A stretch of 64,000 nucleotides of DNA from contig CM039508.1 in NCBI GenBank assembly GCA_022432975.1, positions 47,953,646-48,017,645 on the forward strand. Reading direction: 5' to 3'. A model generated the notes under the pieces. That model was given only the letters and a program-made list of their open reading frames with translations. It had not been told where the DNA came from and ran no database searches. Position numbers and translations under genes: made by a program. Every line of letters begins with the position of its first letter. Within the stretch, counting starts at the first letter, position 1. This document shows, in pieces, positions 1 through 64,000 of this stretch. The stretch comes from Begonia masoniana. Its lineage: Eukaryota > Streptophyta > Magnoliopsida > Cucurbitales > Begoniaceae.

Positions 1-145
1 ATGTTTTGGCGAATATAACCAAAATACTTGGCTTTTGCGAATATAACCTTTGGCGAATACCCATATGTTTTGGCGAATATAACCAAAATACTTGGCTTTT
101 GCGAATATAACCTTTGGCGAATATAACCAAAATACTTGGCTTTTA
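1..145 (-). repeat. Short tandem repeat downstream of viral RNase H (type A unit 1)
   Basis: This stretch holds several copies of the viral repeat whose core reads GGTTATATTCGC on the minus strand. The longer unit here is 28 bp, containing CCAAGTATTTT, and a 16-bp unit CCTTTGGCGAATATAA-type is mixed in. A CCATATG spacer interrupts the repeat near position 60. It follows the RNase H stop codon at 164-166, the same place as the large array of the unit at 37-45 kb. It runs off the window edge, so its full length is unknown. Confidence 0.85.
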
Positions 146-163
146 CCCCTACTTTGAAAGGGA

Positions 164-2932
164 TTATGCATTCTGTAAGAATTCTCGTGTTAAAAAATCA
201 GGAAGAGAGTTACTGGCTCCCTTAATATATTCAATAGAGAAATCATAAACAGATAATTCTGCTTGCCATCGGGCGAATATTTGTTTTGAAACAAGATTTT
301 TAATATCTTTTTCTAATATATCTTTAGCAGATGAGCAATCAATTCGAATTAAAAATGATTGATTTAATAAATCATCCTGAAATTTGGAAATACATTTAAT
401 AAGAGATAAAATTTCTTTTTTAACAGTAGAATAATTTAATTGAACTGGTTTCCATAGACCAGAAGTAAATCTAATCAATTCTTCAATATTTGTATTAGGA
501 TTTAATTGTTTAAGAATGCCACCATAACCAATATTAGAAGCATCTGTTTCAACAATTTTTTTCCAAACTGGATTAGATAAATTTAAACAGGGTAAACTAA
601 TAGCTTTTTGTTTTAAAATAATAATAGCTTGAGTATGTTGTTCACTCCATGGTTTAGGATTTTTTCTTAATCTTTGATATAAAATAGCTGTGTCTTGAGC
701 TAAATTTTTATAAAAATCTCCTAAATAATTTAAACTACCTAAAAATCTTTGTAGTTGTTTTTTGTCTGTAATTTCATTAGGAAATTTAGATGCAAATTCA
801 TTACATCTATTTATAGGAATAATAGTACCTTGATTAATGTTATGTCCTAGAAATCTAACTGTTGTTTGAAATAATTTCATTTTAGGAGCAGATAAGACTA
901 GTCCATTATATTTAATAGTTTCTTTTATAATTTGTAAATGTTTTATATGTTGATCTAGAGATTCTGAAAATACTAAAACATCATCAATATAAACGATACA
1001 AAATTTAGAATGAATTTTAAATATGTCATTCATAATATTTTGAAACTCAGAGGGAGCATTTTTCAAGCCAAATGGCATAACATTCCATTCATAATGTCCT
1101 AAGGGGACTACAAATGCAGTCTTATACCTATCCTTTTCCGCTACTTGAATTTGCCAATAACCTGATTTTAAATCAAATTTAGAAAATATTAAGGCAGACT
1201 GAAGTCGGTCTAATAGATCTTTTTTATTAGGAATAGGATACCTAATCCATTGTAAAGCATCATTTAAAGGTTTATAATTTATAACTAATCTAGGAACACC
1301 TCTTTCCTTTTCGGCAGCATTATTAACATAAAAGGCAGTACAACTCCAAGGTGATTTACTAGGTCTAATAAGTTTTTTTTCTAATAAAGATTCTATTTCT
1401 TTAGAACATAATTCTAAATATTCAGATTTCATTTGACTTGGTCTAGATTTAGTAGGAATGAATTTTTCATTATAATTAGCAATATAAGGAAGATCAACAA
1501 TATGTTTTTTCCTGTCCCAAAATATATTTGGTGTATCTCCACATACTTCAGTAATAAAAGTATTTTCAATATTTTTAATTTTTTCAATTATTTTAGGTTG
1601 TTTTAATTGATCTTCAATCTTTAAATAATAAATTTCTGATTTTAAAAAACTAATATGTTTTTGTTTATCTAAACATTGAGTTTTTAATTCATTTATAAAA
1701 GTATCTTCAGGGTACATAATAAAAGCATAATAAATAGATTGATTATGAAAAGTAGCACTTATACCTTTTTCATCAATAGTTTTAATAGGCATTATCATAT
1801 TTAAAAATGGAGTGCCTAAAATAATTTTATGTTGTAAATTTTTAACCAATAAAAAAGTAGTTGTTATACTAACATCATTATTGCAAACACTAGCATCAGA
1901 TAATTTATAGTTTACTTTTAATTTATTTCCACCGGCTGAATATAAAGATTGTTTTGTTTTCTCAAAATATTTAGTGGGAATAATTCCTTCTTTTATACAA
2001 TTAATATCAGCACCACTATCTATAAGGGCTATTAAATCAGAGATAATATAGTCTTGATTTATAATTAGATTAATTTTAATAAACCATTTTTGAAATCTCA
2101 ATTTTGTTAAAATATTTATATCATTATAAGGGGTAACTTCATTATTAGAAGAGGAACCAATATCCATATGGGTTTCTATTTTTTCCAGTCTTTCATTAAT
2201 ATTAATCTGATATTGATTGTAATTATACAATAATTCTTGTAATTCATTTTTCAGATCTTTAACTTCTCTATTAAGATCTTGAATAGTTACAGGTTTAATT
2301 TTAGCCTGATCTATTCTATTAAATACTTCTGTTAAAGAATAATGTTGACCTCTTAACTTAGGTTTTTCAATCATTTCTTTATCATTATTTTGATTAATAA
2401 TAATTTCAATAATCTTTTTTCTAAAGATAGGATCATGTATTTGATCTAAATTATCTAAAATATTTTGTTGCTCAGTTGTCAATACATTGACTTGACATTT
2501 TTGACAGGTTTCATCATCAGATGAGGACGACTCATCAATAATATCTTCTGAGTCAGAAGATTCTTCCGAAGAAGTTAATAATAGTTTTTCTAAGGCTACT
2601 TTGAACCTTTCATCTATATCAAGATTATTTAATTTTTTTAGAGTAGTACATTTAGATGCATAGTGGCCAAATTTACCACATTTATAACATTTAATTTCAG
2701 ATAAGTCCTTTTTAGACTTCTTCTTTTTAAATGTTTTATTTCTATTAGAAGATTCGGGAATATCATATTTTTGCTTATATTTTTTAAAAGCTCTTTTCTG
2801 TAATTTCTTTTTACGTTTATATTTCATATATTCTTCGCTTTTGTCAGCTTTGGATAAACCTTTTAAATTAGGTTTAGGAATATGATAAGCAAATTGATCA
2901 CAAAATTCACCTATTTCTTTTTTTTTTACCAT
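164..2932 (-). CDS. Endogenous pararetrovirus zinc knuckle-protease-reverse transcriptase-RNase H (type A)
   Basis: This 922-codon reading frame is the back half of a caulimovirid polyprotein. A basic region leads into a CX2CX4HX4C zinc knuckle (CYKCGKFGHYASKC, about residues 82-95) and a serine/acid-rich stretch. A predicted coiled-coil segment (DLNREVKDLKNELQELL) follows. Next come a retroviral-type aspartic protease with DSGAD (about 305) and ILGTPF, reverse transcriptase with YIDDVLVFS (about 660), and RNase H starting near ETDASNIGYGG (about 800). The domain order and motifs are those of Caulimoviridae. The frame is separated from the coat-protein frame (2907-4589) by a run of ten A in the sense strand, where other copies have six. 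In intact copies the two are one ORF, so the start at 2932 is only the first ATG after the break and not a natural start. It is the only uninterrupted RT in the window. The enzyme would copy the pregenomic RNA into DNA. Confidence 0.93.
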   Translation of the reverse strand: MVKKKEIGEFCDQFAYHIPKPNLKGLSKADKSEEYMKYKRKKKLQKRAFKKYKQKYDIPESSNRNKTFKKKKSKKDLSEIKCYKCGKFGHYASKCTTLKKLNNLDIDERFKVALEKLLLTSSEESSDSEDIIDESSSSDDETCQKCQVNVLTTEQQNILDNLDQIHDPIFRKKIIEIIINQNNDKEMIEKPKLRGQHYSLTEVFNRIDQAKIKPVTIQDLNREVKDLKNELQELLYNYNQYQININERLEKIETHMDIGSSSNNEVTPYNDINILTKLRFQKWFIKINLIINQDYIISDLIALIDSGADINCIKEGIIPTKYFEKTKQSLYSAGGNKLKVNYKLSDASVCNNDVSITTTFLLVKNLQHKIILGTPFLNMIMPIKTIDEKGISATFHNQSIYYAFIMYPEDTFINELKTQCLDKQKHISFLKSEIYYLKIEDQLKQPKIIEKIKNIENTFITEVCGDTPNIFWDRKKHIVDLPYIANYNEKFIPTKSRPSQMKSEYLELCSKEIESLLEKKLIRPSKSPWSCTAFYVNNAAEKERGVPRLVINYKPLNDALQWIRYPIPNKKDLLDRLQSALIFSKFDLKSGYWQIQVAEKDRYKTAFVVPLGHYEWNVMPFGLKNAPSEFQNIMNDIFKIHSKFCIVYIDDVLVFSESLDQHIKHLQIIKETIKYNGLVLSAPKMKLFQTTVRFLGHNINQGTIIPINRCNEFASKFPNEITDKKQLQRFLGSLNYLGDFYKNLAQDTAILYQRLRKNPKPWSEQHTQAIIILKQKAISLPCLNLSNPVWKKIVETDASNIGYGGILKQLNPNTNIEELIRFTSGLWKPVQLNYSTVKKEILSLIKCISKFQDDLLNQSFLIRIDCSSAKDILEKDIKNLVSKQIFARWQAELSVYDFSIEYIKGASNSLPDFLTREFLQNA

Positions 2933-4589
2933 CTAAATTTTGTTTTTTAAATTGATATTGTAATTTCATATCATTACATAAACTTAAACCTTCTTGAACA
3001 CATACACTAATTAAATGACCATAAGTACATGTTGCCCAAGGAATAAATTGTCCATCATTTAATTCTAATAATTTCTTTTTAATTCTTTTAGAAAATAAAG
3101 GAGGTAATCCATCAATAAATTTAGATTTCCAGTGCTCAGAATTAGCATCTGGTCTTTGCATAACTTTAGTTATAAAAACATCTTTATACCATCTAAACTC
3201 TGTAAGAGTTTTACATCTTAAGTTTTGTAATAATTCTCTACCTCTTTCTTGTCTTTGTTCGGTAGCTCCAATAAAATGTAATATTATAGCTTGAATTAAA
3301 GTATAAACACTATCTTCATAAACCATATTATTGTCATGTCTTACAGCGGTTAATATTTCATGACGCTGTTCTAGAGATAAATAATTATCCCACCAACCTT
3401 TTAATGCACCATTAAAGCCATTTACAATAAAAGCAGCAATATCAGAATCTTTATTCTGAGAGGCTTGGCAAACACTAGAATACATTAACATTTTTTGGAG
3501 TAATTCATAAATTTGATATTCAGTTAAACCATCAAGATTCCAATCATATATAGTTTTGGCAGTATAAGAAGATTGTTCATGTAACCAATTTTCTTCCCAT
3601 AATAAATCGACGGGAGTAGGTCTTTTATAATAAGTTCTTCTAATTCTATCACCACCAGGCCCTGTATCCTCATATCTAACTCTATGAATACTTAAAGGGT
3701 TTCTAGATTCTGGTAATGGATAGATATGATTACATTCAATAAAAGATTTTTCTATTTTGTTAATATCTTTTAAATGAGAAGGCATATTCTCGTCTTCACT
3801 AGAAGAATCATTAGCTGGCCAAGAGCTAGAATCAATAGTTGGATGAATTTCAGTGTGATAATTTTCCATAGAATTTTCAGCTTGTGTATTAATAACACTA
3901 ATATTTAATTGTTTCATTCTTTTAGCTAATTGATCAATAAAGTCATTATTGTCTTTGGGAGATTTAAAATTAAATTTGGATATCACTATAGGAGGTTTTA
4001 AATCAGGAATAGAAATATTTTCTTTCTTTATTCTAGATGTCGCAGAAGATGTCGTAGGAATATCTTCTATAACCTTTTTATTTGATTTCTCAGATAATTT
4101 AATTAATTGAGTTTCAACTCTTGATAATTGTTGTCCTATAGTACTCATATGAATATTATTATAATTCATTTGTTTAATGATAATATCATTCTTATCTTCA
4201 ATAGGTTGAGATAAAGTAACTAAAGGTATAGCTTCAATAGTATTATTCTTTAGGCTAATAGGTTCTAAAGGTGGATGTATAGATTTAATACTTTCATTGT
4301 TTTTTATATTCCAATTTTTACAATGATTATTATATTCTTCTAAAATATTAATTTGATATTTTGATACAGGTTTATAAAATATCGTCCAATACCATTCACT
4401 AAAAGTTATTAGATCCTTTTTTAAATCTAAATAAGAGTAATATAAATCTTTTAATTTTTTAAATTCTTCAGATTTTTTATAATATTTTTTATCAATCCAA
4501 TTTCTGAGAATAGCATTTTCAGGTGATTGATATTCTTCGTTACATATTTTTCTAATATCATCTTTGCTTAAATTTGAGTAATTCATCAT
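2907..4589 (-). CDS. Endogenous pararetrovirus coat protein region (type A polyprotein, N-terminal part)
   Basis: This is the first 560 codons of the coat/polymerase polyprotein. The N-terminal 170 residues are Lys/Asn-rich with a likely coiled coil (QQLSRVETQLIKL). An acidic/serine patch (NDSSSEDEN) follows. The conserved coat core, about 347-530, includes YDWNLDGLTEYQ, LKGWWDNYL and LTEFRWYKD, which resembles the coat region of petuvirus- and florendovirus-like Caulimoviridae. The ORF begins at a double ATG that overlaps the movement-protein stop (ATGATG/TGA), which suggests coupled or leaky-scanning translation. It ends early in KKKRNR because of a four-base expansion of an A homopolymer around 2920-2930. 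Unit 28379-31360 reads through this point. Expected role: capsid formation around viral DNA. Confidence 0.9.
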   Translation of the reverse strand: MMNYSNLSKDDIRKICNEEYQSPENAILRNWIDKKYYKKSEEFKKLKDLYYSYLDLKKDLITFSEWYWTIFYKPVSKYQINILEEYNNHCKNWNIKNNESIKSIHPPLEPISLKNNTIEAIPLVTLSQPIEDKNDIIIKQMNYNNIHMSTIGQQLSRVETQLIKLSEKSNKKVIEDIPTTSSATSRIKKENISIPDLKPPIVISKFNFKSPKDNNDFIDQLAKRMKQLNISVINTQAENSMENYHTEIHPTIDSSSWPANDSSSEDENMPSHLKDINKIEKSFIECNHIYPLPESRNPLSIHRVRYEDTGPGGDRIRRTYYKRPTPVDLLWEENWLHEQSSYTAKTIYDWNLDGLTEYQIYELLQKMLMYSSVCQASQNKDSDIAAFIVNGFNGALKGWWDNYLSLEQRHEILTAVRHDNNMVYEDSVYTLIQAIILHFIGATEQRQERGRELLQNLRCKTLTEFRWYKDVFITKVMQRPDANSEHWKSKFIDGLPPLFSKRIKKKLLELNDGQFIPWATCTYGHLISVCVQEGLSLCNDMKLQYQFKKQNLDGKKKRNR

Positions 4590-5272
4590 AATTTAAATTC
4601 CATTTCTGAAACAGTAGGTGACTCTCTTTTAGTGTGAGAGGTTTCTCCTTTTTCATATTTCGAATTATTAAATTGATTAGAATAAACACCATGAGGTATT
4701 TGTTGTTCAGATATTTTTAAAGCTTCAATATTAGAAATAGGAGTTTCAGATACAGAAAATCTAGAACTAGGTAAATCTACTTGATAAGGAGGAATAGATG
4801 ACCTAGCAGATAGACTTCTGGAAAAAGATAAATTAGGATAATCATTAAAATAAATGGGACCATGACATAAACTGGTTTGTATAACACCCATTAAAGATTC
4901 TTTATAATTTTGACTCCTAGCGTCTCTAAGAGTAGCTAATATACTAGCATTTAAACCTGGAATAGTCAATGGTTTAAAAGCTATTTGAATAAGTCCAATA
5001 TGAATATACTTATATTTAGCAAAATAATTTTGAATATCTTTTAATCCTAATAATTTTATAGTTTTTTCATTAGTATCTAAGCAGATAGTTTGCTCAGAAG
5101 TTTTAACAATACGATTAATAAGATTTTCAAAAGTGCCTATTTTATAAATAGTTTTTGGCTCAATATCGGGAATTGTCCAATTATTTAATACTTCTTCTTG
5201 AGATAATTCTATATTTTCCTCATTTTTAATAGAATTTTCAGAGAATATATGTGAGATCAAATTCATATTCAA
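4586..5272 (-). CDS. Endogenous pararetrovirus movement protein (30K superfamily), unit 1
   Basis: This intact 228-codon ORF carries the Caulimoviridae movement-protein core. HIGLIQIAFKPL lies near residues 92-105, LRDARSQ near 113-120, and GPIYFNDYPN near 140-150. Proteins of this 30K superfamily form tubules or gate plasmodesmata for cell-to-cell spread. The C-terminal 70 residues are Ser/Pro-rich and probably disordered. The start is the first ATG after a leader of about 500 bases. The stop overlaps the coat ORF start by four bases. In petuviruses and florendoviruses the movement domain is fused to the coat polyprotein, so the split arrangement here is a useful classification character. 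Confidence 0.92.
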   Translation of the reverse strand: MNMNLISHIFSENSIKNEENIELSQEEVLNNWTIPDIEPKTIYKIGTFENLINRIVKTSEQTICLDTNEKTIKLLGLKDIQNYFAKYKYIHIGLIQIAFKPLTIPGLNASILATLRDARSQNYKESLMGVIQTSLCHGPIYFNDYPNLSFSRSLSARSSIPPYQVDLPSSRFSVSETPISNIEALKISEQQIPHGVYSNQFNNSKYEKGETSHTKRESPTVSEMEFKL

Positions 5273-5795
5273 TTTGTAGAATTTACTTTCAAATAACCTA
5301 ACTACTTGACTTCAAGTTTTCAACTATAAATAGATATAAGGTTTAACTTCGTATTGATCTTCGATTCATCTCGTATTGACTTGCGGATAACTTCGTATTG
5401 ATCTATTAATTCCCTCTATACTAAACATGAGACTAACAAGATTACTTGCACTGTCAAAGACTAATTTCACAAAGTTTGCAAATGTCTCTCAACCATGCAA
5501 ATGGGTATTTTTGCCTGACGCCTTTCTCACGGCTAAGCGGCCACACACCCCAACACGGCAACAGAAAGACATTCACAAACAAAGTGAAGTCAAAGCAAGT
5601 ATTCTTTGCACATGAAAGCACGGAAAGAGTTAATAGAATCGTGTTGAAGAGATCACCTCATCGTATTGAGAAGAACAAAAGATCGTATTGAAGTTAAAAC
5701 GAATATCGATTTACATTAGAAAACTTATCGACAAGTCCTTAGTTATTTGAAAGCAAATACAAATTTAGCCAATCATTTGTCTCTGATACCAGAAG
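5273..5795 (-). other. Viral leader, unit 1 (primer site to movement-protein start)
   Basis: This is the non-coding leader between the minus-strand primer site and the movement ORF. It matches the leaders at 17454-17977 and 32044-32562 almost base for base. It contains the repeated octamer CAATACGA in sense orientation. Small ORFs of 62 and 81 codons exist here only on the antisense strand and are not supported as genes. The 5' side joins a B1 fragment at a run of C (about 5791-5800) instead of continuing into the terminal repeat. Confidence 0.85.
5779..5791 (-). promoter_or_regulatory. tRNA-iMet primer binding site, variant
   Basis: TGGTATCAGAGAC on the minus strand is the plant initiator-tRNA-Met complement used by caulimovirids to prime minus-strand DNA, with one change (A for C at the 12th position) from the TGGTATCAGAGCC of the other units. 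The same variant occurs at 37103-37115. Confidence 0.85.
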
Positions 5796-5796
5796 G

Positions 5797-6052
5797 GGGG
5801 AAATTTATCCTCTGTTTTTATAATTTCAGGATTAATAGAGAAGAACCATAAATGGGTTCTCTGAGGATTCTGAATATAGAACATATTTGTCCAAGCATTA
5901 ACATAATCCCAATAATTATACTTTTGATCATTCTTGAGGCTTCTAATAGCAAACACATTTAAGCCCCATTCTTGAGGATGTATAATCCTGATAATATAAC
6001 ATTTCGAATGAGTGATAGCAGATATTCCATATTCACCAATATAATGGTGCAC
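5797..6052 (-). pseudogene. Fragment of viral ORF B1 fused to a leader
   Basis: This is a piece of about 85 codons from the middle of ORF B1. It covers the stretch from HHYIGEYG through WGLNVFAIRS to INPEIIKTEDKFPP and is nearly identical to the corresponding part of 21621-22817. It has lost both ends. Downstream it joins the leader at a run of C present in both partners. Upstream it meets an oppositely oriented coat fragment at about 6053. The same two junctions recur near 36830-37100. Confidence 0.85.
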
Positions 6053-6053
6053 A

Positions 6054-7257
6054 AAATTACAATATCAATTTAAAAAACAAAATTTAGATGGTAAAAAAGA
6101 AATAGGTGAATTTTGTGATCAATTTGCTTATCATATTCCTAAACCTAATTTAAAAGGTTTATCCAAAGCTGATAAAAGTGAAGAATATATGAAATATAAA
6201 CGTAAAAAGACATTACAGAAAAGAGCTTTTAAAAAATATAAGCAAAAATATGATATTCCCGAATCTTCTAATAGAAATAAAACATTTAAAAAGAAGAAAT
6301 CTAAAAAAGATATTTCTGAAATTAAATGTTATAAATGTGGTAAATTTGGCCACTATGCATCTAAATGTACTACTCTAAAAAAATTAAATAATCTTGATAT
6401 AGATGAAAGGTTCAAAGTAGCCTTAGAAAAACTATTATTAACTTCTTCGGAAGAATCTTCTGACTCAGAAGATATTATTGATGAGTCGTCCTCATCTGAT
6501 GATGAAACCTGTCAAAAATGTCAAGTCAATGTATTGACAACTGAGCAACAAAATATTTTAGATAATCTAGATCAGATCCATGATCCTATCTTTAGAAAAA
6601 AGATTATTGAAATTATTATTAATCAAAACAATGATAAGAAATAATTGAAAAACCTAAGTTAAGAGGTCAACATTATTCTTTAACAGAAGTATTTAATAGA
6701 ATAGATCAGGCTAAAATTAAACCTGTAACTATTCAAGATCTTAATAGAGAAGTTAAAGATCTGAAAAATGAATTACAAGAATTATTGTATAATTACCATC
6801 AATATCAGATTAATATTAATGAAAGATTGGAAAAAATAGAAACCCATATGGATATTGGTTCCTCTAATGAAGTTACTCCTTATAATGATAATGATATAAA
6901 TATTTAACAAAATTGAGATTTCAAAAATGGTTTATTAAAATTAATCTAATTATAAATCAAGACTATATTATCTCTGATTTAATAGCCCTTATAGATAGTG
7001 GTGCTGATATTAATTGTATAAAAGAAGGAATTATTCCCACTAAATATTTTGAGAAAACAAAACAATCTTTATATTCAGCCGGTGGAAATAAATTAAAAGT
7101 AAACTATAAATTATCTGATGCTAGTATTTGCAATAATGATGTTAGTATAACAACTACTTTTTTATTAGTAAAAAATTTACAACATAAAATTATTTTAGGC
7201 ACTCCATTTTTAAATATGATCCATTGCCTAGGTAAAACTATTGATGAAAAAGGTTAA
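6054..7257 (+). pseudogene. Viral coat C-terminus, zinc knuckle and protease fragment
   Basis: This plus-strand fragment begins in the coat C-terminal region (KLQYQFKKQNLDG). It runs through the basic region, the CCHC knuckle, the serine/acidic patch with CQKC, the coiled coil and the protease (DSGAD, ILGTPF). One-base deletions in A or T runs near 6638 and 6905 break the frame, compared with 20750-21628. The fragment ends at about 7257, within the post-protease region, where host-like sequence starts. It lies head-to-head with unit 1. Confidence 0.88.
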
Positions 7258-8190
7258 AGTGTTATTCTAATTTCTATATGTAAAAACATTAGTCTCATTG
7301 AAATATTGTAATAAAACCTTAATGGGAGCCCATCGTCAGATATTATCTTAAACCGCCTTTTTGTATCTTTCTTGTACAACTGTAATCCACTTTCGCTTGT
7401 CTAATAAAACCAACATCTAATTAAAAACAGGCAATATCACCTAATCTTCTGCATGGATATCGCGTTTTCTAACCCTCTCTTTTTCTGCACACTCCCAATT
7501 AATATTTCGCTAACCAGGAAGAATGAAGCTGCACATCGTAGGTTTTGGGGGGCCAGTGATACATTTTAACTATTTGCATTTATATATCACTTTTACAAGT
7601 CCATAACGTCTGCAACATGCTCGGAGAATGTTATTGATTGGGCGATTTGCATCGAGGTTCGAAAGAGCAAACCAGCATGGAGACCCATGGTGTGTCAAGG
7701 GTTGTCTTGATCGGACGATTATAACGAACGAATCATGTTTCTTTTCAATCCGTTAAGCTTTTGCACGTTACGCCTCGAAGTCGCCATATCAAGCTCTTGC
7801 TGGTTTTCCTCCATCTGGAATTTACCCAGTGAAAGATGTAGAGCAGTTCGCCAGAACTATCTTCGTAGTCGCTAACCCTAGCGACATTCTGGCAAAACTT
7901 ATTCTTCAGCTCCGAACGGAATTAGCTCAAAGCTGCTCTTTAAAGTCTAGTCTCTTCAATAAATCTTTCTGGTTACAACTTTCTGGTTGTCCATATTTTT
8001 GGGTGCTTGCCCATCCGCCAGGCGTGACGTCCCTTTGTTTTGGCCGGAATGGGGTAGCGCCGTTGATTTCGCCATCGTTCCTGCTTTTCTCTGGAGTACT
8101 AAGGGGCTGGAGGGTGTAGTCCAGCGTTTCCTTTTATGATTTAGTTTGAAGTATTTTGTAAGTCTTGGAGACCTGATTAGTCTATTTGTC
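7258..8190. other. Non-viral stretch without a recognised gene
   Basis: I see no coding signal that I can support. Short ORFs of 80-100 codons occur at 7829-8119 and 7956-8201, but they overlap each other on opposite strands and show no recognisable motif. The sequence adjoins the P450 relic and may be its original flank. Confidence 0.5.
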
Positions 8191-9295
8191 CTTTGAATCA
8201 AAACTTGTCTGAATTTCTGCTGGTTTCTTCCTCGTGCCGGATGCTATGATGAGCGTGAGACCAACATTTTCGATCAGCGTGGCCGATGTTTTGATCATCC
8301 ACGGGAAAACATTCTTAAAATGGAAAACATAAATCCCAGTCAATTTATTCCTAATATTAGTGGTTAAATCTGATTTTATAATGGAAAACGTAAGGAATGT
8401 ACCAAGAAATTGCTTTGACGTTCTCGTTTGATGGGAAAGGAGGCCGTCTTTTCTCTTGGAATTTGGAGAACATTGGACAAAATCCTCGGGTCTTGAAATC
8501 TCCATTGATTTTCCCTTGTTGACTCTGATCTATGTGCACTTTATGATGTTTCAGGATTTCGATCGGCTTCTTTCTGGCTTTTTTTGCTTTGTTCTTACGA
8601 TCCACTACGTAATGAAGAAATTTAAGGGAAGGAAAAATGACGCAAACGAAAACAGTCAGCAAAAACATATCTTTTCGGACAGCGAAGAAACTCTTCTGCT
8701 CGTTACACTTTCTCAACGCAGCGTTGTAGGCTGGAATACGAGCGGAAATCGTCATTTTAATCAAACTAACACGACCCGTTATTAGATTCGAGCCTTCCCA
8801 CTATTTTCGCCGTTTTCGGTTCATGATTGGCGAAATGACGAACCTTTTTCCGCGCTGAAAGTTCAAGAGTCACATATTTCTCATCTCTCTCCAGCCATTC
8901 CATAGGGAGAAAGGCGATGTCTTTTTGTGGCAATTACGGGACGTAGGAGCGCAAGAGAGGTAGCAGGTCGGTTAAGCAAAATTAGGTCGTTGTTTTTCAT
9001 GACTCTCTTGCGATTTCTGGGCGGAAAGACAGACGGTGGAGATTCTCGAGTTGCAGATGTATCCCCGGACCTATCGATCGGTAACTGTTGCAAGCGGGTG
9101 TGGGGGTGGTAGCCGATCACGCGGTGCATTATCGCAACGATGGGAATTTCAATGGGCAGGGTGTAGCCCTGTAGGTAGGTTTTGGGATGCTTGTTGCGCT
9201 TTGGTCTATCCGCACCTCCATGAGCCGAAAGAAGCAATGTATAAGGAGCCGATCATTGGGATAGGAGGTCGAGAACTCCCCTGGCAAACAATCGG
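8190..9295 (-). pseudogene. CYP71-like cytochrome P450 relic
   Basis: This is a strongly damaged relative of the P450 at 56991-58168. Recognisable pieces, all on the minus strand but in shifting frames, are HRVIGYHPHTRLQQL (from the proline-rich N-terminal region), a KCNEQ block, VIFPSLKFLHYV and ENVKAI. The start of the second exon is aligned to bases 8200-8310. Many indels and stops are present, and no haem-binding Cys region is visible. Similarity to the other locus extends upstream to about 9590, so this is a duplicated locus. It stops near the same second-exon point as the other copy. Whether the damage is mutation or poor consensus cannot be told from sequence alone. Confidence 0.8.
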
Positions 9296-9680
9296 GTTTT
9301 GTAGGTCATACTCTTTTGCTCCTCTCTTCCCTTTTATAGACTCAAAAAAACACTATCATCGTAATCTTTCCACTATGTCACCCTTTTCAATCTTCTTTAA
9401 TTTATATTTAAACTATTAATATCGACTTCATAAAATATACTACGCGTGGACACATGTGCTCACCCATCTGTAAACTATTTCTCACCCACAACATCCCCTT
9501 CATCTTACTTTAAAATTGTCGATAGCAGATTTGCATGACCTTCGCCCAACCTCAGTATTTTCCTACTGTGTCCATCCCCATTATCTACGTAGCATTAATT
9601 TTCTCTATTCAGTCCTTTTATTGGACAGTAGTCTGTCGGCAAATGTTCGTATAAAGAAAGGCATTTGAGATTATACCCTT
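9296..9680. other. P450-flank homology and AT-rich spacer
   Basis: Bases up to about 9590 resemble the upstream flank of the P450 at 58168-58450, for example the stretch around TGGAACATTTGCTCAAC there, but with many differences. The remainder up to the viral junction near 9685 shows nothing recognisable. Confidence 0.5.
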
Positions 9681-9684
9681 CGCT

Positions 9685-10085
9685 GACGCATCATACATAT
9701 TATAACCGCGAAGGAGAGAAAGTACAGAGGCATACTTAATCTGTTATTCACAATAAGTTGTGCATACAAAGGGGAGAGAGGAGCAATCAGAGAGAGTTTT
9801 TAAAGCGAGAGAGAAGGCAAACTCTAAAAACTTGAGAAAGAAATGCAAACAGCCCCTTATCTAGAAAGCGGAGGTACAAAGCTAATTAAAAAAGGAGACC
9901 TAATAATAAAAGTAGATTCCACATAGTGTATGGTGGGACCTAGTCTAGTTACAAAAAACTCTGCTTAGTCCAACATGTGTATGGTGGGACTAGTCTAGTA
10001 CAAAACAAAACCCATCTTTATAGGAGAGTAATAAAGGATCGGGTCCTTTACTCAAATAGGGACGGGCACCTTGTCTATAGATAAG
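9685..10085 (-). promoter_or_regulatory. Error-rich viral terminal repeat, promoter and 3' UTR (unit 3, type C)
   Basis: This matches 32573-32918 with many indels. Recognisable in minus-strand order are the 3' UTR with the CCACATAGTG hairpin, a corrupted TATA region near 9855, and the terminal-redundancy region with a TTATTCACAATA block near 9746. It would be the end of a type C unit. The many one-base changes make promoter function doubtful. Confidence 0.75.
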
Positions 10086-10089
10086 GATG

Positions 10090-10745
10090 GATAAACCCCT
10101 AGTTCTTCCGCTTTAATGTCTTCAAATAGTTTAGCACCATAAGCTTCTTGCCATAGCGATAAAATCGGATCATAAGTTTTCATATCTTCGCTCAGAACGG
10201 TCAAACTTTATATGTGGGAGAAGACCATTGAGTAGATTTATAGAGTTTATTCTGCGATACAGACGTTGAAGGGCAGCGGTATAGTTATATCGGCGCCAAA
10301 GTTTCACATTTCGATGAGGAATATTATCATGCATTCTATATCTTTATGAAAAACTTATAATTTCTATATTATTCTGCCACCAAGGCTGAATTAATCCTTG
10401 ACGCTAATTTCGCTTGGAAATAGGAAAGTCAGAAGCCTGTCAATAGGATCATAAGTTTATCACGATCAGAAACCAACGATATAATAGAAGCCATCATATT
10501 TGATTAGGTCATAAAGAGTCCCATTATAAAAGTTCGTTTATACTGATAGATACCTCATACACATTTAACAATATGGAAAATCATTCGGACAATAGCTCTT
10601 GCCACATGAGATAATCGTAAGATTGCTCTATCAACCATAGGTAGACATCCCAATAATAATATAGCGTAGATGTATATGTATAACCGCCTAAAAATCGAGC
10701 GGAAATAAATATAAGTCTTTCCATAAAAGGGAAGAATAGGTCTGA
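10090..10745 (-). pseudogene. Degraded ORF C2 and C-terminal half of ORF C1
   Basis: In the minus sense this region runs from the C1 C-terminal half (near 10745) into C2 (ending near 10095). It aligns with 23594-24027 and 32919-33190 but with frequent indels. No continuous frame survives. It joins a viral tandem repeat at 10745 through a CCCTATGTTTTGGCG sequence, the same join that is seen near 24028. Confidence 0.75.
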
Positions 10746-10905
10746 CCCCCTATGTTTTGGCGAATAAACCAAAATACTTGGCTTTTGCGAATATAACCTT
10801 TGGCTGAAAAATACCCATATGTTTTGGCGAATATAACCAAAATACTTGGCTTTTGCGAATATTACCCTTTGGGAATATAACCAAAATACTTGCTTTACCC
10901 CTACT
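10746..10905 (-). repeat. Viral short tandem repeat, unit 3
   Basis: Imperfect copies of the 28-bp and 16-bp repeat are present with the CCATATG spacer, arranged as in 1-145. Here the repeat lies between the RNase H end and C1-like sequence. Confidence 0.8.
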
Positions 10906-13390
10906 TGACAGGGATATTGACATTTCTGTAAGAAGTATCGTGATACAAATCAGGAAGGAAGTTACGGCTCCTTAATATATCAAATAGAGAAATCATAAAC
11001 AGATAATTCTGCTTGCCATCGGAGCGAATATTTGTTTTGAAACAAGTGTTTTACTATCTTTTTCTCAATATCTTAGCAGATGAAGCAATCAATTAGAATT
11101 AAAATGATTGATCTTATAAATCACTCCCTGAAATTTGGAAAATACATTGTAATAAGAGATAAAATTTCACCTTTTTAAAAGTAGAATAATTAATTGAACT
11201 GGTTCTAGCCAGATAGTAAATCTAATAAATCTGTCAATCTTTGTATTAGGTTTAATTTGTTTAGACCTGCCACCATAACCAGATTAGAGCATCGTTTCAA
11301 CAATATTTTTCCAAACTGGATTCGAAAATTTAAACAGGGTGTAAAATCTAATGCTCTGTTTTAAAAATCCTAATCGCTTGAGATGTTGTCATCCTGTTCG
11401 GATTTTTACTTCATCTGGATATAAATAGCTTGTTTGAGCTAAAATTTTATAAAAATCTCCATAAATATCTAAACTACCTAAAAATCTTTGTAAGTTGTTT
11501 TTTGTATGTAATTTCATTAGGAAATTTAGATGCCAAATTAATACATCTATGTATAGGAAGAATAGCTACCGTGATTTAATGTTCTGTCCTAGAACTAATG
11601 TTGTGTGAAATACTTTCCTTTTAGGAAAAGATAGACTTAGTCCATTATATTTAATATGTTTCTTTTCATATTTGTAATGTTTTATATGTTGATCAGAGTT
11701 CTGAAAAATCCTAAAACTAAATATAAACGATACAAATTTAGAATGAATTTAAATAGTCATTATAATATTTGAAACTCAGGACATTTTTCAAGCCAAATGG
11801 CATAGACATTCCATTCATAAAGTCTCCAAGGGCTGCCTACATCAATCGCAGTTCCTCTATACCTATCCTTTCGCTACTGCATTTGCCAACTACACCGTGA
11901 TCTTTTACATCACATTTAGAAAATATTACGGCAGACTGAAGTCGGTCTCTAGATCTTTTTCTAGGAATAGGATACCCTATTCATTGCTAAAGCTATCATT
12001 TAACGGTTTATAATGTATAAAAATCTAGGAACACCTCGTGCTTTCGGCCAGCAGTATTAACATAAAGCAGTACAACTCCAAGGCTGATTATAGGTCTAAT
12101 AAGTTTTTGTCATAAGATTTGCTATTTCTTTAGAACTCATTCTACCATATTCAGAATTCATTGAATGGTCTAGATTTAGTAGGAAGAATTTTTTCATTAA
12201 ATTTAGCATATAAGACGAGCAACAATAGTTTTTCCTGTCCCAAAAATATATTTGGTGTATCTCCACATACTTCAGTAATAAAAGTCTTTTCAATATTTTT
12301 ACATTTTGTCAGATTTAGTTGTTTTCATTGATCTTCAATCTTTCCAATAATAAATTCTGATTTTACAAAACTACTAGTTTTTGTTTATCTAAACATGATT
12401 TTAATTCATTCATAAAAGTATCTTCAGGTTAATAATTAAAGCATCATAAATAGAGTGTTATGAAAAGTAGCTATACTTTTTCATCAATAGTTTTAAATAT
12501 CGGACTTATCATATTTAAAATGGAGTGCTTAATTAATTTTATGTTGTAAATTTAACCAATAAAAACATTAGTTGTATACTACATCATTATTGCAAACACT
12601 AGCATGCAGATATTTATAGTTTACTTTTAATTTATTTCCCCGGTGCATATAAAGATTGTTTTGTTTTCACCATATTTAGGTGGGAATAATTCCTTATTTT
12701 ATAAATTAATATCCGCCCCACATCTTAAGGCTATTAAATCAGAGATAATATAGGTTTGAGTTATAATTGTAGTAATTTTAATAAACCATTTTTTGAAAAT
12801 CTCAATGTGTTAAAATATTTAATCATTATAAGGGGTAACTTCATTATTAGAAGAGGAAAACCATAGCCATTGGTTTCTATTTTCGTCTTTCATTATGTAA
12901 GCTGATATTGATTGTAATTATACAATAATTCTTCCGGAAGTCATTCTTTTCAGACTCTTTAACGTCTCTATTAATATCTGGAATAGTTAAGTTACTTTTA
13001 GATAGCTCTATTATTCAATACTTCTGTTAAAGAATTAATGTTTCCTCTAATTAGGTTTTTCCCTCATTTTTCTCCTTTATTTGATTAAGAATAATCTCAC
13101 TAATCTTTTTCAAAAGATAGATAGTGTATTGCTCTAAATATCTACCATCTTGTGTTGCTCAGTTGTCAATCCATTGCTTGACATTTTGACAGGTGTTCAT
13201 TCTCCGCTGAGGACGACTCATCAATTAATATCTTGACGTCAGCAGTTCTCCGACGCAAGTTCCTACTAGTTTTTCTCAGGCTCCTTCTGAACTTCATCTA
13301 TATCGCTTATTACTTTTTTAGAGTAGCCAAATACCATTTAGATGCCTAGTGCCAAATTTACACAGTATAACAGTTAATTTCGCTACGTCC
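10906..13390 (-). pseudogene. Heavily corrupted protease-RT-RNase H copy (type A)
   Basis: The sequence parallels 164-2700 base by base. The RNase H end is near 10930, RT is between about 11400 and 12200, the protease and coiled coil are near 12700-13050, and the zinc-knuckle region is near 13330-13390. There is an indel or substitution every 10-20 bases, so no frame is open for long. Towards 13390 the similarity dissolves into pyrimidine-rich sequence. The error type (many short insertions and deletions in otherwise matching order) is more like a poor consensus than old decay. Confidence 0.8.
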
Positions 13391-16300
13391 TTTTTAGTTA
13401 CTTCTTTTTTTTTTGAAAGGTCTTTTAGTATTGTTTTTTTCTTTTTTTCTACTTTCTTTTAGACCCCCCTCCCGTCTTTTTTATTCTCAGTTTTCTTTTC
13501 GCGGCTTGCTGCGTGTTTGGGTTTTTTTTCTTCGCCGGCCCGTGGTGGTGGTCTCCCCTTTTCCCTCCACTTCATTTATTCTTGTTTCTTTCTCCGTCAT
13601 GTTTTTTAAACTTTTTCTTCGGTTTCTACCGTGGGGTGCTACATTGGTCTAATCCTTTTGTCCTTTGTCCGCTTCATTCTTTTTCCGTTTTCCGCTTATT
13701 TCCTTCTCTTCCGCTTTTGTCCCGCTTGCTACACCCTTTGAACTCGGTTCGGCCTCTCGATACGACCCCTGACTCCCAAAGTCACCTATCTTTTTACCAT
13801 CTACCTTGTTGTATTTACAATTGACCGTCGGTTAATGAGCCATCTTACCCTAAACAACCTTCCTTGAGCAAACACTATTAATGACATAAGTAAAGCGTTC
13901 GGCCAAGGACCATCAATTGTCCCTCGTCCTTCTATCATGTCTTTTTATTTTGTTGAGCAAAGAAAGGAGGTAGCAGCACCATCAGCACACTGTGTGGGCA
14001 GTGCGAGACCCGAGCCTCTTCCCTTTTCTTCCTCGCTTCTTCTCTGCTCGGCGTTTTCTTTTGCTCCCCTTTACGTTATTCCCCCTTCTCCATCTCTCCC
14101 CTTGTGCGTCTCTCTCCGTTTTGCCCTCTTTGCCCCCCCTTCTTCTTATGTGTACCCCTGTCCTCACACTGCACCTTCTCGCCTCCGTCCACTTCCCCCG
14201 TCTTTTTCCCGGGTTTCTTTCGTCCTCGCCCCTCGCTCCACCTTCTCCCTCCCCCCCCCCCCCCCCCCCCTCTTCTTTTTCCCCCTCCCGCCTTTCCCCC
14301 CCCCCCTCCCCCCCCCCACCCGCTTCCCCTCCTGTCCTCCTCTACTTCCGTCCCCAAGAGAGATGTTCCCCCTCCCCCCTTTTCCATTCCTTTCGCCCTT
14401 TAGTCTAGAACCACCCTTCTTCTATCTCAGTCCTTCGCTCTATCTCCGCTCACCATAGCGCGCCGCTTCTCCGGTCCTCGCTCCCTCCTACGCCCCCCAG
14501 CTACAAGACCCCCACACTCTTTAAGCACGAGTTCCCCATCACCACATACTGATCCCTCACCCCCTAGTTCGCTCCACTCCACCACCCACCATTCCGCGCG
14601 CCACCATCTCGCCACCCCAACCTGACACCCTCCTCAATGATTTATTCGCCCCCGCCCTCCCACCCCCGAGCCTTGTACTACCCCCCTGCTCCCCCCCCCC
14701 CACTTTTCTGAATTCCCCCCCTCCCACCTACACACGCCACCGGACCAGCGACCAACACGGTTCCTTTCCTACTCACCCGCCTCCATACCCTCGATCACTC
14801 TTCCCACCCCACCACAACCCACCAGCACCCCTACTCACCAAACGAACCTTCAGCCCCATACCTTTCCAGGACTATTTTCAGCTATATCCACCCACGGATC
14901 ACATGGTGCCTCTGTCTTACACTCCCTCCAGTGCCATCCAACCGCATCTTCACTGACCGAGGACAACACCCATCTCTTTACACCTGACGACGATCTATGT
15001 TTTCTAGCGCATCCTCCGTGGCCAGGTAGCTACAATAGCCTCAGCGCACCCCGACCTTGTGTGCTCCTTACATCTCGCCCACTCCAGCCGTGCTCCTCAC
15101 CCTACTCCCTTTCTCTCTTTCTTCGCTTAACTGTTCCATCCGTCCATCTGTCTTTGGGAGGACTTGTCCCTACTCTACCCCACGGTGGATCCAGCACCTC
15201 ACTACAGGTATAGGTCTACGCGACTTCCCTCGGCCACCCTTCGCACCGTACACCTTTTCGACACTCATTACTGAACCGGTCGCCCCGAGCTGTCATGTGG
15301 ACACGCTACTTCTCGCTACACCCTCACCCCCTCGTTTCTGTGACCTAACTTGACCCAAGATTTGTATCTATATGTCACAAACCCCTACCACTTGGTTTCC
15401 CTGCCATTGTGAAAACACCCCTATCCCATCAAGATAAACATATCCTAAACTACCCAAAGAACCACGCGCCCCAGACCAATCCCCAACTCCTACACCACCC
15501 TTGTTCCTGCCCCCTCCCCCTTACTTTTTTTCCATAGGTTGCGATCCGACCCCCAACCGTAAAGGTAATCACGATACTCGTCCTCTACTTTTCTGACACC
15601 CCCTACAAAGCACGCGCCCTAGACTACAAGGGGCGTTAGCACCTCTTACTTTCTGTTTTTCCCTCTACTCCAAATTTTACCTGAGTATTCTCATTCTTCG
15701 AGACCCCCTTAACTTTTGCATTTTGCGCAGGTTTATCCAACTAGCCCCCCGTCCAAGCACCCTTCCACCACCATCACCGTTATTCGATCCTTTCTTTCAC
15801 CTCTCTCATCAGAGTAATATCACCTTTTAACCGGGCTTAACTTCTTAGGATTTTATATCTTTTCATCCACCTCCACTTTTGCGAGGGGGGGGGGGGGGGG
15901 GGGGCCTCGCATTTTCCGGTGATTGTTCTTCCCTTCCCCGTTACCCCCCACACCTACTCTCCTACTTCTCACCTACTTTTTGCTTAAAATTTGCGTACTT
16001 ATCCTCTTTACATTCCCTTCTGCCCGTAGGGCCTCCTTTTGTGTGCGGGTTTCTCTTTTTCCTATTTCGAAGTCTCACCTTCCGACCCCACCTCCCCCGC
16101 CCCACTCACCCTCCCATCCCTGGGACCCTGACTCCCCCGGGTTGTACCATACCACCCCCATTCACCACAGATTCTTTCTAACTTTTGACTCCTGGTTCTC
16201 CGCGCGCTACCCCTCTATACGCACCTTTCTCCGCAAACATCGACTAGTTACACCGGGCGTTTCGTACCACGTATTTGAATCAGTCCAATTGCATTATCCT

Positions 16301-16460
16301 ATATTTAGCCATTTTTGCCCCCTTTCCAACCTCCTCCTCTGACATCCCCCTCACCATAAGTCTGTACAGCTCATTCTTCGACACCTCATGACGTACTCTA
16401 AGCCAAATCGCCCGCCCCTCTGCCTAGCAACCGTCCCTTACACACAAGCACGATGCCTAC
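13391..16460. other. Pyrimidine-rich low-complexity block replacing viral sequence
   Basis: About 3 kb is dominated by C and T on the plus strand, with long C runs near 14250-14320 and 14690 and a run of about 20 G near 15884-15904. It sits exactly where the coat region and most of the movement ORF of this viral copy should be (about 2.4 kb). The flanking sequence grades into it without a sharp edge. ORFs up to 173 codons exist only because such composition lacks stop codons. No gene is supported. It looks like sequencing or consensus noise, though a true simple-sequence insertion is not excluded. Confidence 0.7.
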
Positions 16461-16625
16461 ACTAGCATTCTCAAAAGTACCTATTTTATAAATAGTTTTT
16501 GGCTCAATATCGGGAATGTCCAAGTATTTATAACTCTTCTTGTGATAATTCTATTTTTCTAGTTTTATAGAATTTTTCAGAGACTCATATGTGAGCTCAA
16601 ATTATATTCAATTTTGCTGCCCGCA
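16461..16625 (-). pseudogene. Movement-protein N-terminal fragment
   Basis: Bases align with 5115-5275, the first 50 or so codons of the viral movement ORF, with several indels. The rest of the ORF is lost in the low-complexity block to the left. Confidence 0.8.
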
Positions 16626-16626
16626 A

Positions 16627-16745
16627 TTTACTCTAAAGAACCCCCCTAACCTAGCCCCCCCTCCCCCCCCCCCCCCCCCCCACCACCCCCCACCCTCCAC
16701 CACCCCCCACCCCACCCACCCCCCCCCCACCCCCACCCCCCACTT
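16627..16745. repeat. C-rich insertion in the viral leader
   Basis: About 100 bases of almost pure C with scattered A are inserted between AACCTA and ACTTGACTTC of the viral leader. All other leader copies are continuous at this point. It is the same kind of sequence as 13391-16460, which supports a common technical cause. Confidence 0.75.
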
Positions 16746-17296
16746 GACTTCCAGTTTTCAATTAAACTAGAATAAGGTTTACCTTGTATTGATCTTCGAT
16801 CATTCGTATTGCTGCGGATAACTTGTATTGATTTATTATTACCTCTCTCTAACCATTGAGACTAACAGCTTCCTTGCACTCTCCCCAGCCCAATTTCACC
16901 CATAATCGTTTAGCAAAATCGATCAGCCCCCCCACACAACTGCCACCCAGCGCCGACACACCCATATACGCCCCACACCTGCCGAACGCCGTTGATCATA
17001 CACCACGGAATACGACCGCACCGCGACACACAACCCCCAACACCCACCCCGCAACAGGAAATACATTTTCACAAACAAAGTGAAAGTCAAAGCAAGTATT
17101 CTTTGCACATGAAAGCACGGGAAAGAGTAATAGAATCGTTTTGAAGAGATCACCTCATCGTATTGAGAAGAACAAAAGATCGTATTGAAGTTAAACGAAT
17201 ATCGATTTACATTAGAAAACTTATCGACAAGTCCTTAGTTATTTGAAAGCAAATACAAATTTAGCCAATCATTTGGCTCTGATACCAAGAAGGGGG
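16746..17296 (-). other. Viral leader with primer site, unit 3
   Basis: This is a leader copy in minus orientation, error-rich in its inner part and nearly clean from 17050 onward. The primer site is at 17275-17287 (TGGTATCAGAGCC on the minus strand). The inner section 16900-17060 contains A/C-rich inserts that other leaders lack. Confidence 0.8.
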
Positions 17297-17440
17297 GAAG
17301 CGAAGGAGAAGAAGTAAGAGAAAATACTTACTTGTTTATTTCACAATAGTTCTTAGCTCTGATTGCTCTCTCTCTCCCTCTTGTATGCTACAACTATTGT
17401 GAATAAACAAGTAAGTATTTTCTCTTACTTCTTCTCCTTC
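17297..17440. repeat. Head-to-head palindromic junction of two viral units
   Basis: The terminal-redundancy sequence of the minus-oriented unit 3 meets the same sequence of the plus-oriented unit 4. The arms (about 16746-17348 and 17391-17980) are inverted copies of leader plus terminal repeat. They are separated by a spacer of roughly 40 bases containing GCTCTGATTGCTCTCTCTC. The inner arms near the centre are almost perfect. Transcripts crossing the junction would fold into a long hairpin. Confidence 0.85.
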
Positions 17441-17453
17441 GCTTCCCCCCTTC

Positions 17454-17466
17454 TGGTATCAGAGCC
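17454..17466 (+). promoter_or_regulatory. tRNA-iMet primer binding site, unit 4
   Basis: TGGTATCAGAGCC is complementary to the 3' end of plant initiator tRNA-Met, the primer for reverse transcription in Caulimoviridae and most plant LTR elements. Confidence 0.95.
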
Positions 17467-17554
17467 AAATGATTGGCTAAATTTGTATTTGCTTTCAAAT
17501 AACTAAGGACTTGTCGATAAGTTTTCTAATGTAAATCGATATTCGTTTTAACTT

Positions 17555-17895
17555 CAATACGATCTTTTGTTCTTCTCAATACGATGAGGTGATCTCTTCA
17601 ACACGATTCTATTAACTCTTTCCGTGCTTTCATGTGCAAAGAATACTTGCTTTGACTTCACTTTGTTTGTGAATGTCTTTCTGTTGCCGTGTTGGGGTGT
17701 GTGGCCGCTTAGCCGTGAGAAAGGCGTCAGGCAAAAATACCCATTTGCATGGTTGAGAGACATTTGCAAACTTTGTGAAATTAGTCTTTGACAGTGCAAG
17801 TAATCTTGTTAGTCTCATGTTAGTATAGAGGGAATTAATAGATCAATACGAAGTTATCCGCAAGTCAATACGAGATGAATCGAAGATCAATACGA
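17555..17895 (+). repeat. Repeated octamer CAATACGA in the viral leader
   Basis: Five exact copies occur at 17555, 17577, 17844, 17866 and 17888, and a variant CAACACGA at 17599. The last three are 22 bases apart and sit in a partly repeated context (GATCAATACGAAGTT twice). The motif is conserved in the leaders of units at 5.3, 32.1 and 37.2 kb. Its function is unknown. RNA packaging or a translation-related structure is a guess. Confidence 0.8.
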
Positions 17896-17977
17896 AGTTA
17901 AACCTTATATCTATTTATAGTTGAAAACTTGAAGTCAAGTAGTTAGGTTATTTGAAAGTAAATTCTACAAATTGAAT

Positions 17978-18658
17978 ATGAATTTGATCTCACATATATT
18001 CTCTGAAAATTCTATTAAAAATGAGGAAAATATAGAATTATCACAAGAAGAAGTATTAAATAATTGGACAATTCCCGATATTGAGCCAAAAAACTATTTA
18101 TAAATAGGCACTTTGAAAATCTTATTAATCGTATTGTTAAAACTTCTGAGCAAACTATCTGCTTAGATACTAATGAAAAAACTATAAAATTATTAGGATT
18201 AAAAGATATTCAAAATTATTTTGCTAAATATAAGTATATTCATATTGGACTTATTCAAATAGCTTTTAAACCATTGACTATTCCAGGTTTTAAATGCTAG
18301 TATATTAGCTACTCTTAGAGACGCTAGGAGTCAAAATTATAAAGAATCTTTAATGGGTGTTATACAAACCAGTTTATGTCATGGTCCCATTTATTTTAAT
18401 GATTATCCTAATTTATCTTTTTTCCAGAAGTCTATCTGCTAGGTCATCTATTCCTCCTTATCAAGTAGATTTACCTAGTTCTAGATTTTCTGTATCTGAA
18501 ACTCCTATTTCTAATATTGAAGCTTTAAAAATATCTGAACAACAAATACCTCATGGTGTTTATTCTAATCAATTTAATAATTCGAAATATGAAAAGGAGA
18601 AACCTCTCACACTAAAAGAGAGTCACCTACTGTTTCAGAAATGGAATTTAAATTATGA
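17978..18658 (+). pseudogene. Movement protein with frameshifts, unit 4
   Basis: This is the same protein as 4586-5272. A shifted pair of A runs near 18090-18105, an extra T near 18292, and further one-base changes near 18420 and 18590 break the frame. The C-terminal part (SARSSIPPYQVDLPSSRF) remains open. The stop overlaps the next ATGATG as in intact copies. Confidence 0.88.
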
Positions 18659-21628
18659 TGAATTACTCAAATTTAAGCAAGATGATATTAGAAAATATGT
18701 AACGAAGAATATCAATCACCTGAAAATGCTATTCTCAGAAATTGGATTGATAAAAAATATTATAAAAATCTGAAGAATTTAAAAAATTAAAAGATTTATA
18801 TTACTCTTATTTAGATTTAAAAAGGATCTAATAACTTTTAGTGAATGGTATTGGACGATATTTTATAAACCTGTATCAAAATATCAAATTAATATTTTAG
18901 AAGAATATAATAATCATTGTAAAATTGGAATATAAAAAACAATGAAAGTATTAAATCTATACATCCACCTTTAGAACCTATTAGTCTAAAGAATAATACT
19001 ATTGAAGCTATACCTTTAGTTACTTTATCTCAACCTATTGAAGATAAGAATGATATTATCATTAAACAAATGAATTATAATAATATTCATATGAGTACTA
19101 TAGGACAACAATTATCAAGAGTTGAAACTCAATTAATTAAATTATCTGAGAAATCAAATAAAAAGGTTATAGAAGATATTCCTACGACATCTTCTGCGAC
19201 ATCTAGAATAAAGAAAGAAAATATTTCTATTCCTGATTTAAAACCTCCTATAGTGATATCCAAATTTAATTTTAAATCTCCCAAAGACAATAATGACTTT
19301 ATTGATCAATTAGCTAAAAGAATGAAACAATTAAATATTAGTGTTATTAATACACAAGCTGAAAATTCTATGGAAAATTATCACAATGAAATTCATCCAG
19401 CTATTGATTCTAGCCCTTGGCCAGCTAATGATTCTTCTAGTGAAGACGAGAATATGCCTTCTCATTTAAAAGATATTAACAAAATAGAAAAATCTTTTAT
19501 TGAATGTAATCATATCTATCCATTACCAGAATCTAGAAACCCTTTAAGTATTCATAGAGTTAGATATGAGGATACAGGGCCTGGTGGTGATAGAATTAGA
19601 AGAACTTATTATAAAAGACCTACTCCCGTCGATTTATTATGGGAAGAAAATTGGTTACATGAACAATCTTCTTATACTGCCAAAACTATATATGATTGGA
19701 ATCTTGATGGTTTAACTGAATATCAAATTTATGAATTACTCCAAAAAATGTTAATGTATTCTAGTGTTTGTCAAGCCTCTCAGAATAAAGATTCTGATAT
19801 AGCTGCTTTTATTATAAATGGATTTAATGGTGCATTAAAAGGTTGGTGGGATAATTATTTATCTCTAGAACAACGTCATGAAATATTAACCGCTGTAAGA
19901 CATGACAATAATATGGTTTATGAAGATAGTGTTTATACTTTAATTCAAGCTATAATATTACATTTTATTGGAGCTACCGAACAAAGACAAGAAAGAGGTA
20001 GAGAATTATTACAAAACTTAAGATGTAAAACTCTTACAGAGTTTAGATGGTATAAAGATGTTTTTATAACTAAAGTTATGCAAAGACCAGATGCTAATTC
20101 TGAGCACTGGAAATCTAAATTTATGATGGATTACCTCCTTTATTTTCTAAAAGAATTAAAAAGAAATTATTAGAATTAAATGATGGACAATTTATTCCTT
20201 GGGCAACATGTACTTATGGTCATTTAATTAGTGTATGTGTTCAAGAAGGTTTAAGTTTATGTAATGATATGAAATTACAATATCAATTTAAAAAACAAAA
20301 TTTAGATGGTAAAAAAGAAATAGGTGAATTTGTGATCAATTTGCTTATCATATTCCTAAACCTAATTTAAAAGGTTTATCCAAAGCTGATAAAAGCGAAG
20401 AATATATGAAATATAAACGTAAAAAGACATTACAGAAAAGAGCTTTTAAAAAATATAAGCAAAAATATGATATTCCCGAATCTTCTAATAGAAATAAAAC
20501 ATTTAAAAAGAAGAAATCTAAAAAGATATTTCTGAAATTAAATGTTATAAATGTGGTAAATTTGGCCACTATGCATCTAAATGTACTACTCTAAAAAAAT
20601 TAAATAATCTTGATATAGATGAAAGGTTCAAAGTAGCCTTAGAAAAACTATTATTAACTTCTTCGGAAGAATCTTCTGACTCAGAAGATATTATTGATGA
20701 GTCGTCCTCATCTGATGATGAAACCTGTCAAAAATGTCAAGTCAATGTATTGACAACTGAGCAACAAAATATTTTAGATAATCTAGATCAGATCCATGAT
20801 CCTATCTTTAGAAAAAAGATTATTGAAATTATTATTAATCAAAACAATGATAAAGAAATAATTGAAAAACCTAAGTTAAGAGGTCAACATTATTCTTTAA
20901 CAGAAGTATTTAATAGAATAGATCAGGCTAAAATTAAACCTGTAACTATTCAAGATCTTAATAGAGAAGTTAAAGATCTGAAAAATGAATTACAAGAATT
21001 ATTGTATAATTACCATCAATATCAGATTAATATTAATGAAAGATTGGAAAAAATAGAAACCCATATGGATATTGGTTCCTCTAATGAAGTTACTCCTTAT
21101 AATGATAATGATATAAATATTTTAACAAAATTGAGATTTCAAAAATGGTTTATTAAAATTAATCTAATTATAAATCAAGACTATATTATCTCTGATTTAA
21201 TAGCCCTTATAGATAGTGGTGCTGATATTAATTGTATAAAAGAAGGAATTATTCCCACTAAATATTTTGAGAAAACAAAACAATCTTTATATTCAGCCGG
21301 TGGAAATAAATTAAAAGTAAACTATAAATTATCTGATGCTAGTATTTGCAATAATGATGTTAGTATAACAACTACTTTTTTATTAGTAAAAAATTTACAA
21401 CATAAAATTATTTTAGGCACTCCATTTTTAAATATGATCATGCCTATTAAAACTATTGATGAAAAAGGTATAAGTGCTACTTTTCATAATCAATCTATTT
21501 ATTATGCTTTTATTATGTACCCTGAAGATACTTTTATAAATGGATTAAAAACTCAATATTTAGATCAACAAAAACATATTGTTGATCTTTCTTATATTGC
21601 TCAAAGTGTATTTTTACAGAATGAATAA
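18655..21628 (+). pseudogene. Coat-zinc knuckle-protease polyprotein with frameshifts, unit 4 (type B)
   Basis: This is the full-length counterpart of 28379-31360, broken by one-base deletions, for example near 18670-18930, 20120, 20332 and 20523. Open stretches are 19070-20173 (coat core) and 20750-21628 (coiled coil, DSGAD protease and type B ending). It finishes in QQKHIVDLSYIA followed by SVFLQNE and a stop, so there is no reverse transcriptase. The last eight bases overlap the start of B1. Confidence 0.9.
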
Positions 21629-22817
21629 ACCCCTTGGGGGTGGTGGTGGTCGTAGAAGTACTAGGGGCCGTGGAAAGGGTCGCCTTAGTTATTATCATCA
21701 ATATTCTTCTATAGGAGAAAGTAGTACTTCTCCTACTCCTCCTAAAACTGCTCCCGAAATATTTGAAGCAGGAGATCAATATTTGAAAAAGCATATATGT
21801 GCTACTATTTTTCCTTTTTATAAAAAGGATTTATTATTGGCTAATAAAGACGCCTGGTATATTAAAGAGAGATATTTGGGCTCTCATCATTATTTAATGA
21901 CTGATGGAAAGCATCGGCTTTATTATGAGCATATTCTTATCGAAACACAGTCGGTTCAGATTGTGCACCATTATATTGGTGAATATGGAATATCTGCTAT
22001 CACTCATTCGAAATGTTATATTATCAGGATTATACATCCTCAAGAATGGGGCTTAAATGTGTTTGCTATTAGAAGCCTCAAGAATGATCAAAAGTATAAT
22101 TATTGGGATTATGTTAATGCTTGGACAAATATGTTCTATATTCAGAATCCTCAGAGAACCCATTTATGGTTCTTCTCTATTAATCCTGAAATTATAAAAA
22201 CAGAGGATAAATTTCCCCCTTGGTTTTATGTTTGGTGGCAGGAACACTCTCCGGAGTTAGCTTTATTTCCTGCAGTTATTCAAGAAGAGTTTCATATTTG
22301 GTTAAAGTATCATCCTATTTTATCAAATAGGCAATTATTTAATAAAGAGCAAGAATTATTATGGTTTTGCTCTGAATTCCAGATAAACTGGATATGGCAA
22401 TGGAATCTTGAGATATATCAAGACCCTTATTTGGGTTTATATGCTGTTCAAAGGAACTTTTATGTAAAATGGGAGTCTCGTTATGAGACTAAAAAGTGTT
22501 TAACACGTATTAAGGCATCTATTAAAACCTATAAAGAAAAAGTAAAGCAGAAAGCTATCAATGATGCTGAAGATGAAAAGGATAATATTAATTATATTGA
22601 AACACTTTATGCTACTATTTCTCGAATATATCCTGATATGACTAAGGAAGAAAAAGACGAAAAATTATTGGAGGCTATGAAAACTCAATTATTTAATATT
22701 CAAACACCTCATATGGATATTGACCATACTTATAATGATGAGCCTTTTGCTAAGGAAGACTTTGAAGAAAATATGTTTCTTTTGACATACAAAGGAAAAG
22801 AAAAGAAAGATCTATGA
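21621..22817 (+). CDS. Viral ORF B1, unknown function, occupies the RT position
   Basis: This intact 398-codon ORF starts at the ATG that overlaps the end of the protease frame by eight bases. An upstream in-frame ATG at 21579 lies inside the protease ORF and is less likely. The N-terminus is glycine- and arginine-rich (GGGGGRRSTRGRGKGR), typical of nucleic-acid binding tails. A central conserved region is rich in Trp and Tyr (YIKERYLGSHHY, WGLNVFAIRSLKND, WFYVWWQEHSPE, FQINWIWQW). The C-terminal third is charged and probably helical (ISRIYPDMTKEEKDEKL). I recognise no family and see no RT, RNase H or protease motif. Diverged relatives (C1) occur at 23651-24550. Conservation of an open frame across copies argues for a real viral protein. 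Confidence 0.85.
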   Translation: MNKPLGGGGGRRSTRGRGKGRLSYYHQYSSIGESSTSPTPPKTAPEIFEAGDQYLKKHICATIFPFYKKDLLLANKDAWYIKERYLGSHHYLMTDGKHRLYYEHILIETQSVQIVHHYIGEYGISAITHSKCYIIRIIHPQEWGLNVFAIRSLKNDQKYNYWDYVNAWTNMFYIQNPQRTHLWFFSINPEIIKTEDKFPPWFYVWWQEHSPELALFPAVIQEEFHIWLKYHPILSNRQLFNKEQELLWFCSEFQINWIWQWNLEIYQDPYLGLYAVQRNFYVKWESRYETKKCLTRIKASIKTYKEKVKQKAINDAEDEKDNINYIETLYATISRIYPDMTKEEKDEKLLEAMKTQLFNIQTPHMDIDHTYNDEPFAKEDFEENMFLLTYKGKEKKDL

Positions 22818-23284
22818 ATTGGCCTGAGTGGGAAGATCAACATATTGAGGAACTATTTGTAGATCGACAGCTGCCGAGATTTATTGATCGGAGGAATCCT
22901 TATAACTTAGCTCCTTGGAATCTTGGGTATTTCCCTGCTCGCATTGACAGAACTTTTCGTTATCGAGATTATCATCCTAGCCATTATCGTGGATATTGGC
23001 CCATTTCTAGAAGAAATTATCGAAAAGTTTTCAACAGACCTACTTGGATACCGCTTCATATGCAAGCACAAAATTATAAAAGATTTCTAGAATTTAGTCA
23101 TCAATTGGTGCAGCAGTATCAAGAAAAGACTCAATATTTGATGAATTTAGTTCATCAGCTTGAAGAACAACATAAAGAGGCTATGCCTCTATTTTACGGT
23201 AACCGTTCAGATTATGTAGATATGATTCGTGAAGACAGCAAGATCTTATGGCAGAAGTATAAAGATTTTGATAAAGTTAAGTAG
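22814..23284 (+). CDS. Viral ORF B2, unknown function
   Basis: This intact 156-codon ORF starts within the ATGA that ends B1, the same four-base overlap as between the movement and coat ORFs. The protein is aromatic and basic in its first half (RFIDRRNPYNLAPW, RYRDYHPSHYRGYWPISRRN), with a probable helical or coiled-coil second half (HQLVQQYQEKTQYLMNLV). No known family is recognised. An identical-length copy at 26723-27193 differs at very few residues. The PISRRN segment resembles PISKRN in ORF C2, which suggests homology. It is followed directly by the 3' UTR. Confidence 0.85.
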   Translation: MNWPEWEDQHIEELFVDRQLPRFIDRRNPYNLAPWNLGYFPARIDRTFRYRDYHPSHYRGYWPISRRNYRKVFNRPTWIPLHMQAQNYKRFLEFSHQLVQQYQEKTQYLMNLVHQLEEQHKEAMPLFYGNRSDYVDMIREDSKILWQKYKDFDKVK

Positions 23285-23553
23285 TGGTCCCTACCACTCC
23301 ATTATGAAGGAATCTCCGTACTCCACTATGGGAGTACTATTTGCTTTTACTTTTGTCTTGTAATTAGGCTAGGTCCCACCATACACTATGTGGGAATCTA
23401 CTTTTACTAGTTTGTCGCTTGTAACTCCCGTTTCTATATAAGGGAGCTAGTTTGCATTTCTTTCTTAAGTTTTTAGAGTTTGCCTTCTCTCCTTGTAAAA
23501 ACTCTAGCTCTGATTGCTCTCTCTCTCCCTCTTTGTATGCTACAACTATTGTG
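23285..23553 (+). promoter_or_regulatory. Type B 3' UTR, viral promoter and terminal redundancy
   Basis: Three short hairpins precede the promoter: AGTGGT/ACCACT (23283-23298), GTACTCC/GGAGTAC (23318-23337) and TCCCAC/GTGGGA (23374-23395). A TATA box TATATAAG lies at 23435-23442. Transcription would start roughly 30 bases later. The sequence TTTTTAGAGTTTGCCTTCTC and a CT-rich tract (GATTGCTCTCTCTCTCCCTC) follow. This pattern (TATA, then about 110 bases to a poly(A) signal, then the primer site) is the standard arrangement for caulimovirid pregenomic RNA. Confidence 0.85.
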
Positions 23554-23559
23554 AATAAA
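23554..23559 (+). terminator. Viral polyadenylation signal, unit 4
   Basis: AATAAA lies within GTGAATAAACAAG, about 112 bases downstream of the TATA box. Reading through it once and using it on the second pass would give the terminally redundant pregenomic RNA. Confidence 0.8.
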
Positions 23560-23593
23560 CAAGTAAGTATTTTCTCTTACTTCTTCTCCTTCA

Positions 23594-23733
23594 AATTCTC
23601 GATGAGGAATTTTATAGGCATTCATATATCTTTCATGAAAATTATAATTTCTATAATATCTCTGCCACCAAGGCTGAATAATAATATGACGCATATTTCG
23701 CTTGGAAATAGGAAAGTCCATAATGCCTGTCAA
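23594..23733 (-). pseudogene. N-terminal part of viral ORF C2
   Basis: This is a fragment of about 46 codons starting MDFPISKRN and ending HREFE, where it is cut at the junction with the terminal repeat of unit 4. The start overlaps the C1 end in another frame. The remaining C-terminal part of this ORF is visible at 32919-33182 and contains CPCNFC. The PISKRN block is shared with B2. Confidence 0.75.
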
Positions 23734-24550
23734 TAGGATCCATAAGTTTATTCATATCAGGATATAATCGAGAAATAGAAGCATCAATATTTATTAGGCT
23801 CATAACGAGTCCATTATAAAAGTTCGTTTTATATCTGATAGATAACTCATAAAAATTTAACCATATCGGAAATAGCTCTTGCCTAAATAGAGATAACTCG
23901 TAAGAGTGCTCTATCCACCATATGTATAATCCCAATAATAATACCAGGCTTTAGATGTATATGTATAACCGCAATAAAATCGAGCGGAATCAAATAATAA
24001 GTCTTTTCCATAAAAGGGAAATAATATGGTATGACCCATATGTTTTGGCGAATATAACCAAAATACTTGGCTTTTGCGAATATAACCTTTGGCGAATATA
24101 ACCAAAATACTTGGTTTTCCCAAGCTTTCACATAATCCCAATAATTATATTTCTGATCATTTTTCAGGCTTCTAATAGCAAATACATTTAAGCCCCATTC
24201 TTGAGGATGGATAATCCTGATAATATAACACTTTGAATGTGTAATAGGTGACTTTCCATATTCACTCAAATAATGGTGGACAATCTGAATAGATTGAGTT
24301 TCTAACAGAATATGTTCATAATAGAGGCGATTTTTACCCTCTGTTGTCAAATAATTGTGAGAGCCCAAATATCTCTCTTTAATATACCACGCATCCTTAT
24401 TATGTAATAATAATTCTCTTTCATAGAAAGGAAATATAACTTCCACGCAACTCTTTTTAAAATAAGTGACAGACTCCAAAACTTCTTTAGCAGTTTTGGG
24501 AGTCAGTGTAGCAATACTAGTGCTAGCAACGCCACCAGCACTACCAATAA
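23651..24550 (-). pseudogene. Viral ORF C1 fragment interrupted by the short tandem repeat
   Basis: This is a diverged relative of B1. The N-terminal half (24550-24118) has KDAWYIKERYLGSHNYL, HHYLSEYG and WGLNVFAIRSLKND, and it has a GSAGGVAST-type start where B1 has its Gly/Arg tail. The C-terminal half (about 23935-23651) has GLYIWWIEHSYELSLF and ISRLYPDM, matching WWQEHSPELALF and ISRIYPDM of B1. Between them lies a block of the viral short repeat (24028-24117) and a frame change. The true N-terminus is missing because the fragment meets an inverted coat fragment at 24550. It is clearly homologous to B1 but too different to be the same gene copy. Confidence 0.8.
24028..24117 (-). repeat. 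Viral short tandem repeat inside ORF C1
   Basis: Two 28-bp units and one 16-bp unit of the same repeat that follows RNase H in type A units are present, entered through a CCATATG sequence. Its presence in the middle of another viral ORF suggests recombination through the repeat, or that the repeat itself spreads. Confidence 0.85.
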
Positions 24551-26302
24551 TGAAATATTAACCGCTGTAAGACATGACAATAATATGGTTTATGAAGATA
24601 GTGTTTATACTTTAATTCAAGCTATAATATTACATTTTATTGGAGCTACCGAACAAAGACAAGAAAGAGGTAGAGAATTATTACAAAACTTAAGATGTAA
24701 AACTCTTACAGAGTTTAGATGGTATAAAGATGTTTTTATAACTAAAGTTATGCAAAGACCAGATGCTAATTCTGAGCACTGGAAATCTAAATTTATTGAT
24801 GGATTACCTCCTTTATTTTCTAAAAGAATTAAAAAGAAATTATTAGAATTAAATGATGGACAATTTATTCCTTGGGCAACATGTACTTATGGTCATTTAA
24901 TTAGTGTATGTGTTCAAGAAGGTTTAAGTTTATGTAATGATATGAAATTACAATATCAATTTAAAAAACAAAATTTAGATGGTAAAAAAGAAATAGGTGA
25001 ATTTTGTGATCAATTTGCTTATCATATTCCTAAACCTAATTTAAAAGGTTTATCCAAAGCTGATAAAAGCGAAGAATATATGAAATATAAACGTAAAAAG
25101 ACATTACAGAAAAGAGCTTTTAAAAAATATAAGCAAAAATATGATATTCCCGAATCTTCTAATAGAAATAAAACATTTAAAAAGAAGAAATCTAAAAAAG
25201 ATATTTCTGAAATTAAATGTTATAAATGTGGTAAATTTGGCCACTATGCATCTAAATGTACTACTCTAAAAAAATTAAATAATCTTGATATAGATGAAAG
25301 GTTCAAAGTAGCCTTAGAAAAACTATTATTAACTTCTTCGGAAGAATCTTCTGACTCAGAAGATATTATTGATGAGTCGTCCTCATCTGATGATGAAACC
25401 TGTCAAAAATGTCAAGTCAATGTATTGACAACTGAGCAACAAAATATTTTAGATAATTTAGATCAAATACATGATCCTATCTTTAGAAAAAAGATTATTG
25501 AAATTATTATTAATCAAATAATGATAAAGAAATGATTGAAAAACCTAAGTTAAGAGGTCAACATTATTCTTTAACAGAAGTATTTAATAGAATAGATCAG
25601 GCTAAAATTAAACCTGTAACTATTCAAGATCTTAATAGAGAAGTTAAAGATCTGAAAAATGAATTACAAGAATTATTGTATAATTACCATCAATATCAGA
25701 TTAATATTAATGAAAGATTGGAAAAAATAGAAACCCATATGGATATTGGTTCCTCTAATGAAGTTACTCCTTATAATGATAATGATATAAATATTTTAAC
25801 AAAATTGAGATTTCAAAAATGGTTTATTAAAATTAATCTAATTATAAATCAAGACTATATTATCTCTGATTTAATAGCCCTTATAGATAGTGGTGCTGAT
25901 ATTAATTGTATAAAAGAAGGAATTATTCCCACTAAATATTTTGAGAAAACAAAACAATCTTTATATTCAGCCGGTGGAAATAAATTAAAAGTAAACTATA
26001 AATTATCTGATGCTAGTATTTGCAATAATGATGTTAGTATAACAACTACTTTTTTATTAGTAAAAAATTTACAACATAAAATTATTTTAGGCACTCCATT
26101 TTTAAATATGATCATGCCTATTAAAACTATTGATGAAAAAGGTATAAGTGCTACTTTTCATAATCAATCTATTTATTATGCTTTTATTATGTACCCTGAA
26201 GATACTTTTATAAATGGATTAAAAACTCAATATTTAGATCAACAAAAACATATTGTTGATCTTTCTTATATTGCTCAAAGTGTATTTTTACAGAATGAAT
26301 AA
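24551..26302 (+). pseudogene. Coat-zinc knuckle-protease fragment, unit 5 (type B)
   Basis: This plus-strand fragment begins inside the coat core (EILTAVRHDNNMVYED) and runs through the zinc knuckle and protease to the type B ending SVFLQNE. A one-base deletion near 25519 splits it into two overlapping frames, 24585-25535 and 25532-26302. Upstream it meets the inverted C1 fragment at 24550. Confidence 0.88.
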
Positions 26303-26421
26303 ACCCCTTGGGGGTGGTGGTGGTCGTAGAAGTACTAGGGGCCGTGGAAAGGGTCGCCTTAGTTATTATCATCAATATTCTTCTATAGGAGAAAGTAGTA
26401 CTTCTCCTACTCCTCCTAAAG
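26295..26421 (+). pseudogene. ORF B1 N-terminus, truncated
   Basis: The first 42 or so codons of B1, ending TSPTPPK, are fused at 26420 to the inverted terminal-redundancy sequence of unit 6. The join falls in a shared AAGAAGAAGTAAG-like stretch, consistent with microhomology. Confidence 0.85.
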
Positions 26422-26423
26422 AA

Positions 26424-26722
26424 GAAGTAAGAGAAAATACTTACTTGTTTATTCACAATAGTTGTAGCATACAAAGAGGGAGAGAGAGAGCAATCAGAGC
26501 TAGAGTTTTTACAAGGAGAGAAGGCAAACTCTAAAAACTTAAGAAAGAAATGCAAACTAGCTCCCTTATATAGAAACGGGAGTTACAAGCGACAAACTAG
26601 TAAAAGTAGATTCCCACATAGTGTATGGTGGGACCTAGCCTAATTACAAGACAAAAGTAAAAGCAAATAGTACTCCCATAGTGGAGTACGGAGATTCCTT
26701 CATAATGGAGTGGTAGGGACCA
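26424..26722 (-). promoter_or_regulatory. Type B 3' UTR, promoter and terminal redundancy, unit 6
   Basis: This is the minus-strand equivalent of 23285-23593. The poly(A) signal is at 26448-26453, the TATA box TATATAAG at 26566-26573, and the three hairpins are near 26615-26725. It is nearly identical to the unit 4 copy. Confidence 0.85.
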
Positions 26723-27193
26723 CTACTTAACTTTATCAAAATCTTTATACTTCTGCCATAAGATCTTGCTGTCTTCACGAATCATATCTACATAATCTGA
26801 ACGGTTACCGTAAAATAGAGGCATAGCCTCTTTATGTTGTTCTTCAAGCTGATGAACTAAATTCATCAAATATTGAGTCTTTTCTTGATACTGCTGCACC
26901 AATTGATGACTAAATTCTAGAAATCTTTTATAATTTTGTGCTTGCATATGAAGCGGTAGCCAAGTAGGTCTGTTGAAAACTTTTCGATAATTTCTTCTAG
27001 AAATGGGCCAATATCCACGATAATGGCTAGGATGATAATCTCGATAACGAAAAGTTCTGTCAATGCGAGCAGGGAAATACCCAAGATTCCAAGGAGCTAA
27101 GTTATAAGGATTCCTCCGATCAATAAATCTTGGCAGCTGTCGATCTACAAATAGTTCCTCAATATGTTGATCTTCCCACTCAGGCCAATTCAT
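26723..27193 (-). CDS. Viral ORF B2, unit 6
   Basis: This intact 156-codon copy of B2 differs from 22814-23284 by a Leu for Ile in the PTWLPLHMQ segment, with otherwise the same sequence by eye. The start overlaps the B1 stop by four bases. Function is unknown. It is aromatic and basic N-terminally, with a helical charged C-terminal half. Confidence 0.83.
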   Translation of the reverse strand: MNWPEWEDQHIEELFVDRQLPRFIDRRNPYNLAPWNLGYFPARIDRTFRYRDYHPSHYRGYWPISRRNYRKVFNRPTWLPLHMQAQNYKRFLEFSHQLVQQYQEKTQYLMNLVHQLEEQHKEAMPLFYGNRSDYVDMIREDSKILWQKYKDFDKVK

Positions 27194-28386
27194 AGATCTT
27201 TCTTTTCTTTTCCTTTGTATGTCAAAAGAAACATATTTTCTTCAAAGTCTTCCTTAGCAAAAGGCTCATCATTATAAGTATGGTCAATATCCATATGAGG
27301 TGTTTGAATATTAAATAATTGAGTTTTCATAGCCTCCAATAATTTTTCGTCTTTTTCTTCCTTAGTCATATCAGGATATATTCGAGAAATAGTAGCATAA
27401 AGTGTTTCAATATAATTAATATTATCCTTTTCATCTTCAGCATCATTGATAGCTTTCTGCTTTACTTTTTCTTTATAGGTTTTAATAGATGCCTTAATAC
27501 GTGTTAAACACTTTTTAGTCTCATAACGAGACTCCCATTTTACATAAAAGTTCCTTTGAACAGCATATAAACCCAAATAAGGGTCTTGATATATCTCAAG
27601 ATTCCATTGCCATATCCAGTTTATCTGGAATTCAGAGCAAAACCATAATAATTCTTGCTCTTTATTAAATAATTGCCTATTTGATAAAATAGGATGATAC
27701 TTTAACCAAATATGAAACTCTTCTTGAATAACTGCAGGAAATAAAGCTACCTCCGGAGAGTGTTCCTGTCACCAAACATAAAACCAAGGGGGAAATTTAT
27801 CCTCTGTTTTTATAATTTCAGGATTAATAGAGAAGAACCATAAATGGGTTCTCTGAGGATTCTGAATATAGAACATATTTGTCCAAGCATTAACATAATC
27901 CCAATAATTATACTTTTGATCATTCTTGAGGCTTCTAATAGCAAACACATTTAAGCCCCATTCTTGAGGATGTATAATCCTGATAATATAACATTTCGAA
28001 TGAGTGATAGCAGATATTCCATATTCACCAATATAATGGTGCACAATCTGAACCGACTGTGTTTCGATAAGAATATGCTCATAATAAAGCCGATGCTTTC
28101 CATCAGTCATTAAATAATGATGAGAGCCCAAATATCTCTCTTTAATATACCAGGCGTCTTTATTAGCCAATAATAAATCCTTTTTATAAAAAGGAAAAAT
28201 AGTAGCACATATATGCTTTTTCAAATATTGATCTCCTGCTTCAAATATTTCGGGAGCAGTTTTAGGAGGAGTAGGAGAAGTACTACTTTCTCCTATAGAA
28301 GAATATTGATGATAATAACTAAGGCGACCCTTTCCACGGCCCCTAGTACTTCTACGACCACCACCACCCCCAAGGGGTTTATTCAT
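27190..28386 (-). pseudogene. Viral ORF B1 with one nonsense codon, unit 6
   Basis: This has the same 1197-base length as the intact B1 at 21621-22817. A single G-to-A change turns the second Trp codon of the VWWQEH segment (about 27768-27770) into TGA, leaving 206 codons before the stop. A nearby Leu-to-Val change is the only other difference noticed around it. The start overlaps the protease frame by eight bases. One substitution and no indels means this copy is young or was maintained until recently. Confidence 0.88.
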
Positions 28387-31360
28387 TCTGTAAAAATACA
28401 CTTTGAGCAATATAAGAAAGATCAACAATATGTTTTTGTTGATCTAAATATTGAGTTTTTAATTCATTTATAAAAGTATCTTCAGGGTACATAATAAAAG
28501 CATAATAAATAGATTGATTATGAAAAGTAGCACTTATACCTTTTTCATCAATAGTTTTAATAGGCATTATCATATTTAAAAATGGAGTGCCTAAAATAAT
28601 TTTATGTTGTAAATTTTTTACTAATAAAAAAGTAGTTGTTATACTAACATCATTATTGCAAACACTAGCATCAGATAATTTATAGTTTACTTTTAATTTA
28701 TTTCCACCGGCTGAATATAAAGATTGTTTTGTTTTCTCAAAATATTTAGTGGGAATAATTCCTTCTTTTATACAATTAATATCAGCACCACTATCTATAA
28801 GGGCTATTAAATCAGAGATAATATAGTCTTGATTTATAATTAGATTAATTTTAATAAACCATTTTTGAAATCTCAATTTTGTTAAAATATTTATATCATT
28901 ATAAGGGGTAACTTCATTATTAGAAGAGGAACCAATATCCATATGGGTTTCTATTTTTTCCAATCTTTCATTAATATTAATCTGATATTGATTGTAATTA
29001 TACAATAATTCTTGTAATTCATTTTTTAGATCTTTAACTTCTCTATTAAGATCTTGAATAGTTACAGGTTTAATTTTAGCCTGATCTATTCTATTAAATA
29101 CTTCTGTTAAAGAATAATGATGACCTCTTAACTTAGGTTTTTCAATTATTTCTTTATCATTGTTTTGATTAATAATAATTTCAATAATCTTTTTAAAGAT
29201 AGGATCATGTATTTGATCTAAATTATCTAATATATTTTGTTGCTCAGTTGATAATACATTGACTTGACATTTTTGACAGGTGTCATTGTCAGATGAAGAA
29301 GATAACTCATCAATAATATCTTCTGAGTCAGAAGATTCTTCCGAAAAAGTTAATAATAGTTTTTCTAAGGCTACTTTGAACCTTTCATCTATATCAAGAT
29401 TATTTAATTTTTTTAGAGTAGTACATTTAGATGCATAGTGGCCAAATTTACCACATTTATAACATTTAATTTCAGATAAGTCCTTTTTAGACTTCTTCTT
29501 TTTAAATGTTTTATTTCTATTAGAAGATTCGGGAATATCATATTTTTGCTTATATTTTTTAAAAGCTCTTTTCTGTAATGTCTTTTTACGTTTATATTTC
29601 ATATATTCTTCGCTTTTATCAGCTTTGGATAAACCTTTTAAATTAGGTTTAGGAATATGATAAGCAAATTGATCACAAAATTCACCTATTTCTTTTTTAC
29701 CATCTAAATTTTGTTTTTTAAATTGATATTGTAATTTCATATCATTACATAAACTTAAACCTTCTTGAACACATACACTAATTAAATGACCATAAGTACA
29801 TGTTGCCCAAGGAATAAATTGTCCATCATTTAATTCTAATAATTTCTTTTTAATTCTTTTAGAAAATAAAGGAGGTAATCCATCAATAAATTTAGATTTC
29901 CAGTGCTCAGAATTAGCATCTGGTCTTTGCATAACTTTAGTTATAAAAACATCTTTATACCATCTAAACTCTGTAAGAGTTTTACATCTTAAGTTTTGTA
30001 ATAATTCTCTACCTCTTTCTTGTCTTTGTTCGGTAGCTCCAATAAAATGTAATATTATAGCTTGAATTAAAGTATAAACACTATCTTCATAAACCATATT
30101 ATTGTCATGTCTTACAGCGGTTAATATTTCATGACGCTGTTCTAGAGATAAATAATTATCCCACCAACCTTTTAATGCACCATTAAAGCCATTTACAATA
30201 AAAGCAGCAATATCAGAATCTTTATTCTGAGAGGCTTGGCAAACACTAGAATACATTAACATTTTTTGGAGTAATTCATTAATTTGATATTCAGTTAAAC
30301 CATCAAGATTCCAATCATATATAGTTTTGGCAGTATAAGAAGATTGTTCATGTAACCAATTTTCTTCCCATAATAAATCGACGGGAGTAGGTCTTTTATA
30401 ATAAGTTCTTCTAATTCTATCACCACCAGGCCCTTTATCCTCATATCTAACTCTATGAATACTTAAAGGGTTTCTAGATTCTGGTAATGGATAGATATGA
30501 TTACATTCAATAAAAGATTTTTCTATTTTGTTAATATCTTTTAAATGAGAAGGCATATTCTCGTCTTCACTAGAAGTATCATTAGCTGGCCAAGAGCTAG
30601 AATCAATAGCTGGATGAATTTCATTGTGATAATTTTCCATAGAATTTTCAGCTTGTGTATTAATAACACTAATATTTAATTGTTTCATTCTTTTAGCTAA
30701 TTGTTCAATAAAGTCATTATTGTCTTTGGGAGATTTAAAATTAAATTTGGATATCACTATAGGAGGTTTTAAATCAGGAATAGAAATATTTTCTTTCTTT
30801 ATTCTAGATGTCGCAGAAGATGTCGTAGGAATATCTTCTATAACCTTTTTATTTGATTTCTCAGATAATTTAATTAATTGAGTTTCAACTCTTGATAATT
30901 GTTGTCCTATAGTACTCATATGAATATTATTATAATTCATTTGTTTAATGATAATATCATTCTTATCTTCAATAGGTTGAGATAAAGTAACTAAAGGTAT
31001 AGCTTCAATAGTATTATTCTTTAGACTAATAGGTTCTAAAGGTGGATGTATAGATTTAATACTTTCATTGTTTTTTATATTCCAATTTTTACAATGATTA
31101 TTATATTCTTCTAAAATATTAATTTGATATTTTGATACAGGTTTATAAAATATCGTCCAATACCATTCACTAAAAGTTATTAGATCCTTTTTTAAATCTA
31201 AATAAGAGTAATATAAATCTTTTAATTTTTTAAATTCTTCAGATTTTTTATAATATTTTTTATCAATCCAATTTCTGAGAATAGCATTTTCAGGTGATTG
31301 ATATTCTTCGTTACATATTTTTCTAATATCATCTTTGCTTAAATTTGAGTAATTCATCAT
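28379..31360 (-). CDS. Intact coat-zinc knuckle-protease polyprotein (type B)
   Basis: This uninterrupted 993-codon ORF is the most complete structural polyprotein here. The order is an N-terminal Lys/Asn-rich region with a coiled coil (about 140-170), an acidic Ser patch (about 250), and the coat core (about 347-530; YDWNLDG, GWWDNYL). A Lys-rich tract, the CCHC knuckle (about 645-660), a Ser/Glu/Asp-rich patch with CQKC, a second coiled coil, and the aspartic protease (DSGAD near 856, ILGTPF near 925) follow. It ends after HIVDLSYIA with a short unique tail. In type A units the sequence continues into RT instead. HIVDL also occurs in type A about 70 residues further on, so the B ending looks like an internal deletion. 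The start overlaps the movement stop by four bases. Confidence 0.93.
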   Translation of the reverse strand: MMNYSNLSKDDIRKICNEEYQSPENAILRNWIDKKYYKKSEEFKKLKDLYYSYLDLKKDLITFSEWYWTIFYKPVSKYQINILEEYNNHCKNWNIKNNESIKSIHPPLEPISLKNNTIEAIPLVTLSQPIEDKNDIIIKQMNYNNIHMSTIGQQLSRVETQLIKLSEKSNKKVIEDIPTTSSATSRIKKENISIPDLKPPIVISKFNFKSPKDNNDFIEQLAKRMKQLNISVINTQAENSMENYHNEIHPAIDSSSWPANDTSSEDENMPSHLKDINKIEKSFIECNHIYPLPESRNPLSIHRVRYEDKGPGGDRIRRTYYKRPTPVDLLWEENWLHEQSSYTAKTIYDWNLDGLTEYQINELLQKMLMYSSVCQASQNKDSDIAAFIVNGFNGALKGWWDNYLSLEQRHEILTAVRHDNNMVYEDSVYTLIQAIILHFIGATEQRQERGRELLQNLRCKTLTEFRWYKDVFITKVMQRPDANSEHWKSKFIDGLPPLFSKRIKKKLLELNDGQFIPWATCTYGHLISVCVQEGLSLCNDMKLQYQFKKQNLDGKKEIGEFCDQFAYHIPKPNLKGLSKADKSEEYMKYKRKKTLQKRAFKKYKQKYDIPESSNRNKTFKKKKSKKDLSEIKCYKCGKFGHYASKCTTLKKLNNLDIDERFKVALEKLLLTFSEESSDSEDIIDELSSSSDNDTCQKCQVNVLSTEQQNILDNLDQIHDPIFKKIIEIIINQNNDKEIIEKPKLRGHHYSLTEVFNRIDQAKIKPVTIQDLNREVKDLKNELQELLYNYNQYQININERLEKIETHMDIGSSSNNEVTPYNDINILTKLRFQKWFIKINLIINQDYIISDLIALIDSGADINCIKEGIIPTKYFEKTKQSLYSAGGNKLKVNYKLSDASVCNNDVSITTTFLLVKNLQHKIILGTPFLNMIMPIKTIDEKGISATFHNQSIYYAFIMYPEDTFINELKTQYLDQQKHIVDLSYIAQSVFLQNE

Positions 31361-32043
31361 AATTTAAATTCCATTTCTGAAACAGTAGGTGACTCTCTTT
31401 TAGTGTGAGAGGTTTCTCCTTTTTCATATTTCGAATTATTAAATTGATTAGAATAAACACCATGAGGTATTTGTTGTTTAGATATTTTTAAAGCTTCAAT
31501 ATTAGAAATAGGAGTTTCAGATACAGAAAATCTAGAACTAGGTAAATCTACTTGATAAGGAGGAATAGATGACCTAGCAGATAGACTTCTGGAAAAAGAT
31601 AAATTAGGATAAACATTAAAATAAATGGGACCATGACATAAACTGGTTTGTATAACACCCATTAAAGATTCTTTATAATTTTGACTCCTAGCGTCTCTAA
31701 GAGTAGCTAATATACTAGCATTTAAACCTGGAATAGTCAATGGTTTAAAAGCTATTTGAATAAGTCCAACATGAATATACTTATATTTAGCAAAATATTT
31801 TTGAATATCTTTTAATCCTAATAATTTTATAGTTTTTTCATTAGTATCTAAGCAGATAGTTTGCTCAGAAGTTTTAACAATACGATTAATAAGATTTTCA
31901 AAAGTGCCTATTTTATAAATAGTTTTTGGCTCAATATCGGGAATTGTCCAATTATTTAATACTTCTTCTTGAGATAATTCTATATTTTCTTCATTTTTAA
32001 TAGAATTTTCAGAGAATATATGTGAGATCAAATTCATATTCAA
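31357..32043 (-). CDS. Intact movement protein, unit 6
   Basis: These 228 codons have the same core motifs as 4586-5272 (IQIAFKPL, LRDARSQ, GPIYFN) and a few substitutions such as a Val in HVGLIQ. It is the first ORF of a type B unit in which leader, movement, coat-protease, B1, B2 and promoter are all contiguous on the minus strand (32566 down to 26424). The overlap with the coat ORF is ATGA. Confidence 0.92.
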   Translation of the reverse strand: MNMNLISHIFSENSIKNEENIELSQEEVLNNWTIPDIEPKTIYKIGTFENLINRIVKTSEQTICLDTNEKTIKLLGLKDIQKYFAKYKYIHVGLIQIAFKPLTIPGLNASILATLRDARSQNYKESLMGVIQTSLCHGPIYFNVYPNLSFSRSLSARSSIPPYQVDLPSSRFSVSETPISNIEALKISKQQIPHGVYSNQFNNSKYEKGETSHTKRESPTVSEMEFKL

Positions 32044-32566
32044 TTTGTAGAATTTACTTTCAAATAACCTAACTACTTGACTTCAAGTTTTCAACTATAA
32101 ATAGATATAAGGTTTAACTTCGTATGATCTTCGATTCATCTCGTATTGACTTGCGGATAACTTCGTATTGATCTATTAATTCCCTCTATACTAAACATGA
32201 GACTAACAAGATTACTTGCACTGTCAAAGACTAATTTCACAAAGTTTGCAAATGTCTCTCAACCATGCAAATGGGTATTTTTGCCTGACGCCTTTCTCAC
32301 GGCTAAGCGGCCACACACCCCAACACGGCAACAGAAAGACATTCACAAACAAAGTGAAGTCAAAGCAAGTATTCTTTGCACATGAAAGCACGGAAAGAGT
32401 TAATAGAATCGTGTTGAAGAGATCACCTCATCGTATTGAGAAGAACAAAAGATCGTATTGAAGTTTAAAACGAATATCGATTTACATTAGAAAACTTATC
32501 GACAAGTCCTTAGTTATTTGAAAGAAAATACAAATTTAGCCAATCATTTGGCTCTGATACCAGAAG
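32044..32566 (-). other. Viral leader and primer site, unit 6
   Basis: This is a clean leader with the primer site TGGTATCAGAGCC at 32550-32562 on the minus strand and the CAATACGA octamers. One of the octamers is disturbed by a base loss near 32125. It continues into a terminal-redundancy segment, so unit 6 follows a type C end in tandem. Confidence 0.88.
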
Positions 32567-32572
32567 GGGGGA

Positions 32573-32918
32573 AGCGAAGGAGAAGAAGTAAGAGAAAATA
32601 CTTACTTGTTTATTCACAATAGTTGTAGCATACAAAGAGGGAGAGAGAGAGAGCAATCAGAGCTAGAGTTTTTACAAGGAGAGAAGGCAAACTCTAAAAA
32701 CTTGAGAAAGAAATGCAAACTAGCTCCCTTATATAGAAACGGGAGGTACAAAAGCTAACTTAAAAAAGGAGACATAATAATAAAAGTAGATTCCCACATA
32801 GTGTATGGTGGGACCTAGTCTAGTCACAAACAAAACTCTTTATAGGAGAGTACTAAGATGCTTCCTTTAATAAAATAGTAGGGGCCACCTTGTCTATCAG
32901 ATAAGGATGGATAAACCC
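32573..32918 (-). promoter_or_regulatory. Type C/A-style 3' UTR, promoter and terminal redundancy
   Basis: The poly(A) signal is at 32609-32614 and TATATAAG at 32728-32735. Just upstream of the TATA box this version has a longer spacer (AAGTTAGCTTTTGTACC on the sense strand), which the type A unit at 44827-44890 shares and type B lacks. The TCCCAC/GTGGGA hairpin is kept. Confidence 0.83.
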
Positions 32919-33190
32919 CTAGTTCTTTCCCGCTTTAATTTCTTCAAATAGTTTAGCACCATAAGCTTCTTTGCCATAGCGAATAAAATCGGCATCATAA
33001 GTTTCTCCATATCTTCGGCTCCAGAAAGGTAAAACTTTATCTGGTGGAGAATGACCCATTGATGTAGATTTATAGAGTTTCTTATTTTCTGCTATACAGA
33101 AGTTGCAAGGGCAGCCCGGTCTATAGGTTATATAGGCGCCAAAAGTTTCAAATTCTCGATGAGGAATTTTATAGGCATTCATATATCTTT
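32919..33190 (-). pseudogene. ORF C2, C-terminal part
   Basis: An open frame of 87 codons from MNAYKIPHREFE to the stop is the natural C-terminus of C2. It contains CPCNFC, two Cys pairs that could bind a metal, and ends in a charged segment. The full ORF would start at the MDFPISKRN region visible at 23733. Upstream it is cut at about 33195 and fused to a protease-region fragment. Function is unknown. Confidence 0.78.
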
Positions 33191-33199
33191 CATGAAAAT

Positions 33200-35458
33200 T
33201 ATATCATTATAAGGGGTAACTTCATTATTAGAAGAGGAACCAATATCCATATGGGTTTCTATTTTTTCCAGTCTTTCATTAATATTAATCTGATATTGAT
33301 TGTAATTATACAATAATTCTTGTAATTCATTTTTCAGATCTTTAACTTCTCTATTAAGATCTTGAATAGTTACAGGTTTAATTTTAGCCTGATCTATTCT
33401 ATTAAATACTTCTGTTAAAGAATAATGTTGACCTCTTAACTTAGGTTTTCAATCATTTCTTTATCATTATTTTGATTAATAATAATTTCAATAATCTTTT
33501 TTCTAAAGATAGGATCATGTATTTGATCTAAATTATCTAAAATATTTTGTTGCTCAGTTGTCAATACATTGACTTGACATTTTTGACAGGTTTCATCATC
33601 AGATGAGGACGACTCATCAATAATATCTTCTGAGTCAGAAGATTCTTCCGAAGAAGTTAATAATAGTTTTTCTAAGGCTACTTTGAACCTTTCATCTATA
33701 TCAAGATTATTTAATTTTTTTAGAGTAGTACATTTAGATGCATAGTGGCCAAATTTACCACATTTATAACATTTAATTTCAGATAAGTCCTTTTTAGACT
33801 TCTTCTTTTTAAATGTTTTATTTCTATTAGAAGATTCGGGAATATCATATTTTTGCTTATATTTTTAAAAGCTCTTTTCTGTAATTTCTTTTTACGTTTA
33901 TATTTCATATATTCTTCGCTTTTATCAGCTTTGGATAAACCTTTTAAATTAGGTTTAGGAATATGATAAGCAAATGATCACAAAATTCACCTATTTCTTT
34001 TTTACCATCTAAATTTGTTTTTTTAAATTGATATTGTAATTTCATATCATTACATAAACTTAAACCTTCTTGAACACATACACTAATTAATGACCATAAG
34101 TACATGTTGCCCAAGGAATAAATTGTCCATCATTTAATTCTAATAATTTCTTTTTAATTCTTTTAGAAAATAAAGGAGGTAATCCATCAATAAATTTAGA
34201 TTTCCAGTGCTCAGAATTAGCATCTGGTCTTTGCATAACTTTAGTTATAAAACATCTTTATACCATCTAAACTCTGTAAGAGTTTTACATCTTAAGTTTG
34301 TAATAATTCTCTACCTCTTTTCTTGTCTTGTTCGGTAGCTCCAATAAAATGTAATATTATAGCTTGAATTAAGTATAAACACTATCTTCATAAACATATT
34401 ATTGTCATGTCTTACAGCGGTTAATATTTCATGACGCTGTTCTAGAGATAAATAATTATCCCACCAACCTTTAATGCACCATTAAAGCCATTTACAATAA
34501 AAGCAGCAATATCAGAATCTTTATTCTGAGAGGCTTGGCAAACACTAGAATACATTAACATTTTTGGAGTAATTCATAAATTTGATATTCAGTTAAACCA
34601 TCAAGATTCCAATCATATATAGTTTTGGCAGTATAAGAAGATTGTTCATGTAACCAATTTTCTTCCCATAATAAATCGACGGGAGTAGGTCTTTTATAAT
34701 AAGTTCTTCTAATTCTATCACCACCAGGCCCTTTATCCTCATATCTAACTCTATGAATACTTAAAGGGTTTCTAGATTCTGGTAATGGATAGATATGATT
34801 ACATTCAATAAAAGATTTTTCTATTTTGTTAATATCTTTTAAATGAGAAGGCATATTCTCGTCTTCACTAGAAGTATCATTAGCTGGCCAAGAGCTAGAA
34901 TCAATAGCTGGATGAATTTCATTGTGATAATTTTCCATAGAATTTTCAGCTTGTGTATTAATAACACTAATATTTAATTGTTTCATTCTTTAGCTAATTG
35001 TTCAATAAAGTCATTATTGTCTTTGGGAGATTTAAATTAAATTTGGATATCACTATAGGAGGTTTTAAATCAGGAATAGAAATATTTTCTTTCTTTATTC
35101 TAGATGTCGCAGAAGATGTCGTAGGAATATCTTCTATAACCTTTTTATTTGATTTCTCAGATAATTTAATTAATTGAGTTTCAACTCTTGATAATTGTTG
35201 TCCTATAGTACTCATATGAATATTATTATAATTCATTTGTTTAATGATAATATCATTCTTATCTTCAATAGGTTGAGATAAAGTAACTAAAGGTATAGCT
35301 TCAATAGTATTATTCTTTAGACTAATAGGTTCTAAAGGTGGATGTATAGATTTAATACTTTCATTGTTTTTTATATTCCAATTTTTACAATGATTATTAT
35401 ATTCTTCTAAAATATTAATTTGATATTTTGATACAGGTTTATAAAATATCGTCCAATA
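33200..35458 (-). pseudogene. Coat-zinc knuckle-protease fragment with frameshifts, unit 6b
   Basis: This internal piece of the polyprotein runs from just after the coat N-terminus (SKYQINILEE, near 35440) to the region before the protease (near 33200). The open parts are about 34555-35460 and 33720-33908. Differences from 28379-31360 are mostly single-base losses in A or T runs. Both ends are recombination joins, to a terminal repeat at 35459 and to C2 at about 33197. Confidence 0.85.
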
Positions 35459-35460
35459 CC

Positions 35461-35800
35461 CACAATAGTTGTAGCATACAAAGAGGGAGAGAGAGAGCAA
35501 TCAGAGCTAGAGTTTTTACAAGGAGAGAAGGCAAACTCTAAAAACTTGAGAAAGAAATGCAAACTAGCTCCCTTATATAGAAACGGGAGGTACAAAAGCT
35601 AACTTAAAAAAGGAGACATAATAATAAAAGTAGATTCCCACATAGTGTATGGTGGGACCTAGTCTAGTTACAAACAAAACTCTTATAGCCCACATAGTGT
35701 ATGGTGGGACCTAGTCTAGTTACAACAAAACTCTTTATAGGAGAGTACTAAGATGCTTCCTTTAATAAAATAGGAGGGGCCACCTTGTCTATCAGATAAG
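35461..35800 (-). promoter_or_regulatory. Type C 3' UTR, promoter and terminal redundancy, second copy
   Basis: The TATA region is at 35572-35579 (TATATAAG on the minus strand). A direct duplication of about 53 bases at 35637-35745 repeats the CCCACATAGTGTATGGTGGG hairpin and its flank. The terminal-redundancy part is joined directly to coat sequence, with leader and movement ORF missing. Confidence 0.8.
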
Positions 35801-35804
35801 GATG

Positions 35805-36313
35805 GATAAACCCCTAGTTCTTTCCCGCTTTAATGTCTTCAAATAGTTTAGCACCATAAGCTTCTTTGCCATAGCGAATAAAATCGGTCATCATAATTTC
35901 TCCATATCTTCTATCCCGAACAGGTAAACTATCTGGGGAGAATGGACCCATTGATGTAGATTTATAGAGTTTTCTTATTTTCTGCTCTACAGAAGTTGCA
36001 AGGGCAGGCCCGGGTCATAGGTTATATAGGCGCCAAAAGGTGCAAATCTCGACGAGGAATTTATATGCATTCATCATCTTTCATGAAAATTATAATTTTA
36101 GATATCTCTGCCATAAGGCTGAAAATAATATATGACGCATATTTCGCTTTTGGAAATAGGAAAGTCCATAAGGCCTGTCCATAGGATCATCAGTTTATTC
36201 ATATCAGGATATAATAGAAGCATCAATATTTATTAGGCTCATAACGAGTCCATATAAAGGTCGTTTTGGATTATATGATAGATAACTCATAAAAAATTTA
36301 ACCATATCGGAAA
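35805..36313 (-). pseudogene. ORF C2 and end of C1, degraded
   Basis: This matches 32919-33190 and 23594-23880 with many indels. The C1 end and most of C2 can be followed, but no frame survives. Similarity stops at 36313, where unrelated sequence begins. Confidence 0.75.
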
Positions 36314-36688
36314 TCCATTTCTTTTAGTTTTTTTGCTGGAAGGTGTCAGGGGGGCGTTCTGTGGCTGGATGGCAAAATGAGTAACACTGGTTAAGTTTTT
36401 ATGAACATTACTGCATGTCATGAATACTGAAGGCTAACATAGGGTGAGATTATTATATCAAGTGGGATTTCAACAGCCTGCTTAATTTCAGAGTCTAAAG
36501 TATTCTAAAAGTATTAAATATATGTTTTAATTGGTGATGTCTTCCGCTTATGAATTCTGGCTAAGTCTTGTCTTTCCATGATATGATGTGGTTTGTTGTA
36601 ATAGAGTATTGAGACAGTGAAGTTAGAAGTCTAAGCTAAGTCAGTTACGGAAGATGCAAATATATCTTCGCTTATCGTAGATGAAGGC
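36314..36688. other. Non-viral contig end, nothing recognised
   Basis: These 375 bases show no viral similarity and no supported gene, and they end at the assembly gap. They may be host flank or misassembled sequence. Confidence 0.5.
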
Positions 36689-36788
36689 NNNNNNNNNNNN
36701 NNNNNNNNNNNNNNNNNNNNNNNNNNNNNNNNNNNNNNNNNNNNNNNNNNNNNNNNNNNNNNNNNNNNNNNNNNNNNNNNNNNNNNNN
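36689..36788. other. Assembly gap (100 N)
   Basis: Exactly 100 N is the conventional placeholder for a gap of unknown size. The order and distance of the two viral blocks on either side are therefore not established. Confidence 0.98.
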
Positions 36789-37098
36789 ACCTATTCTTTT
36801 TTACCATCTAAATTTTGTTTTTTAAATTGATATGTAATTTTGTGCCACCATTTATAAATTGGTAATATGGAATATCTGCTATCCCTCATTCGAAATGTTT
36901 TCTATTAGCATATTATACATCCCAAGAATGGGGCTTAAATGTTTTGCTATTAGAAGCCTCAAGATGATCAAAAGTTTTAATTGGATATGTTTAATGCTTG
37001 TACAAATTATGTTTCTATATTCAGAATCCTCAGAGAACCCATTTATGGTTCTTCTCTATTAATCCTGAAATTATAAAAACAGAGGATAAATTTCCCCC
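36789..37098 (+). pseudogene. Inverted coat scrap joined to ORF B1 fragment
   Basis: The first 50 bases are antisense coat sequence. From about 36841 the B1 fragment follows in plus sense, up to the run of C where the leader starts. It is the reverse complement of the arrangement at 5797-6110, with extra indels. Confidence 0.8.
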
Positions 37099-37625
37099 CT
37101 TCTGGTATCAGAGACAAATGATTGGCTAAATTTGTATTTGCTTTCCAAATAACTAAGGACTTGTCGATAAGTTTTCTAATGTAAATCGATATTCGTTTTA
37201 ACTCAATACGATCTTTTGTTCTTCTCAATACGATGAGGTGATCTCTTCAACACGATTCTATTAACTCTTTCCGTGCTTTCATGTGGCAAAGAATACTTGC
37301 TTTGACTTCACTTGTTTGTGAATGTCTTTCTGTTGCCGTGTTGGGGTGTGTGGCCGCTTAGCCGTGAGAAAGGCGTCAGGCAAAAATACCCATTTGCATG
37401 GTTGAGAGACATTTGCAAACTTTGTGAAATTAGTCTTTGACAGTGCAAGTAATCTTGTTAGTCTCATGTTTAGTATAGAGGGAATTAATAGATCAATACG
37501 AAGTTATCCGCAAGTCAATACGAGATGAATCGAAGATCAATACGAAGTTAAACCTTATATCTATTTATAGTTGAAAACTTGAAGTCAAGTAGTTAGGTTA
37601 TTTGAAAGTAATTCTACAATTGAAT
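37099..37625 (+). other. Viral leader, unit 7, with variant primer site
   Basis: The primer site variant TGGTATCAGAGAC is at 37103-37115, identical to 5779-5791. The rest is a leader with few base losses and retains the CAATACGA octamers. Confidence 0.87.
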
Positions 37626-38303
37626 ATGAATTTGATCTCACATATATTCTCTGAAATTCTATTAAAAATGAGGAAAATATAGAATTATCTCAAGAAGAAG
37701 TATTAAATAATTGGACAATTCCCGATATTGAGCCAAAAACTATTTATAAAATAGGCACTTTTGAAAATCTTATTAATCGTATTGTTTAAAACTTCTGAGC
37801 AAACTATCTGCTTAGATACTAATGAAAAACTATAAAATTATTAGGATTAAAAGATATTCAAAAATATTTTGCTAAATATAAGTATATCATGTTGGACTTA
37901 TTCAAATAGCTTTTAAAACCATTGACTATTCAGGTTTAAATGCTAGTATATTAGCTACTCTTAGAGACGCTAGGAGTCAAAATTATAAAGAATCTTTAAT
38001 GGGTGTTATACAACCAGTTTATGTCATGGTCCCATTTATTTAATGTTTATCCTAATTTATCTTTTCCAGAAGTCTATCTGCTAGGTAATCTATTCCTCCT
38101 TATCAAGTAGATTTACCTAGTTCTAGATTTTCTGTATCTGAAACTCCTATTTCTAATATTGAAGCTTTAAAAATATCTGAACAACAAATACCTCATGGTG
38201 TTTATTCTAATCAATTTAATAATTCGAAATATGAAAAAGGAGAAACCTCTCACACTAAAAGAGAGTCACCTACTGTTTCAGAAATGGAATTTAAATTATT
38301 GAT
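37626..38303 (+). pseudogene. Movement protein with frameshifts, unit 7
   Basis: This follows 4586-5272 throughout but contains many single-base losses or gains (for example near 37658, 37785, 37830, 37890, 38013 and 38090). The stop/start overlap is destroyed by an extra T at about 38300. Confidence 0.86.
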
Positions 38304-41300
38304 GAATTACTCAAATTTAAGCAAAGATGATATTAGAAAAATATGTAACGAAGAATATCAATCACCTGAAAATGCTATTCTCAGAAATTGGATTGATAAA
38401 AAATATTATAAAAAAATCTGAAGAATTTAAAAATTAAAAGATTTATATTACTCTTATTTAGATTTAAAAAATGATCTAATAACTTTTAGTGAATGGTATT
38501 GGACGATATTTTATAACCTGTTCAAATATCAAATTAATAGTTTTAGAAGAATATAATAATCATTGTAAAAATTGGAATATAAAAACAATGAAAGTATTAA
38601 ATCTATACATCCACCTTTAGAACCTATAGTCTAAAGAATAATACTATTGAAGCTATACCTTTAGTTACTTTATCTCACCTATTGAAGATAAGAATGATAT
38701 TATCATTAAACAAATGAATTATAATAATATTCATATGAGTACTATAGGACAACAATTATCAAGAGTTGAAACTCAATTAATTAAATCAAATAAAAAGGTT
38801 ATAGAAGATATTCCTACGACATCTTCTGCGACATCTAGAATAAAGAAAGAAAATATTTCTATTCCTGATTTAAAACCTCCTATAGTGATATCCAAATTTA
38901 ATTTTAAATCTCCCAAAGACAATAATGACTTATTGAACAATTAGCTAAAGAATGAAACAATTAATATTAGTGTTATTAATACACAAGCTGAAAATTCTAT
39001 GGAAATTATCACACTGAAATTCATCCAACTATTGATTCTAGCTCTTGGCCAGCTAATGATTCTTCTAGTAAAGACGAGAATATGCCTTCTCATTTAAAAG
39101 ATATTAACAAAATAGAAAAATCTTTTATTGAATGTAATCATATCTATCCATTACCAGAATCTAGAAACCCTTTAAGTATTCATAGAGTTAGATATGAGGA
39201 TAAGGGCCTGGTGGTGATAGAATTAGAAGAACTTATTATAAAGACCTACTCCTGTCGATTATTATGGAAGAAAATTGGTTACATGAACAATCTTCTTATA
39301 CGGCCAAAACTATATATGATTGGAACCTTGATTGGTTTAACTGAATATCAAATTTATGAATTACTCCAAAAAATGTTAATGTATTCTAGTGTTTGTCAAG
39401 CCTCTCAGAATAAAGATTCTGATATAGCTGCTTTTATTATAAATGGATTTAATGGTGCATTAAAAGGTTGGTGGGATAATTATTTATCTCTAGAACAACG
39501 TCATGAAATATTAACCGCTGTAAGACATGACAATAATATGGTTTATGAAGATAGTGTTTATACTTTAATTCAAGCTATAATATTACATTTTATTGGAGCT
39601 ACCGAACAAAGACAAGAAAGAGGTAGAGAATTATTACAAAACTTAAGATGTAAAACTCTTACAGAGTTTAGATGGTATAAAGATGTTTTTATAACTAAAG
39701 TTATGCAAAGACCAGATGCTAATTCTGAGCACTGGAAATCTAAATTTATTGATGGATTACCTCCTTTATTTTCTAAAAGAATTAAAAAGAAATTATTAGA
39801 ATTAAATGATGGACAATTTATTCCTGGGCAACATGTACTTATGGTCATTTAATTAGTGTATGTGTTCAAGAAGGTTTAAGTTTATGTAATGATATGAAAT
39901 TACAATATCAATTTAAAAAACAAAATTTAGATGGTAAAAAAGAAATAGGTGAATTTTGTGATCAATTTGCTTATCATATTCCTAAACCTAATTTAAAAGG
40001 TTTATCCAAAGCTGACAAAAGCGAAGAATATATGAAATATAAACGTAAAAGAAATTACAGAAAAGAGCTTTTAAAAAATATAAGCAAAATATGATATTCC
40101 CGAATCTTCTAATAGAAATAAAACATTTAAAAAGAAGAAGTCTAAAAAGGACTTATCTGAAATTAAATGTTATAAATGTGGTAAATTTGGCCACTATGCA
40201 TCTAAATGTACTACTCTAAAAAAATTAAATAATCTTGATATAGATGAAGGTTCAAAGTAGCCTTAGAAAAACTATTATTAACTTCTTCGGAAGAATCTTC
40301 TGACTCAGAAGATATTATTGATGAGTCGTCCTAATATTGATGATGAACCTGTCAAAAATGTCAAGTCAATGTATTGACAACTGAGCAACAAAATATTTTA
40401 GATAATTTAGATCAAATACATGATCCTATCTTTAGAAAAAAGATTATTGAAATTATTATTAATCAAAATAATGATAAAGAAATGATTGAAAAACCTAAGT
40501 TAAGAGGTCAACATTATTCTTAACAGAAGTATTTAATAGAATAGATCAGGCTAAAATTAAACCTGTAACTATTCAAGATCTTAATAGAGAAGTTAAAGAT
40601 CTGAAAAATGAATTACAAGAATTATTGTATAATTACAATCAATATCAGATTAATATTAATGAAAGACTGGAAAAAATAGAAACCCATATGGATATTGGTT
40701 CCTCTTCTAATAATGAAGTACCCCTTATAATGATATAATATTTTAACAAAATTGAGATTTCAAAAATGGTTTATTAAATTAATCTAATTATAAATCAAGA
40801 CTATATTATCTCTGATTTAATAGCCCTTATAGATAGTGGTGCTGATATTAATTGTATAAAAGAAGGAATTATTCCCACTAAATATTTGAGAAAACAAAAC
40901 AATCTTTATATTCAGCCGGTGGAAATAAATTAAAAGTAAACTATAAATTATCTGATGCTAGTGTTTGCAATAATGATGTTAGTATAACAACTACTTTTTT
41001 ATTGGTTAAAAATTTACAACATAAAATTATTTTAGGCACTCCATTTTTAAATATGATAATGCCTATTAAAACTATTGATGAAAAGGTATAAGTGCTACTT
41101 TTCATAATCAATCTATTTATTATGCTTTTATTATGTACCCTGAAGATACTTTTATAATGAATTAAAACTCAATGTTTAGATAAACAAAAACATATTAGTT
41201 TTTAAAATCAGAAATTTATTATTTAAGATTGAAGATCAATTAAAACAACCTAAAATAATTGAAAAAATTAAAAATATTGAAAATACTTTATTACTGAAGT

Positions 41301-42673
41301 ATGTGGAGATACACCAAATATATTTTGGGACAGGAAAAAACATATTGTTGATCTTCCTTATATTGCTAATTATAATGAAAAATTCATTCCTACTAAATCT
41401 AGACCAAGTCAAATGAAATCTGAATATTTAGAATTATGTTCTAAAGAAATAGAATCTTTATTAGAAAAAAAACTTATTAGACCTAGTAAATCACCTTGGA
41501 GTTGTACTGCTTTTCTGTTAATAATGCTGCCGAAAAGGAAAGAGGTGTTCCTAGATTAGTTATAAATTATAAACCTTTAAATGATGCTTTACAATGGATT
41601 AGGTATCCTATTCCTAATAAAAAAGATCTATTAGACCGACTTCAGTCTGCCTTAATATTTTCTAAATTTGATTTAAAATCAGGTTATTGGCAAATTCAAG
41701 TAGCGGAAAAGGATAGTATAAGACTGCATTTGTAGTCCCCTTAGGACATTATGAATGGAATGTTATGCCATTTGGCTTGAAAAATGCTCCCTCTGAGTTT
41801 CAAAATATTATGAATGACATATTTAAAATTCATTCTAAATTTTGTATCGTTTATATTGATGATGTTTTAGTATTTTCAGAATCTCTAGATCAACATATAA
41901 AACATTTACAAATTATAAAAGAAACTATTAAATATAATGGACTAGTCTTATCGCTCCTAAAATGAAATTATTTCAAACAACAGTTAGATTTCTAGGACAT
42001 AACATTAATCAAGGTACTATTATTCCTATAAATAGATGTATTGAATTTGCATCTAAATTTCCTAATGAAATTACAGACAAAAAACAACTACAAAGATTTT
42101 TAGGTAGTTTAAATTATTTAGGAGATTTTATAAAAATTTAGCTCAAGACACAGCTATTTTATATCAAGATTAAGAAAAAATCCTAAACCATGGAGTGAAC
42201 AACATACTCAAGCTATTATTATTTTAAAACAAAAAGCTATTAGTTTACCCTGTTTAAATTTATCTAATCCAGTTTGGAAAAAAATTGTTGAAACAGATGC
42301 TTCTAATATTGGTTATGGTGGCATTCTTAAACAATTAAATCCTAATACAAATATTGAAGAATTGATTAGATTTACTTCTGGTCTATGGAAACCAGTTCAA
42401 TTAAATTATTCTACTGTTAAAAAAGAAATTTTATCTCTTATTAACTTATTTCCAAATTTCAGGATGATTTATTAAATCAATCATTTTTAATTCGAATTGA
42501 TGCTCATGCTAAAGATATATTAGAAAAAGATATTAAAAATCTTGTTTTCAAAACAAATATTCGCCCGATGGCAAGCAGAATTATCTGTTTATGATTTCTC
42601 TATTGAATATATTAAGGGAGCCAGTAACTCTCTTCTGATTTTTTAACACGAGGAATTCTTACAGAATGCATAA
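38303..42673 (+). pseudogene. Coat-protease-RT-RNase H polyprotein with frameshifts, unit 7 (type A)
   Basis: This is a full-length type A polyprotein. The coat core is near 39330-39830, the zinc knuckle near 40165-40210, the protease near 40830-41060, RT with the YIDD box near 41850-41875, and RNase H from about 42290 to the stop at 42671-42673. Dozens of one-base deletions, mostly in A or T runs, break the frame, while substitutions relative to 164-4589 are rare. That pattern fits uncorrected long-read consensus better than natural decay. The downstream tandem array is by contrast almost perfect. Confidence 0.9.
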
Positions 42674-42689
42674 TCCCTTCAAGTAGGGT

Positions 42690-42813
42690 TAAAAGCCAAG
42701 TATTTTGGTTATATTCGCCACAGGTTATATTCGCAAAAGCCAGTATTTTGGTTATATTCGCCAAAACATATGAGTATTCGCCAAGGTTTATATTCGCAAA
42801 AGCCAAGTATTTT
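42690..42813 (+). repeat. Irregular edge of the viral tandem array
   Basis: Divergent repeat units still have the 28-bp form (AAGCCAAGTATTTT) and the CATATG spacer, like the short repeats of units 1 and 3. They look like the ancestral seed of the array that follows. Confidence 0.85.
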
Positions 42814-44826
42814 GGTTATATTCGCCAAAGGTTATATTCGCAAAAGCCAGTATTTTGGTTATATTCGCAAAAGCCAGTATTTTGGTTATATTCGCCAAAG
42901 GTTATATTCGCAAAAGCCAGTATTTTGGTTATATTCGCCAAAGGTTATATTCGCAAAAGCCAGTATTTTGGTTATATTCGCCAAAGGTTATATTCGCAAA
43001 AGCCAGTATTTTGGTTATATTCGCCAAAGGTTATATTCGCAAAAGCCAGTATTTTGGTTATATTCGCAAAAGCCAGTATTTTGGTTATATTCGCAAAAGC
43101 CAGTATTTTGGTTATATTCGCCAAAGGTTATATTCGCAAAAGCCAGTATTTTGGTTATATTCGCCAAAGGTTATATTCGCAAAAGCCAGTATTTTGGTTA
43201 TATTCGCAAAAGCCAGTATTTTGGTTATATTCGCCAAAGGTTATATTCGCAAAAGCCAGTATTTTGGTTATATTCGCAAAAGCCAGTATTTTGGTTATAT
43301 TCGCAAAAGCCAGTATTTTGGTTATATTCGCAAAAGCCAGTATTTTGGTTATATTCGCCAAAGGTTATATTCGCAAAAGCCAGTATTTTGGTTATATTCG
43401 CCAAAGGTTATATTCGCAAAAGCCAGTATTTTGGTTATATTCGCAAAAGCCAGTATTTTGGTTATATTCGCCAAAGGTTATATTCGCAAAAGCCAGTATT
43501 TTGGTTATATTCGCCAAAGCCAGTATTTTGGTTATATTCGCAAAAGCCAGTATTTTGGTTATATTCGCAAAAGCCAGTATTTTGGTTATATTCGCCAAAG
43601 GTTATATTCGCAAAAGCCAGTATTTTGGTTATATTCGCCAAAGGTTATATTCGCAAAAGCCAGTATTTTGGTTATATTCGCAAAAGCCAGTATTTTGGTT
43701 ATATTCGCCAAAGGTTATATTCGCAAAAGCCAGTATTTTGGTTATATTCGCCAAAGGTTATATTCGCAAAAGCCAGTATTTTGGTTATATTCGCCAAAGG
43801 TTATATTCGCAAAAGCCAGTATTTTGGTTATATTCGCCAAAGGTTATATTCGCAAAAGCCAGTATTTTGGTTATATTCGCCAAAGGTTATATTCGCAAAA
43901 GCCAGTATTTTGGTTATATTCGCAAAAGCCAGTATTTTGGTTATATTCGCCAAAGGTTATATTCGCAAAAGCCAGTATTTTGGTTATATTCGCAAAAGCC
44001 AGTATTTTGGTTATATTCGCCAAAGGTTATATTCGCAAAAGCCAGTATTTTGGTTATATTCGCAAAAGCCAGTATTTTGGTTATATTCGCCAAAGGTTAT
44101 ATTCGCAAAAGCCAGTATTTTGGTTATATTCGCAAAAGCCAGTATTTTGGTTATATTCGCAAAAGCCAGTATTTTGGTTATATTCGCCAAAGGTTATATT
44201 CGCAAAAGCCAGTATTTTGGTTATATTCGCAAAAGCCAGTATTTTGGTTATATTCGCCAAAGGTTATATTCGCAAAAGCCAGTATTTTGGTTATATTCGC
44301 AAAAGCCAGTATTTTGGTTATATTCGCCAAAGGTTATATTCGCAAAAGCCAGTATTTTGGTTATATTCGCCAAAGGTTATATTCGCAAAAGCCAGTATTT
44401 TGGTTATATTCGCCAAAGGTTATATTCGCAAAAGCCAGTATTTTGGTTATATTCGCAAAAGCCAGTATTTTGGTTATATTCGCAAAAGCCAGTATTTTGG
44501 TTATATTCGCCAAAGGTTATATTCGCAAAAGCCAGTATTTTGGTTATATTCGCCAAAGGTTATATTCGCAAAAGCCAGTATTTTGGTTATATTCGCCAAA
44601 GGTTATATTCGCAAAAGCCAGTATTTTGGTTATATTCGCCAAAGGTTATATTCGCAAAAGCCAGTATTTTGGTTATATTCGCAAAAGCCAGTATTTTGGT
44701 TATATTCGCCAAAGGTTATATTCGCAAAAGCCAGTATTTTGGTTATATTCGCCAAAGGTTATATTCGCAAAAGCCAGTATTTTGGTTATATTCGCCAAAG
44801 GTTATATTCGCAAAAGCCAGTATTTT
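42814..44826 (+). repeat. Two-unit tandem array (27 bp and 16 bp) after RNase H
   Basis: The array is built from two units that share the start GGTTATATTCGC. Unit X continues AAAAGCCAGTATTTT (27 bp) and unit Y continues CAAA (16 bp). I count 55 X and 33 Y. 55x27 plus 33x16 is 2013, exactly the length of the interval. Y never occurs twice in a row, while X runs are 1 to 4 long, so the array is a mixture of 43-bp (Y+X) and 27-bp (X) steps. Only one variant unit was seen (near 43512). All X units lack one base compared with the 28-bp edge units, so expansion happened after that deletion. It lies between the RNase H stop and the viral promoter. Confidence 0.95.
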
Positions 44827-45058
44827 GGGAATCTACTTTTATTATTATGTCTCCTTTTTTAAGTTAGCTTTTGTACCTCCCGTTTCTATATAAGGGAGCT
44901 AGTTTGCATTTCTTTCTCAAGTTTTTAGAGTTTGCCTTCTCTCCTTGTAAAAACTCTAGCTCTGATTGCTCTCTCTCTCCCTCTTTGTATGCTACAACTA
45001 TTGTGAATAAACAAGTAAGTATTTTCTCTTACTTCTTCTCCTTCGCTTCCCCCCTTCT
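44827..45058 (+). promoter_or_regulatory. Viral promoter and terminal redundancy, unit 7, ending at the primer site
   Basis: The array abuts GGGAATCTACTTTTATTATT. The TATA box TATATAAG is at 44887-44894 and the poly(A) signal AATAAA at 45006-45011. Viral sequence stops at CCCCCCTTCT, the last bases before TGGTATCAGAG in other units, and then an AT-repeat host-like sequence begins. The viral end coincides with the minus-strand discontinuity of caulimovirid DNA. Confidence 0.88.
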
Positions 45059-45243
45059 ATATATATATAAACTTGCAAATTACAATTTAATATATTAAGT
45101 TTCGTCTTGATATGCTCCATTAATTATTTGTGTTGACATTGACATATAATTTAATTAAAAATGTGCAACATGTTTGAATTTAGGGCAAGTCCAAAGTTAT
45201 AAGGACCCGTAGAGATTTATTTTCACTTTATTCGTGACAAAGT

Positions 45244-47924
45244 TGTGACAACCCGAAACCAAACCCGATCGGAGTCTGGGATCGGAGCCATCACTCTAGG
45301 ACATTGGACGGAAAACGGTGACTATATTTTTTTTTTTGTACATTACACTTTTAAAACATTTACAGAGGGAGAGGGAAAACTACAGTGAATAACAGAAAAC
45401 ATTTTCAGAGAGAGAGAGTTCTCTGGAGTGGAAAGCAAAATAAGCATAAAGCTAGCGGAAGACTTGACTAAAACAGAAAAAACACTGTTGGGCGGAAGAT
45501 TAAATTTTTAAGGGCAGCGGCAGATGTAAATAAACAAAGGCAATATAACAATCGGGCAGCGGGCAGCGGTGAATGTGAACTAAACTGGGCGGTAGATGTC
45601 GAATAAGAAAAAACAGATGACGTCATCGGAAGATGTGATGACATCATCGGCAGATATAGGCAACAGATGGAAATCGGAATGTGTGATGACGTCATCGGAA
45701 AATGTGATGACGTCATCGGCAGATATAGACAGCAGAGGGAAATCAGAATGTGTGATGACGTCATCGGAAAATGTGATGACGTCATCGGCAGATATAGACA
45801 GCAGAGGGAAATCGAAATGTGTGATGACGTCATCGGAAGATGTGATGACGTCATCGGCAAGAAACAGGCAATGAACGGAATCGGCAGGAGGTGATGACGT
45901 CAGCCGGAAGAGTGATGACGTCAGCTGGAAGAGGGATGACGTCAACCGGAAGATACAGGTAACAACGTGACCGGTAGAGGGAAATTCCTAAGGGGATCGG
46001 AAGATGCAGCTTTTGAGATAAAACTTGACAACTTTTAACAGAAAGACATACAGGCAGGGAGCAACAGAACAGAAGGCATAAAGGTTTCAAACCTTCAAAA
46101 CCCAATTCAAAACTAAGATTTCTGAAACACACCTGCAGATGACAGATTTCAACAGACAGATTTGAGAAAAACAGACTACATGGATAACTATAATATTTGA
46201 GATCATCCATGCAAATCTTGAAACAGGAGAATATTCTAAAACATTTCAGAGTATTCAGGGCATGAGACCAACTGTCAAATACAGCAATTTTAAAGCTTTA
46301 ACACAAAAGCTATACAGTATTTCGAAATCTGAGGATAGGCAAGTCATACTTTCAAATTGACAGATTCAAGAAAACAAAATACATGGAAAATTCCCAAAAC
46401 CAGAAATTCATCCATGCACAGACTAATCAGAGAATATCCCAAACAACTCCAGAATATTTTGAATATAATCTTAACTGTCAAATACAGTGGCTTCAAAAAC
46501 TTAGAAATCAAACCTATACATTGTTTTAAAACCTGAAGATCAGTACAGGGCACGACATATACTTACAGAATTTCTTCAAAAGAAGAAGTTTACAACCAAA
46601 ACATGGACTTCTAGGAGACTTTACAGCTATTAACATTTCAGAAAAAAAAAAAAAAAAAAAAAACTTAAACCTCAGATCAGAAACAGGTCTGGCTGCAACA
46701 ACCACCCCGAGAGCTCGAGCCACCAGCTACATCAGATCATTATCTTGAGGCAGAAAGTCCTCATCATCGAGTTCAGTACCTACATCAGAGAGTTCACCTA
46801 TGAGTCTAAAACTCAGTAAGAACATAATAGATATGCAGTGATGCAAAATGCTATGCATGCGGTTTTCAAAATATAGTGACAGTACAGAATATTACATTTC
46901 AGTGGCAGTATGGTATAAGTGGAGATTATAGGGGAACTGGCGATACGGTGAGTGCACTATCAGGCAAATAACAGTAAACAGTACAGAATTAGAACAGAAC
47001 AGTGTGCCAGTCCCCGTCTCGCACTTAACCGGTTCATTACAGTCAGTCAGATTTTATCTTGTTTAGTTTCAAACAGTGTACAGAAAATATTTGCATGTCT
47101 TTCAGAGAAAACGTGTATGCATGAACGGTGCTTGAACTTAAACAGACAGACAGCAGAAATAAGACAACAGAAAGTGAATCGAAGCCAGACTTTTCAGAAC
47201 ATAGACTATAACCTTTCTACCCAAAACAACCCGACAGAACAGAAATACCTAGTACCTCCATGATGTAGGGCCTTAAGGGCCAACCTACGGGTATGAACTT
47301 ACCTGTTTGCTGCGGTGCAGATGCTCGAATGTCCCTGGAACGCTCGGATCTGTTGCTGCAATGTAGAGAAATTAAACAAGTTGCAAATGCTAACAAATAA
47401 CTTGGAAGATTATGCAGTAAACTCCATTCAGACTTGTAGAAAACAACGAATGTGTTTCCATAAAAAAACCGAGAGTTTTCTCCCAACTATCTTAACCTAA
47501 AACTTCAGCATGACCCATAGTTTTTGCTTGTCCAAATGTGTTAGCATTAGAAGATGTTTACCTTAGCGGAGGAGCAGAAAGGGATCTGAGAAGATCGAAG
47601 TAACTTCGATGGTTGTTTGTCGACAAGAAGAGAGAATGCAGAGAGGAGAAAGGAGAGAGAGCAGAGAAGAGAAGTGAAGAGGGTTTCACGTAGGGGGAAG
47701 AACTTAACTTCTTCAACAAGCTGCCACATGTCACTCAACCACTGGTTTTCTCCCACCAACCTTAATTTCTCCCCAGTTTACCCTTCCATGCATTTTAACT
47801 TAGTGTAATGCTTAGTTAAACATTAGTTTGGTTTTCCAACAAAACACATATTGCATTTATATTAAATTAATCCCGAGAAATGGTTCGGAAAAAATAATTA
47901 CATGCAAAAAGGCCGGGTGTTACA
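45244..47924. mobile_element. Solo LTR, 2681 bp, with 5-bp target duplication
   Basis: The ends are TGTGACAACCCG and GGGTGTTACA, and both sides carry the target duplication AAAGT (45239-45243 and 47925-47929). No internal retrotransposon domain is present, so this is a solo LTR of a large LTR element (probably Ty3/gypsy or a non-autonomous relative by size). It contains a TGACGTCA-rich minisatellite and an A tract at 46640-46662. ORFs of 60-130 codons inside lie mostly in repeats and are not supported as genes. Confidence 0.83.
45612..45953. repeat. Minisatellite of TGACGTCA palindromes inside the solo LTR
   Basis: Ten exact TGACGTCA palindromes and one TGACATCA variant lie in about 340 bases. 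They are usually in the context GTGATGACGTCATCGG, with a longer period of about 65 bases carrying GCAGATATAGACAGCAGAGGGAAATC. TGACGTCA is the classic high-affinity site for plant bZIP/TGA factors. In an LTR such an array could act as an enhancer, which is an inference. Confidence 0.85.
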
Positions 47925-48056
47925 AAAGTAGCCAAGAACGAGCTTCAAGTTTTATTTACTCATTCGACGCAACTTGTAGATGGTCTTACAAAACCAATGT
48001 ATGTTTCCAAGTTTCAACCGTGTCGTGACAATCTTTGTGTCCTTTGGCCTTAAGAT

Positions 48057-49090
48057 TGCAGGGGATGATAGCGTAATATACATGCTAGAAAATGATTTGT
48101 TATAACCACCTCAGTACTGTAGACACATCTAGAATTTTCCATTGTATTATAAAATAGAATGAACTCCACCGAATTGGGAATCATAAACTCAAACATGTTG
48201 AATTATATACATAATGAATTGGTTCTAAAGAATAAAGAAGACAAATAGAATCTAACCTGATGATCCGCAGTCAGAGGCGTTATGGAGAAAAGAATAGAGA
48301 GAGAGATCTTCTAGTGATTTTTCCCAAAAGATCTAATTTAATTTAGTATAATTAATGAGAATGGTTTTGATCTTTTTTTTTTCAATTCAATTTTATATAA
48401 TGTCATTTAGTATAAATAGTTAGTATTTTAAAGGATTTAGAATATTCTGATTCATATATTCTAACTGCTCAAATCTTATGAAATATAATTTAAATTGTTG
48501 CCTTCGATTAAGAATATTTAATAAATTTTTATTTACAACATTTCTAAGATTCTATACATATTTAAAACTAACTTACCAATTAATATTTTATTTTAATTAT
48601 TTATAATTATTTTAATTATTATGTCAATTAGTCAACGTCAAGCTAAAATTTAGATTTAAATTTAAATGGTGAACCTCAAATTACTCTATAAATTATCAAA
48701 AAATAAATTGTTTAAAACAACCTTGCCATAGTCCATCTACAAGAAAATTAGAGCGGAGTAGCACAATTTGAGAAGTTATAAACATTTGTGGAGTGTCGAG
48801 AAATATATAATAAGTGATTGATGAGTTCAGCCATATTGAAGAGTTAACCTCACCCTATTATCTAAATAAAAAACAAGATAAAAAGATAAAGATTCTTTTC
48901 AATGGAGATGAACAAGTTTGAGAGTTTAGAAGAGGAAAAGATAAAAATGAGACATTTTTTACTGTAGTTTCCACATATTTGTGTATAACATTTGAAATAT
49001 CTCAAAAAAAAAATCAGAGAAGGAAAGTTTCGGGAGAGAATTTCCTTCCCTGAATTGGCGATCGTTACGCTACCAGGAAGGAAATTCATT
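48057..49090. other. AT-rich intergenic DNA with a dispersed repeat
   Basis: No gene is seen. The segment about 48800-48960 resembles 58960-59120 (both contain a GATGAGT...CTATTAT...AAAGAT...TTTTCAAT...GAGAT order), so it is a dispersed repeat. A possible degraded copia LTR may follow the remnant at 48056. Confidence 0.5.
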
Positions 49091-49429
49091 CCCCATTAAG
49101 CCCCTCCTTCAATCTCACTTTCTTTCCCCTTAATCTCTCCCTCATTCTGCAAATTTCCTGTGGCAATTTCTCTCTCTCTGTCTCGACTGTTTCACGGTGC
49201 AGATCGGAGCTCAGGATTCCGCTTTGATTAGGAGGACTTCATGTTGATTTAGGGAAGGCAGTGGCGGCGTCGGTGTTGGTTGAAACCTCCGGTGGTCAGA
49301 ATTGGTAAGTCGAATTTCCTTACCAATTTAAGTGACATAATATCATAATATCGGTTCGATTCGATTTCTAACAGTTTTCAACAAAAGGAACCCTGAATCA
49401 AATCGAGAACTCTGATTTTAATGATTTTA
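49091..49429 (+). other. Possible non-coding first exon and intron start of a host transcript
   Basis: A CT-rich stretch (CTTTCTTTCCCCTTAATCTC, then CTCTCTCTGTCTC) looks like a plant 5' UTR. It is followed by GC-richer sequence and a donor-like TTGGTAAGTCG near 49302. No long ORF is linked to it. The copia element begins at 49430 within the putative intron. Support is weak. Confidence 0.3.
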
Positions 49430-49652
49430 TGTCAGAGTCTAAGGAAGATGAGAAATAAATATTTCTTCTGTATATTTTTTTTGAAAACAATTACAATCCC
49501 TTTTATAAGCTAAATACAAAATCTTAACAGAGAGAGAAAGTGAGGGTAAAATCTCAACAGAGAGAGAGAGGCGATCTGCTTCGAACTGAAGAGATGCGAT
49601 CTTAACAGAAGATTAGTGAACCCGGTTCCCGGTTCACGTGTATGGTTCGACA
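49430..49652 (-). repeat. 3' LTR of the copia element
   Basis: This is a 223-bp LTR that reads TGTCGAACCATACACGTGAA at its start and CTTAGACTCTGACA at its end on the minus strand. It carries GAGAGAGAG tracts. No difference from 53856-54078 was found by eye. Confidence 0.95.
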
Positions 49653-52600
49653 TCCCCCCTCAAACGAATGGGTCGTGGCAGAACCGTGAGTTTGGTTCGA
49701 AGCTCATGAAACCGAGAAGCAGATAGAGATTTTGTTAGACAATCAGCAAGTTGATCAGAGGAGGAAGCAAAAGCGAGCTTCAGAGAACCACGACTAACTT
49801 TTTCACGAACAAAGTGATGATCAATCTCGACATGCTTGGTGCGAGCATGAAGAATCGGATTTGACGCGAGGTTAAGGGTGCTGATATTATCACAGTAAAT
49901 CAGAGGAGGCGAACCTGGAGGAAGGCGCAGCTCAGTGAGCAGTGACTGGATCCATAACACTTCAGCAGCTCCATTGGCAAGAGCTCGGTATTCCGATTCG
50001 GTACTTGATCGGGAGACGGCCTTTTGTTTAGCCGAGGACCAGGAAATCAGATTATGCCCAAGAAATATGCAGTGAGCGCTCGTGCTCCGACGGTCATCGG
50101 GGCAGGAGGCCCAATCTGCATCAGTGTAACAATATAAGGAATGATCAGAACTGTGTTGAATAAATAAGCCCAGATGAGCTGTGCCTCGGAGATATCGGAG
50201 GACGCGCTTCACAGCTTGCATGTGAACGTCTGTTGGGGCGTGCATGAACTGGCATAGCTTGTTGACAGCGAAGGAGAGATCAGGTCTGGTGATAGTACAG
50301 TATTGCAAGGCACCGATGATGCTGCGATACTCGGTAGCATTGGGTAGTAAGGTGCCGTCATGTAGTGAGATAGGTGGTAGAGCGAGAGGAGTGTGCTGAG
50401 GCTTAGAGTTAAGTAATCCTGTCTTGACCAACAAATCCCGTATGTATTTTGTCTGGCTAAGATGCAAACCAGTTGAGTGTTTGTGAACTTCAATCCCCAA
50501 GAAAAAATGTAAATCACCGAGGTCTTTGATAGCAAAAAGTTTGGAGAGATGAGTAATTAACTTTGATATCCTTGAAGAGGAGGAACCTGTGACAATTATA
50601 TCATCAACATAAACCAAAACCACAGTAATGTCAGAATCAGCAAAATGAATAAACATGGATGTATCGGCCTTTGAATTGATAAAACCCCAGTTGAGAAGAG
50701 CCATGCTAAGTTTTAGAAACCAGGCACGGGGAGATTGTTTCAATCCATACAGAGAGCGATGCAGCTTACAGACATAATCTGGCCGGGAGGAGTCAATGAA
50801 GCCCTGAGGTTGAACCATATACACGTCCTCGACGAGATCACCATGGAGAAAGGCATTTTGAACGTCAAGCTGCTTAATAGACCACTGCCGAGAAACAGCA
50901 ATATTTAGTAGAAGTCGAATGGTGGCTGGTTTAATCACCGGACTGAAGGTTTCATGAAAATCAAGCCCCGGGGTTTGTTGAAATCCCTTCGCAACGAGTC
51001 GGGCTTTAAAGCGATCAATGGAGCCATCAGGACGGAGTTTGATTCTGTAAACCCATTTGGAGCCAATAACTCGCGAGCAACTAGGTTTTGGAACTAGAGT
51101 CCAAGTGTCTTGAGACTGAAGCGCACGGAACTCGGATTCCATAGCTGTACGCCATTCTTCATGTTGAGAGGCTTCACGGAACGAGGCCGGTTCACAGAGT
51201 AGGTGACTCATAACAGTGAAGAATGTTTTCGGTTTGAAGATGCCGGATTTGGACCGTGTAACCATCGGATGAGCGTTTACAGTTGGCAGATCCGGCATAG
51301 TCCCTTCAGTGTGATCAGGCTGAGAGAACGAAGAAGAAGGAGAAGAACTAGAGTTGGGCTGAACGGAGTTACTGTTTGGAGGATTGTGGGAGAAGGTGCT
51401 GGTAGAAGGAGGTGACAGAGTGGTAGGTATGAGAGGAAGAGTAGTGATAATAGGTGCAGTGGAAGATGACCCGAGAGTTTGGGATTTTGTAGCCAAGGGA
51501 AATGAGGATTCATTAAAGACAACATGGCGTGAGACATATAATTTGCCAGAGGAAGATTGAAGGCAGATGTAGCCTTTATGACTGCTACTATAACCAAGAA
51601 AAACGCAAGAACTAGATCGAAATTCCAATTTATGATGGTTATAAGGCCTTAAAAATGGAAAACACTGACAACCAAAAATACGAAGATGAGAATAAGAAGG
51701 GATTTTGTTATAAAGTATTTGAAAGGGAGATTTATTTGAGAGAGGTTTGGATGGTAGCCTATTAATGAGATATATAGCAGTGCTAAAGGCAAAAGGCCAA
51801 TAAGAGAGAGGCATGGAAGCCTGGGCTAAAAGAGTTAAGCCCATTTCCACAACCTGACGATTCTTACGTTCAACACGGCCATTTTGTTCTGGAGTATATG
51901 GGCAGGAAATTTCATGTAAAATTCCTTGGGTTAAAAACCATTTGGATAAAGACCGAAATTCGCCACCCCAATCTGATCTAACCCGTTTTATCTGGCAAGT
52001 AAATTGAGTTTGGATCATTTTGTGAAAAAGGATAAAAGTATTATAGGCCTCATTTTTGGAATGAAGATGATAAATCCAGGTGAACCTGGAAAAATCATCG
52101 ACAAACAGTATAAAATACTTGACTCCAGTAACAGAAGAAACAGGAGAAGGCCCCCATAAATCAGTGTGAATTAAATCAAACATTGCAGTTGCACGAGACT
52201 GAGAATTTTGAAATGGTAAACGATGAGATTTAGCTACCAAACAGGAAGAACATACATCCATAAGTTCAGACTTATTAAAGGGTAAACGACAACTAGATAA
52301 AACAGAGTTGATAATTTTTGAGGATGGGTGTCCCAGCCGAGAATGCCACAAATTTGAAGGGTTGCTGGAGACAATGTGTAGCTGAGCAGAAGAGGGCTGA
52401 CTCGGGGAGGAAGGGCAGACTCGGTACAGGCCATTGTCAAGAATTCCCCGAAGGAGAATGTTCCGAGAAACCTGATCCTTGACCACAAAAAAGAAAGGAT
52501 GAAATTCAATAAAAGCTTTATTGTCAAGGCATAGTTGTGAAACACTAAGCAGATTTTTCTGGAGAGAGGGAGAGTGATAAACAGTTCTTAAGACTAAAGG

Positions 52601-53824
52601 AGAGGAACGAGTTGGTAGAAAAGCATGACCAATATTGGAGATAGAAGAAATCTTACCGTTGCCAACTGTAATATGATCATCACCTGTATACGGTGTGGCC
52701 GAGTCCAGCATGTTTAAGTCCGGAGTGAAGTGGTGAGACGCTCCAGAATCTAAGTACCAAGATGAGTCAATTGGAGCGCTGGCTGAAATTGGTGGGGGTG
52801 GTGGTTGGGCCGATTGTGTTGGGAGAACAGCAGAGAAATTACGTGGGGAATTTGTGATAGGCTGATATTGGAGATTGGTTCGGTGATAACACACATTAGC
52901 ACTGTGTCCTTGTTTGAGACAAATCTGACAGCGAGGGCGAAGCTGGGATCGATTTGGGGAAGAGAAGGATTGAGAAGGGCGATTGGGAGGGGTCGGCAGT
53001 AAAGGATTGGAGAAAGTGGGTTTTGGTCCTCGTGGTTTGTTAGCATTGAAAGATGAGTGAGGACCGGGTGGGGTGGGAAATTTTGGTTTCGGTTTATTTA
53101 TACCCAAATTTGTGAAGTTGGCTTGAAGCGAGTTCAGGGAAGATATAGCTGTTTGGCGTTCAATCCTTGCATCATAGCTTAACAGCAAGCTGTTGAGCTC
53201 TTCAACAGATGGTTGATCGGTGCGGGTAGAAATTGATGTAACAAACGAGTTGTATTCTGCTCCTAAACCGTTTAGAAAATACAGGAGCTGGTCCTTGTAG
53301 TTGACTGATTCTCCAATAGCCGCTAATGAATTGCAAATGCTTCTGAACTTTTGGACATAAGCCATAGCACTAAGACCATCCTTACGAAAATTTTGTAAAC
53401 TCAGGCGAAGTTCCGAGATCCGCGCAAAGGAGGAGGCGGCATACAGTTGCGTAAGAGCATCCCAAATTTCAAAAGCAGAGGAGTATCCGACTAATTGTCC
53501 GAGCAGCTGTTCGTGGACTGAGGCGTAGATCCAACTCATTATGAGATGGTTATACCTCTGCCAGGAGAGATACTCAGGATTAATACCATGAGGTTGAGCT
53601 TCAACGTTTCTGGGCGGGCAGAGGCGAGATCCATTTAGAATGTCTTCAATTCCGTTCGCAATGACAATATTCAGCAACTGATTTTTCCAAATAAGAAAGT
53701 TCGATTCGTCGAGCTTGATTGTTAGTGGTTGATTTGCAGAAGGCAGGTGAGGAAGGGGCGGCAGTGGAGAAGAAGAAGAAGAAGGAGGAGATAGATCGTC
53801 GGTGGTGCTTTGTGAGGAAGCCAT
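49634..53824 (-). CDS. Copia gag-pol polyprotein
   Basis: These 1396 codons run without a stop. Gag (about 1-330) contains a CCHC knuckle CQICLKQGHSANVC. The protease has SWYLDSGASHHF. Integrase has the HHCC-type WHSRLGHPSSK...CSSC region and the catalytic core IHTDLWGP, FVDDFSRFTW and TPEQNGRVERKNR. Reverse transcriptase has KARLVAKGF, LDVQNAFLHG and the catalytic VLVYVDDIIVTG. RNase H has YTDADWA and STESEYRAL. Integrase precedes RT, the order that defines Ty1/copia. The start MASSQ is the first ATG after the primer site, about 20 bases away. The C-terminal codons run into the 3' LTR. Confidence 0.96.
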   Translation of the reverse strand: MASSQSTTDDLSPPSSSSSPLPPLPHLPSANQPLTIKLDESNFLIWKNQLLNIVIANGIEDILNGSRLCPPRNVEAQPHGINPEYLSWQRYNHLIMSWIYASVHEQLLGQLVGYSSAFEIWDALTQLYAASSFARISELRLSLQNFRKDGLSAMAYVQKFRSICNSLAAIGESVNYKDQLLYFLNGLGAEYNSFVTSISTRTDQPSVEELNSLLLSYDARIERQTAISSLNSLQANFTNLGINKPKPKFPTPPGPHSSFNANKPRGPKPTFSNPLLPTPPNRPSQSFSSPNRSQLRPRCQICLKQGHSANVCYHRTNLQYQPITNSPRNFSAVLPTQSAQPPPPPISASAPIDSSWYLDSGASHHFTPDLNMLDSATPYTGDDHITVGNGKISSISNIGHAFLPTRSSPLVLRTVYHSPSLQKNLLSVSQLCLDNKAFIEFHPFFFVVKDQVSRNILLRGILDNGLYRVCPSSPSQPSSAQLHIVSSNPSNLWHSRLGHPSSKIINSVLSSCRLPFNKSELMDVCSSCLVAKSHRLPFQNSQSRATAMFDLIHTDLWGPSPVSSVTGVKYFILFVDDFSRFTWIYHLHSKNEAYNTFILFHKMIQTQFTCQIKRVRSDWGGEFRSLSKWFLTQGILHEISCPYTPEQNGRVERKNRQVVEMGLTLLAQASMPLSYWPFAFSTAIYLINRLPSKPLSNKSPFQILYNKIPSYSHLRIFGCQCFPFLRPYNHHKLEFRSSSCVFLGYSSSHKGYICLQSSSGKLYVSRHVVFNESSFPLATKSQTLGSSSTAPIITTLPLIPTTLSPPSTSTFSHNPPNSNSVQPNSSSSPSSSFSQPDHTEGTMPDLPTVNAHPMVTRSKSGIFKPKTFFTVMSHLLCEPASFREASQHEEWRTAMESEFRALQSQDTWTLVPKPSCSRVIGSKWVYRIKLRPDGSIDRFKARLVAKGFQQTPGLDFHETFSPVIKPATIRLLLNIAVSRQWSIKQLDVQNAFLHGDLVEDVYMVQPQGFIDSSRPDYVCKLHRSLYGLKQSPRAWFLKLSMALLNWGFINSKADTSMFIHFADSDITVVLVYVDDIIVTGSSSSRISKLITHLSKLFAIKDLGDLHFFLGIEVHKHSTGLHLSQTKYIRDLLVKTGLLNSKPQHTPLALPPISLHDGTLLPNATEYRSIIGALQYCTITRPDLSFAVNKLCQFMHAPTDVHMQAVKRVLRYLRGTAHLGLFIQHSSDHSLYCYTDADWASCPDDRRSTSAHCIFLGHNLISWSSAKQKAVSRSSTESEYRALANGAAEVLWIQSLLTELRLPPGSPPLIYCDNISTLNLASNPILHARTKHVEIDHHFVREKVSRGSLKLAFASSSDQLADCLTKSLSASRFHELRTKLTVLPRPIRLRGDVEPYT

Positions 53825-53843
53825 TTGTGAGGAGCTGTTTATA

Positions 53844-53855
53844 GCTCTGATACCA
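53844..53855 (-). promoter_or_regulatory. Copia primer binding site (tRNA-iMet)
   Basis: TGGTATCAGAGC on the minus strand abuts the 5' LTR end TGACA. It is the same primer type as the viral units and the Cassandra element. Confidence 0.95.
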
Positions 53856-54078
53856 TGTCAGAGTCTAAGGAAGATGAGAAATAAATATTTCTTCTGTATA
53901 TTTTTTTTGAAAACAATTACAATCCCTTTTATAAGCTAAATACAAAATCTTAACAGAGAGAGAAAGTGAGGGTAAAATCTCAACAGAGAGAGAGAGGCGA
54001 TCTGCTTCGAACTGAAGAGATGCGATCTTAACAGAAGATTAGTGAACCCGGTTCCCGGTTCACGTGTATGGTTCGACA
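53856..54078 (-). repeat. 5' LTR of the copia element
   Basis: This is the 223-bp partner of 49430-49652, adjoining the primer site. It is expected to contain the promoter, but I see no clear TATA box on the minus strand beyond AT-rich stretches. Confidence 0.95.
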
Positions 54079-54083
54079 TTTTA

Positions 54084-54475
54084 AAAATTGATTTTCTGAA
54101 AGTTAAAACCAAACTAAACCAGACCTAAATTATTGGTTCAATTTGTTTTGGTCAGCCGGTTCAACCTGAACCAATAATATCTGCCAAATTCTTATTCATG
54201 ATTTTCCCGAATAAATTTTTTTACGTTGTTCTTGGTCAACTTGTTTCCTGCTGATTCGAATTGTCTTACTTTGTTGCCATTTGGCTACGTGTAAATTTTG
54301 GGTCAACGTTAATTTTGGCATCCCATGTAGCGAATTCTGAATCTTAAGTCGGGTATATTAGTAATTTTGTCTTCAAGTTTGTTAGAAAGAAATTCCTGAA
54401 ATGTTTAGGTCTTTAGTGAATTTTGAAATTTTCCTTCTAATTGTCTTCATGGAATTTGGTTAAATAAATCAAATT
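54084..54475. other. Intergenic DNA with a dispersed repeat
   Basis: No gene is seen. About 54190-54350 (TTTACGTTGTTCTTGGTCAA, CGAATTGTCTTACTTTGTTG) is a copy of a repeat also present at about 58470-58640 and, more diverged, 59725-59850. Confidence 0.55.
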
Positions 54476-55085
54476 GTCGTCGGTGAATTTTTGTTTAGAG
54501 TTTAGAAATTTTCTCATCTGGATTTTGGAAATTGTTGTAGGCTTTGTTTTTCATCGTGTCAGGTTATATTTTTATAATAAATTATAAAAGTAGGAATCCT
54601 TCCTTCCGCAGTGCCGAAAGGTGAGGGGGAGAGGGAGAGATTCCAACCATGGAACAGATGGTTTTTCAACGCTATGATTGTTTTCGTGTCACTCCCATGT
54701 TCTATATATGTGAAGGTTCGTCGAATATAAGCCGTTTTTCAACTATGTTTTTGAGTTTTAAAGTTTGGGTTTTGTCAATTTGGGATTCGAGCTTGGAATT
54801 TCGACAAATTGTCACCAGTGAATTTTTGTTTAGGTTTTGAAAATTTTCTCATTTGAGTTTGGGAAATTTTTGTAGGCGTCGTTTTCTATCACCGCGTGAG
54901 AAGATGACGGGGAGAGGGAGAGATTCCATGTGTGGAATATATGGTTTCTGACGCTAGACTGGTGTTCGTGTCACTTCTATTTTTATATTTGTGAAGGTTC
55001 GTCGCAGGTAATTTGTTTTTCAATTCTGTTTTTGAGTTTTAAAATTAGGGTTTTGTCGATTTGGAATCCGAGCTTGGAAACTCGA
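54476..55085 (+). repeat. Two diverged direct repeats of about 280-330 bp
   Basis: Copies at about 54476-54805 and 54811-55085 share, in order, GTGAATTTTTGTTTAG, GGGAGAGGGAGAGATTCC, GTGAAGGTTCGTCG and GGGTTTTGTC. They resemble duplicated 5' UTR/first-intron sequence of a host gene. The ORFs within them (63 and 110 codons) have no recognisable motif. Confidence 0.65.
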
Positions 55086-56740
55086 ATCCCTTTATTGTTT
55101 CAGTGTTTTTTTGGCATATTTGTAGTTTACGCAGGTTATAATGTTGAATCTTTAATTTTTTGTGTTATTTTCTGTTTTTCGTCGCTGGAAATCAACCCCG
55201 ACAAACCGTATGGTGCAAGTGTTGACCAGTTGATCGACACATGTCATACGCGAGAGGGTTAAAGGTCAACCTTTTTTAAGGTGTCAACTTCTGCCAATCT
55301 GAGAGCAACAAATGTCACTCTTTATTCAAGGTGTCGATCCATACCCTGAGGTGTCGACCGCTTTGGTCGGCAGCCAACTCTTGGTGGGAACCCGAGAAGA
55401 TGAGGTGTTGACCAATATGGTAGACTTGTATCGACCGCTTGTGGGTTCCAGACGACCGCACAATCTTTATTTTTGGAATTTTTGTTGACTCAGCGCTTCG
55501 CGCCTCAACGAAGTTCGCGACTGTCTGTCGTAGTCTCTAGTTGGGATTTACCTAACATTTGTCTTCATATATTAATTTGATGGTACGGTTTTTTGAGTGG
55601 TGTCGCTGCTCGATCTTCGGATTGTCGGTCACTCTTTTTTTACAATTAAGTGGAGTCATTGTTGAGTTTGTTCGCCGACCACTCTTTAATTCACGGGTTG
55701 TGTCGTCATTGACCTTGCTCGCCAGCAACCTGTGTGACATGACTGGATCTTTAGATCATTGTCACTTTTCATTTCTTACTCATGAAGTGTTGTCGGGTCT
55801 TTGAATCGTCACATTTCTCTAATGATGTGTCGCAGGGATGTGCGACTAGCAAGTCCTTTTTTGTTTCTCATTTTAATATTTTACTAATTTTTCTTTCCTT
55901 TGCCCAATGCCCACTACTTCTATAGCACCAATGAAAGGGCCAACCCCTTATTGTGGGGAGAGGGATTCTTTTATTTATTTATTTTTTTAATTTTTTCGGT
56001 AACTTTTCATCTATTTTTTATTTTTTAGAATGAACAACTATATTTTTTTATCTCACTATCTACATTTAATACTAATTTTCTTTTAATCAATTTATTTTTT
56101 ATTTTTTAATTAACTAATTTATATTTTTATCATCATTTATCAATTTAACTACTTTAGTAACGTAAATTCATTATTTTATTTAGTATTTTATCTCTTTGAA
56201 TTTATATAAATATTATTTTATTCACTAAGTTAACCTCTTTAACATGATCAATATTCTATAAAATTACTTTATCATCAATAATATTGATTAAAAATTGAAC
56301 AAAAAATCACAACACAAGATAATATCAATTTAACATTTACATTTGTCTATTACAATTAGAGATGTTAAACGAGTTTTGGTGACTCGTCATCACGTCCACT
56401 CGGCTTGACACTCCTTTATTTCTTTCATCGAAAATTCTTTCAATTTAGTTATCCTTTTGAAGTTATTGGAAACATGTATTTATGTCCGGTTCGTTAAACT
56501 CGTTAAGTCGGCTTGGCTTGTGGCTTACGAGTCGGCTCAGTTTGAAATTCTTTTAAAGTAAACTCATTAAGCTCGCCAAGTTTGATGAGTCGGAATTTTT
56601 CAGACTCGACCGGTTCATTTGTCATGTCTAGAGAACCTACCACCACCTTAGGAAAAAGAATTAATATTTTATGAAAAATCTTGACAATTTATATAAAAAA
56701 AAACAGGTCATTTTGACATGATGAGAGGAGAAGACGAAGA
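55086..56740. other. Intergenic DNA, no gene recognised
   Basis: The first part (to about 55900) is mixed-composition and contains repeated GTGTCGACC/GTTGACC-like words. 55960-56330 is extremely AT-rich. About 56360-56630 has repeated CTCGTTAA/GGCTTG/GAGTCGG words that may be a decayed transposon. No coding sequence is supported. Confidence 0.5.
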
Positions 56741-56758
56741 AACCAGAGAGATGCTTAC

Positions 56759-56822
56759 GGAGAGGTCTGTTGCGATTAGTTATGGCGTTTAGCTCCGTTA
56801 CGATATTATCTTCGACGTCCAT
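56759..56822 (-). other. Possible short first coding exon of an unknown host gene
   Basis: On the minus strand an ATG at 56822 opens MDVEDNIVTELNAITNRNRP and is followed by a good donor context CC/GTAAGC at 56758. There is no matching downstream exon in the adjoining sequence and I recognise no family. It could be chance. Confidence 0.2.
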
Positions 56823-56990
56823 TGTTTGCATTCTTTCTTATCTAACTGGAATTCACTTTGTTTGTATAATAAAACAACAATACATTAAGTAGCGGTGAGC
56901 AAAACAGACTCATACTGAATAACTGGACCAGAACTGACATATTTAGTCCGGTTCCAGTGGGTTTTGCACGTAAAAAAAATTAAATTTGGT

Positions 56991-58168
56991 TTAGAACATC
57001 GTGAATGATGTATTTGTTTTTTCAATCGAAAACTTGCCTGATTTCTGCTTGAGTTTCTTCATTATTTCTGGATGTTTTACGAGCTCTGAGATCGCCCATT
57101 CGATCAGCGTGGCTGATGTTTCTGATCCTGCAGCGAAAACATCCTGAAAATGGAAAATATAAACTAAGTTAATTAATTCCTAGTTCAGCCAAAGAAATTG
57201 ACGACTATACAAATTATTAATGGTTAAATCTCGATTTTTAATGGAAAAAGTAAGTGAATACGTACAAAGATAATTGCTTTTACGTTTTCGTTTGCCATGG
57301 GAAACGGAAGGTCGTCTTTCTCCTGAATTTTGAGAAGAACATTGACAAGATCCTCTGGTTCTTGAACATCTCCATCGGATTTCCCCTTGTCTGACTCTGA
57401 TTTATGTGCATTTATGGTGTTTTCCAGGATTCGATCGCATTCTATATGAAGTTTTTCTGCTTTGTTCTTAGATCCACCAATGTAATGAACAAATTTAAGG
57501 GAAGGAAAAACATCGACCAACCGAAAACCAGTCAGCAAAAACACAATCTTTTCCGACAGAGCAAGAAACTCTTCCTGCTCGTTACACTTTCCTCCCAACG
57601 CAGCGTTGGAAGTGATGGTATTAAGAGTGGAAGATATCATTTTACTCAAATTCACCACTGACCCGTTATTAGATCTAAGCTCTTCCACCATTTTCGCTGT
57701 TTGTTGGTTCATGATTGGCCGAAATGATTGAACCCTTTTCGTGCTCAGAAGTTCAAGCGTACATATTTTTCTGATTTCTCTCCAGTAATCTCCATAGGGA
57801 GCAAAGACGATGTCTTTTCGGTCATACATTAAGCAAGAGGTTAAGAGAGTAGCAGATCGATTAGCAAAATTAAGGTCGTGGGTTTTCATGACCTCTCTCG
57901 CCATTTCGGCGGAGGAAACGACGACGGTGAAGATTTTTCCGAGTTGCAAATGCATCACCGGACCGTCTCTGTCGGCCAGTTGTTTCAAGCGGGTGTGAGG
58001 GTGGTCGCCGATGAAGCGGTGCATATCGCCAACGATGGGAAATTTCCATGGGCCAGGTGGCAGTTTTGGAGTTGAGGTGTTTCTTCTGGTTATCCTCAAC
58101 CCCATTAGCAGGAGAAACAAGGAGCACATAAGTGGGAAGGAGGTATATGACTCGTCCATGGCAAACAT
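56991..58168 (-). pseudogene. CYP71-like cytochrome P450, 3'-truncated
   Basis: Exon 1 (58168-57266, 301 codons) is open. It has a hydrophobic N-terminal anchor (FPLMCSLFLLLMGL), the proline-rich hinge LPPGPWKFPIVGD, SSAEMAREVMKTHDLNFANR and FAPYGDYWREIRKIC (helix C), all typical of the CYP71 clan. A 122-base intron (57265-57144, GT...AG, phase 0) separates ENVKAIIF from exon 2, which begins DVFAAGSETSATLIEW (helix I, oxygen-binding groove). After VKHPEIMKK the frame shifts by one base (QAEIRQVF is still visible in another frame) and homology ends near 57020. The ExxR, PERF and haem-Cys regions are absent, so no active enzyme is possible. An annotation pipeline might report exon 1 as a gene of 314 codons. 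Confidence 0.88.
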
Positions 58169-58295
58169 ATTGGTTTGTAGGTCATATCATTTGGCTCAAT
58201 CTCTTCCTTTTCATAGAATTCTAAACTATGCATTGATCTTTAATTATCATTTCACTTTATTTAATCTATGTTTTTATATTTAAAAGTTTTATTTG

Positions 58296-58393
58296 AAATT
58301 ATAAAGTAATCACGAGTGGAACATTTGCTCAACTATTATTGTGACATAAAATTATAAAGTAATCACGAGTGGAACATTTGCTCAACTATTATA
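58296..58393. repeat. Tandem duplication of about 45 bp upstream of the P450
   Basis: AAATTATAAAGTAATCACGA with TGGAACATTTGCTCAACTAT occurs twice, about 52 bases apart. A damaged counterpart lies upstream of the P450 relic near 9430-9470. Confidence 0.75.
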
Positions 58394-58399
58394 TGTCAC

Positions 58400-59985
58400 A
58401 TATAAAATTTGCATACCCTTAGTCCAAAATACGTATTTCATATGTGTACATGCATATTGTAATATTTGCCAATTTTTCGTTCATGATTTTTCTCGAGTAA
58501 AATTTTTACGTTGTTCGAGGTCAATTTATTTCGTGTTAACTCGAATTGTCTTACTTTGTTGACATTTGACTATGTGTAATTTTTCTACCAACCAAATGAA
58601 TAGGTCTCGATTTCAGAATTTTAAGAATCACGAGCAATGGTTTGATTCATGGTTTTGGGGTAAAAAACTTAACCCAACCACGAGTTAAAACCCTAACCCG
58701 AAACTAGTTAAAATTCGACTCAAAATCTCAATAACACCGCAAACTTTGATGTGTCAATTGACGAAATAAAAAGTTTAAAGTGTCAATTGAAAAACACTCA
58801 TCACTTTAAGGTTTATTTTGATATTTACCCATTTTAAAACTATTTATGATAATCTTCTTATTATCATTCACTTTATTAAATAACTATTTGTAGAATAACT
58901 ACGTGCAAAATATTTGCTCAAATGTTTGAATAATATAAGGGCATTTGAGGTGTATAACATCTTTGATGAGTCTAGCCTTATTCAAGGGGTGAGCTCATCC
59001 TATTATTTAAAACAAAAAAAAAGTAAAAAAAAAAAAAGATAAAAACATAAAGATGTTTTTCAATAGAGATTAAAAGGTTTATGAAAATAAGGGGATAGAA
59101 AAATATTAATGTGAAAAATTAAAGAGATTTTTTTTCTTCCGAAGGTTCTTGATCTTTGTGTAAGATTAGATAGTAAATTCTTATTTATTAGCCTTAGTTA
59201 TTCAAGTTATGCCACTAGTTAGTTCTTGCATTTAAAACAATTGCAGGTTTCAATTAAGTATATATAAACATATTTCAAATTACGTTAAAATTTTAGTTAT
59301 CACAACTTCTGCTTTATATAGTTACATATAATGGCTGGCATAAAAATTTATTTTGATCATATAACAAAAATAAGAAAATTTATTTGCAGAGAAATAGAAT
59401 TGACTTTTTTTTTTCTAACAAGTAATAGTAGAGATTACAAGTTAGTCAATTTGGTTTCGAATTTGCCACTTTGGCTGAAATTTGTGACTAGTATTTTTTT
59501 TTGGTTTCTATGAGTATTCAAAATGTTAAGAATTCGAGTTCGATGATAAAATTGAAGTCTCATAATTATTATATATTAAACTAATGACGAATGACATGCT
59601 TCATTGTAAAGTCTTTCACTAGATAATTAATGTGCATATATAATGAGAAGAACAAGAGTCAAGACAAATAAAGATTGAGAAGAGATATAATGATAAATAT
59701 AAAATATTCTAATTTTATATTACTAAATTTTCCGAGTAAATTTTTTGCATTATTGAAAATTAATTTGTTCGGTACTGGCTCAAATTATTGATATTCATTA
59801 ACCTTCGACCACGTGTGATTTTTAATTAAATGGATAAACCGGTAAATTTTTTAGAGTTATCACATCGTTAAAATTTGAAAATAACTTTAGGCAAATTAGA
59901 ATTACCTCGGACGAAACTTTGATATCGTTAGATTTTTGAAAAATAAGAATTTAAGAATTTATTTAATACATAACCTAATATATTA
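58400..59985. other. AT-rich intergenic DNA with dispersed repeats
   Basis: No gene is supported. The block about 58470-58640 belongs to the repeat also seen at 54190-54350 and 59725-59850. About 58960-59120 matches 48800-48960. The 60-codon ORF at 59331-59513 is in AT-rich sequence and has no recognisable feature. Confidence 0.55.
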
Positions 59986-60008
59986 TAGGGAAAAGTTCAA
60001 TTGATCCC

Positions 60009-61869
60009 TGTAACGACCCCTCATCCCAGCAAGATATTGTCCGCTCCGGGGATTGGGCCGCAGCCCAATATCCTCCCCTCACGGCTTTGTTTGGCGAGAG
60101 CACTTCCCGGAAGGTCACCCAACCTGGAATTACTCTCGCCGAAGCACGCTTAACTTCGGAGTTCTTATGGGATCCGTCGCCAATCGTGCTCCAAAACGCG
60201 TCTTGCTATTTAGGGAGGGATCTCTTACATATGTTTCATTTCCATGTACTTCCCCAAGCGATGTGGGTTCGTAACGGCCCCTGCTTCAACGGAGAAACCA
60301 CTCCGGCCCAGGTCAGCCCCAGGATCCGCGGAGCTTTACCCACCTCCGGCCCAGGTCAGCCCCAGGATCCGCGGAGAATGGGTGGTTCCTTATCAGTCCG
60401 TTGAAAGACGGGTCGTCACAATCACCCCCCCTCGGGGGCCCAACGTCCACGTTGGCCACATTTCCGGTTGGGTACAGGCTCTGATACCATTTGTTACGAC
60501 CCCTCATCCCAGCAAGATATTGTCCGCTCCGGGGATTGGGCTGCAGCCCAATATCCTCCCCTCACGGCTTTGTTTGGCGAGAGCACTTCCCGGAAGGTCA
60601 CCCAACCTGGAATTACTCTCGCCGAATCACGCTTAACTTCGGAGTTCTTATGGGATCCGTCGCCAATCGTGCTCCAAAACGCGTCTTGCTATTTAGGGAG
60701 GGATCTCTTACATATGTTTCATTTCCATGTACTTCCCCAAGCGATGTGGGTTCGTAACGGCCCCTGCTTCAACGGAGAAACCACTCCGGCCCAGGTCAGC
60801 CCCAGGATCCGCGGAGCTTTACCCACCTCCGGCCCAGGTCAGCCCCAGGATCCGCGGAGAATGGGTGGTTCCTTATCAGTCCGTTGAAAGACGGGTCGTC
60901 ACAATCACCCCCCCTCGGGGGCCCAACGTCCACGTTGGCCACATTTCCGGTTGGGTACAGGCTCTGATACCATTTGTTACGACCCCTCATCCCAGCAAGA
61001 TATTGTCCGCTCCGGGGATTGGGCCGCAGCCCAATATCCTCCCCTCACGGCTTTGTTTGGCGAGAGCACTTCCCGGAAGGTCACCCAACCTGGAATTACT
61101 CTCGCCGAATCACGCTTAACTTCGGAGTTCTTATGGGATCCGTCGCCAATCGTGCTCCAAAACGCGTCTTGCTATTTAGGGAGGGATCTCTTACATATGT
61201 TTCATTTCCATGTACTTCCCCAAGCGATGTGGGTTCGTAACGGCCCCTGCTTCAACGGAGAAACCACTCCGGCCCAGGTCAGCCCCAGGATCCGCGGAGC
61301 TTTACCCACCTCCGGCCCAGGTCAGCCCCAGGATCCGCGGAGAATGGGTGGTTCCTTATCAGTCCGTTGAAAGACGGGTCGTCACAATCACCCCCCCTCG
61401 GGGGCCCAACGTCCACGTTGGCCACATTTCCGGTTGGGTACAGGCTCTGATACCATTTGTTACGACCCCTCATCCCAGCAAGATATTGTCCGCTCCGGGG
61501 ATTGGGCTGCAGCCCAATATCCTCCCCTCACGGCTTTGTTTGGCGAGAGCACTTCCCGGAAGGTCACCCAACCTGGAATTACTCTCGCCGAATCACGCTT
61601 AACTTCGGAGTTCTTATGGGATCCGTCGCCAATCGTGCTCCAAAACGCGTCTTGCTATTTAGGGAGGGATCTCTTACATATGTTTCATTTCCATGTACTT
61701 CCCCAAGCGATGTGGGTTCGTAACGGCCCCTGCTTCAACGGAGAAACCACTCCGGCCCAGGTCAGCCCCAGGATCCGCGGAGCTTTACCCACCTCCGGCC
61801 CAGGTCAGCCCCAGGATCCGCGGAGAATGGGTGGTTCCTTATCAGTCCGTTGAAAGACGGGTCGTCACA
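60009..61869 (-). mobile_element. Cassandra-type TRIM, tandem array of four LTRs and three internal domains
   Basis: The LTRs (412 bp each) are at 60009-60420, 60492-60903, 60975-61386 and 61458-61869, separated by 71-bp internal domains at 60421-60491, 60904-60974 and 61387-61457. 4x412 plus 3x71 equals the 1861-bp interval. The internal domain on the minus strand has the primer site TGGTATCAGAGCC and a polypurine tract GAGGGGGGG. The whole array is flanked by one target duplication, ATCCC (60004-60008 and 61870-61874). The LTRs contain a 5S rRNA-like domain, the hallmark of Cassandra TRIMs. Each LTR also contains a 34-bp-class internal duplication (CGGCCCAGGTCAGCCCCAGG twice). The element encodes no protein. 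The ORFs found in it repeat with the array and are fortuitous. Confidence 0.93.
60093..60175 (-). other. 5S rRNA-like domain in the Cassandra LTR (repeated in all four LTRs)
   Basis: On the minus strand, GAACTCCGAAGTTAAGCGTG followed by GGCGAGAGTAATTCCAGGTT and GGGTGACCTTCCGGGAAG matches the internal control region (A box to C box) of plant 5S rRNA with a few changes. The 5' and 3' parts of 5S are missing, so this is not a functional rRNA gene. The same domain recurs at +483, +966 and +1449. RNA polymerase III binding is possible by analogy. Confidence 0.88.
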
Positions 61870-62361
61870 ATCCCCCAACGTATGGGGTTAGTGGTCATTT
61901 GGTCCCTAACATTTATTTTTTACCCAATTAGACTCTATCGTATACACAGTTTACAATTCAAACCCTCTCGTTAAATTTTTCGTTAAATTTGACATGTGCT
62001 CTGCACGTGCACTGTTAAAATCCCAAAATACCCCCATTTCCTCCAAAAATCTCAAAAGTAAAAGTTAAATTCACCTTAAAAACATATACTAAACTATCTC
62101 TCATTATTCCAATTTGAATTTACTGTAGGGATTTCGGACAAATTTAACTTTTACTTTAGGGATTTCATGAGAAAATTAGGGTCTTTTGGGATTTCAGCAG
62201 CTCACGTGCAGAGTACGTGTCAAATTTAACGAAAAATTTAACGGGAGGATTTAAATTGTAAACGATGTATACGATAGGATCTGATTATGTCAAAATTAAA
62301 CACTATGGACCAAATGACCACTGACCTCATACGTTAGGAGATAAATTAAACTTTTTCCTAT

Positions 62362-63100
62362 ATTATATTATATTTTATATATTAAATAAGTAATTAAAAT
62401 AAAAATTTCTTTTTTCATAAAAGAAGGGAGAGCGTATAGAGAGAAGGAGAGAGAGTGTGTTTTGCTGAGTTTTCGTCTAATTCTTGATTCCAACATTTTG
62501 ATCTTCGTCCTTCATTAAAATTCTTCAAGGTTACGTCTATTCTAACATCTGTCTTCGTTAATTTTCTTGTTTAGTTTTTTTGTCATTGTCGAACTTGGAT
62601 TTCGAGCTTGACATCGCAAAATCTTTGGTAGTGTTTAATGTTATTTTGGTATATCTACAGATTTTGTAGTTTTTTAGACCGATTGAATGTGAATATTTGT
62701 GAAAAGTATGATTTTTTTACGTGAAATCCGTTTCATTATGTTTTTTTGGTATGCCGCAAAGTGACTTTTATGAAAAAATTTGTCACTGAGGTGCATGCCC
62801 ATTATCGTTTTACTTTCTAGTTTAGGATTCTATTCACGGTTACGGACCAATTCATTTTCTCCAGTGTCTATGATAAGATATTGATATCGGTTTTGTTTTA
62901 TGTTCTGATGATTTTACAGATCTTGAATTTTTTTTTAGAGTGTTGCTCTGACTGGTAGGAATGCAACTATCATCAAGGTAGGGTTTTTAGTGTCCTGCTT
63001 ATGCCTCATAATTTTCAAAAGGTCAAAATGCAAAATCTGGCTCGAAGTTTAAGTCAAGGGCAAAAAATGAATCAAACCAATTTTTCCTGCAAAAAATGGA
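62362..63100. other. Intergenic DNA, no gene recognised
   Basis: A GA-rich tract (GAGAGAAGGAGAGAGAGTGT, near 62440) and T-rich sequence resemble a plant 5' UTR with an intron. The words TTTCGAGCTTGACATCGC and TTTTGGTATATCTACAG echo the direct repeats at 54.5-55.1 kb. No ORF is supported. Confidence 0.45.
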
Positions 63101-63117
63101 CTCGCGGAAAACCGTTA

Positions 63118-63345
63118 TGCCCCCGCGGGGAGTTTCCTAGTGGAGAACGCTTTGCTGCATGCAGAGAATGGCAAACCGTTCTCCGAGGGGGCACTTGTGA
63201 GGGTGAAGGCTCCCTCGCGTTCACGTGCCCCTCGCGTGCGCGGGGGATCTTCACCTTCACAAGTGCCCCCTCGGTGAGAACGGTTTGCCGTTCTCCGTAT
63301 GCGGCAAACCATTCTCCTTCAGAAAACTCCCCGCGGGGAATCTTC
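63118..63345. repeat. GC-rich inner inverted repeat
   Basis: The left arm (about 63118-63222) and right arm (about 63232-63345) are inverted copies. GAGAACG, GGCAAACCGTTCTCCGAGGG and CACTTGTGAGGGTGAAG mirror CTTCACCTTCACAAGTGCCC, CTCGGTGAGAACGGTTTGCC and ATTCTCC. Both arms have CCCGCGGGGA. The ORFs here are mirror-image artefacts. Confidence 0.8.
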
Positions 63346-64000
63346 ACTCTCAACAATGTGATTTGGTGATCTACTAAGCTTTAAAGGGCCATAACTTTTG
63401 CTACGGGTATTCGTTTTGGACCGTTAAGATATCAAATCGAAGCTCTCACCGAGGCCCACACATTTCATGCCATTTTTAGGCTCGAAATCTATCGTTTAAG
63501 TCTTCAATTCGACATCCAAAGATTTTACGAACTATTTTTTGTATTATTTGATTTTATTATAATTTCCTTAAATAGTTAGCTATTTTATTTAGGGTTGTAT
63601 TCGACAATTATTATTCAAGATTATGAAAATTAGGGTTTCTCAAAATAGTTACCATTTCAGATTCTTGAATAATAATTGTCGAATACAACCCTAAATAAAA
63701 TAGCTAACTATTTTAGAAAATTATAATAAAATCAAATAATACAAAAAATAGTTCGTAAAATCTTCAGATGTCGAATTGAAGACTTAAATGATAGATTTCG
63801 AGCCTAAAAAAGGCATGAAATGTGTGGGCCTTTGCGAGAGTTTCGATTTGATATCTTAACGGTCAAAACGGATACGTGTAGTAAAAGTTATGGCCCTTTG
63901 AAGTTTAGCGGATCACCACGTCACATTGTTGAGAGTTAAGATTCCCCACGGGGATTTTCCGAAGGAGAACGGTTTGTCGCATGCGGAGAACGGCAAACCG
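63283..64000. repeat. Large inverted repeat running off the window
   Basis: The left arm (to 63620) and right arm (from 63663) are inverted copies of at least 338 bp around a spacer of about 42 bases (63621-63662). Pairs include GTTAGCTATTTTATTTAGGG with CCCTAAATAAAATAGCTAAC, and GGGCCATAACTTTTGCTAC with GTAGTAAAAGTTATGGCCC. A few mismatches are present. The right arm is still matching at the last base, so the element continues beyond the window. It is probably a foldback transposon or a long-TIR element. Confidence 0.88.

What the first reader, a model, noticed from the sequence alone, without database searches (positions are those of the whole stretch)
164..44826. Three alternative 3' modules on one shared viral 5' module: a possible multipartite endogenous pararetrovirus
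Seen: leader, movement protein and coat-protease are nearly identical across units, but the protease is followed by RT-RNase H (164-2932; 41200-42673) in type A, by ORFs B1+B2 (21621-23284; 26723-28386) in type B, while type C pieces carry C1+C2 before closely similar promoters and terminal repeats. Known: two-component organisation has been proposed for some endogenous florendoviruses. Inference: A supplies RT in trans to RT-less B and C. Alternative: one longer genome was fragmented. Unit 3 (RT, repeat, C1, C2, promoter, 17.3 down to 9.7 kb) would fit that for A+C.
Basis: partly seen in the sequence, partly recalled or inferred. Interest (0 to 1): 0.88.

Follow-up and report, generated by a model that had tools for sequence, protein, structure and literature searches.

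The report
Three-part endogenous plant pararetrovirus
This plant genome carries three kinds of viral DNA copies that share the same beginning and end but differ in the middle, and only one kind encodes the copying enzyme, so they likely once spread together as complementary parts of one divided virus.

Summary
The window holds rearranged copies of an endogenous caulimovirid. Two proposed classes are real: type A (MP, coat, protease, RT-RNase H, repeat, C) and RT-less type B (MP, coat, protease, B1, B2). Outside the window is a third class, D, which lacks protease and RT and carries a new ORF X plus diverged B1' and B2'. A, B and D share one promoter, poly(A), primer-site and leader cassette; the coat tree mixes them as shuffled labels would, and AU tests reject each type as a clade. 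RT, B1, B1' and X mostly show dN/dS well below 1. A sister lineage in the same genome has RT directly followed by B1, so the division is likely derived. Best reading: deletion-derived, complementing, recombining components, a step beyond the known bipartite florendoviruses. Particles, infection and need for every part are untested.

The parts
1..5802 (-). Type A unit 1: leader 5204-5802, MP 4586-5272 (lacks 369 nt of the longer MP), coat 2675-4585, protease 1657-2674, RT-RNase H 164-1651, start of repeat 1-123. Its C region and promoter lie left of the window (L022).
   Evidence: module map; Pfam; L022
37092..45058 (+). Type A unit (right): primer site 37103, leader, MP 37620-38299, coat 38303-40182, protease 40183-41191, RT-RNase H 41199-42673, expanded 43-nt repeat array about 42691-44828, promoter 44826-45058; many frame breaks; no C region
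17443..23592 (+). Type B unit (+): primer site 17454, leader, MP, coat, protease, B1, B2, promoter; no RT
26420..32573 (-). Type B unit (-), 98.7% identical inverted partner: leader 31975-32573, MP 31357-32043, coat-protease ORF 28379-31360, B1 27190-28426 (one stop), B2 26723-27193, promoter 26420-26588
21621..22817 (+). B1 ORF (398 aa, RG-rich N-terminus, no significant Pfam or PDB match); 104 scored hits in the genome
22814..23284 (+). B2 ORF (156 aa), no known family
23419..23592 (+). Shared 3' cassette: TATATAAG near 23436, AATAAA near 23553; in other units the primer site follows directly
17454..18040 (+). Shared leader; predicted to fold into one very long hairpin (-193 kcal/mol, z -11.25)
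24550..26420 (+). Truncated B fragment: coat part, protease, first 166 nt of B1
33199..35460 (-). Truncated coat-protease fragment whose protease module (to its position 559) is joined to C
32562..33203 (-). C piece plus promoter, running into the B(-) primer site
35461..36315 (-). Second C piece plus promoter
5796..7264 (.). Scrambled fragments: B1 piece 5796-6054 (-), coat-protease piece 6054-7264 (+)
36840..37098 (+). B1 piece joined to the leader of the right A unit, close to the assembly gap 36689-36788
9708..17351 (-).

Best explanation
The window holds copies of two (A and B) of at least three genome types of one endogenous caulimovirid, which share promoter, poly(A) signal, primer site, leader, MP and coat genes but differ in their middle modules; type A likely supplied reverse transcriptase and RNase H in trans, while B and D likely supplied the B1/B2 proteins that A has lost. 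Shown from sequence: the anatomy of A, B and D; the same TATA-AATAAA spacing in all three; RT and B1 not found in one unit of this lineage among the hits and loci examined; low dN/dS in most RT, B1, B1' and X comparisons; mixing of the three types on the coat tree; a sister lineage with RT and B1 contiguous. Inferred: the ancestor was a single genome with RT, then B1 and B2; A arose by deletion inside B1-B2, B by deletion of RT-RNase H, D by deletion of protease and RT; the RNAs of all three were packaged by the common coat protein and copied by A's enzyme; and template switching kept the shared 5' and 3' parts alike. Untested: particles, infection, and whether all parts were needed.
For: A with C in one unit: L003, L007, L011, L016, L018, L019. 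B: coat-protease runs into B1 at 11 places on 9 contigs (-4 nt at 4; 160-196 nt at 7); D: a shared break at coat-protease residue 822-828 with B1' 638-656 nt on, at 6 places on 5 contigs. D proteins: the 828-aa coat ORF of L001 has no protease match up to E = 1; X 180-182 aa, B1' 438 aa, B2' 158 aa (stop to stop) in L001, L004 and L010; same order in a far D relative, L034. 0 of 14 RT hits at 92% or more have B1 within 3 kb downstream; of the other 72, three do at 14, 17 and 283 nt and a fourth at 2308 nt. Of 9 fetched or window units that carry an RT domain (unit 1, right A, L003, L007, L011, L015, L016, L018, L019) none is followed by B1. Coat tree, 21 rows (7 A, 9 B, 5 D): 10 type changes against a shuffled mean of 10.0; AU rejects A, B and D as clades (p 4e-5, 1e-42, 6e-47). 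Leader tree, 20 rows, also rejects all three (p 6e-6, 7e-7, 1e-5). dN/dS: RT 0.05-0.26 in 5 of 6 comparisons, B1 0.11-0.52 in 6 of 7, B1' 0.04-0.25 in 4 of 4 between copies, X 0.06-0.26 in 6 of 6; X 0.15 at dS 0.67 between L001 and L034. Against L034, dS is 0.64-0.74 in the D-specific genes (L001) but 0.34 in coat (L001) and 0.31 in MP (L010), as expected if the shared part is exchanged repeatedly. TATA and AATAAA 118-122 nt apart in 16 of 17 3' ends. MP deletion alleles cross types: the 369-nt deletion in A, B and D; the 338|648 deletion in A and B on three contigs.
Against: No particle, episomal DNA or RNA data. Exchange could partly be host gene conversion or duplication: L003/L005 and L025/L026 are same-locus pairs, L003 and L011 share an odd C arrangement, and L026 (C4) and L029 (C3) share about 0.85 kb of unmasked sequence at 96-97%. 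One of the 5 D rows in the coat tree (L027) is itself a D/B recombinant. The leader tree has fewer type changes (7) than shuffled labels (mean 9.3; as low in 11 of 200), so mixing there is not fully random. C ORF dN/dS 0.66-0.72 and B2 0.26-2.46 (B2' 0.95) do not show selection; the RT copy of unit 3 gives 1.5. Recombinant pieces put an RNase H tail, repeat and B1' together (L008) or B1, the A repeat and C together (L010). B and D overlap in content, so three obligatory parts are not shown.
Confidence: 0.62

Rival explanations
1. B and D are non-autonomous parasites (like defective or satellite genomes) that used A's enzymes without giving anything back; A, or an unseen helper, was sufficient by itself.
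For: B and D lack RT (D also protease) but keep promoter, primer site and leader. An RT-less partner of an autonomous virus is described in rice (PMC5491270, abstract and section 6 read).
Against: A lacks B1-B2 except a fused scrap, although the sister lineage keeps B1 directly behind RT, so A also lost an ancestral gene. B1, B1' and X mostly have dN/dS well below 1, not expected for passengers.
Confidence: 0.22
2. One monopartite virus whose integrated copies were broken into A-, B- and D-like pieces after integration; the classes are host-side debris.
For: The locus is heavily scrambled; sister elements with RT followed by B1 exist (L035, L021/L033).
Against: The same break points recur on many contigs; B units (both in the window, L005, L028) and D units (L001, L004, L010) run from primer site to promoter; 0 of 14 close RT hits are followed by B1.
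Confidence: 0.08
3. The shared 5' and 3' parts are alike because of gene conversion or duplication among chromosomal copies in the plant, not because the viruses recombined while replicating.
For: Clusters of copies (for example C14:26.29-26.33 Mb); nearly identical coat genes in same-locus pairs L003/L005 and L025/L026; some unmasked sequence shared between contigs, L026/L029 at 96-97%.
Against: Supported pairs join different types on different chromosomes: L004 D (C14) with L019 A (C12), 99/97; L024 B (C10) with L003 A and L005 B (C3), 100/100. Most loci of the A/B/D lineage share no unmasked stretch of 200 nt or more with another chromosome.
Confidence: 0.08

Closest known systems
Bipartite endogenous florendoviruses (VvinBV, VvinDV, OsatBV, SbicV components A and B; PMC4241990, passages read)
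   Same: RT-less component with MP, coat, protease and a product related to the downstream ORF; near-identical intergenic region and MP between components; compound insertions; monopartite relatives.
   Different: There component A keeps ORF2 and loses coat and sometimes other N-terminal domains; here A keeps MP-coat-protease-RT and has lost most of B1-B2. Here there is a third class D without protease and RT but with a new ORF X. MP is a separate ORF.
Non-autonomous rice pararetroviruses eRTBVL2, ePVCVL, ePVCVL2 (PMC5491270, outline and sections 6, 8, 9 read)
   Same: Missing RT/RH, in one case replaced by a domain of unknown function; complementary partners; regulatory sequences of partners mixed on trees and kept alike by recombination.
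   Different: Two partners at a time; high identity reported for the intergenic region and MP, here mixing reaches through the coat gene; ePVCVL2 lacks coat, here all types keep it.
Sugar beet florendoviruses with divided genomes (cited in PMC10377300, passages read)
   Same: Reported there as further evidence for bipartite genomes.
   Different: Original paper not read; no third component mentioned in the passages.

Membership tests
Caulimoviridae | Movement protein, coat with CCHC knuckle, aspartic protease, RT, RNase H, no integrase | tested here: met
   Pfam for type A; no integrase match in the viral ORFs submitted
Caulimoviridae | tRNA-Met primer site behind promoter and poly(A) signal, long structured leader (features recalled) | tested here: met
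Florendovirus | RT falls in the florendovirus clade | not testable with these tools
   no labelled florendovirus reference at hand; RT groups with endogenous sequences of eudicots, CaMV at 44%
Florendovirus | single ORF1 with MP-CP-AP-RT-RH1 | tested here: not met
   MP is a separate ORF overlapping the coat ORF by 4 nt; a split ORF1 is reported for one florendovirus (PMC4241990)
Florendovirus | ORF2 of unknown function downstream of RH1 | tested here: inconclusive
   B1 follows RNase H in the sister lineage; homology to florendovirus ORF2 not tested, no reference sequence
Bipartite florendovirus component B | MP, CP, AP present, RT missing, leader/intergenic region over 90% identical to component A | tested here: met
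   type B
Bipartite florendovirus component B | C-terminal extension homologous to ORF2 | not testable with these tools
   B1 stands in that place; no ORF2 reference
Bipartite florendovirus component A | RT and ORF2 kept, coat partly or wholly lost | tested here: not met
   type A keeps coat and lacks most of B1-B2
Multipartite virus | separately packaged segments, all needed for infection (definition recalled) | not testable with these tools
   sequence only

The most novel reading that the evidence does not exclude
A truly tripartite reverse-transcribing virus, in which no single molecule carried both the polymerase and the B1 function, three circular genomes shared one exchangeable regulatory-movement-coat cassette, and lineages with deleted movement genes still multiplied, so that late spread may have been inside germ-line cells like a retrotransposon.
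Probability: 0.3. Interest if true: 0.86.

Novelty: new variant of a known kind. Interest (0 to 1): 0.62.

Why it matters
Divided genomes are common in plant RNA viruses, but for reverse-transcribing viruses the papers read here know them only from endogenous fossils with two parts. Here three parts, a sister lineage with RT and B1 together in the same genome, and many copies allow the steps from one genome to several to be read off, and they show exchange between parts that reaches through a whole structural gene. If movement-gene deletions really spread with replicating lineages, it would also catch a plant virus turning into a genome-bound element.

Tried and rejected
Third component C: rejected, C is the end of A. 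Unit 3 as evidence for A+C linkage: set aside as probable low-quality sequence; the linkage holds from other loci. MP deletions as retro-copied introns: one deletion edge (338|648), looked at by eye in the cut output, does not begin with GT; the others were not checked; several deletions show 5-12 nt of overlap (microhomology) in the module coordinates. B1 function: no significant Pfam, NCBIfam or PDB match, two unnamed database relatives, structure model of low confidence (mean pLDDT 44.8), so no fold search was made. X: no significant match, no convincing similarity to the coat-protease protein; the genome search with X did not complete. No match of B1 in phage records, as expected. Literature; several listings were capped (15 of 33, 12 of 648, 6 of 79, 8 of 3,219); no title or abstract seen there describes a three-part endogenous caulimovirid, but most papers were not opened and no supplements were available. 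The host species could not be named.
Full report
What was checked. The window lies at C7:47953646-48017645 of an unnamed 795-Mb genome. Pfam finds a movement protein, coat domains with a zinc knuckle, retroviral protease, RT and RNase H in type A; type B has everything up to the protease, then B1 and B2, which match no family significantly.

Type C is not separate. The genome search with the leader gave 41 long matches (40 of 162 candidates scored); 10-kb stretches around the best 20 outside the window were fetched. In L003, L007, L011, L016, L018 and L019, RT is followed by repeat, C and promoter (L003 and L011 hold the same broken form of C and look like copies of each other), and unit 1 of the window continues the same way to the left (L022). 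Exceptions: the window's right A unit has no C, and L008 holds only an RNase H tail, then repeat, B1', B2' and promoter (a recombinant). The C ORF begins with a piece of B1 (about residues 333-388 of the 417-aa stop-to-stop frame; E 5e-5 and 3e-7) and goes on with B2-like sequence (30% over 128 aa, E 2e-8), so A looks like a genome that lost most of B1-B2.

A third class, D. L001, L004 and L010 on three contigs carry MP, a coat ORF of 742-828 aa, a new ORF X of 180-182 aa, a scrap of the RNase H tail, B1' (62% identical to B1), B2' (46%) and the same promoter. The L001 coat ORF has a zinc knuckle and no protease match up to E = 1. By coordinates the same break (residue 822-828) with B1' 638-656 nt on recurs at 6 places on 5 contigs. 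L034 shows the same order at 80-92% DNA identity, so D is old. L027 is a D/B recombinant; L008 and the left part of L010 are other recombinants.

B is a real class too. Coat-protease runs into B1 with a gap of -4 nt at 4 places and 160-196 nt at 7, on 9 contigs. L023, L028, L029 and L030 keep the first 174 nt of RT before B1, L018 keeps nt 45-174, and the window's B units keep about 32 nt: traces of the lost RT. Three further same-strand pairs have gaps of 1105-1445 nt: L025 has the complete order with a frame break, L029 has an interrupted protease, and the third (C5) was not fetched.

RT and B1 exclude each other. Of 86 scored RT hits (35,211 first-look candidates, so a partial list that misses frame-broken copies), 14 are at 92% identity or more; 0 of these have B1 within 3 kb downstream on the same strand, and none of the 36 B1 hits at 90% or more has an RT hit before it. 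Of the other 72, three have B1 14, 17 and 283 nt on, a fourth 2308 nt on (the B1 list holds 104 hits). None of 9 fetched or window units with an RT domain is followed by B1. L035 has RT, RNase H and B1 without interruption, with its protease split by an insertion; L021/L033 has the same order with an insertion inside RNase H. A quick RT tree of 39 rows puts L035 next to the window's RT (SH-aLRT 97). The single genome is therefore the likely ancestral state.

The parts shared one cassette and exchanged it. A TATATAA-type box and AATAAA lie 118-122 nt apart in 16 of 17 3' ends of A, B and D (L030 has no exact AATAAA), and AATAAA lies 50-53 nt before the primer site at 27 of the 34 primer sites that I count as viral (some loci overlap and repeat a site). 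The leader is predicted to fold into one long hairpin (z -11.25). On the coat tree of 21 rows the types need 10 changes, the same as shuffled labels (mean 10.0), and each type as a clade is rejected. The leader tree (20 rows) also rejects each clade, though its 7 changes are fewer than shuffled (9.3). Against L034, dS is 0.67 in X, 0.64 in B1' and 0.74 in B2' (all L001) but 0.34 in coat (L001) and 0.31 in MP (L010): the shared genes look younger than the private ones. Host gene conversion cannot be excluded, and L026/L029 share flanking sequence across contigs, but some well-supported pairs join different types on different chromosomes.

The private genes look functional at the time of spread. 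dN/dS is 0.05-0.26 for RT in 5 of 6 comparisons (the sixth is noisy unit 3, 1.5), 0.11-0.52 for B1 in 6 of 7 (the seventh has no synonymous change), 0.04-0.25 for B1' copies, 0.36 between B1 and B1', 0.06-0.26 for X and 0.15 for X over a long distance. B2 is mixed (0.26-2.46; B2' 0.95) and the C ORF is 0.66-0.72, so neither is shown to be constrained. Numbers of changes are small in the close pairs.

Movement gene. The longer MP has 354 codons (Pfam E 3e-18); the window's copies lack 369 nt. The same deletion occurs in A and B copies of the window and in D copy L004; another deletion (338|648 of the window MP module) occurs in A (L003, L011, L016) and B (L005, truncated L014) copies on three contigs. 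Shared deletions across types fit exchange of the 5' cassette before integration. Whether these proteins still moved the virus is unknown.

Unit 3. Window 7.3-17.1 kb is a noisy duplicate of a host P450-like segment plus unit 1. It has 238 private RT differences against 4 in unit 1. The host segment behaves alike: L022 is 87.7% identical to the P450 copy at 57.2 kb, the unit 3 copy 74.7%. Changes to C grow until 13.4-17 kb is up to about half C. This fits bad reads better than evolution; raw reads would decide.

Verdict. A known kind of fossil (divided endogenous caulimovirid; PMC4241990, PMC5491270) in a new form: three types, a polymerase part that has lost the B1 gene, a protease-less and RT-less part with a new gene, and exchange reaching through the coat gene. 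Complementation is the best inference, not a demonstrated fact.

Noticed in passing
window 7318-17351: Probable low-quality assembly stretch: noisy copy of a host P450-like segment plus viral unit 1, ending in C-rich sequence.
   Followed up: yes
window 36689-36788: Assembly gap of 100 N inside the viral cluster.
   Followed up: no
window 49429-54079: Copia-type retrotransposon with a 1396-aa open frame and two identical 225-bp terminal repeats; probably a recent insertion.
   Followed up: partly
window 60009-61876: Nearly four copies of a 483-bp tandem repeat; related pieces at about 92% also lie inside the protease region of a type A unit on C12 (L019).
   Followed up: partly
window 42691-44828: 43-nt repeat array; in the fetched loci it accompanies type A RT or recombinants and varies from about 90 bp to 2 kb; open in three frames because its unit lacks stops.
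   Followed up: partly
window 63281-64000: Near-palindrome of about 720 bp, 89% identical to its own reverse complement.
   Followed up: no
L021:474-5609: A tandem array with a 50-bp shift fuses in frame with a B1 relative, giving a 1712-codon open frame.
   Followed up: no
G000: A sister lineage (RT 73-79% identical) is scored at 70 places, more than half of them without stops in the matched stretch: a second, larger caulimovirid family in this genome.
   Followed up: partly
L007:6581-8018: Several partial tandem copies of the MP gene inside one type A unit.
   Followed up: no
L026:3004-3818 and L029:4755-5501: About 0.85 kb of unmasked sequence next to viral pieces on two contigs is 96-97% identical; host repeat, duplication or another viral part.
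   Followed up: no
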